Positions 1 through 26,671 of a stretch of DNA of 26,671 bases are shown piece after piece; the first letter of the stretch is position 1, and each line of letters opens with the position of its first letter. The notes beneath the pieces were generated by a model, which was not told where the DNA came from, ran no database searches, and worked only from the letters and a program-made list of their open reading frames with translations. This DNA is from a virus. Position numbers and translations under genes: made by a program. The stretch is taken from the IMG/VR virus record IMGVR_UViG_3300033146_000641, positions 1 to 26,671 of that record; one strand, given 5' to 3'.

Positions 1-201
1 AAGTGGAAAGCTGTCACTGTAGCTGATAGTAATGATAAAGCTATTAATAATATTATTTATAGACTAGCTAACAAACTCCATAGTAATGATAATCGTAAAC
101 CTATTAGAGTCCTAATCAGTGAGATTAAATCCATTCGTAACCCAGTAGTACTTATTACTTATGATAAGTATTACAAGAGTGACGCATCAGTATTAAAATA
201 A
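1..201 (+). CDS. C-terminal end of an unknown protein (partial)
   Basis: The first frame is open from the window edge to a TAA at 199-201 and gives 66 residues, ending in ASVLK. The start lies outside the window. The fragment is basic and mixed alpha/beta in look (for example KPIRVLISEIKSIRNPVVLI), with no motif I recognise. It lies 55 bases upstream of the terminase gene and on the same strand. A small terminase subunit would be possible from position alone, but nothing in the residues supports it. Confidence 0.6.
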   Translation, partial: KWKAVTVADSNDKAINNIIYRLANKLHSNDNRKPIRVLISEIKSIRNPVVLITYDKYYKSDASVLK

Positions 202-256
202 TTCCTACCTTATATATCATATCTCCTTCATCTAAATTATAAATCAAATCAATTTT

Positions 257-712
257 ATGAGTCAAATAGCAGGTATGGATACAAATGATTTAGACTTATT
301 AGTCAATCAGCTCACTAATAATTATTCTATTGATCAGTTATACCCTATTATAGCTACTTCATTAGGGTATGAGGAAACTCCACCTACTATAGAGGAATTT
401 ACAGATAGTGATGAATTCCTAGGTCAAATATTCTGGGATAGTAAGAAAAATAAATCATCCCTATATTCCGTATGGAGAGGTGCTCTAAAAGAAATCTACC
501 CTAACCCATTCTTCTCTCCATATATCGAAGTATGTCTATCAGGAGCAATCGGTACGGGTAAAACAACTATAGCTAAGATAGGTGCTTTATATGATCTATG
601 TAGGTTACTCTTACTTAAGGAACCTCAGTATAAATATAATCTCATTCCTACTACTATCATAGAATACGCTATCCTCAATGTCATGTCACAGCTGGTGCTG
701 CAGAAGATGTAA
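257..712 (+). CDS. Terminase large subunit, N-terminal ATPase part (frameshifted)
   Basis: This is the first part of the DNA-packaging motor ATPase. The Walker A motif is visible as SGAIGTGKTT near residues 95-104, followed by a helix and the segment IEYAILNV, which matches the usual strand after Walker A in large terminases. After that the frame runs into nonsense (MSQLVLQKM) and stops at 710-712. The true continuation lies in another frame: removing one copy of the tandem ATGTC at 678-687 gives NVTAGAAEDVIFSEIVEWF and joins it to the next entry. The repaired protein would be 602 residues, close to T4 gp17 (610). No strong ribosome-binding site precedes the ATG; a TATAAATC box lies about 20 bases upstream. 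Confidence 0.88.
   Translation: MSQIAGMDTNDLDLLVNQLTNNYSIDQLYPIIATSLGYEETPPTIEEFTDSDEFLGQIFWDSKKNKSSLYSVWRGALKEIYPNPFFSPYIEVCLSGAIGTGKTTIAKIGALYDLCRLLLLKEPQYKYNLIPTTIIEYAILNVMSQLVLQKM
678..687 (+). repeat. 5-bp tandem duplication (ATGTC x2) breaking the terminase frame
   Basis: ATGTC occurs twice in a row at 678-682 and 683-687. Deleting either copy fuses frame 2 to frame 1 and restores the expected sequence AILNVTAGAAEDV across the join. The codons at 680-682 and 685-687 are both GTC, so a 5-base ribosome hop between identical codons would have the same effect. Confidence 0.85.
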
Positions 713-927
713 TCTTTTCAGAGATTGTTGAATGGTTTCAGATATCTCCATTCTTTAAGAAGAAACTAGCTAAGTCTACTAAGAGGACTTTATTCCCTAA
801 TGGTGTTGACCTAGTAGTAGGTTCTAGATCTCGTCATATAGTAGGTAGAGCTATCTTTGGTGCTATCTTAGATGAGTTAAATGATCAGTCAGTAGTTACT
901 AATCAAGCATATGAGAATTACACTAAT

Positions 928-2070
928 GTGAAAAGACGTATGTATTCTCGATTTGCTCAAGCAGGTGGAGGGTTACCAGGTCATCTATGGTTAATATCTT
1001 CCCACAGGTCTGATTCTGATTTCTTAGATGCTTACATCCCTAAACTAAGAAAAGATCCAAGAGCAGTAGTATATGAGTATGCACTCTGGGAAGTTAAGAC
1101 TGAAGTTTATAAGTCAGATAAGAATTTCCAAGTATTCATAGGTGATGAATCTAGAGATCCATTTATATTAGAATCATCTAATGATATCGAGCTAGTCGAT
1201 AGCTCTAGAGTTATCGAAGTACCTGATATGGAGGGACTTAGGGAGGAATTTAAAAAAGATATCTATAATGCTCTTAGAGATATGGCTGGTGTTTCTACTG
1301 TATCTAGTTTTAAATATATACCATCAGTGGAATTAATATCTAAAGCATTAACTGCTAGCAACTGGTTTGATAAAGAAGAGATTCAGTTAGATCTTATTGA
1401 TAATACTGATAAACTTATTAATTACATAAATAGAGATAAGTTAAATAATAGACTTAATCCTACAGTACCTAGATTTATTCATAATGATTTTTCTATTAAT
1501 GGGGATAGGACTGGTATAGCTATAGCTCATTTAGCTGGATTCGTTAATGTATCTATTAGAGATAATATTACAGGTAATATATTTGAATCTAAGTTACCCT
1601 GGGTAATATATGATGCTATATTAGCTATTAAATCTAAACCTGGGCAAGAGATTCCATTATTTAAGATTAGAGATTTTATTATTAATTTATCAGAGATAGG
1701 TGTTCCACTAGGCGTTATATCCACTGATGGATTCCAATCTTACCAGTTTAGACAAGAATTAAGAGCAGCTTCATTTCAGACGGCTCTTATATCAGTAGAT
1801 AGGACTCCTACTCCATATTTTGAATTAAAGCAAGCTATTTACCAAGGTAGAGCTAATATATGTAAGCATAGTATATTAAAGAAAGAATTAACTGATCTAA
1901 TTAAGACTAAGAACGGTAAGGTAGACCACCCTGAGACATCTAGTAAGGATGTAGCAGATGCTTGTGCAGGTGTATATTACTCAATAAATGAGAATGCATC
2001 ACAGTATTCATTCTTTAATGAGATAAAAGAGTCATCACGTAGGGATGGGGAAGAATTTATAATAGAATAA
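928..2070 (+). CDS. Terminase large subunit, Walker B and nuclease part (frameshifted)
   Basis: This is the rest of the terminase. The homologous frame is really open from about 688, and that upstream part holds Walker B (IFGAILDELN, 856-885). The GTG at 928 is only the first possible internal start and has no ribosome-binding site, so I do not believe it is an independent gene. The coupling motif is ISSHRSDSDF near residues 23-32. An RNase H-like nuclease domain follows, with acidic candidates D187 (FIHNDFS), D193 (NGDRTG), D267 (VISTDGF) and D341/D344 (KDVADA). The domain order is the normal one for T4/SPO1-type large terminases. Whether an intact protein is made depends on the duplication at 678-687 being an artefact, a mutation or a recoding site. 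Confidence 0.88.
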   Translation: MKRRMYSRFAQAGGGLPGHLWLISSHRSDSDFLDAYIPKLRKDPRAVVYEYALWEVKTEVYKSDKNFQVFIGDESRDPFILESSNDIELVDSSRVIEVPDMEGLREEFKKDIYNALRDMAGVSTVSSFKYIPSVELISKALTASNWFDKEEIQLDLIDNTDKLINYINRDKLNNRLNPTVPRFIHNDFSINGDRTGIAIAHLAGFVNVSIRDNITGNIFESKLPWVIYDAILAIKSKPGQEIPLFKIRDFIINLSEIGVPLGVISTDGFQSYQFRQELRAASFQTALISVDRTPTPYFELKQAIYQGRANICKHSILKKELTDLIKTKNGKVDHPETSSKDVADACAGVYYSINENASQYSFFNEIKESSRRDGEEFIIE

Positions 2071-2083
2071 GGAGTATAATAAA

Positions 2084-2164
2084 ATGAGTAAAGCTAATGA
2101 TATTATTAATTTAATAGATAACTCTAAGTATGATCCTGATAAAGAATTTGAGAATACAAAATGA
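2084..2164 (+). CDS. Very short ORF (26 aa) with strong ribosome-binding site
   Basis: ATG at 2084 follows GGAGTATAATAAA, a good Shine-Dalgarno at fair spacing, and the frame ends at TGA 2162-2164. The peptide begins MSKANDIINLIDNSK, which loosely resembles the shared MSKS-type N-termini of the small proteins in this window. The next frame over stays open without a stop from 2130 through the start of the 2250 gene, so this could be the front of a longer gene broken by a frameshift near the AAAATGA at 2158-2164. It could also be a real micro-protein or leader peptide. Confidence 0.35.
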   Translation: MSKANDIINLIDNSKYDPDKEFENTK

Positions 2165-2167
2165 TTT

Positions 2168-2184
2168 TACTAGCCCTAGAGTAC
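2168..2184 (+). repeat. Inverted repeat, left arm (17 bp)
   Basis: TACTAGCCCTAGAGTAC here is the exact reverse complement of 2635-2651. The two arms bracket the gene at 2250-2606. Confidence 0.8.
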
Positions 2185-2249
2185 AATTTTATAAATTGAT
2201 AGATTATACTGATAACCTTAGTAACCATAAAATGAATAAGGAGTACAAA

Positions 2250-2606
2250 ATGAGTAAAGCAGCCAAATTGATTGAAACTTTCGAGAATATTAACAGAAAA
2301 CCTTCTGTTATTCCTAGTAAATTTAAGAAGCTTTATAAAGAGCTCCCAGCTGATGTCAGTGTCAGTGATGCTAATATAGTTGGTGATGAGCAGTGGGAAC
2401 GGAATGTCTCTGGTTCTCCTCTTGCTAAATTAACTAATGAGTATAAAAATATGTTAGCTCTCTGGTTGAGTTCTGAAGGTAGAATCACTTCTGACCAATT
2501 AAAAGAGCTTCAGGTAGAGATGAATAAATTATCTGTTGATCTAATGGAAGATATTAATATCCCTGGTGCTCGTGGTAAACGTAAATTAACTATTTGGAAG
2601 ATCTAA
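2250..2606 (+). CDS. Unknown small protein (118 aa)
   Basis: I place the start at ATG 2250 because AAGGAG lies just upstream with good spacing; the longer in-frame reading from 2130 has no ribosome-binding site. The product begins MSKAAKLIETFENINRK, a weak match to the shared N-terminal pattern seen in other small genes here, and LIE-T could be a protease site. The rest is helical and charged and ends in GARGKRKLTIWKI. I do not recognise a family. It sits between the terminase and portal genes, where small terminase, core or decoration proteins occur in other phages, but the sequence does not decide. The gene is bracketed by a 17-bp inverted repeat, and its Shine-Dalgarno and start region nearly duplicate those of the 26-residue ORF upstream. 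Confidence 0.7.
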   Translation: MSKAAKLIETFENINRKPSVIPSKFKKLYKELPADVSVSDANIVGDEQWERNVSGSPLAKLTNEYKNMLALWLSSEGRITSDQLKELQVEMNKLSVDLMEDINIPGARGKRKLTIWKI

Positions 2607-2634
2607 GATGATTTTATTAAATAGTCATAAATGA

Positions 2635-2651
2635 GTACTCTAGGGCTAGTA
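2635..2651 (+). repeat. Inverted repeat, right arm (17 bp)
   Basis: GTACTCTAGGGCTAGTA pairs perfectly with 2168-2184. It lies 28 bases after the stop codon of the 118-residue gene, in the non-coding gap. Confidence 0.8.
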
Positions 2652-2683
2652 TTGATTAGATCACTTATTTAAATTAAAAATTC

Positions 2684-2744
2684 TATAACTCTCACTTGAT
2701 TGCGTTTTCCTTTTAAAGTAATGGGCATTGATGGTAATCAATGC
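2684..2744 (+). promoter_or_regulatory. Dispersed 35-nt intergenic element (copy A) plus hairpin
   Basis: A 35-nt element at 2684-2718 starts TATAACTCTCA, has ATTGCGTTTTCC in the middle and ends TTTTAAAG. Near-identical copies lie at 24310-24344 and 24384-24417. It is followed by a perfect 8-bp stem with a GGTA loop (GCATTGAT / ATCAATGC, 2725-2744). It lies in the 155-base gap before the gene at 2762. Its role is unknown: promoter, operator or processing site are all possible. Confidence 0.6.
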
Positions 2745-2761
2745 TTTGATATACATATATT

Positions 2762-3160
2762 ATGAGTGATCCAGTGTCTAAATCTATAAGTCTTATTAAT
2801 TATATAAGTGAATCATTAATGAATGTAATCTACATTAAGGATACTAATCTTTTCCTAGATACTAGATCTAAGGATAAATTTAGTATACTCGATGATAATG
2901 ACGGATTTATATTAATAGACTACAATGGAGTTGCTTTTATACTCTATGTTAAAGATGTAACATCTATTTCTGAAGAACTCCAGATACGTCCTATGGATAA
3001 AGTATTTATCAAACCTGCTGATTGGTCTGTTGATAGACCTGATGATTTTACTGGTAAAGCAGTCGTGCTTAATATAGCTGATACTTATGACGATATGATT
3101 TCTACTTTTCCTAAGGGTGAGTTTAAATTATTTAAAATAGCTAATAATCTTAATAGTTAA
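2762..3160 (+). CDS. Unknown small protein with putative capsid-targeting N-terminus
   Basis: The 132-residue product begins MSDPVSKSISLINYISESL. From V5 onward it matches the pattern shared by several small proteins here, ending in I-S-E before S, which fits the (I/L)-x-E rule for T4-type prohead protease cleavage. V5 is encoded by GTG at 2774; starting there would give exactly 13 residues to the glutamate, as in the four clearest family members, so the real start may be 2774. The rest is beta-rich (FILIDYNGVAFILYVKD) with no known motif. It lies directly upstream of the portal gene. My inference is a small head-packaged or prohead-core protein; that is not shown. Confidence 0.75.
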   Translation: MSDPVSKSISLINYISESLMNVIYIKDTNLFLDTRSKDKFSILDDNDGFILIDYNGVAFILYVKDVTSISEELQIRPMDKVFIKPADWSVDRPDDFTGKAVVLNIADTYDDMISTFPKGEFKLFKIANNLNS

Positions 3161-3178
3161 TATCGAGAATATCATTAT

Positions 3179-4642
3179 ATGAATTTTAAAAATTTAGCTA
3201 AAGGACTCTTAGGATATCCGAAACAGGAACCTGAGGAAGTCTATAGGCAACCTGAGATAGTTAGCGATAATGGATCTACACTACTAGATGAAGAAATAGA
3301 ATTATCTATGTTATTAGATCCTGGTATTAGAAATACCATTGGTTACGGTAAATCAATCTCTAATATCATATTTGATAAAATAAATAATAAATCCGATTGG
3401 TTCAAAGCAGTAGAAGGAGTAGATGGTTCTGATTATGTTGAAAATATTCTATCTACAGTGTCTGATGATGTTCTTTATCTAGGTCATGATTCTTCCAGTA
3501 AGTTTTTTGAATTACTATTAGATGAATCTATTGAAAAAGAGTATGGAAAAGATATTAGAGAGTTCATTGATTCTTTAAATATTTTTGAATATCTTGAAGA
3601 TATGCTTACTTATATATTATTCATGGGTGAGCGTATAATCAGAATAGATTACAAAAATAAACAGATAGACGAGATATTTGGTCAGAAAGACCTCTTTACT
3701 TTGTACTCTAGGTCAGAAATGAAGATGACCTATGATAAATCTAATAATAAAGCATATAACCCACATATCTATGTTCCATTAAGATTTAAAGCATATACGT
3801 ACACTACAGGGATTAGGACTAATTCTGGTTCTATACTATATGCAAAGATAGGTAAATCTATATTTCCTAAAGGAGCTCTAGAAAGAATTAAATCTCTTAA
3901 GATATTAGAATCATTAATTCCACTCAATGAAATAGTGAATATGGATAGAAAACTATATTTCTATTTTAGAGCTCCAGCTGGTACATCTGTAAAAGATGGA
4001 TTTAGACAAGCTAGAGATTATGAGAGAATGCTATCTTCTCTACTCCAGATGGAATTTCCTTCTGATGTAGAATCTCTTATTGAGAAGACAGCTAAAGTTA
4101 AAGTTATTCCTTTATTTGGTGAGCAGAAAGATTTAGATTATAAAGAAGTGCCTAAGCCTGATAGGATAGATTCTTCAACTATTCAGGATATGAGACGCAC
4201 TCTTGCTAAATCTATAGGTGATATCCCTGCATCTGTACTCGCAGTTCCTGACGGTGATGATAAGTACTCATCTAGGTATCTTCAATTATTAAAGAAGATT
4301 AGATCTGGTCTAGCTAGATGTGTTTCATATATAGCATGGTCTTATGTGCAAAGAATAAAGGATATATACATAGATCCATCTAAGATTATCGTTAAAGTCC
4401 CATTAGTACCAGGAGCTGAAGAAGTTGAGGTTGCTGATTTTGTATCTACATTCTCTGATTCAGTGTCTAACCTAGTTAGGGTATTTGATGAATCTAATAG
4501 ATTCTTAGGTGATATACAAGAAGATGCAAATATAGATAAGAAAGAGTTAGTTGACTTCTTGAATAAGAAAGTCAAACAAGTTACTGGTAAGAATTTATTT
4601 ATTTATACGGAAAATAAAACCGATAATTCTTTTGAGGATTAA
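3179..4642 (+). CDS. Portal protein
   Basis: The portal forms the dodecameric ring at the special capsid vertex through which DNA enters and leaves, and it docks the terminase. The 487-residue length is close to T4 gp20 (524). I assign it on position between terminase and prohead protease, and on features typical of portals: a helical N-terminal wing, a long middle region with DRKLYFYFRAPAGT near residues 258-271, and the helical stretch SSTIQDMRRTLAKSIGDIP near residues 333-351, followed by PDGDDKYSSRYLQLLKKIRSG. The C-terminus is acidic. The ribosome-binding site is weak. The gene begins 18 bases after the previous stop and ends 17 bases before the protease gene, consistent with one transcription unit. 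Confidence 0.8.
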   Translation: MNFKNLAKGLLGYPKQEPEEVYRQPEIVSDNGSTLLDEEIELSMLLDPGIRNTIGYGKSISNIIFDKINNKSDWFKAVEGVDGSDYVENILSTVSDDVLYLGHDSSSKFFELLLDESIEKEYGKDIREFIDSLNIFEYLEDMLTYILFMGERIIRIDYKNKQIDEIFGQKDLFTLYSRSEMKMTYDKSNNKAYNPHIYVPLRFKAYTYTTGIRTNSGSILYAKIGKSIFPKGALERIKSLKILESLIPLNEIVNMDRKLYFYFRAPAGTSVKDGFRQARDYERMLSSLLQMEFPSDVESLIEKTAKVKVIPLFGEQKDLDYKEVPKPDRIDSSTIQDMRRTLAKSIGDIPASVLAVPDGDDKYSSRYLQLLKKIRSGLARCVSYIAWSYVQRIKDIYIDPSKIIVKVPLVPGAEEVEVADFVSTFSDSVSNLVRVFDESNRFLGDIQEDANIDKKELVDFLNKKVKQVTGKNLFIYTENKTDNSFED

Positions 4643-4659
4643 TTTTAAGAGGTACAGTC

Positions 4660-5484
4660 ATGAATTTGGATTTCTCTACTGAAGGTTTAGATTTTATTCA
4701 TGGAGAAGTATTTGAATCAGCAGTAGGTGCACTTGATTATTCAGGTACTACTATTACTGATAGTAATATCTATGAGAGTCTCCCTGAGATAGTCAATGAA
4801 TCTAAGGGTAAATCTTCAGGTGAAGTATTAGGTGTCCTAGAAGGTGTATTCTTTATGCCTAATAGCAAATCTTTTAATAAGAGATACTATTCCGAGACTC
4901 TTTGGAAGAATGTATGCAAGAGTGAGAGGGTTAAGGGTCTTTTAAAATTAGGTATGTTAGGTACTTTTGAACACCCTAATCCCAAAATTAGGTCATTATT
5001 CAATGAATCCGGTCAACCTACATTCTTTCATCCTGTCAATGCTTGTAGTATAACAAAGAAATTAACTATTGAATCACATGTAGGAGTTAAATCAGGTATT
5101 GGTAAAGCATATGTTATTGATACTCCTATAGGTAGAGTAGTTGATACTTTATTAAGATCTAAGGATGAATCTGGTAAACCATTGTGTATCTTAGCAGTAT
5201 CATCTAGAGCTTGGGCTGCTAATAAGGGTAAGACTGGTGATGGTTACGAGATTATGGATGAGAATAGGTATTATCTTGAGTCATTTGATATTACTATGTA
5301 TCCTGGTATTGCACAAGCTACTCCTGTTTATAAACCTGAGAGTGTAGATATTGTTTCTGATATATTAGATAAGATCATTAGTACTAATAGTAATAATCTT
5401 CAGTCACCTCAATATAAGATTGAATCATTTACTGAAAGTTACACTCCCAAATCTCAGTTTCTAGCTTCTCTTAGAGAAGATTAA
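4660..5484 (+). CDS. Prohead maturation protease (T4 gp21-type serine protease)
   Basis: This 274-residue protein should cleave scaffold, capsid and internal proteins inside the prohead. The catalytic motifs of the gp21/S77-like fold are visible: GTFEHP near residues 101-106 (candidate nucleophile-activating H105) and LAVSSRAWA near 178-186 (candidate catalytic S181 or S182). GVFFMPNSKSFNKRYY near 62-77 is the usual first strand and Y-rich motif. The N-terminus holds EVFES (16-20) and the C-terminus SFTES, both plausible self-cleavage sites. T4 gp21 cuts after (I/L)-x-E, and several small proteins in this window carry just such a site at residue 13. AGAGG precedes the ATG. The gene lies between portal and scaffold, as in T4-like phages. 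Confidence 0.85.
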   Translation: MNLDFSTEGLDFIHGEVFESAVGALDYSGTTITDSNIYESLPEIVNESKGKSSGEVLGVLEGVFFMPNSKSFNKRYYSETLWKNVCKSERVKGLLKLGMLGTFEHPNPKIRSLFNESGQPTFFHPVNACSITKKLTIESHVGVKSGIGKAYVIDTPIGRVVDTLLRSKDESGKPLCILAVSSRAWAANKGKTGDGYEIMDENRYYLESFDITMYPGIAQATPVYKPESVDIVSDILDKIISTNSNNLQSPQYKIESFTESYTPKSQFLASLRED

Positions 5485-5700
5485 ATATTACTAACTTTCT
5501 CTGTTGCTAATAGAGTAAGTTGTTGACATATAAGTACATTAGTGATTAGACGTTGTTGTTTAGTCACTGTTGTCTGAGTCGCTCACAGACAATGTTATCT
5601 CGAAATTATGAAAATATCGAATAGAGTGTAAAATACAAATTATTGAATAAATCGAAAATTGACCACTGTTAAATTAAATATAAATTGGAGGTAATTAGTT
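5485..5700 (+). other. Structured leader upstream of the scaffold gene
   Basis: This 216-base gap has no ORF worth calling. It holds three hairpins in a row: 5493-5502 with 5512-5521 (one mismatch), 5541-5551 with 5558-5568 (11 bp, two G-U pairs, GTTGTT loop), and TTGTCTG 5570-5576 with CAGACAA 5586-5592. A TATAAGTA box at 5529-5536 resembles a T4 late promoter, and a TATAAATT lies about 15 bases before the scaffold ATG. The leader precedes the two genes expected to be most highly expressed, so it may hold a promoter and mRNA-stabilising or processing structures. Confidence 0.5.
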
Positions 5701-6219
5701 ATGGATAAGGAAACCATGGAAAAATTGATTAAGGAGAAAGACGCTCTTGAATCAATGATTAAAGGTCTTGATGAAAAAGTAGCAGCTTATGAAGCTTTAG
5801 GTACTCCTGAAGAGATTTCATCAGCTTTTGCTAAGACTGAGGGTCTGCTGTCTTCATTGGAAGATCTGGGTAGCATAGAAGATATCAATCGTGCTCTAGA
5901 TTTGTCTCGTAGTACTCTTGAATCTTATGTTGCTATCGGGACTCCTGAACAGATTACTGAGTCACTGAAGGGAGCTGCTGATTTTCGTGCAACTGTTGAA
6001 TCAGAAAACCTGTCTCGTGAATTCGGTATTGATATCGGGGTAGCACGTAAGATGATTGATGCTCATGAAACTTTTGATAAAGCTAAGGAAATGCTGTCTG
6101 GTCTTCTGAGTAAGAAAGATAGTGCTAATGAATCAACCAAAACTACTGGTGAGGAAGTAGATCCTCCTGTAGGTAGTAAAGTTGCTGGTCGTATTTCTAA
6201 TATGGCTAGAAATCTTTAA
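5701..6219 (+). CDS. Prohead scaffold (core) protein
   Basis: The 172-residue, highly acidic and helical protein lies between the protease and the major capsid protein, the standard place for the scaffold (T4 gp22 position). It starts with a coiled-coil-like stretch (ETMEKLIKEKDALESMIKGL). Then come three degenerate repeats of about 35 residues marked by ALGTPEEI (36-43), DLGSIEDI (55-62) and AIGTPEQI (78-85). The tail is flexible and basic (KVAGRISNMARNL), as expected for a segment that contacts capsid protein. GGAGG precedes the ATG. Arginine is almost always CGT, unlike most neighbours, which suggests selection for high expression. Several E-S pairs (ALES, TLES, TVES) could be protease sites. 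Confidence 0.75.
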   Translation: MDKETMEKLIKEKDALESMIKGLDEKVAAYEALGTPEEISSAFAKTEGLLSSLEDLGSIEDINRALDLSRSTLESYVAIGTPEQITESLKGAADFRATVESENLSREFGIDIGVARKMIDAHETFDKAKEMLSGLLSKKDSANESTKTTGEEVDPPVGSKVAGRISNMARNL

Positions 6220-6237
6220 TATAGGAGGGATTTAGAT

Positions 6238-7677
6238 ATGAGTTTAAATATTGAAAAACGTCTTGAATATGAAGCAGAATCATATCGTCGTGATTATGGC
6301 TCACTTATTGAGCAAGTCGGTGAGGAAATGGAAACTCGGTATGAAGGTCGTTATTCCTTCAGTACTTTTGATGAGGTAGCTCTCGGTCGCTATGCTCAAA
6401 CTTGGGAAAGTTTCCTTCCTGTCTTTGAATCTGATATGACCTCACGTGATAGCCTGGGTGATATTCTGAAAGTAGGTTTGGACTTGGTTGCTCTACAGTA
6501 TGCCACTCTACCTATTCAGCATCTTGCATCAGTACAGCCTCTATCTGAGGAAGCTGGTGTTGTTTATTATCGTCGTGCTATCGCTACTTCTGATCGTGCT
6601 GGTATCTCTAAAGGTGACATCCTTCTGAATTCTACTGGTAAGTTAGGTGCTGGTCTACCTGATTACGCATCAGAAGAAATTATTGATGAGTCACAAAGTA
6701 TTGTTGATAATGGTGGTAACCCATCAGCTGGTCCATATACTTTTGCTCTACCTGCTCCTATTCGTAGTAGGACTCTCAATATTAATATTGCTGGTAAGAT
6801 CAAAGGTATCGATGATGGTGACGGTCATATCTTTGGTGTAGGTATTGACCCTGACAACTCCAGTATCGATTATGAGACTGGTGCTGTAGTTGTTGTTTTG
6901 ACTGATCCAGTTGGTTCTGGCTTAGCTATTGGTGATACTATCACTATTATCTTCTCTCAGAATCTTGTTAGTTCAACTGAGATTCCTGGATTTCGTTATG
7001 ACTTAGTTGGTAAGGTCATGACTGTTAAGTATCATCTCTTACAGTCCCAGTATTCTTCTCTGGCTAATTATGTAGTTAAACGTCGTTTCGGTAAGACTCT
7101 GTCTGAAGATGTCGCTCGTGATGCTGTAGCTCAGATTAACGGTGCTGTTCTCATGTCAGCTATTAAGAAACTACGTACTGCTGCTATTAAGAATGAAACT
7201 AATTATAGTTTCTCAACTCTTAGTTGGGCAGGTGTAGCACCTTCTGGTGTATCTGATATTGATCATCGTCGTACTTTTACTGATTTGGCTGAGACTGCTG
7301 CTTCTAAGATTGAAGATATGTCTGGTCGTTCAGCGATTACTTTCATGATTATAGGTCAGACTGCTCGTCAGATTTATAGTTCACTTGGTTTTAAGGGTGA
7401 ACGTAAAGCTGTGCCTGGTCCATATCTGGCTGGTTATTTTGAAGGTGTTCCTGTCTATTATGCTCCTCTGTCAGTTCTCCCTGCTAATGAAGTCCTTTAT
7501 GGTTATCGTGGTTTACAGTGGTTTGAGAGTCCTTTGGTTTATGGGCCATTCCTGCCTACTACTGTAGTTAAGACTGCTGGTAATCCTAATGTCTTCTCTG
7601 AAGCTTATGGAGTTGCTCATGGTGCAGCTATGGATAGTGTAGTTCCTGAGTTTGTTGTTCGTGGTAAGATTACTTGA
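6238..7677 (+). CDS. Major capsid protein
   Basis: A 479-residue protein directly after protease and scaffold, with a very strong AGGAGG site and expression-type codon use (CGT for Arg, CTG/CTT for Leu). The C-terminal two thirds read as a HK97-fold capsid protein: ATSDRAGISKGD near 116-127, KYHLLQSQYSSLANY near 264-278, RSAITFMIIG, and the late GVPVYYAPL and YGPFLPTT stretches. Residues of about 165-243 form an extra beta-rich domain with DDGDGHIFG and SSIDYETGAV; a closely similar domain occurs in the tail sheath protein of this phage. The N-terminal 60-70 residues are probably removed on maturation, and PVFE-S at 61-65 is one candidate site. A strong terminator follows. Confidence 0.88.
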   Translation: MSLNIEKRLEYEAESYRRDYGSLIEQVGEEMETRYEGRYSFSTFDEVALGRYAQTWESFLPVFESDMTSRDSLGDILKVGLDLVALQYATLPIQHLASVQPLSEEAGVVYYRRAIATSDRAGISKGDILLNSTGKLGAGLPDYASEEIIDESQSIVDNGGNPSAGPYTFALPAPIRSRTLNINIAGKIKGIDDGDGHIFGVGIDPDNSSIDYETGAVVVVLTDPVGSGLAIGDTITIIFSQNLVSSTEIPGFRYDLVGKVMTVKYHLLQSQYSSLANYVVKRRFGKTLSEDVARDAVAQINGAVLMSAIKKLRTAAIKNETNYSFSTLSWAGVAPSGVSDIDHRRTFTDLAETAASKIEDMSGRSAITFMIIGQTARQIYSSLGFKGERKAVPGPYLAGYFEGVPVYYAPLSVLPANEVLYGYRGLQWFESPLVYGPFLPTTVVKTAGNPNVFSEAYGVAHGAAMDSVVPEFVVRGKIT

Positions 7678-7693
7678 TAGTAATTAGTTCCTC

Positions 7694-7740
7694 AGCTGTA
7701 GTGGGTATAGTTTAGTTATGCCCACTACAGCTTCTTTATT
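7694..7740 (+). terminator. Rho-independent terminator after the capsid gene
   Basis: AGCTGTAGTGGG (7694-7705) pairs perfectly with CCCACTACAGCT (7721-7732). The stem extends about four more pairs around a small TTTAG loop. A T-rich tail (TCTTTATT) follows. Confidence 0.8.
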
Positions 7741-7752
7741 ATTGAGTTAAAT

Positions 7753-7760
7753 TATAAATA
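7753..7760 (+). promoter_or_regulatory. T4-type late promoter box
   Basis: An exact TATAAATA, the T4 late promoter consensus, lies 37 bases before the ATG at 7798 and just after the capsid terminator, where a new transcript would have to start. Confidence 0.5.
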
Positions 7761-7797
7761 TTATTTATAGTTTAATTGAATTGTAAGGGAAATCATT

Positions 7798-7968
7798 ATG
7801 TTTATAAATTATAATTTTGAATCTAATAATAGAAATTGCGTATTCTTTAATGTCATAGATTATACATGCTCTGTAGGATGTCTTAAAGCAAAAGTAATTA
7901 AGAATTCTAGATGCCCCTTTATAGAAAAAGATAAGAAACAGGAAAATTGTCCGTGTTTCACTAAATAG
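7798..7968 (+). CDS. Small cysteine-rich protein (56 aa)
   Basis: ATG at 7798 follows GTAAGGGAAAT (a usable AAGGGA site) and the frame ends at TAG 7966-7968. The protein has six cysteines in the order C14, C24, C28, C39, C50, C52. Key stretches are YTCSVGCLKAK and SRCPF, then ENCPCF. The spacing suggests a small metal-binding (probably zinc) fold. A late-promoter box sits just upstream and a structured non-coding region just downstream. I do not know a function. Confidence 0.65.
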   Translation: MFINYNFESNNRNCVFFNVIDYTCSVGCLKAKVIKNSRCPFIEKDKKQENCPCFTK

Positions 7969-8281
7969 ATAGTATAATTTATTTTACCCCTCAATGTGAA
8001 ATCATATTACCTGCCGGAATGATTTCACTCTTCATCAAGAGTGGGGTAGGGAAGTATGCCCGGCTTCCCTACTCCACTCCCTTTCTATAAGTTATTAATA
8101 GAAATTAAGGAATAGGTAAGCGGAGATCTATTCTTTAATCAGATAGGTGGGGAGAGACTTTTCTCCTTTCACTCTTCCCACCTATCGTTTAATAAGATAA
8201 AATGATTCACATGATAGTTATAAATAAATTATCGATATAGTAGATAAAGTAGATTTTAATAAGTTAAATGGGGTTAACAGG
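7969..8281 (+). ncRNA. Hairpin-rich non-coding region, possible structured RNA
   Basis: This 313-base stretch has no convincing ORF but holds four strong hairpins: GTGAAATCAT 7996-8005 with 8019-8028; a 16-bp stem 8039-8054 with 8064-8079 (one G-U); AAGGAATAG 8107-8115 with 8128-8136; and a 15-bp stem 8142-8156 with 8172-8186 (one G-U). CACTCTT 8026-8032 can instead pair with AAGAGTG 8037-8043, which would break the first two stems, so alternative folds are possible. A late-promoter box follows at 8219. The last hairpins may act as terminators for the 7798 gene. Whether it is a stable RNA is not shown. Confidence 0.5.
8219..8226 (+). promoter_or_regulatory. T4-type late promoter box
   Basis: An exact TATAAATA 55 bases before the ATG at 8282, downstream of the hairpin array. 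Confidence 0.5.
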
Positions 8282-8482
8282 ATGGTTAATATAGATATTC
8301 AGAAGATCATTGAGAAGTTGAAAGCATTGTCAGATAATTGTGAGATAGAGAAGCATGATAATATGCTATGTAATGATTGTGGGTATACCTGGGAAACTTC
8401 AGTTAAACACCTTCCTGATAACCCAATCAAGGAGCCTGTCTGTCCAAGATGTGGTAGTCAGAATACTATGAGATTGAAATAA
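8282..8482 (+). CDS. Small zinc-ribbon protein (66 aa)
   Basis: The protein has a helical N-terminus (residues 1-25) and then a zinc ribbon: CNDCGYTW at 30-37 and CPRCGSQNT at 54-62, giving a CxxC-18-CxxC-like arrangement. The aromatic and glycine residues after each knuckle are typical of ribbons that bind nucleic acid or protein. There is a TATAAATA box upstream. The function is unknown; a transcription or late-gene accessory role is possible but cannot be read from the sequence. Confidence 0.7.
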   Translation: MVNIDIQKIIEKLKALSDNCEIEKHDNMLCNDCGYTWETSVKHLPDNPIKEPVCPRCGSQNTMRLK

Positions 8483-8543
8483 TTCAGTGTGTATGGTAAT
8501 TAAGTTACTTAATTATTGGTTATAGTGTAGTATAGTAGATATT

Positions 8544-8551
8544 TATAAATA
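8544..8551 (+). promoter_or_regulatory. T4-type late promoter box
   Basis: An exact TATAAATA 36 bases before the ATG at 8588, the third such box within 800 bases. Confidence 0.5.
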
Positions 8552-8587
8552 ATCTTGTTAGTTAATAATTCAACGTAGGAGGTAGTT

Positions 8588-8959
8588 ATGAGTAAGTCAT
8601 CAAGTTTAATTAAATTAATTGAGGAATCAGTTAATAATGATATTCGAAATATCATACGTAGTGTTAAAACTATGGAAGAAATGCTAAAGAAAAATTATGA
8701 TGATGATTATGAAGATATTGTCGGTAATATTTTATATGATATAGCTGATGAGTCACCAGTCACTGAATTGAAAGATGAACGTGGTCAGAAACTGGGTAAA
8801 CCTGATAGTAAATTAAAATCAATTATTAAGAAGATAACAAGTTCATTAAAGAAACTGCCATCAGGTAACTTATCAATATTTGCTCACGAAATTGCCAAAA
8901 TCTATGGTATAGGAGAAAGAGAATTAGGCGATGGATTCTCTGGATGGGATAACTGGTAA
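8588..8959 (+). CDS. Unknown small protein with putative capsid-targeting N-terminus
   Basis: The 123-residue product begins MSKSSSLIKLIEESV. I-E-E before S at residues 11-14 fits the (I/L)-x-E cleavage rule of T4-type prohead proteases, with the glutamate at residue 13 as in three other proteins here. The remainder is mostly helical and charged and ends GDGFSGWDNW. It has AGGAGG before the ATG and its own late-promoter box, so it is probably well expressed late. A strong hairpin follows the gene. I do not recognise a family; head-packaged cargo or a core protein is my inference from the N-terminus. Confidence 0.75.
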   Translation: MSKSSSLIKLIEESVNNDIRNIIRSVKTMEEMLKKNYDDDYEDIVGNILYDIADESPVTELKDERGQKLGKPDSKLKSIIKKITSSLKKLPSGNLSIFAHEIAKIYGIGERELGDGFSGWDNW

Positions 8960-9002
8960 TATAGTTAGCAAATAGGGGAGTGTAATTCTCCTATTTCACA
9001 TA

Positions 9003-9060
9003 GGAGTGGGGAAGAGTTTTTGCCATTTACATTTTTCCTCCTTTTTCTCTTCTCCACTCC
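9003..9060 (+). terminator. Long-stem hairpin, probable terminator
   Basis: GGAGTGGGGAAGAG (9003-9016) pairs with CTCTTCTCCACTCC (9047-9060), 14 bp with one G-U, around a 30-base pyrimidine-rich loop. ATTTATTATTT follows. The stem sequence resembles the one at 8039-8079. A weaker hairpin lies just before it at 8970-8996. Confidence 0.55.
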
Positions 9061-9096
9061 ATTTATTATTTATCAAAAGGCATACCCTATATAATT

Positions 9097-9729
9097 ATGA
9101 ATAAATCAAAAGAAATATTACGTTTTATTGCTGAAGCAAAATTGCCTAAGGAAATTGCTAGGGAATTTAAATTTGCTCCCTTCTTATTTCCAGACGATAA
9201 GTTGTCTATTAAAGCTATTGCTCAGAATCCTGAAAGATCTTATGAAGACAGAGAAGTATATACAGAATTTAATTTTTCTAAGAAACCTTTAGATGGAAAA
9301 ATTATTAATAACCAATATTCAACTTGGTTAACTGGTGAGAAATCAATTGAATTAGGGACTATGTTAATAGAAGCTGGTAATGATGCTCTCACTAGGAGTA
9401 GACTTAAGAATTATGAAACTATTGAATTACTAGCTGCAGCTAATTCAGCTCAGAGGGGATTATATAAAGAAGTCATTATTACTCGGCAGAATGATGAAAC
9501 CCCAAATGACTATGGACCTGGGTTTTACTATTATACTTTTTATTATAAAGCAGATGATGATCTATATTCAAGAAAGATAAAGGATGTAGTTTATTATTTT
9601 TCTCCATTTAAGGATGAATTCAATAAGCAGATAAAGAATTTTACTTTTGGTATCCCATATAAATTAGTTAATTTTAGTTATGATTTAATCAAATCTAAAT
9701 TTGATAAATCTAGTAAAGATTTTGAGTGA
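9097..9729 (+). CDS. Unknown protein (210 aa) with putative capsid-targeting N-terminus
   Basis: It begins MNKSKEILRFIAEAKLPKE. F-I-A-E before A closely resembles the cleaved leader of T4 internal proteins (a short peptide ending near FIAEA), and the glutamate is residue 13. The mature part is mixed alpha/beta and rich in Tyr, Phe and Lys, with YGPGFYYYTFYYK near residues 138-150 and a basic C-terminus (DLIKSKFDKSSKDFE). At 210 residues it is the largest member of the set. I recognise no enzyme motif. Position among small genes after the capsid protein and the leader suggest an internal head protein. Confidence 0.72.
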   Translation: MNKSKEILRFIAEAKLPKEIAREFKFAPFLFPDDKLSIKAIAQNPERSYEDREVYTEFNFSKKPLDGKIINNQYSTWLTGEKSIELGTMLIEAGNDALTRSRLKNYETIELLAAANSAQRGLYKEVIITRQNDETPNDYGPGFYYYTFYYKADDDLYSRKIKDVVYYFSPFKDEFNKQIKNFTFGIPYKLVNFSYDLIKSKFDKSSKDFE

Positions 9730-9738
9730 GATAAATAA

Positions 9739-10056
9739 ATGAAATTAAATTCCCTTAACACACTACTGCAGATTGGGAAAGTAATTAATGCTCGTGATTA
9801 CAATCTAGTACTAGATGGAGATCTTAAACCATCTAGGAATACTTATAGACTACTCAGTCGTAGTAATAAAGAATTAGGTATCATAGAATTACATAATGAT
9901 TACCTCCGAGTATTAAAAGGTAAAGATACTAAGATATTTAAAAATGATATAAAATCAAATAGCGATATCATTGAATTAGTAGATAATATTATAAAATATA
10001 TGAATGAAACAATGGCTAATTCAATTATTAATAAAATAGAAGGAGTTGTCAAATGA
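9739..10056 (+). CDS. Unknown small protein (105 aa)
   Basis: The ORF begins MKLNSLNTLLQIGKVINARD and lies 9 bases after the previous stop. Its stop overlaps the start of the next gene by four bases (ATGA), which suggests translational coupling. The N-terminus is a short amphipathic helix, loosely like the other small proteins but without an L-x-E site. The middle reads as beta hairpins (NKELGIIELHNDYLRVLKGK). I do not recognise a family. Confidence 0.65.
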   Translation: MKLNSLNTLLQIGKVINARDYNLVLDGDLKPSRNTYRLLSRSNKELGIIELHNDYLRVLKGKDTKIFKNDIKSNSDIIELVDNIIKYMNETMANSIINKIEGVVK

Positions 10057-10496
10057 GTGTTTATTTCAAAGGCAGGAATATGTCGGAAAAGGAATATTTA
10101 GAAGCACGTAAGAGGGATCAAGAAGAGTATCTGAAAATCCTTAATAGTAAACCTGGAAATCCTGTTATTCCCAGCAATGACACTGATGAAGTCAAGACTG
10201 ATGAAGTTAAGACTAATGAAGCTGATACTAATGAAGTCAAGACTGATGAAGTTGGTACTAATGAAGTCAAGACTGATGAAGTTGGTACTAATGAAGTCAA
10301 GACTGATGAAGTTGGTACTAATGAAGTCAAGACTGATGAAGTTGGTACTAATGAAGTTGAATACACCTCAGATCAAATATATGATATGCGGAAGGATGAA
10401 CTTATTGAATTAGCTTCTAAATTAGAGATTGATTCTGAAGGTTATAAAGAAGAACTTCAAAAGAGAATTATCAATCATCTTGGTTTAGCAGTCTAA
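10053..10496 (+). CDS. Pentapeptide-repeat linker protein with C-terminal SAP-like domain
   Basis: The 147-residue protein has three parts: a charged helical N-terminus (1-43, EKEYLEARKRDQEEY); twelve tandem pentapeptides of the form T-D/N-E-V-K/G (about 44-103), acidic and probably extended; and a C-terminal SAP/HeH-like helix-extended-helix (about 108-147, MRKDELIELASKLEID then EELQKRIINHLG). SAP-type modules usually bind DNA or sit in nucleic-acid proteins. AAGGAG precedes the start, which overlaps the previous stop by four bases. The nearly perfect 30-nt repeats make copy-number change likely. YLE-A at 16-19 is a possible protease site. Function unknown; a DNA-tethering role in head or host is conceivable. 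Confidence 0.72.
   Translation: MSVYFKGRNMSEKEYLEARKRDQEEYLKILNSKPGNPVIPSNDTDEVKTDEVKTNEADTNEVKTDEVGTNEVKTDEVGTNEVKTDEVGTNEVKTDEVGTNEVEYTSDQIYDMRKDELIELASKLEIDSEGYKEELQKRIINHLGLAV
10182..10361 (+). repeat. Tandem 15-nt repeat, 12 copies (30-nt higher-order unit)
   Basis: Twelve in-frame 15-base units encode T-D/N-E-V-K/G. The middle eight form four near-identical 30-base copies (TNEVK-TDEVG), pointing to recent expansion. The array also opens a meaningless reading frame on the other strand. Confidence 0.9.
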
Positions 10497-10513
10497 TCAT
10501 ATAGAGTTATTCA

Positions 10514-10741
10514 ATGAGTAATGAAATTGAGGTACACAAAATTACTGTTAATTCTAAATGTCCTAGGTGTCAAAAATATTTTAAAATTAAATTAAGTATT
10601 AATATTCTTGATAAGAATAAGTTATTTAGAAAATATTGTGATAGCTGTCATAACATAATTAAACATAATTTTGAATATCCTGTTAAACTAAATGTAATTA
10701 ATAAAGAAATAGGTTTTACCCATAAGATAAGTGATCTTTGA
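10514..10741 (+). CDS. Small zinc-knuckle protein (75 aa)
   Basis: The protein has two CxxC knuckles, CPRCQKYF at 16-23 and CDSCHNII at 42-49, with basic residues between and after them. This fits a zinc ribbon of the kind that binds nucleic acid or protein. It is the second such small protein in the accessory stretch. The ribosome-binding site is weak. No specific function can be read. Confidence 0.65.
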   Translation: MSNEIEVHKITVNSKCPRCQKYFKIKLSINILDKNKLFRKYCDSCHNIIKHNFEYPVKLNVINKEIGFTHKISDL

Positions 10742-10763
10742 TTATTAGACAAAAGGCGATAAA

Positions 10764-11093
10764 ATGAGTAAATCTAAAGAACTGTTGGATTTCTTAAATG
10801 AATCAGTATTGGTATCAGAATTTTCTAGAGACACTAAATTATCTTTTGAATCGTCATTAAAAACTATTTTTGAAGATAATGATCTATATTCAATCTCAGG
10901 TGATAAAGATAAATTCATTATCAGCAGTGATGGTTATTCATTATCAGTACGTCCATCTGAGAACATAGGTATGGTTATCATTATGAGAGAAGATGGTGAA
11001 GAAGAAGAGATTCCATTTGCTGATCTCTTTAAAACTGTAGATACTGAAGTTAAAGCATTGAATAAATCAGAAGTTACTAGTGATGAGATATAA
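10764..11093 (+). CDS. Unknown small protein with putative capsid-targeting N-terminus
   Basis: It begins MSKSKELLDFLNESVLVSEF. L-N-E before S at residues 11-14 fits the prohead protease rule and again places the glutamate at residue 13. The mature part is acidic, with a predicted beta segment (DKFIISSDGYSLSVRP, then MVIIMREDGEEEEIPFADL). No family recognised. It is followed after three bases by the probable neck gene at 11097. AAAGGCG precedes the start. Confidence 0.75.
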   Translation: MSKSKELLDFLNESVLVSEFSRDTKLSFESSLKTIFEDNDLYSISGDKDKFIISSDGYSLSVRPSENIGMVIIMREDGEEEEIPFADLFKTVDTEVKALNKSEVTSDEI

Positions 11094-11096
11094 TTT

Positions 11097-11612
11097 ATGG
11101 ATGCTTCTGAATTAAAGACTGCTGTAGTTATATCTCAGCCTATAGATGAATCTGAGATAACTGACCCTATAATGGATAGGGCTATTAAGGCTGGTCTTTA
11201 TATATTTAATAAATATCTGCCTAAGAAGAATAGGAATTATATATCAGGTGGTGCATATACTTTATTAGAAGGTGAAAGTTTATTAGAAGTTTATGACCTT
11301 ACAGAAATGTTTACTCCTAATTATGCTTCTCCTGCAAAACATAAAGTAAATGGAAATACTGTACTAGTATTTACACCCTGTTGTTTAGTTACATGCTCTA
11401 ATTATGATCTTGATACTATACCTACAGAGTATGAAGAGATATTTATTAAATTAGTTGGGTTGTATGTTAAATCTTATTGTGCAAATATAAGAAGAACTGC
11501 TACTCTAAGTGATCTTCCCTTTGATTTAAAAGGTGAAGATTTCTATCGTGAGTTTGTTGAAGAATTAGAGAAATTAGAGATTATTCTTCAATCAAAAGAA
11601 ACAGGGTTTTAA
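11097..11612 (+). CDS. Probable neck / head-tail connector protein
   Basis: A 171-residue protein with an N-terminal helical part (DPIMDRAIKAGLYIFNKYLP, 22-41), a middle beta region with three cysteines (VFTPCCLVTC, 111-120) and a C-terminal helical pair ending KLEIILQSKETGF. It is the first gene of the block between head and tail sheath where myoviruses keep neck and head-completion proteins. The call rests on position and general look only; no motif is diagnostic. Confidence 0.45.
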   Translation: MDASELKTAVVISQPIDESEITDPIMDRAIKAGLYIFNKYLPKKNRNYISGGAYTLLEGESLLEVYDLTEMFTPNYASPAKHKVNGNTVLVFTPCCLVTCSNYDLDTIPTEYEEIFIKLVGLYVKSYCANIRRTATLSDLPFDLKGEDFYREFVEELEKLEIILQSKETGF

Positions 11613-11820
11613 GAAAGTTTTTGTTAATCACCCCAACTTTCCCTGGGTGAATTAATAAACGACCCTTAACAAGTCTGTTTGACCCCTTAAAGAGGGGTAT
11701 TAAATCCCATAAAAGAAGTTTGAGAAAAGAAATTGGGTGACTCCTATTGTGAGTCGTGGGAATTATTAATAATATAAGTTTGTGGATTTGAATTTAATAA
11801 ACTAGATTAGGAGAAGAACA
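11613..11820 (+). other. Non-coding gap with hairpins
   Basis: The gap is 208 bases without an ORF worth calling. TTAATCACCC 11624-11633 pairs with GGGTGAATTAA 11645-11655 (one bulge) and may be a terminator for 11097. ACCCCT 11682-11687 pairs with AGGGGT 11693-11698, and GACTC 11739-11743 with GAGTC 11751-11755. A TATAAGTT box near 11773 could be a weak late promoter for the gene at 11821, which has a good AGGAG site. Confidence 0.45.
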
Positions 11821-12144
11821 ATGAGCCATTCAAGAGCTAAATCATTAAGTCAAACTATTGAGAGTTTCCTTAGACGTTTTGAGGATGAGGTGACTGTTAA
11901 GGAGATGCTTGATACTGAGAACGCAGAGATAGAAGATAACGGAGATCATCTTAGTATCACTATACCTATGACTGATAAGAATTGGTCAGTATCTAATGTT
12001 AATGATCTTGCTGATTATTTTAACTCAGTAGGTTTCCACAATACTCATGTTATCAATAACGGTATGGAAATCACTATGAATATCCCTAAGGATAACGAAG
12101 AGTTAATCTCACGTGTCAGGGAAGAATTAGGCATTTCTCTATAA
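11821..12144 (+). CDS. Unknown small protein (107 aa)
   Basis: The product starts MSHSRAKSLSQTIESFLRRF. T-I-E before S at 12-15 is a looser match to the cleavage pattern shared by other small proteins here. The body reads as alternating strands and helices (DHLSITIPMTDKNWSVSNV, then GMEITMNIPKDNEELISRV), like a small alpha/beta fold. It has a strong AGGAG site and is preceded by a structured gap, so it probably begins its own transcript. I do not recognise it. Confidence 0.65.
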   Translation: MSHSRAKSLSQTIESFLRRFEDEVTVKEMLDTENAEIEDNGDHLSITIPMTDKNWSVSNVNDLADYFNSVGFHNTHVINNGMEITMNIPKDNEELISRVREELGISL

Positions 12145-12162
12145 GAATAGGTTATTCAATAA

Positions 12163-12636
12163 ATGAAATTCAAAAGAATATTTATATTAATAATCCTGAT
12201 TTCCGCATGTAGGATTGCCTACGCTGACAATTTATTGATTACACCTAGGCAGATAGTTGATAATTCCAGAACTAATGTCATGGTATCCCTTATAGGATAT
12301 TATCCTGCATTTATTTATCATGTTGTAGATGGTGATACTGTAGATGCAGTAGTACGTATTGGTTTTGAGTTTATCACATATAAGAGATTCAGGATATATA
12401 ATCTTGATACTCCTGAGACATGGAGGCCATCCTGTGATGCTGAAAGAATTCATGGTGAAAAAGCTAAAGAGGAAGCTAAGAGATTATTACTGAATAAATA
12501 TCTTATTATCCGTACTGGATTTGATCAAGGATACTATTGTAGAGAATTAGCTGATATCTACTTACCTGATGGAACTAATTATAGCGATTATATGAAAGCT
12601 AATGGGTTCTCCAAGAGAAATAATTATAAGCAATAA
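12163..12636 (+). CDS. Exported staphylococcal-nuclease-type (SNase) enzyme
   Basis: The 157-residue protein has an N-terminal export signal: basic MKFKR, hydrophobic IFILIILISA, then either a lipobox (ISAC, C16) or a signal peptidase I site after AYA (residue 21). The mature part carries the SNase/thermonuclease active site: VVDGDT at 54-59 (D56, D58), R77 in FRIYNLDTPE with D82, T83 and E85, and R127 in CRELADIYLPDG. These match SNase D19/D21, R35, D40, T41, E43 and R87, so it should be a calcium-dependent DNase/RNase. C91 and C126 could form a disulfide outside the cytoplasm. It lies among probable neck genes, an odd place for a secreted nuclease. Confidence 0.85.
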   Translation: MKFKRIFILIILISACRIAYADNLLITPRQIVDNSRTNVMVSLIGYYPAFIYHVVDGDTVDAVVRIGFEFITYKRFRIYNLDTPETWRPSCDAERIHGEKAKEEAKRLLLNKYLIIRTGFDQGYYCRELADIYLPDGTNYSDYMKANGFSKRNNYKQ

Positions 12637-12639
12637 ATT

Positions 12640-13065
12640 ATGACTTTAATAAATAATTTTGAGGGTATACTGAGTAACTTAAGTAACGTTGCTATCACTA
12701 TCCTAAATAATTTATTTGGAGTGAGGGTAAAGATCTACCCAGTAGAAACTTCTAATATCTATAGTAATGTCTATACTGGTCAGGATGGAGATACAAGTAT
12801 AATATCATCAGAATATCGAGAGTGCTCTATATTATTTACTGGTGATATTTATCAATATTTAAATTCTTCATACTCTGATATAGCTTTTATAGGTGATAAC
12901 TATTGTTTCATAGATCAAAACACTCCTGAATTAAAATCTGGTGAAAGAATAGTTTATACTAGAGAAGATGGTAAGGAAATAAGATTTACAGTTAAGGATA
13001 GATTGCCTATAGGGTTTACCACTGAGATAGTTAAGAAATACAGAATTCTATACATAGAAGAATAG
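12640..13065 (+). CDS. Probable neck or head-tail joining protein
   Basis: The 141-residue protein starts three bases after the nuclease stop. It has a helical N-terminus (about 1-25) and then a beta-rich body with YRECSILFTGDIY near 59-71 and GERIVYTREDGKEIRFTV near 101-118. It reads like a small adaptor, and it sits with the 13071 gene just ahead of the tail genes. There is no diagnostic motif, so the role is inferred from order. Confidence 0.45.
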   Translation: MTLINNFEGILSNLSNVAITILNNLFGVRVKIYPVETSNIYSNVYTGQDGDTSIISSEYRECSILFTGDIYQYLNSSYSDIAFIGDNYCFIDQNTPELKSGERIVYTREDGKEIRFTVKDRLPIGFTTEIVKKYRILYIEE

Positions 13066-13070
13066 GAAAT

Positions 13071-13721
13071 ATGGATACTAATTTCTCTGTTATATCTACT
13101 ACGGTAATAGTTATAAGTAATTTTCTGCAATTATATAAGAAATATTTTCCAAGTATTAATTTTATATTTTCTCAGTCTATTGATTATGAGATTGGATTTA
13201 ATAATAGGAAAAATTGGAAAATATCTAATGATATTTATAATAATATAGATGTAACTCCTGCTCTATTATGGAATAGAGAGCCGTTAAGGATGTCAGAGCC
13301 ATTACTTGATAGAGGCAGGAAAACATCTTATAAGATTTATGATGGTGTAGACCAGGCTGATGTACTAGCATATGCTACTCCTAATTTAGAAATAAAGTTT
13401 GCTTATATAACTAATTCTTTACAGGAATTAGAATTAATAGAAGCTGTATATACTTGTGCTATGCAAGATATAACTTCAATGAAGATAGAATATCCTACAT
13501 TTGGTGAATATTCTTATACAGTAGATTTTAAAGAATTAGATGAGCTTACTATAAATAAAGAGGGTTCTAGTTATTATTTATTAGCTAGTTCAGCTACTAT
13601 ACAAGGAGCGATATTTGTATTAGTAGATAAATATCCAATATTGAAAGATATTGTGACTACTTCGTATAGTAACCTATATCCAAGTACACTTGAGATATCT
13701 AGTATAGATTATACTGTCTAA
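13071..13721 (+). CDS. Probable neck / tail-completion protein
   Basis: A 216-residue protein, AGGA before the ATG, five bases after the previous stop. Notable stretches are PALLWNREPLRMSEPLLDRG near 64-83 and a C-terminal beta/alpha part. Position (last large gene before the sheath, apart from small insertions) suggests a neck or tail-terminator protein. No signature I can name. Confidence 0.45.
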   Translation: MDTNFSVISTTVIVISNFLQLYKKYFPSINFIFSQSIDYEIGFNNRKNWKISNDIYNNIDVTPALLWNREPLRMSEPLLDRGRKTSYKIYDGVDQADVLAYATPNLEIKFAYITNSLQELELIEAVYTCAMQDITSMKIEYPTFGEYSYTVDFKELDELTINKEGSSYYLLASSATIQGAIFVLVDKYPILKDIVTTSYSNLYPSTLEISSIDYTV

Positions 13722-13767
13722 GAGAAAATAGTTATAATTAAATAATATTTAATACAAGGATAGGATT

Positions 13768-13986
13768 ATGTGCAAATCTAAACAGATTTTAGATCTTATA
13801 AGTACTCTTGAGAGCAGGGAACCTACTGAAAGTGAATTAAAGAGATTTAAAAAAGCTGCATCTAGGATGGTGGATGAAATAGAAAAAAGAAGAAATGCTG
13901 GTGATTACACTGAAGAGGAAAGAGCTGATTTAGAAGAAATATTTTATGATAATATGGTTAAGATGGTGAGAGGCGAAATAGATTAA
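13768..13986 (+). CDS. Small helical protein (72 aa), leader-like N-terminus
   Basis: It begins MCKSKQILDLISTLESREP, close to the shared pattern but two residues longer before E-S, so it fits the strict (I/L)-x-E rule poorly. The rest is charged helix (SELKRFKKAASRMVDEIEKR) and ends KMVRGEID. AGGATAGGA precedes the ATG. Function unknown. Confidence 0.65.
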   Translation: MCKSKQILDLISTLESREPTESELKRFKKAASRMVDEIEKRRNAGDYTEEERADLEEIFYDNMVKMVRGEID

Positions 13987-14004
13987 TAGTCTATTAGAAA
14001 TAAT

Positions 14005-14319
14005 ATGGAAGCTGAATTATTAAAATTTTCTAATATTTTAATATCATCTGATATAATATTAAAAATATTTCAAAGTATGTTAGTTATTTTTCTTGCTTTG
14101 TCTATTAAGGATTATATATCTAACGTAGTTGCTTATCTATCTTTTAGATTTTCTATTAATATAGGCATAGGTAGCTGTGTCTTATATGATTATGAGGAAA
14201 TGTTTATAGTCTCCGCCACTACTAGAGTAATTATCCTAGAAAATAAAGATATGAGAGTCTGTATACCTATTAAGAATTTTATGAATAATAGTTGGACACT
14301 TGTTAAACCAGAAAATTAG
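14005..14319 (+). CDS. Membrane protein resembling a minimal MscS channel core
   Basis: The 104-residue protein has one clear membrane helix (about 16-36, IILKIFQSMLVIFLALSI) and a second, pore-helix-like stretch (ISNVVAYLSFRF, 38-49). The rest follows the MscS beta-domain pattern: SN-x-x-A ahead of FR, then GIGS, then SATTRV, an N-K-D turn, and CIPIKNFMNNSW near 86-97 where MscS has IPN. The usual cytoplasmic C-terminal domain and first helices are absent. It could be a small channel-like or channel-interfering protein, or a virion/lysis-related membrane protein. The likeness is by eye only. Confidence 0.5.
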   Translation: MEAELLKFSNILISSDIILKIFQSMLVIFLALSIKDYISNVVAYLSFRFSINIGIGSCVLYDYEEMFIVSATTRVIILENKDMRVCIPIKNFMNNSWTLVKPEN

Positions 14320-14378
14320 ATGGCGTAACTGCCCATAAAAGCCATAAAGGCAAAATTAAATTTAATTGGAGGTACAAT

Positions 14379-14555
14379 ATGAAAGTAAACGTATTGAATA
14401 AAACTAATCGTCAGATTGTAATGTATACGTCTGATGCGAATAAGGCTGATAGGTCATTTCCTATCCCGCCACGTGCAGTTAAAGTTGTAGATTTAAATTC
14501 TATAGAAATTAATTATGTTAAGACGCATTACTCAAATGAGTTAATGATTAGGTAA
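14379..14555 (+). CDS. Small unknown protein (58 aa) upstream of the sheath
   Basis: ATG at 14379 follows a strong TGGAGG site and the frame ends at TAA 14553-14555, 13 bases before the sheath start. The peptide is basic and beta-like: MKVNVLNKTNRQIVMY, then SFPIPPRAVKVVDL. It uses CGT and other expression-type codons. I do not recognise it; a small structural partner of the sheath or a neck protein would fit the place. Confidence 0.65.
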   Translation: MKVNVLNKTNRQIVMYTSDANKADRSFPIPPRAVKVVDLNSIEINYVKTHYSNELMIR

Positions 14556-14568
14556 GGAGATATAGGTT

Positions 14569-16701
14569 ATGGCTAGTCCACAGGTAAGAACTATTGAATA
14601 TGACAGATCCCAACGTGTATCTTCTTATGAAGGCATGTATGGTCTTGTAATTGGAGCATTTGATAGGGGTCCAATTGGTAAAAGAGTCTTTATGACTAAT
14701 TCTCAGCAAGTAGATGCTGTATTTGGTAAACCTAAAGTAGGAAGTGATATTGCTTATTATATACTTCATTCTTTTCTATCTAAATCAAAAAGATGTTGGG
14801 TAGAAAGAGTAGCTGAGGGTGCTTTATATGGTGGAGTGTCTATAGGTGCTGCATTTGACATGGTTATGGGATTACCAGATGGTATCGAAACTATATTCTC
14901 AACTGTCTTAGAATATGGTCGTTGTCACCCTAACACAGTTGAGGTTTACCTTGATACTATTAAGATTGGTTATGATAATGGAGCTGGAGTTATTATCGGG
15001 GATAATATTGATGTAGGTTCTGTTAATTATGAGACAGGAGCTATTACATGTCAGTTCACTCATCCATTACCTAAGAATTCAATTTTATATGCTAAATGGG
15101 GATTTAATAATATTCCTCTAACTTCTGGAGCAGCTGATACTGACGATTATCAGTTTGATAGTCGTATTCTAAATCAGAATATTGCTGGTTCAGCTGGTGT
15201 TTATAGTGATCATCTTGTTCCATTCCCTATTGTTGGTCCAGATGGGACAGTAGCTAGTGCGAATGATTCTACTGTCTTAATCTATGATGATAGCACTCTT
15301 ATTGCTTACACTGATGAAACTGGTAATCTAGTTGATACTGGCACATATCTTGATTCTAGTTCTACTAATAGAGTTGAATTTGGTAATGGTGTTCTTTCTT
15401 TTAATCTAGATTCTGCTTATGTGCCATCTGCTCCTTTAGTAGCTGAGTATCGTTCTTATAAATCTGAGGCATTTATAATTTACGCTGATAATCAGGGTTC
15501 TTGGGCTGATGATTACAGTATCTTAATTGATCAGGTTGATTTTGCTAATAATACTTTTACTATTTCAGTTTATGAAACTCAGAGAAATGGATCTATCATG
15601 AAAGTAGCTTCTTATGTACTTTCTAGAGAACATAAAGTTGATGGATTCAATAATCAGTTATACATTGAGGATAGATTAAATGACAAGTCTAATTACATTA
15701 GAGTATTAGATAATGTCAATCTTAATGAAACTGAAGCAATACCTCAAGACAGTCTTAAACACACTACTTATAGCACTAATGATATCTTTACTCTATCAAG
15801 TGGTGATGACGGGTTTGCACCTTCAGTTAACTCTTATATCAATGTATTGCATACTTTTAATAACCCTGAAGATGTTAAAGTTGATATCATTGTTGACACT
15901 CTCTGTGATAAGAATTTCCAAGTAGAGATGTTGAAATTATGTGATCGTGATTTCGGTGGTCGTGGAGATTGTTACGCTGTATTGAGTGCACCATTTGATC
16001 TTCTCGAGAATAATAATTATCTTAATGAAATTGCCAATTATCGTAAGTATGAATTGAATGTTAATTCTAGTTTTGGTGGTTTGTATAGTTCATTCGTTAA
16101 GATTTATGATGCCTATAATGGCCGTGAGGTATGGATACCTGAATCAGGATTCGTAGCTGCTGCATTCTCTTATACTGCTGATCAGTTTAGTCCTTGGTTT
16201 CCAGCAGCTGGTTGGAGAAGAGGTACGTTACCAGTTCTTGATACCTATCGTAAATTCACTATAGGTGAGAGAGACTTCTTATATGATAATGGAATTAATG
16301 TTCTCCGTTATCGTCCTGGTAAGGGTATTGCTATCTGGGGTAACAAAACTCTGTATGATGATAACTCTGCTCTTAGTCGTGCTAATGTTAGATGGCTCCT
16401 CATCGTTATTGAGAATGCAATTGAGGATTACTTGGATGAGTATGAATTTGAGCTCAATGATCCAATCACTAGAGCACTGATTACATCAGCTGTACAGGGT
16501 TATCTTGATTCTATTAAAGCAAGACGTGGTCTGTATGATTTCGATGTTGTTTGTGATGAAACTAATAATACTCCACAAACTATCGACAACTACGAGATGA
16601 ATGTTGACTACTATGTGCAACCAGTTAAGGATGCTGAGTTTATTTATGGTAGAGCAGTTATCACTCGTACTGGTGTTAAATTTGAGGATGTTCGTATCTA
16701 A
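14569..16701 (+). CDS. Tail sheath protein
   Basis: The 710-residue sheath subunit forms the contractile outer tail. The N-terminus (YEGMYGLVIGAFDRGPIGK, then TNSQQVDAVFGKP) is the standard sheath start. The C-terminal core has INVLRYRPGKGIAIWGNKTL near 576-595, then ANVRWLLIVIENAIEDYL and the last strand FIYGRAVITRTGVKFEDV. Two extra beta-rich domains are inserted near the N-terminus: about 105-180, with SVNYETGAI, closely like a domain in the capsid protein; and about 208-297, with NGVLSFNLDSAYVP, probably a diverged copy. AAGGAG precedes the ATG and a strong hairpin follows. Confidence 0.92.
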   Translation: MASPQVRTIEYDRSQRVSSYEGMYGLVIGAFDRGPIGKRVFMTNSQQVDAVFGKPKVGSDIAYYILHSFLSKSKRCWVERVAEGALYGGVSIGAAFDMVMGLPDGIETIFSTVLEYGRCHPNTVEVYLDTIKIGYDNGAGVIIGDNIDVGSVNYETGAITCQFTHPLPKNSILYAKWGFNNIPLTSGAADTDDYQFDSRILNQNIAGSAGVYSDHLVPFPIVGPDGTVASANDSTVLIYDDSTLIAYTDETGNLVDTGTYLDSSSTNRVEFGNGVLSFNLDSAYVPSAPLVAEYRSYKSEAFIIYADNQGSWADDYSILIDQVDFANNTFTISVYETQRNGSIMKVASYVLSREHKVDGFNNQLYIEDRLNDKSNYIRVLDNVNLNETEAIPQDSLKHTTYSTNDIFTLSSGDDGFAPSVNSYINVLHTFNNPEDVKVDIIVDTLCDKNFQVEMLKLCDRDFGGRGDCYAVLSAPFDLLENNNYLNEIANYRKYELNVNSSFGGLYSSFVKIYDAYNGREVWIPESGFVAAAFSYTADQFSPWFPAAGWRRGTLPVLDTYRKFTIGERDFLYDNGINVLRYRPGKGIAIWGNKTLYDDNSALSRANVRWLLIVIENAIEDYLDEYEFELNDPITRALITSAVQGYLDSIKARRGLYDFDVVCDETNNTPQTIDNYEMNVDYYVQPVKDAEFIYGRAVITRTGVKFEDVRI

Positions 16702-16709
16702 TATTTTTA

Positions 16710-16741
16710 TACTCTCTGCTAGTTAATTCTAGCAGAGAGTA
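16710..16741 (+). terminator. Perfect hairpin between sheath and tube genes
   Basis: ACTCTCTGCTAG (16711-16722) and CTAGCAGAGAGT (16729-16740) pair perfectly around TTAATT, with one more T-A pair outside. The T-run lies before rather than after the stem, so it may be a weak or reverse-direction terminator, or an mRNA-stabilising or processing site that lets the tube be made in excess. Confidence 0.6.
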
Positions 16742-16767
16742 ATTAATCTTATTCGGAGGAATAAATT

Positions 16768-17259
16768 ATGTCAGGTATTGTAAATATTGAATCTTTGAGA
16801 AACACTCCTGATTCAGCTAGGTTATATAAATGGGATGTTAATATTAGCAAGGGAAGTGCATTAATTAGTCTTAGAGCTACTTCTATTGATCAGCCTAATC
16901 CTAATTATTCATTAATGGATGTAACTATAAGAGGATTTACTAAGAAGGAATCTGGTGCTATTGAATGGAATCCAATTAATTTTACAGTTATTGAAGTTGA
17001 TTCTTATGATATTCTAGCTAGTTTATGGGATTGGGGTCAGCAACAGTTTGATGCTCGTACTGGTGTACAACAGAATAAGTCTGGAGCAGAAGCTGACACT
17101 CTTATCATGCTTGAGAACTTACAAGATGCACCTGTAGCTAAGTGGAAACTTTATGGTTGCCTTCTCGAGAATATTACCCCTCCTGGGTTAACTAGTGATA
17201 AGTCTGGTTTTAATGAAACTTCTTTTTCTGTAGCTTATGATTATGCGGAGTTGGTATAA
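16768..17259 (+). CDS. Tail tube protein (gp19-type)
   Basis: A 163-residue protein right after the sheath, with a strong GGAGG site. It reads as a gp19-like tube: an N-terminal arm (TPDSARLYKWDVNIS), a beta barrel, SYDILASLWDWGQQQFD near 79-95, and the late AKWKLYGCLLENITPPGL near 128-145. It should form hexameric rings in the inner tail tube. Confidence 0.85.
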   Translation: MSGIVNIESLRNTPDSARLYKWDVNISKGSALISLRATSIDQPNPNYSLMDVTIRGFTKKESGAIEWNPINFTVIEVDSYDILASLWDWGQQQFDARTGVQQNKSGAEADTLIMLENLQDAPVAKWKLYGCLLENITPPGLTSDKSGFNETSFSVAYDYAELV

Positions 17260-17262
17260 TTA

Positions 17263-17739
17263 ATGGCTGTAACTATTGAAACTCTTAGAGCACAAGATTT
17301 CGCTAGAGGATATAATTGGGATGTAAATTTTCCTGATTTCTCTGGTGATTTTTTCCCAGCCTATTCTTTTACTGATGAATTCATAAATTTTCAACCTGGG
17401 AGTATAGATTATGGGCCAGAGTCATTCTATTTTCCTGAGAAGGCTTGGAGAGGAAAGAATTTATCCTTAGAAATATATGAATTTGAGGATTATTCAGTAT
17501 TAGATTGGTTAGAAGATTGGTATAAGGGTATAAAAGGTGATGAATACACTATACATCTTATTGGAGAAAAATTTGTAGCTAAAGAGATGCGTATAACTAG
17601 ATATGGTCTTCAGAAGAATCCATATAATATTGAAATATTACAAGTAATACCTGACGGTAACGTATCTATACCGTATAATTCAGATAAATCATCTTCATTA
17701 AGTTTATCTCTAAATTTAGTAGTCGTTGGTAAGGAGTAA
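17263..17739 (+). CDS. Second tail tube-like protein
   Basis: A 158-residue protein three bases downstream of the first tube gene and of the same general build: the arm FARGYNWDVNFP, the segment DYSVLDWLEDWYKGI near 76-90 and a closing beta part. The shared tryptophan-rich helix and YxWDVN motif support common ancestry. Two tube paralogues suggest that one forms most of the tube and the other a special ring at an end or baseplate junction; which one is which cannot be told here. Confidence 0.75.
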   Translation: MAVTIETLRAQDFARGYNWDVNFPDFSGDFFPAYSFTDEFINFQPGSIDYGPESFYFPEKAWRGKNLSLEIYEFEDYSVLDWLEDWYKGIKGDEYTIHLIGEKFVAKEMRITRYGLQKNPYNIEILQVIPDGNVSIPYNSDKSSSLSLSLNLVVVGKE

Positions 17740-17742
17740 CGA

Positions 17743-18558
17743 ATGCCAAATTATATAGCTTTATCTTATCTTCCATCTAGATTTGTACCGTATAGTAAGG
17801 AAGATGTAAAAATAAAGATTAGGCCTTTATATTTCGAGGAAGCTGAGAGTGTCTCCCTGATAAAGGGGAGACCTCTAGCTATTCTTGAATTGTTATATGA
17901 GAGTGAAGCTGTTAAAGTCGAGAATATGGATTTCTTTGATCTGACATATGATGACTGGAGATTCATTGAATTAACTATATCTAACCTGAGTTTTCCTGCA
18001 GTTAAATTTAATATCACTGCTGGTGAATGTCCTGATTGTAAAGATTCACCTGAAGTTATAACTATTTCTATGAATGGTCAGGATAAAGAAATAGTTGTTA
18101 AACCTGAGTTAAAAGCAGTTGTTATCCCATCTGAGATAGCATTTACTGAATTAGATGAAGAGATTATCCCGCCTATAGTTCCTGTATTATCCAATAAAGA
18201 ATATAATTTAGATTTTTATAGATTAAAACATTTTAAGATATTATCAGAATCAAAAAGTAATAAGGAAGTCGATAAATATAAATTATTACTTGATAATAAT
18301 GATATAAGATTTTCATTTGAAGATATCCAAGTGTTAAGATATCTTGATGAAAAGATGTTTCATGGACCAAAGAATGAATTTGAAGTAAAATGCAAACAAT
18401 GTGGTAAGGTTTATAAAGTATCATCGGTCTGGGAGGTGGCCGATTTCCTTCCCTTTCGTATCTCAGAAGACAATATTAGAAATAGAGTTAGTTTTGGGAA
18501 GAGAACTAAATCAGCAAATAACTTCTCTAAGAAAGTTAGAATACATAAAAGTATTTGA
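17743..18558 (+). CDS. Tail assembly chaperone / gp26-like protein with zinc ribbon
   Basis: The 271-residue protein lies between tube and tape measure, the place of tail assembly chaperones, and reads like the T4 baseplate-protein family that includes gp26: a YFEEAESVSL start region, the first cysteine pair CPDC (95-98), the second CKQCGKVYKV (217-226) and the end motif VADFLPF. AAGGAG precedes the ATG. A second frame stays open under its 3' end and runs to 18610. A +1 slip at the CCC-T in CTTCCCTTTCGT (18449-18460) would give VADFLPFVSQKT and 50 more residues, like the frameshifted chaperone products of many phages. Confidence 0.7.
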   Translation: MPNYIALSYLPSRFVPYSKEDVKIKIRPLYFEEAESVSLIKGRPLAILELLYESEAVKVENMDFFDLTYDDWRFIELTISNLSFPAVKFNITAGECPDCKDSPEVITISMNGQDKEIVVKPELKAVVIPSEIAFTELDEEIIPPIVPVLSNKEYNLDFYRLKHFKILSESKSNKEVDKYKLLLDNNDIRFSFEDIQVLRYLDEKMFHGPKNEFEVKCKQCGKVYKVSSVWEVADFLPFRISEDNIRNRVSFGKRTKSANNFSKKVRIHKSI

Positions 18559-18610
18559 TTTGTATAATAACGTAATCTCTTTACTTGAGAAATTAAAGCC
18601 TACTCGTTAA
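18401..18610 (+). CDS. Overlapping frame, possible +1 frameshift extension of the tail chaperone
   Basis: The frame is open from before 18401 to TAA 18608-18610. A GTG at 18401 has no ribosome-binding site, so free initiation is unlikely. From about 18455 the reading is protein-like (LGRELNQQITSLRKLEYIKV, then LYNNVISLLEKLKPTR) and fills the gap to the tape measure gene. I regard it as the +1 product tail of the 17743 gene rather than as a separate gene. The alternative is a chance open frame. Confidence 0.4.
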   Translation: MVRFIKYHRSGRWPISFPFVSQKTILEIELVLGRELNQQITSLRKLEYIKVFDLYNNVISLLEKLKPTR

Positions 18611-18649
18611 TTATAATTAACTTATTAATATTCATATCTGGATTAACTA

Positions 18650-21589
18650 ATGTTTAAAATTTCTTTTCAAGATATTAAGGATGTAATTAGCTCTAGTTCT
18701 TCAGATAAGAATAATCTCTTAGAAATTAGGGATGAATTAGCTTCCTTATTCTCTTCTATAGAAGTTAATACAGAGATACTAAGATCATATGAGACTAGTG
18801 TATCTAATAATTTTTCTCAGATTAGAGAAGATCTACAGGAGAAGGGTTATTCAGAAAGTGATATAGATGATATAATAGAAGAATTTTCTAATGGATTCGC
18901 TGAGATAAAAGGATTAAAGGACAAATTTAATAAGTTATCTGATAAATTTGAAAATCGTGATTCTATTGATAGACGGGAAGCTGAAACTCTTATTAGTTAT
19001 ACTGAGAAGACAGCTAAGATATTAGAGAAGCTCCCCAAGAATATTGCTTTAAAAATATCCTTAGATGATATATTTAAGAAGCAAGCTGAGTTTTTATCAT
19101 CAGATTTGCCTAAAGAGGTAAGAAGACAGGCTTTAATAGAAATTATCTCTTATTTAAAAACATCTAGTGATACTGATAAAGAGACTATTAAATTCATGAA
19201 GGATATTTCTGATAATACAGAGATATCTGATAGAGATTTTAATGCAGTTTCAAATAAGTTAATTGAGATATCTAATGATAAAGATAATAATACTTCAATT
19301 TCTGTTAAGGAATTAACTAATAGATTTGATCACTCTACTAAGACTTCTGAGCAGATTAAAGATATCCTAGATAAACAGAATACTAAATTTGGATCTTCTA
19401 TTAAAGAAGCATTCTTAAGTAAGTCATCTGAAATATCTACTGCTACTTTGACTAAAGGATTGGGTCAGGGACTTATGGGAGCATTTGGTCCTATAGGTAT
19501 TATAGCTGATCAAATGTTTGGTATATCTGATAGGCTGTCATCAGTAGGTGATGTTGTTACTAATAAATTATTAGATAGCTCCAAGTCATTATTATCTAAT
19601 ATAGCTAGTAAAGCAAAGGATAAGATAGGACTAGGTTCAAAAGAGAGTGAAACTAGTGATGTATCTAAATCTAATATTGTTGATAGCTCTAAATCATTAT
19701 TATCTAATGTAGTTAGTGAGACTAAGAGTAAGTTAGGATTAGATTCTAAGGAGTCTACCAGTGATATATCTGAATCTAAATCATTACTATCTAGTATAGC
19801 AAGTAAGACTAAGAGTGTATTAGGATTAGATTCGAAAGAAACTATTAGAGATAATACTAAATTTGACACTAGCAACATAGCTGAATCTAACACTATTGAT
19901 AGTTCAAAGTCATTATTAACTAACACAGCTGATAGAACTAGTGATAAGTCAGAATTAATATCAAAAGAAAGTATTAGTGAGAGTGCTAAATCATTATTAT
20001 CCAGTGTTGCTAATAAAGCTAAGAGCAAATTAGGTTTAGATTCTAAGGAGTCTACCCGTGATATACCTGAATCTAAATCATTACTGTCTAGTATAGCAAG
20101 TAAGACTAAGAATGTATTAGGATTAGATAATAAAGAAATTACCAGTGATGTTTCTAAATCTAATATTATTGATAGTTCTAAATCTTTATTATCCAATGTA
20201 GTTATCGAGACTAAGGATAAAGTAGGGTTAAATAGCAATTTTGATTACAGTAACCCTGTAAATAAAAGTAATGAGATAAATCAGATTATCAATGATGAAA
20301 ATAGTGTATTATCACAGAAATTAATATCTAATACTGAATCTATTGAAGATCTAACTAATATTATTAAGAAAGAGAATAGACGAGATAGAGTATTAGATAA
20401 GAAAGATAGAAAAAGAGATATAGAACAGCATGAAGAATTAATTGAAAATGTTGATGATTTAGAAAGATTATCTAAGAAGAATCTTAAAGCCACAAAGGGT
20501 ATCGATGTAGAAGGCGGTGGAGGATTCTTTAGTTCTTTCCTAGGGAATATATTAGGAAATTCAAAAATAGGAAAATTGATAAGTAAAGTCCCTGGTGGTA
20601 AGACTGCAACTAAATTACTTAGTAAGATACCTGGTGTAGGTAAATTATTAGGTGGTGCTGCTGAGGGAGTCTTGGGCACTGCAGCTGAGGGAGCATTAGG
20701 TGCTGGTGCTGAGGGTTTAGCAGGTGGAGGGTTATTATCAACAGTTGGTGGTCTTGCGTTACCTGCATTAGCTGTGACTGCTGCAGGTGCAGCTGGGTAT
20801 GGAATAGGGACTTTAATAACTAAGACTACAGGTAGCGATAAATTAGGCGGTAAGATTTATGATTTAATACATGGTAAGGAAGATAAGAATGCAGGTTTAG
20901 CTACTGATTCTAGTATTCAGAAATATGCAGCCACTGAATTATCCCCTGCAGCAGCTGATAAATATCTTAAAGAATTTAAAGTAGGTGGACCAACTTTTGA
21001 TGACATGGTTGCTGATGGTAAATTAGTTTATGATTCAGCCACTTCTAAATATTATTTACCAGATGAGATTAATACTGAATCTAAGATAGCTGATATAGCA
21101 TCTAAAGCTCAGAATCCTAGTGTTCCTAGTAAGTCACCTACCTCTAGTAAACCATCTAACATAGAGACTGCCAATAAATCATCTTCTACAACTAATACTG
21201 ATATTTCTAATAACTCCTCTATATCTAATACTAACACCTCAAGTGAATCACCTGAGGTAACTAATACAGAGATTTCTAGTGAATCATCACCTATACCTAG
21301 TAGTGCTCCATTAGCTAGTACAGAGGCCAGCTCTTCTAATATTACTAGTATTGATAGCTCAGTTAATAATTTTAAGAGTTCAAGTATGTCTAAGGAGGTA
21401 TCTCCTGATACTTATACTAATATTCAAAAAGAATTAGTGAAGGCTAAGACCGTAGAAGTTAAACATGTTCCTAATAATGCTAATTTAAGACCAGCTTCAA
21501 TGCCTCATGCAGCAACTAAAACACCTGCACCTTCACCTATAGTAATGGATGATCTTGGTCTTATAATGGTTAATTCAGGGTTATTTTAA
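18650..21589 (+). CDS. Tape measure protein
   Basis: At 979 residues this is the longest gene here and sits in the tape measure position. At about 1.5 angstrom per residue it would set a tail near 145 nm. The N-terminal 300 residues are helical and charged; residues about 309-530 hold seven degenerate repeats of the form DSSKSLLSNxASKxKxKLGL; about 625-735 are a Gly/Ala-rich hydrophobic stretch (GGAAEGVLGTAAEGALGAG) suited to membrane insertion on ejection; about 800-900 are a low-complexity Ser/Thr/Asn linker. There is no lytic motif. The ribosome-binding site is weak. The stop overlaps the next start (TAATG). Confidence 0.85.
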   Translation: MFKISFQDIKDVISSSSSDKNNLLEIRDELASLFSSIEVNTEILRSYETSVSNNFSQIREDLQEKGYSESDIDDIIEEFSNGFAEIKGLKDKFNKLSDKFENRDSIDRREAETLISYTEKTAKILEKLPKNIALKISLDDIFKKQAEFLSSDLPKEVRRQALIEIISYLKTSSDTDKETIKFMKDISDNTEISDRDFNAVSNKLIEISNDKDNNTSISVKELTNRFDHSTKTSEQIKDILDKQNTKFGSSIKEAFLSKSSEISTATLTKGLGQGLMGAFGPIGIIADQMFGISDRLSSVGDVVTNKLLDSSKSLLSNIASKAKDKIGLGSKESETSDVSKSNIVDSSKSLLSNVVSETKSKLGLDSKESTSDISESKSLLSSIASKTKSVLGLDSKETIRDNTKFDTSNIAESNTIDSSKSLLTNTADRTSDKSELISKESISESAKSLLSSVANKAKSKLGLDSKESTRDIPESKSLLSSIASKTKNVLGLDNKEITSDVSKSNIIDSSKSLLSNVVIETKDKVGLNSNFDYSNPVNKSNEINQIINDENSVLSQKLISNTESIEDLTNIIKKENRRDRVLDKKDRKRDIEQHEELIENVDDLERLSKKNLKATKGIDVEGGGGFFSSFLGNILGNSKIGKLISKVPGGKTATKLLSKIPGVGKLLGGAAEGVLGTAAEGALGAGAEGLAGGGLLSTVGGLALPALAVTAAGAAGYGIGTLITKTTGSDKLGGKIYDLIHGKEDKNAGLATDSSIQKYAATELSPAAADKYLKEFKVGGPTFDDMVADGKLVYDSATSKYYLPDEINTESKIADIASKAQNPSVPSKSPTSSKPSNIETANKSSSTTNTDISNNSSISNTNTSSESPEVTNTEISSESSPIPSSAPLASTEASSSNITSIDSSVNNFKSSSMSKEVSPDTYTNIQKELVKAKTVEVKHVPNNANLRPASMPHAATKTPAPSPIVMDDLGLIMVNSGLF
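19574..20240 (+). repeat. Seven degenerate repeats in the tape measure gene
   Basis: Units of about 27-41 codons begin SKSLLS and carry K-x-x-LGLDSKES. Units 2 with 3 and 5 with 6 are nearly the same pair, so a block of about 125 codons seems to have duplicated. Confidence 0.8.
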
Positions 21590-22155
21590 TGTTAAATCTT
21601 GATAAATTTTATGCTTCAGGCAAATATAAAGTGACTATGAATCACCCCACTTATGGGGTAACTAAGGGTTACTTATCATCGCAACTTAAAGTTAATACTT
21701 CTTCATCTTGGACATCTTTAGGTGATAGTTTAGCTAAAGGATCCATAGGGGATACCATATTTCAATTTGGATTTGGTAGATCTATGACAGTTGGTGCAGC
21801 TACTCATCAGAAGTGGGATGGTCAAGAAGAAATAATGATTAGTTTCTCTATTTCTTATGTAGCAGTTAAAGATGCTAAATCTGAAGTAGTAGACAAAGTT
21901 GCTGATTTATTAAGATGGCCTTTAAGTAAAGAAATAGGAATATTTATGAAAACCCCCTTAGATATTAAAGGAGGTGAGTACTGTACTATTTCTAGTTCAT
22001 TCTTTATAATTAAAGATGTATTACCTGTATCAGTAGATCCTGAATTCTCTCAAGCCCTATCACCTACTGGTCATCCTATATACGCTAACGTTGGATTATC
22101 TTTTAAATCTATTAGGGCACTCACTGGTCCAGAAGTAAAGAAGTGGTTTAAATAA
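21589..22155 (+). CDS. Baseplate / tail-tube end protein (unknown family)
   Basis: The 188-residue protein overlaps the tape measure stop by one base. It is beta-rich with GKYKVTMNHPTYGVTKGYLS near 12-31, GRSMTVGAATHQKWDGQEE near 64-82 and PEFSQALSPTGHPIYANVGL near 152-171. Such a protein between tape measure and gp53 would fit the tube initiator or cap (T4 gp48/gp54 role) or a hub protein that starts the tube. The placement is inference. Confidence 0.55.
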   Translation: MLNLDKFYASGKYKVTMNHPTYGVTKGYLSSQLKVNTSSSWTSLGDSLAKGSIGDTIFQFGFGRSMTVGAATHQKWDGQEEIMISFSISYVAVKDAKSEVVDKVADLLRWPLSKEIGIFMKTPLDIKGGEYCTISSSFFIIKDVLPVSVDPEFSQALSPTGHPIYANVGLSFKSIRALTGPEVKKWFK

Positions 22156-22174
22156 TATGTGGTTTAAATAATAT
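22143..22174 (+). repeat. 16-bp tandem duplication at a gene junction
   Basis: GTGGTTTAAATAATAT occurs twice in a row at 22143-22158 and 22159-22174. The first copy holds the stop of the upstream gene and the second leads into the ATG of the next. Confidence 0.9.
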
Positions 22175-22580
22175 GAGTAGCAAACCTAATGAAAGATTTG
22201 GTTTAATAGAATATGGAAAGATATATAAATCTAAGTTTCCTGAGAAGTTTCAGAGGATTTCTGAAAGAAGATTAGCTTATGATTTTGATCCTGATAAATT
22301 AAAAGATTATAATTATCTATTATCTAGATTTAATCAGGAATTTTTTAAACTTCCATATTTTATTAGGGAAATTAGCCGGTCAGATGTTGGTAGACCTGAT
22401 TTAATATCTTATGAAGTATACGGTGATACTGATTTCTGGCATTATATATTATTATTTAATAGCATAGCTGATCCAATTAACGGTTTAGTGAAAGGCACTG
22501 ATATTAAGATACCTATGCTTGATCATTTATCTAATTGGTTAATCGAAAATTTACTTCATGATACTAAGACAGGTGTATAA
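22173..22580 (+). CDS. Baseplate wedge protein, gp53-like
   Basis: The 135-residue protein has the marks of the gp53 family: an N-terminal segment on positions and rigid loops (ERRLAYDFDPDKLKDYNY), then the key motif YGDTDFWHYILLFNSIADP near 84-102, followed by a short end with KGTDIKIP. It joins wedges around the hub in T4-like baseplates. Its stop and the next start overlap by one base. Confidence 0.7.
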   Translation: MSSKPNERFGLIEYGKIYKSKFPEKFQRISERRLAYDFDPDKLKDYNYLLSRFNQEFFKLPYFIREISRSDVGRPDLISYEVYGDTDFWHYILLFNSIADPINGLVKGTDIKIPMLDHLSNWLIENLLHDTKTGV

Positions 22581-23668
22581 TGTTAGGGAAAAAGGGTCAA
22601 TGGGCTTTAACTATAAACGGTGATGAGATATTAGGTGAAGAACTTATTTTCCTTAATATATTTGAAGATGCTGGACTTAATCTTCCTACTTTTGATTTAT
22701 TATTTTATACTGATGATGAAGAAAAAGTTAAGAGGTGGAATTCACCTGGATATCCTGCAAAGATAGGATTTGGAGTTGATGAAATAGTAGATGTGACTGA
22801 TTTTAAAGTTTTCTCCAGGGAAGTCTCATCTATTGGTGGTGCTGATCAATGGGCTGTCAATGCTAAAGGCATATATGATAGTTTAGATTATGTTAATTCA
22901 CAAAGATTGCTTACTTTCAATACTTGGGGAGATATGAAGAAGAGCAGTGAGGTATTCTCTGCTGTTGCTTCTAAGAATGGTTTTAAACCAGATGTTCCTA
23001 TGCCATCTAATGATATGATGCTATGGACACAACATAATGTCACTGATAGAAAGTTTCTAGAAGAAGTAACATGGCATGGATATTTCTCTTCTAATGATCC
23101 TCCATTGACTGCATTCCGTAAAGATGGTAAAGCTATTTATAAACCCCTCTCTAAAATAATACAATCTGAAAAGGGAATTATAGGTAATAGTGAAGACGCA
23201 AGTATAATAAGTAATCACTTTACCCTTGTAAATAGGGAAGGATTCTTATCTTCTTGGTCAGGAAATATCAGAACTGTTCCTTATCATCATTCTGAAAAAG
23301 GTATCGATGATAATTGTAAAGGAAGTGTTACACCTAAGGTTGTCAAAGAAGCTGGTCTTACTCCAGAGGTAAATAAGTTTCAAGAAATAGAATTACTTAA
23401 TGATAATGTGCATGATAATTGGTGGGTAGCTTATAGACAGAATAAACAGTTTAAAGCATCTTTATCGTCACAGTCAATAAGGACAACAGTAGATGCCTAT
23501 AATTCGATATTCCCTCTTGATTATTACAGGACTAAATTCTTGAGGCAGGATGATAAAACTATATTAGAACCTTATGCTGGTAAATGGATAGTGAATACTG
23601 TAGTAACTAGTGTTAAGAATTCTGCATTTACACAATTTATTACTTTATGTAGAGAAACTTTATTATAG
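22580..23668 (+). CDS. Baseplate hub protein (gp27/gpD-like)
   Basis: The 362-residue protein reads as a central hub: a first beta barrel (LGEELIFLNIFEDAGLNLPT, then DLLFYTDDEEKV), the DFKVFSREVSSIGG strand pair, the helical SSEVFSAVASKNGF, the W-containing NVTDRKFLEEVTWHGYFSS typical of gp27/VgrG-like hubs, and a late barrel ending ITLCRETLL. It should form the trimeric ring that carries the spike encoded at 24429. The two are separated here by a small gene and the gp25-like gene. Confidence 0.7.
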   Translation: MLGKKGQWALTINGDEILGEELIFLNIFEDAGLNLPTFDLLFYTDDEEKVKRWNSPGYPAKIGFGVDEIVDVTDFKVFSREVSSIGGADQWAVNAKGIYDSLDYVNSQRLLTFNTWGDMKKSSEVFSAVASKNGFKPDVPMPSNDMMLWTQHNVTDRKFLEEVTWHGYFSSNDPPLTAFRKDGKAIYKPLSKIIQSEKGIIGNSEDASIISNHFTLVNREGFLSSWSGNIRTVPYHHSEKGIDDNCKGSVTPKVVKEAGLTPEVNKFQEIELLNDNVHDNWWVAYRQNKQFKASLSSQSIRTTVDAYNSIFPLDYYRTKFLRQDDKTILEPYAGKWIVNTVVTSVKNSAFTQFITLCRETLL

Positions 23669-23677
23669 GAAAGTATT

Positions 23678-23923
23678 ATGAAAGCAAAGAAATTATTGAA
23701 TATGTTAGAAAGTTTAAAATTTGATGAAGCTTATGCTATATTAGATGGTGATGATAAGTGGATGATGTCAAGTGTAGATACACCTATTTGGTTTAGAGAT
23801 AAGAAAATGGCAGATAAAACTGCCAAAAATAATAATAGGTTTACCCATGTAGTAAAAGTTAAATTAAAAAGGAATCCTGCTGCTTATAATGGATATTCTA
23901 TACTACATGTAATAGAGGATTAA
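23678..23923 (+). CDS. Small unknown protein (81 aa), leader-like N-terminus
   Basis: It begins MKAKKLLNMLESLKFDEAY, similar in plan to the shared leader but with M-L-E before S, so a weak match. The rest reads as a compact beta/alpha protein (DKWMMSSVDTPIWFRDKKMA, then FTHVVKVKLKR). It is inserted between hub and gp25-like genes, where T4-like phages usually have none. AGGA precedes the ATG. Function unknown. Confidence 0.65.
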   Translation: MKAKKLLNMLESLKFDEAYAILDGDDKWMMSSVDTPIWFRDKKMADKTAKNNNRFTHVVKVKLKRNPAAYNGYSILHVIED

Positions 23924-23926
23924 TTT

Positions 23927-24304
23927 ATGTTTTCTAAGGATTCAATAAAATGGATTGATCTTGCTAGATCAGCAGGTGAAATTAAAGTAGAGGGTTCTGA
24001 AGCAGTACAGAATGCTATTGATAATATACTTTCAGTACAACCTGGGGAAAGATTATTTAAACCTAAGTTTGGCTGTAATTTAGAAAGTTTATTATTTGAG
24101 CCTATTGATGACACTACATCTGAGTTAATACGTATTGAATTATACAATTGTGTAGAGAATAATGACCCAAGAATTAGTGTCATTCCTTCTCAGACTACTG
24201 TTATTCCTAGTCCAGATGAATATAGATATGATATTAATTTAGCTGTAGAGGTATTAGGCATAGGTGATGCTAATTTTAAATTTTCTTTAAAAGCATTTGG
24301 ATAG
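23927..24304 (+). CDS. Baseplate wedge protein, gp25/gpW-like
   Basis: The 125-residue protein carries the gp25 family signature: NAIDNILSVQPGERLFKPKF near 29-48, then GCNLESLLFEPID, which is the usual PGER-x-x-x-P-x-FG and LFEP motif. This protein is the core wedge subunit conserved in contractile tails and type VI secretion (TssE). GAGG precedes the ATG. The last residues end just before the repeated intergenic elements. Confidence 0.88.
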   Translation: MFSKDSIKWIDLARSAGEIKVEGSEAVQNAIDNILSVQPGERLFKPKFGCNLESLLFEPIDDTTSELIRIELYNCVENNDPRISVIPSQTTVIPSPDEYRYDINLAVEVLGIGDANFKFSLKAFG

Positions 24305-24309
24305 GATTT

Positions 24310-24344
24310 TATAACTCTCAGCTGATTACGTTTTCCTTTTAAAG
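24310..24344 (+). promoter_or_regulatory. Dispersed 35-nt intergenic element (copy B)
   Basis: It begins TATAACTCTCAGCTGATTAC and ends CCTTTTAAAG, differing from copy A (2684-2718) at only three positions. A hairpin, AAAGAGGA 24341-24348 with TCCTCTTT 24359-24366, starts at its end, as a hairpin also follows copy A. Confidence 0.6.
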
Positions 24345-24383
24345 AGGAAAGAATTGTATCCTCTTTGGCACTACATAACATTT

Positions 24384-24417
24384 TATAACTCTTAGTTAAT
24401 TACGTTTTCCTTTAAAG
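24384..24417 (+). promoter_or_regulatory. Dispersed 35-nt intergenic element (copy C)
   Basis: It starts TATAACTCTTAGTTAATTAC and ends TTTAAAG, one T shorter than B and 74 bases downstream of it. It ends 11 bases before the ATG of the spike gene at 24429, so it may act as its promoter or leader. Confidence 0.6.
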
Positions 24418-24428
24418 AAGAATGATTT

Positions 24429-25163
24429 ATGCCTCTCTTTGATACACTATCAGATGTACAGATATATAAATCATTTGGATCTGGGTTTAGGCTCTTCTGG
24501 GGTAAAGTCATATCGAATGAAGATCCTAAACTCTTAGGGCGTATTAAAGTACAAATTAAAGAGTTATTACCATGGGATGATAAGAAAAAGTTATTATGGA
24601 TATACCCTTTATATCCTGCTGGTTTAGGTGAGTCTCCCCTTACTACTAATTTTCAGGTTCCTGAAGAAGATTCCTACGTAATCTGTATATTTCCTCATGA
24701 TTCAATATATTTTGGATTTTATGTTTGGCATACTACTGATAGACTGAGAAGACTTATGGATTTTGAATCTGAGTACCCAGAGAGATTTGGGTGGCAGGAT
24801 TCAAGAGAAAATAAGTTTATAGTTAATAAAGATCCTAATATAGATTCAGTGGAACATAGGTATGCTGATGGGACTTTATCTATACATGATTCTAAACGCT
24901 CTGGATATGAGTATAGGGATAAGTACGGAACTGAGATTTATGTAAATAGGAAAGATCAGTATATTGAGATTAAATTTGCTGAAGTCAATATCAGTATCCA
25001 TAAGGGTATTCTAAATATAGATTTAAACTCCATTCATATAACAGCAACTTCTATAGCTAAGCTTATCGTTATGGGAGCAGTCAGTGTTACTACGCCTATA
25101 GTGTTATTATGGTCTAAGATTGTAAGTAAGTTTTTTAATGAGAAACACGATACTAAATTATAG
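24429..25163 (+). CDS. Baseplate spike protein (gp5/VgrG-type OB fold, no lysozyme)
   Basis: The 244-residue protein starts with a gp5-like OB domain: GRIKVQIKELLPWDDKK near 38-54, then ESPLTTNFQVPEEDSYVICI near 68-87 and IYFGFYVWHTTD near 93-104. It then has a middle linker and a C-terminal beta-rich needle-like part (YRDKYGTEIYVNRKDQYIEI, then NISIHKGILNIDLNSIHI). It should form a trimeric needle on the hub. The T4 gp5 lysozyme domain is missing, so cell wall lysis must lie elsewhere if it occurs in this tail. Confidence 0.75.
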   Translation: MPLFDTLSDVQIYKSFGSGFRLFWGKVISNEDPKLLGRIKVQIKELLPWDDKKKLLWIYPLYPAGLGESPLTTNFQVPEEDSYVICIFPHDSIYFGFYVWHTTDRLRRLMDFESEYPERFGWQDSRENKFIVNKDPNIDSVEHRYADGTLSIHDSKRSGYEYRDKYGTEIYVNRKDQYIEIKFAEVNISIHKGILNIDLNSIHITATSIAKLIVMGAVSVTTPIVLLWSKIVSKFFNEKHDTKL

Positions 25164-25174
25164 TTGAGAAGAAA

Positions 25175-25546
25175 ATGAATAAGTCAATTAGTTTACTTGA
25201 GTTAATTCTTGAATCAGTAATAAGAAGAATACCTGATGATGTTGTGAAAATTCTTCAGGGTTCTGATTTTAATATGGGGCCAAATGGTAACCATAATATA
25301 TTAGCTGAGAAAGACGGGAAGAATATTAAATTAAAATTCCCTGTATTTAAAGAAAACGATAAAAATATTAAAATGTATATAGAAGATTGGACTAGTGGGA
25401 ATGGTGCATATGCTAGTTATTTCTTAGATGAATTTAATATATCTTTTAAATTAAAAAGTTTTAAGTTTATTAATAAGAAACTATTTGATTACCCTGCCTA
25501 TTATGAAATAATCTTATCTGTTTTAAAAATAAATAATGGATCCTAA
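25175..25546 (+). CDS. Unknown small protein with putative capsid-targeting N-terminus
   Basis: It begins MNKSISLLELILESVIRRIP. I-L-E before S at residues 11-14 fits the prohead protease rule, with the glutamate again at residue 13, although the gene lies among baseplate genes, far from the head genes. The rest of the 123 residues reads as alpha/beta (DGKNIKLKFPVFKENDKNIK, then a basic aromatic end). GAGAAG precedes the ATG. The stop overlaps the next gene by 11 bases. I do not recognise a family. Confidence 0.75.
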   Translation: MNKSISLLELILESVIRRIPDDVVKILQGSDFNMGPNGNHNILAEKDGKNIKLKFPVFKENDKNIKMYIEDWTSGNGAYASYFLDEFNISFKLKSFKFINKKLFDYPAYYEIILSVLKINNGS

Positions 25547-26671
25547 ATATTTCACTCCTGACCTCCCTCTTCCTGAAAAAACTAAATTAGGAACTACTGA
25601 TCTTAAGTTAGATAAGATAGATAATATTTTATCTATAATAAATCAGCAGTTTGATGATGATTGGGATGGTATCGCTAAACCTGGAAGAGCAGGGTATCAT
25701 AAGTATCATCATATTTCTATTTATGAGAAGAGTGGAAATTTAGTATCACAAAATGATATCTTTTATAGATTCTTTAAATGCAGTATAGATAATATCACAT
25801 TAGCTACTGGTGATTCTATACATATTTTTGATTCTACTGTAAAGAATATTTCTGGTGGGCAGAATTCATATTTAAGAATAGAGGATAGTACAGGGCTATT
25901 AACTATATCTGGATTAACTAATTGTCTTGTAATTTTAAAACGCAATCCTTTAACTAATTTAAAAATATCTGATTGTACTAATTGTAGGATAGTAATTGAG
26001 AATGCTTTTCCTACTAGTTCTCCTTTTATATCTAACTGCACTAATAGTTTTATATTTATAGACAATACTAATATAACTTCAAGTATTGCTTTCTCATCTA
26101 ATACTAATATACGTGTATGGTGTAGAAATACAACTATAACTAATACTAATTTCTTTAGTTCTAATCTTGATATTCTCTCCAGAATTGAGAAGAGTACTAT
26201 TACATGCTCAGGTTGGGTATTTTCAGATGAGGTAGAACATCATAGTGTTATTATAGATAGTAGTGTTCCTAGTGTTAATGGTTTTAAGGGTAACGGTTGT
26301 GGTTTATATTTATTTAATACTGGGTTTACTGGAAATAAATTTGCAGAATTAACAATATCTAATATTTTAATAAATAATGCAACAGTAACTAGTACTGATT
26401 TTCTTAAATTAGAAAATAATTCTTATTTTGCATTAATAAATAGTACTGTTACTTGTGAGAAATTTTCTCAATCATCTGATACTGATAATTACATCTTAGA
26501 TTGTAATATTACTTCATCCGAAGATACTCTTAAAGATTCTAATTCTAAGTATCAGATAAATAAGACTAATATTACTACTAGTAAGAAATTATCAATATCT
26601 AATAATTTAGATGTTATATTTACAAAAGGTGATATTACTTCTTCACTTAATACTATTGAGGATAGTGATTC
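25536..26671 (+). CDS. Beta-helix-like tail fibre or spike protein (partial)
   Basis: An ATG at 25536 opens a frame that runs to the window end, at least 378 residues, overlapping the previous gene by 11 bases. After about 70 residues (MDPKYFTPDLPLPEKT start) it becomes a long run of short strands rich in Ser, Thr and Asn with turns every 10-20 residues (ISNCTNSFIFIDNTNITSS is typical). That is the look of a parallel beta-helix as in tail spikes and pectate-lyase-like adhesins. Its place after the spike gene suggests a baseplate-attached receptor-binding or fibre protein. The C-terminus is missing, and no catalytic residue can be named. Confidence 0.7.
   Translation, partial: MDPKYFTPDLPLPEKTKLGTTDLKLDKIDNILSIINQQFDDDWDGIAKPGRAGYHKYHHISIYEKSGNLVSQNDIFYRFFKCSIDNITLATGDSIHIFDSTVKNISGGQNSYLRIEDSTGLLTISGLTNCLVILKRNPLTNLKISDCTNCRIVIENAFPTSSPFISNCTNSFIFIDNTNITSSIAFSSNTNIRVWCRNTTITNTNFFSSNLDILSRIEKSTITCSGWVFSDEVEHHSVIIDSSVPSVNGFKGNGCGLYLFNTGFTGNKFAELTISNILINNATVTSTDFLKLENNSYFALINSTVTCEKFSQSSDTDNYILDCNITSSEDTLKDSNSKYQINKTNITTSKKLSISNNLDVIFTKGDITSSLNTIEDSD

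What the first reader, a model, noticed from the sequence alone, without database searches (positions are those of the whole stretch)
2762..25546. A family of unrelated small proteins shares a 13-residue capsid-targeting-like leader ending at a prohead protease site
Proteins starting at 2762, 8588, 9097, 10764 and 25175 have nearly the same N-terminus (for example MSKSKELLDFLNE-S, MNKSKEILRFIAE-A, MNKSISLLELILE-S), but their remaining sequences look unrelated. All five end in (I/L)-x-E before S or A, the known cleavage rule of T4 gp21, and the window encodes a gp21-type protease. In four the glutamate is residue 13. Weaker versions start at 2250, 11821, 13768 and 23678. In T4, such peptides send internal proteins (IPI, IPII, IPIII, Alt) into the prohead and are then removed; IPI is ejected and blocks a host restriction enzyme. 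The inference is that this phage packages a set of small cargo proteins, perhaps anti-defence effectors.
Basis: partly seen in the sequence, partly recalled or inferred. Interest (0 to 1): 0.85.

Follow-up and report, generated by a model that had tools for sequence, protein, structure and literature searches.

The report
Shared address tag on phage cargo proteins
A fragment of a large bacterial virus encodes several different small proteins that begin with the same short tag ending at a predicted cutting site of the virus's own head-assembly enzyme, which suggests that the virus uses one removable address label to load a set of proteins into its particle, much as phage T4 does.

Summary
Five proteins (2762, 8588, 9097, 10764, 25175) share the leader [M/V][SN]KSxx(L/I)(L/I)x(L/F/Y)(I/L)xE|(S/A). 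Conservation falls away just after the glutamate, and the bodies show no convincing similarity. A motif-free comparison of 36 called genes finds 9 similar N-terminal pairs against 0.18 expected, and adds 13768 and 2250; 11821 and 23678 are not supported. The window encodes a gp21-type protease, and the capsid protein keeps a (L/I/V)-x-E|(A/S) site in 8 of 8 proteins aligned. The main new evidence comes from relatives. Yersinia phage YerA41 has its own leader family (MSRISxLNxKFE|A/S), mostly beside terminase and portal. Five of its 6 members bear the label 'structural protein' in the record of a phage whose virions were analysed by LC-MS/MS; one is a RimK-type enzyme. Cobetia phage Carin-5 has MSKAKELLEKME|A and similar starts. 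Best reading: T4-style capsid-targeting propeptides on head-internal proteins of a distant clade. Docking, cleavage and ejection are inferred, not shown. No body matches a known family, so anti-defence is unsupported.

The parts
8588..8959 (+). 123-aa protein; leader MSKSSSLIKLIEE (8588-8626), predicted cut before S14
   Evidence: Body: no Pfam match above cut-off, no tblastn match in phages at E up to 1
9097..9729 (+). 210-aa protein; leader MNKSKEILRFIAE (9097-9135), predicted cut before A14; same FIAE|A as T4 IPII/IPIII
   Evidence: body without match
10764..11093 (+). 109-aa protein; leader MSKSKELLDFLNE (10764-10802), predicted cut before S14
   Evidence: body without match
25175..25546 (+). 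123-aa protein; leader MNKSISLLELILE (25175-25213), predicted cut before S14
   Evidence: body without match
2762..3160 (+). 132-aa protein; leader MSDPVSKSISLINYISE (2762-2812), or VSKSISLINYISE from a GTG at 2774; predicted cut before S18
   Evidence: body without match
13768..13986 (+). 72-aa protein with a related start, MCKSKQILDLISTLE|S
   Evidence: Matrix p 5e-5; joins the motif-free cluster
2250..2606 (+). 118-aa protein with a related start, MSKAAKLIETFE|N (P1' not A or S)
   Evidence: Matrix p 0.003; joins the motif-free cluster; similar to Carin-5 204 (blastp E 8e-5)
2084..2164 (+). 26-residue ORF with a leader-like start, MSKANDIINLIDNS; perhaps the remnant of a cargo gene
   Evidence: matrix p 5e-5
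4660..5484 (+). gp21-type prohead protease, the enzyme proposed to remove the leaders
   Evidence: PHROG 207 E 1.8e-15; 5jbl E 2.8e-5 with a 5-row profile; H105 and S181 invariant in alignments of 4 and 5 proteins (their catalytic role is recalled, not tested)
6238..7677 (+). gp23-type major capsid protein; predicted maturation site PVFE64|S65
   Evidence: Pfam Gp23 above cut-off; P61, E64 and D66 invariant and P1' A or S in 8 of 8 proteins aligned
5701..6219 (+). likely scaffold (core) protein, by position between protease and capsid protein; proposed docking partner of the leaders
   Evidence: Position; only a sub-threshold PHROG scaffold hit, E 0.097

Best explanation
The leader is a T4-type capsid-targeting propeptide. 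During prohead assembly the N-terminal helix of each precursor docks on the scaffold core. The gp21-type protease then cuts after the glutamate, at the same kind of site as in the major capsid protein, and the freed bodies stay in the head with the DNA and probably enter the next host. Shown by computation: the shared leader, the fall of conservation after P1', the protease, the conserved capsid site, and a parallel leader family in a relative whose members are mostly labelled virion proteins. Inferred: docking on the core, cleavage, ejection, and what the bodies do.
For: Leader far beyond chance. Conservation falls at P1' both here and in four YerA41 carriers. gp21-type protease and a capsid-protein site of the same rule in 8 of 8. 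YerA41: second leader family, 5 of 6 carriers labelled 'structural protein' (P 0.001 on 40 of 213 labels; 0.009 on the paper's 63 particle proteins), including a RimK-type enzyme far from the head block; its cryo-EM shows internal capsid proteins (passages). Carin-5 MSKAKELLEKME|A ranks first of 227 genes under the window's matrix. T4 internal proteins and gp24 show the same layout (ipII and ipIII MKTYQEFIAE|A, gp24 MAKINELLRE|S).
Against: No mass-spectrometric N-terminus was seen. Within the late stretch of YerA41 alone the label association is P 0.07, and one carrier, 210, is not labelled. The YerA41 leaders do not stand out under the window's matrix (best one fifth, p 0.014), so common descent of the two leader types is not shown. 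The stretches read of phiLo and Rhizobium TM30 have no leader cluster, and the total pair count for YerA41 does not exceed its null (16 pairs, null maximum 16). In T4 the rule with E at 11-17 is at chance (1 of 67, expected 0.98; with E at 9-18 it is 7 of 67, expected 1.9). YerA41 particles hold polymerases and helicases, few of which can bear this leader, so it is not the only way in.
Confidence: 0.77

Rival explanations
1. The leader is a docking helix that stays attached: the carriers are minor head, neck or core parts that bind one common partner and are not cut.
For: The carriers lie among head and tail genes, and docking alone explains a shared helix. No cleavage has been observed.
Against: The invariant glutamate with S or A after it, the fall of conservation there, and the same rule in the capsid protein fit cutting better. 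One YerA41 carrier is an enzyme far from the head block.
Confidence: 0.13
2. The carriers are paralogues of one old gene family whose N-terminus is conserved and whose remainder has diverged beyond recognition; the leader is only what is left of common descent.
For: Weak residual similarity of two pairs of bodies, E 0.04. Identical residues use the same codon more often than codon usage predicts (37 of 64 against 25.9).
Against: Body lengths run from 72 to 210 residues; other pairs show nothing below E 0.04 without the leader; a RimK-type enzyme carries the YerA41 leader. Paralogy would not by itself explain a conserved protease site.
Confidence: 0.07
3. On top of the capsid-targeting reading: the delivered bodies are anti-defence effectors, as T4 IPI is.
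For: T4 IPI precedent (PMC9026906, passages) and the P1 DarB precedent (PMC9024508, passages). The bodies have no phage homologues found, as one might expect of fast-turnover genes.
Against: No body has a Pfam match above cut-off or a credible PADLOC match among nine tested (one HTH hit at 0.0065). The review says that the roles of IPII and IPIII remain unsolved. Core or DNA-organising roles are equally open.
Confidence: 0.22

Closest known systems
T4 internal proteins IPI, IPII, IPIII (and Alt) with their capsid targeting sequence and protease gp21
   Same: Short N-terminal leader on otherwise different small proteins, ending in (I/L)-x-E before A or S (rule in PMC9026906, passages); gp21-type protease; 9097 even has FIAE|A as IPII and IPIII do
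   Different: Leader of 13 rather than 10 residues with its own consensus (KS at 3-4); at least 5 to 7 carriers in 26.7 kb; carriers lie inside the head and tail block; bodies unrelated to known internal proteins
Leader-bearing proteins of Yersinia phage YerA41 (205, 206, 208, 209, 210, 066) and Cobetia phage Carin-5 (037, 112, 120, 195, 204)
   Same: Same clade by capsid protein; leader ending in E before A or S; the YerA41 family and the window genes 2250 and 2762 lie between terminase and portal
   Different: Most leaders there are 12 residues with a hydrophobic residue just before E (KFE, KYE, KME); bodies differ; not described as leaders in the papers looked at
Prohead-protease propeptides of giant phages (phiKZ, SPN3US)
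   Same: Head proteins cut after glutamate by a distant gp21 relative (PMC9026906 and PMC10052503, passages)
   Different: Mostly long propeptides (111-254 residues in SPN3US, two short ones), no leader shared by many proteins
P1 DarB capsid targeting signal
   Same: An N-terminal signal sends a protein, and a reporter, into the head
   Different: One 251-kDa protein; no shared leader family described in the passages seen

Membership tests
T4-type capsid targeting sequence (CTS) | Short N-terminal leader shared by different small proteins | tested here: met
T4-type capsid targeting sequence (CTS) | Leader ends at a prohead-protease site, (I/L)-x-E before A, S or G | tested here: met
   5 of 5 strong leaders; 13768 and 2250 deviate
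T4-type capsid targeting sequence (CTS) | Genome encodes a gp21-type protease and its capsid protein has a site of the same rule | tested here: met
T4-type capsid targeting sequence (CTS) | Carrier proteins are found in virions | tested here: inconclusive
   No data for this phage. In YerA41 5 of 6 carriers are labelled 'structural protein'; Table S2 of PMC7354516 was not read
T4-type capsid targeting sequence (CTS) | Leader is removed in the prohead | not testable with these tools
   Needs N-terminal or semi-tryptic mass spectrometry
T4-type capsid targeting sequence (CTS) | Leader alone is enough to package a foreign protein | not testable with these tools
   Needs a fusion experiment
T4 internal protein family (IPI and relatives) | Mature part related to a known internal or anti-defence protein | tested here: not met
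   No Pfam match above cut-off or credible PADLOC match; no tblastn match in phages at E up to 1 for the five strong carriers

The most novel reading that the evidence does not exclude
A clade of large T4-type myophages (this phage, YerA41/GN1, Carin-5) uses a rapidly varying, removable address tag as a general loading code: any gene that gains the tag joins the injected proteome. A genome may then carry many tagged genes, among them enzymes such as the YerA41 RimK/protease-like protein and perhaps the Carin-5 protein annotated as RNA ligase (MSKADELNKQLE|T). The tag would let one read the injected repertoire of uncultured phages from sequence alone.
Probability: 0.35. Interest if true: 0.75.

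Novelty: new variant of a known kind. Interest (0 to 1): 0.6.

Why it matters
Which phage proteins enter the host with the DNA is rarely known and usually needs virion proteomics. A recognisable leader would allow head cargo to be predicted from sequence in phages that have never been grown. It also offers phage-specific tags for loading proteins into heads, and marks a short list of small unknown proteins worth testing for early takeover, head assembly or counter-defence roles.

Tried and rejected
Close relatives: none found. The capsid-protein scans of viral contigs gave 0 and then 5 loci, phiLo-like with GC 0.475-0.54 and no leader seen by eye among the longest-ORF starts listed; genome contigs gave 0. 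The leader DNA pattern gave 4 stretches in viral contigs, none at the start of a called gene. A relaxed form gave 10 stretches: 2 show the same reading frame open for 188 residues from MNKSWRLLMAISE|A, 3 are an in-frame internal Met of a 354-360-residue ORF, 5 open frames of 40 residues or fewer. The YerA41-type pattern gave 0. The 11 genome-contig matches, one per contig stretch, were not inspected one by one.

AlphaFold of 9097 (mean pLDDT 38) and of the protease with 5 rows (mean pLDDT 34) are unusable; no fold search was made. Chance as the source of the leaders was rejected. A recent DNA-level duplication was judged unlikely, since the bodies do not match, although same-codon use is above expectation.

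Rows dropped: the YerA41 regex scan listed 10 starts, 8 of them annotated CDS starts. From these 8 I left out CDS 006 (NYE|G) and the capsid protein when counting 5 of 6; with both in it is 6 of 8, P 7e-4 by labels and 0.009 by 63 particle proteins. The leader rule for that scan was written after reading 205-210, so only 066 is an out-of-sample carrier. In Carin-5 many further starts match the loose regex; I kept those with K[FYM]E[AS] (5 of 227, expected 0.26, a motif chosen after seeing them). GN1 was read only to 50 kb, where 5 starts repeat YerA41 leaders. Of T4 only 60-110 kb was read, of phiLo 45-95 kb, of Rhizobium TM30 170-207.6 kb. Gene sets come from my own simple caller, except T4 (annotated starts). 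That caller missed YerA41 210.
Full report
What is there. The window is the whole held record of a 26,671-base virus fragment, 32% GC. It carries a T4-type head and tail block on the + strand: terminase (257-2070, in two frames), a portal-position gene (3179), a gp21-type protease (4660), a likely scaffold (5701), a gp23-type capsid protein (6238), the tail sheath (14569) and further tail and baseplate genes (protease and capsid protein, sheath, the others by position or by eye). The nearest relatives by capsid protein are Thermus phage phiLo, Cobetia phage Carin-5 and Yersinia phages GN1 and YerA41, at 39-44% identity.

The leader. Five proteins start with [M/V][SN]KSxx(L/I)(L/I)x(L/F/Y)(I/L)xE|(S/A). 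Columns 3, 4 and 13 are invariant. The mean pairwise BLOSUM score is 2.8 at P1', 0.7 and 0.2 at the next two columns, and mostly below zero from residue 17 on (exceptions 25 and 26). The leaders use different codons at 27 of 64 identical residues; same-codon use is above expectation (37 against 25.9), so some shared ancestry at the DNA level is possible. With the leader removed, the bodies show nothing better than E 0.04 among nine proteins compared.

Chance. Four tests agree: the DNA pattern against shuffles (4 against 0 in 100); [IL]xE[SA] at residue 13 against internal pseudo-starts (4 of 36 against 0.11, P 5e-6); leave-one-out matrix scores (each of 5 above all 79,619 null segments); and a motif-free comparison (9 pairs against 0.18, maximum 2 in 200 draws). 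The last recovers ipI, ipII and ipIII in T4 as a positive control, together with one ORF that is not an annotated gene. It finds no leader cluster in the stretches read of phiLo (1 pair, null 0.47) and Rhizobium TM30 (0 pairs). For YerA41 it lists the leader trio 205, 208, 209, but the total of 16 pairs does not exceed the null maximum of 16; for Carin-5 it finds 26 pairs (null mean 7.4, maximum 15) in 21 clusters, two of which hold leader-type starts of the kind discussed.

Protease and site. The protease matches PHROG 207 (E 1.8e-15) and, as a 5-row profile, the solved T4 gp21 (5jbl, E 2.8e-5); the Pfam S77 match (E 0.029) is below its cut-off. The capsid proteins of 8 phages or contigs, this one included, share P-(L/I/V)-(hydrophobic)-E|(A/S)-D at E64. 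T4 gp23 has FLTE|A in its N-terminal part; that this is its cut site is recalled, and the two were not aligned. So the rule used for the leaders is one that this clade's main substrate appears to keep.

Relatives. In YerA41 the small genes on either side of the terminase gene carry a second leader, MSRISxLNxKFE|(A/S). A scan of its whole genome found one more carrier far away, 066, with a RimK-type ATP-grasp domain (E 3.7e-37) and a C-terminal Zn_protease-family domain (E 1.1e-6). The YerA41 paper marks a 'ribosomal protein modification protein' as particle-associated (Table 3); I equate it with 066 from its place beside ribonucleotide reductase. Five of 6 carriers are labelled 'structural protein'; 40 of 213 CDS bear that label by my count. 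P is 0.001; 0.009 if the paper's 63 particle proteins are used; 0.07 within the late stretch alone. That the labels rest on the LC-MS/MS is inferred: section 3.3 reports 63 particle proteins, but Table S2 was not read. The cryo-EM paper describes internal capsid proteins on the inner wall of the head (PMC9023294, passages). Carin-5 has five starts with K(F/Y/M)E|(A/S). One of them, MSKAKELLEKME|A, ranks first of 227 under the window's matrix (p 9e-5), while the best YerA41 leader ranks fifth (p 0.014). A common function is therefore better supported than a common ancestor of the two leader types.

Mechanism. In T4 the first ten residues of IPIII suffice for incorporation; residues 4 and 7 matter for targeting, 8 and 10 for processing (PMC9026906, passages). 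The window leader has the same layout: an N-terminal half with invariant KS and hydrophobic residues 7 and 8, then the (I/L)-x-E|(S/A) site. I read it as docking on the scaffold core, cutting by the 4660 protease, and retention of the bodies in the head. Docking, cutting and ejection are inferred.

What the bodies do is unknown. The five strong ones have no tblastn match in phages at E up to 1, no Pfam match above cut-off and only one sub-threshold PHROG hit (8588, E 0.064); nine carriers and candidates have no credible PADLOC match. Anti-defence is possible by precedent but has no support of its own here.

Novelty. Capsid-targeting leaders are known from T4, and DarB of P1 has a targeting signal. 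New here are a different leader on more carriers in a distant clade and its link to labelled virion proteins of YerA41. I found no description of it in paper searches (listings) or in term look-ups in the two YerA41 papers; most subscription papers are not held. Passages of PMC10052503 and PMC5694885 on giant-phage propeptides were also seen.

Noticed in passing
window 257-712 and 928-2070: The large terminase is split over two overlapping reading frames, whereas YerA41, Carin-5 and phiLo have one ORF of 616-625 residues. It may be a sequencing error or a real frameshift.
   Followed up: partly
window 2675-2716, 24301-24342, 24375-24416: Three similar 42-base copies in or at the edge of intergenic gaps, sharing TATAACTCT and CGTTTTCCTTT; perhaps a phage promoter or regulatory element.
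   Followed up: no
window 2168-2192 and 2627-2651: A 25-base inverted repeat (88%) flanks the gene at 2250-2606, and the 26-residue leader-like ORF at 2084 ends just before its left arm; perhaps an inserted cassette.
   Followed up: no
window 10053-10496: A protein with an imperfect tandem repeat of 15 and 30 bases, coding TDEVKTNEVG-like units.
   Followed up: no
window 18650-21589: The long tape-measure-like ORF holds a diverged tandem repeat of about 108 bases.
   Followed up: no
window 12163-12636: A protein with a hydrophobic start that by eye resembles a staphylococcal-type nuclease (recalled motif, no search made).
   Followed up: no
L018:29211-30632 (YerA41_066): A leader-bearing protein that combines a RimK-type ATP-grasp domain and a Zn_protease-family domain (PF05618) and is labelled a virion protein.
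   Followed up: partly
L021:16128-16613 (Carin-5 043): A protein annotated as RNA ligase starts with the leader-like MSKADELNKQLE|T (matrix p 0.002).
   Followed up: no
L026:4531 and L028:1446 (minus strand): In two other viral contigs a frame open for 188 residues starts MNKSWRLLMAISE|A after a ribosome-site-like AAGGA; possibly the same type of leader in another phage.
   Followed up: no

What the first reader, a model, noticed from the sequence alone, without database searches (positions are those of the whole stretch)
12163..12636. Exported nuclease with a complete active site inside the neck gene block
All key SNase residues are kept, and a signal peptide with a lipobox and an AYA cleavage site precedes them. 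A periplasmic or outer-surface nuclease made late could destroy DNA of superinfecting phages on entry, digest DNA released at lysis, or be carried on the virion. Expression with neck genes hints at a structural or timed role.
Basis: partly seen in the sequence, partly recalled or inferred. Interest (0 to 1): 0.6.

Follow-up and report, generated by a model that had tools for sequence, protein, structure and literature searches.

The report
Exported nuclease in phage neck genes
A large tailed phage carries, between two of its head-to-tail joint genes, a small DNA-cutting enzyme of a well-known kind that has gained an export signal, so it probably works outside the cytoplasm; similar exported enzymes already occur in some other phages, so this is an unusual variant rather than a new system.

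Summary
ORF 12163-12636 (157 aa) is a staphylococcal-nuclease (SNase) fold protein (Pfam above cut-off; PDB Z 13.5). The catalytic residues are intact, and a signal-peptide-like N-terminus is unmatched elsewhere in the window. It lies inside the neck block: the ORF 4 nt downstream folds like T4 gp14/stopper proteins, and gene order matches Yersinia phage YerA41 and Acinetobacter phage Ab1-TPeters, where the flanking genes are adjacent. None of 85 related sheath regions has an SNase, so it is an insert. Its nearest relative (57% identity) starts at the window's Met39 and has no signal peptide. The tree puts it in a non-exported phage clade, so export was probably gained on its own branch. Qualifications: the C-terminal SNase helix is missing; lipobox and AYA site are alternatives; codon use and Shine-Dalgarno do not settle start Met1 versus Met39, though the signal features strongly favour Met1. 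Exported SNases already occur in phages (SPbeta YokF, Sulfurimonas SNW-1), and prophage DNases that block transformation are known. Best reading: a late, Sec-exported nuclease digesting DNA outside the cytoplasm, most likely at lysis. Superinfection killing and virion carriage are untested. New variant of a known kind.

The parts
12163..12636 (+). SNase-family nuclease ORF, 157 aa, with N-terminal export signal
   Evidence: Pfam SNase 28.7 bits, phrog_452 E 1e-17; PDB fold match Z 13.5
12163..12225 (+). Predicted signal peptide M1-A21 (MKFKRIFILIILISACRIAYA); SPase I site AYA|D22, alternative lipobox ISA|C16
   Evidence: Strict rule passed by 1 of 292 window starts and 0 of 17,546 random open frames; highest N-terminal hydropathy in the window
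12226..12300 (+). Low-confidence linker, residues 22-46
   Evidence: pLDDT about 50 for residues 21-40; no counterpart in the close homologues up to Met39
12277..12279 (+). Met39, alternative or ancestral start; aligns with the start Met of nearest homologue L186
   Evidence: tblastn alignment 38-157 to L186 5533-5892
12301..12633 (+). SNase OB-fold domain, residues 47-157; lacks the C-terminal SNase helix
   Evidence: aligned to SNase residues about 7-116/122
12334..12336 (+). D58 = SNase D21 (Ca ligand)
   Evidence: alignment
12391..12393 (+). R77 = SNase R35
   Evidence: alignment
12406..12417 (+). D82, T83, P84, E85 = SNase D40, T41, P42, E43
   Evidence: alignment
12541..12543 (+). R127 = SNase R87
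   Evidence: alignment
11097..11612 (+). Upstream conserved head/neck-block protein (YerA41 194c orthologue)
   Evidence: 27% identity, E 5e-15; family in 19 ORFs
11821..12144 (+). Small ORF of unknown function, second occupant of the slot
   Evidence: no homologue found in related loci
12640..13065 (+). Neck stopper/head-closure protein (T4 gp14-like fold, YerA41 193c orthologue), starting 4 nt after the SNase stop
   Evidence: E 3e-7 to 193c; Z 10.2 to P1 connector, 9.8 to T4 neck and phage 812 stopper entries
13071..13721 (+). Conserved neck-block protein (Ab1-TPeters CDS0150 orthologue; tail-terminator position)
6238..7677 (+). Major capsid protein (context)
   Evidence: 41% identity to YerA41 200c; phrog_138
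14569..16701 (+). Tail sheath protein (context)
   Evidence: phrog_23 E 1e-67

Best explanation
A phage-type SNase of the compact phrog_452 class has gained an N-terminal signal peptide and linker and sits as cargo between two conserved neck genes. It is probably transcribed late with them. The product is exported by Sec, then either released into the periplasm (SPase I at AYA) or lipidated (SPase II at C16). There, and in the medium after lysis, Ca2+ is available and the phage's own DNA, still in the cytoplasm or packaged, is out of reach. It digests DNA outside the cytoplasm: most likely host DNA released at lysis, freeing progeny and lowering viscosity, and incidentally any DNA entering through the envelope. 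Shown here: family, catalytic residues, fold, position, absence from relatives, nearest homologue without signal. Inferred: export, activity, late timing, role.
For: Family, catalytic residues and fold. Signal-peptide features far beyond chance; no signal in 80 sampled phage homologues or in the closest ones. The gene fills a neck-block slot that is empty (8-16 nt) in YerA41, Ab1-TPeters and L164, directly upstream of a stopper gene, with no + strand terminator-like site between about 9.0 and 14.7 kb. YerA41 terminase, protease, capsid and sheath genes are late (PMC7354516). Characterised relatives infect Vibrio, Yersinia and Acinetobacter, so a Gram-negative host is likely. SNase dependence on Ca2+, scarce in the cytoplasm, is established knowledge. 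Exported SNases or DNases exist in other phages.
Against: The start codon is not independently confirmed: codon usage of codons 1-38 is ambiguous, the nearest homologue begins at the window's Met39, and the Shine-Dalgarno at Met1 is weak. The C-terminal SNase helix is missing. Only one sequence of this exported form is in hand, so its conservation cannot be tested. There is no direct evidence for late timing or for any of the roles.
Confidence: 0.45

Rival explanations
1. Envelope DNA-entry barrier: the exported nuclease cuts DNA of superinfecting phages, or other DNA taken up, while it is in the periplasm.
For: Export signal. Prophage-encoded DNases of C. jejuni CJIE1/2/4 are reported to reduce natural transformation (PMC4004267). 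T4-excluded DNA being cut by host periplasmic endonuclease I is established knowledge.
Against: Exclusion genes are usually expressed early or in lysogens, whereas this gene sits among structural genes. A contractile tail delivers DNA through the periplasm inside a tube, so a free nuclease alone may not reach it.
Confidence: 0.25
2. Cytoplasmic nuclease: translation starts at Met39, and the enzyme acts on host DNA or in recombination like its non-exported relatives; the upstream reading frame is not used.
For: The nearest homologue L186 starts at the equivalent of Met39; homologues lack signals; codon use of codons 1-38 is weak.
Against: No Shine-Dalgarno at Met39. It would leave a 132-nt gap in a tightly packed stretch. 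An in-frame signal-peptide-like sequence of this quality is very unlikely by chance.
Confidence: 0.15
3. Virion-borne or neck-associated nuclease, carried on the particle and acting at entry or during assembly.
For: Place inside the neck block, 4 nt before a stopper gene. YerA41 virions reportedly carry many enzymes, nucleases included (PMC7354516).
Against: Absent from 85 related sheath regions; a Sec signal would take it away from assembly in the cytoplasm; it has no N-terminal tag of the kind shared by neighbouring small proteins.
Confidence: 0.05
4. A recent capture with no selected role, or a degrading copy.
For: Found in one genome; C-terminal helix missing.
Against: The reading frame is intact and residues 39-157 have gene-like codon use. 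All six catalytic positions are kept. The short C-terminus is shared with intact relatives.
Confidence: 0.1

Closest known systems
phrog_452-type compact phage SNases (Phage NCTB SBV38325.1, Staphylococcus phage IME1354, Vibrio phage 1.031.O NVP1031O_082; nearest is viral contig L186)
   Same: Fold, catalytic residues, short C-terminus; up to 57% identity
   Different: They have no signal peptide, and those examined sit in replication/accessory regions, or in L186 beside tail genes on the other strand, not in the neck block
SPbeta YokF (annotated nuclease, putative lipoprotein) and Sulfurimonas phage SNW-1 thermonuclease
   Same: Phage-encoded SNase with an N-terminal export signal
   Different: Accessory position, not among neck genes; YokF has a clear LAAC lipobox and a long linker. 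Neither was placed in the tree; the exported viral SNases that were placed form a separate clade from the window
C. jejuni prophage DNases (CJIE1 dns, CJIE2, CJIE4)
   Same: Prophage-encoded nucleases; the CJIE1 one is called extracellular (PMC4004267)
   Different: Not compared by sequence here; prophage setting; reported effect is on natural transformation
Yersinia phage YerA41 and Acinetobacter phage Ab1-TPeters structural blocks
   Same: Same gene order from protease to tail tube
   Different: Flanking neck genes are adjacent, with no SNase
S. aureus thermonuclease (Nuc)
   Same: OB-fold and catalytic residues; export by signal peptide
   Different: About 26% identity, and the window protein lacks the C-terminal helix

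Membership tests
SNase superfamily (Pfam PF00565) | Score above Pfam gathering cut-off | tested here: met
   28.7 bits vs 21; 29.8 bits
SNase superfamily (Pfam PF00565) | Catalytic residues D21, R35, D40, T41, E43, R87 | tested here: met
   D58, R77, D82, T83, E85, R127
SNase superfamily (Pfam PF00565) | SNase OB-fold | tested here: met
   Z 13.5 over 107 residues
SNase superfamily (Pfam PF00565) | Ca2+-dependent nuclease activity | not testable with these tools
   needs assay
Full-length S. aureus-type thermonuclease (Nuc) | Complete domain including C-terminal helix | tested here: not met
   Pfam positions 1-75 of 107 only; protein ends near SNase residue 116-122
phrog_452 compact phage SNases | PHROG profile match and clade placement | tested here: met
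   E 1.4e-17; tree with L186, NCTB, L189, L182, L185, 95/89 support
Exported (signal-bearing) SNases | N-terminal signal-peptide features | tested here: met
   rule-based test only, no SignalP available
Exported (signal-bearing) SNases | Actual translation from Met1 and export | not testable with these tools
   needs experiment; codon use and Shine-Dalgarno are ambiguous
YokF-like phage lipoprotein SNases | Lipobox used by SPase II | tested here: inconclusive
   ISA-C16 present, but AYA-D22 equally plausible (sequence)
Exported viral SNase clade (L183, L184, L188, L191, L192) | Common clade | tested here: not met
   window groups with non-exported L186 at 100/98
YerA41/Ab1-TPeters-type structural block | Gene order protease-MCP-neck-sheath-tube with homologous proteins | tested here: met
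Phage superinfection-exclusion proteins | Blocks a second infection | not testable with these tools
   needs infection assay

The most novel reading that the evidence does not exclude
A late-made, phage-encoded periplasmic nuclease that turns the infected cell's envelope into a DNA trap for superinfecting phages while sparing the phage's own DNA, created by adding a signal peptide to an ancestrally cytoplasmic phage SNase.
Probability: 0.15. Interest if true: 0.6.

Novelty: new variant of a known kind. Interest (0 to 1): 0.35.

Why it matters
If export is real, it is a case of a phage re-addressing one of its own cytoplasmic enzyme families to the envelope and placing it in the structural gene block. 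That would make a simple test possible of whether lytic phages use exported nucleases at lysis or against rivals. The neck-block slot in this phage group is also a place to look for other cargo.

Tried and rejected
(1) A disulphide between C91 and C126 as support for export: dropped, because C91 also occurs in non-exported homologues L182, L185, L186 and L189. (2) Codon usage as proof of translation from Met1: ambiguous. (3) L032 looked like an exported phage SNase, but its signal peptide belongs to a separate upstream ORF. (4) Close relatives of the phage by single-protein or MCP-alignment search of viral contigs: none found; the sheath alignment worked. (6) T4-type late promoter TATAAATA: no more frequent than chance. 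(7) Papers on exported phage SNases and superinfection: nothing direct found.

Full report
What is there. The window is a 26.7-kb virus fragment holding the structural genes of a contractile-tailed phage: terminase, protease, capsid, sheath, tube and baseplate genes, and a long ORF in the tape-measure position. It has no close DNA match in 50,697 phage records. The ORF at 12163-12636 is real at the stated coordinates. It scores above the Pfam SNase cut-off (28.7 vs 21 bits), matches phrog_452 at E 1.4e-17, and models as an SNase OB-fold with Z 13.5 to S. aureus nuclease. The catalytic set is intact (D58, R77, D82, T83, E85, R127). The protein stops near SNase residue 116-122, so the last SNase helix is absent, as in other compact phage SNases.

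The signal. The first 21 residues, MKFKRIFILIILISACRIAYA, have a basic start, a hydrophobic core and A-x-A before D22. A generic rule for such features passes for this start only among 292 open starts in the window and for none of 17,546 random open frames of the same dinucleotide make-up. The rule was written after seeing the sequence, and no dedicated signal-peptide predictor was available. C16 lies in a borderline lipobox (ISA-C), so lipoprotein and soluble periplasmic forms are both possible.

The weak point. The nearest homologue, L186:5536-5889 (57% identity), begins exactly where the window has Met39. Codon use of codons 1-38 lies between that of genes and of off-frame sequence. The Shine-Dalgarno is weak at Met1 (-3.3, random median -2.1) and absent at Met39 (+0.2). 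A Met39 start would leave 132 nt non-coding in a tightly packed stretch. I therefore favour Met1, at about 0.8, without proof.

Where it sits. Window proteins 11097, 12640 and 13071 are orthologues of neck-block proteins of YerA41 and/or Ab1-TPeters and of many viral contigs. Protein 12640 folds like phage stopper/connector proteins (P1 connector Z 10.2, T4 neck entries 9.3-9.8, phage 812 stopper 9.8). In YerA41, Ab1-TPeters and L164 the genes corresponding to 11097 and 12640 are 8-16 nt apart; here the slot holds 11821-12144 and the SNase. Elsewhere the slot is 0.6-5.5 kb and filled with other genes. A profile search of 85 related sheath regions found no SNase. So the gene is cargo inserted in a conserved block, not a neck component. 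YerA41 terminase, protease, capsid and sheath transcripts are late (PMC7354516), and no terminator-like site on the + strand lies between about 9.0 and 14.7 kb, so late co-transcription is a fair inference.

Where it came from. The tree groups the window with L186 (100/98), then with NCTB, L189, L182 and L185 (95/89), all without signals; signal-bearing viral SNases form other branches. None of 80 sampled phage homologues carries a signal. Export was therefore most likely gained on this branch by an N-terminal addition in front of the old start.

How it probably works. My commitment is a Sec-exported nuclease acting outside the cytoplasm, where Ca2+ is available and the phage's own DNA is not exposed, most likely on DNA released at lysis (0.45 for the whole statement). 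A barrier to entering DNA comes next (0.25); it has a precedent in C. jejuni prophage DNases that reduce natural transformation (PMC4004267). A cytoplasmic enzyme from Met39 (0.15) and a virion role (0.05) are less likely.

Compared with what is known. Exported phage SNases are not new: SPbeta YokF is annotated as a putative lipoprotein nuclease and has a clear LAAC lipobox, and Sulfurimonas phage SNW-1 has a thermonuclease with a signal-like N-terminus. Viral contigs L191 and L196 carry signal-bearing SNases beside phage DNA polymerase or primase genes. What differs here is the origin from the non-exported phage clade and the place in the neck block. The literature searches found no description of this arrangement, but they cover only open-licence papers.

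Noticed in passing
window 2762, 8588, 9097, 10764, 13768, 25175 (ORF starts); also L124, L138, L149: Many small ORFs share an N-terminal tag like M-x-K-S-x-x-L-L-x-x-L-x-E (e.g. MSKSKELLDFLNES, MNKSKEILRFIAEA). Relatives have similar tagged sets (L138 has at least seven ORFs beginning MSLA(G/R/S)N(I/V)I). It resembles a capsid-targeting sequence and may mark head-internal cargo.
   Followed up: partly
window 257-712 and 928-2070: The large terminase is split: its ATPase part ends at 712 and the reading continues in another frame to the nuclease part, which matches terminases. Sequencing error, frameshifting or a real break cannot be told apart.
   Followed up: partly
window 7694-7732 and 8039-8079: Two strong hairpins (18 and 17 pairs), each followed by a T-rich tail, in the roughly 600-nt gap after the capsid gene; likely terminators or processing sites.
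   Followed up: no
window 10053-10496: ORF with repeated TNEVKTDEVG-like units, a low-complexity acidic repeat.
   Followed up: no
window 7677-11097: A 3.4-kb run of about eight ORFs between capsid and neck genes; the six searched (8282, 8588, 9097, 9739, 10514, 10764) had no homologue in 85 related loci.
   Followed up: partly
L191 and L196: Signal-bearing SNases next to phage DNA polymerase or primase genes in viral contigs; with L183, L184, L188 and L192 they are exported viral SNases that mostly end in a WC motif.
   Followed up: partly
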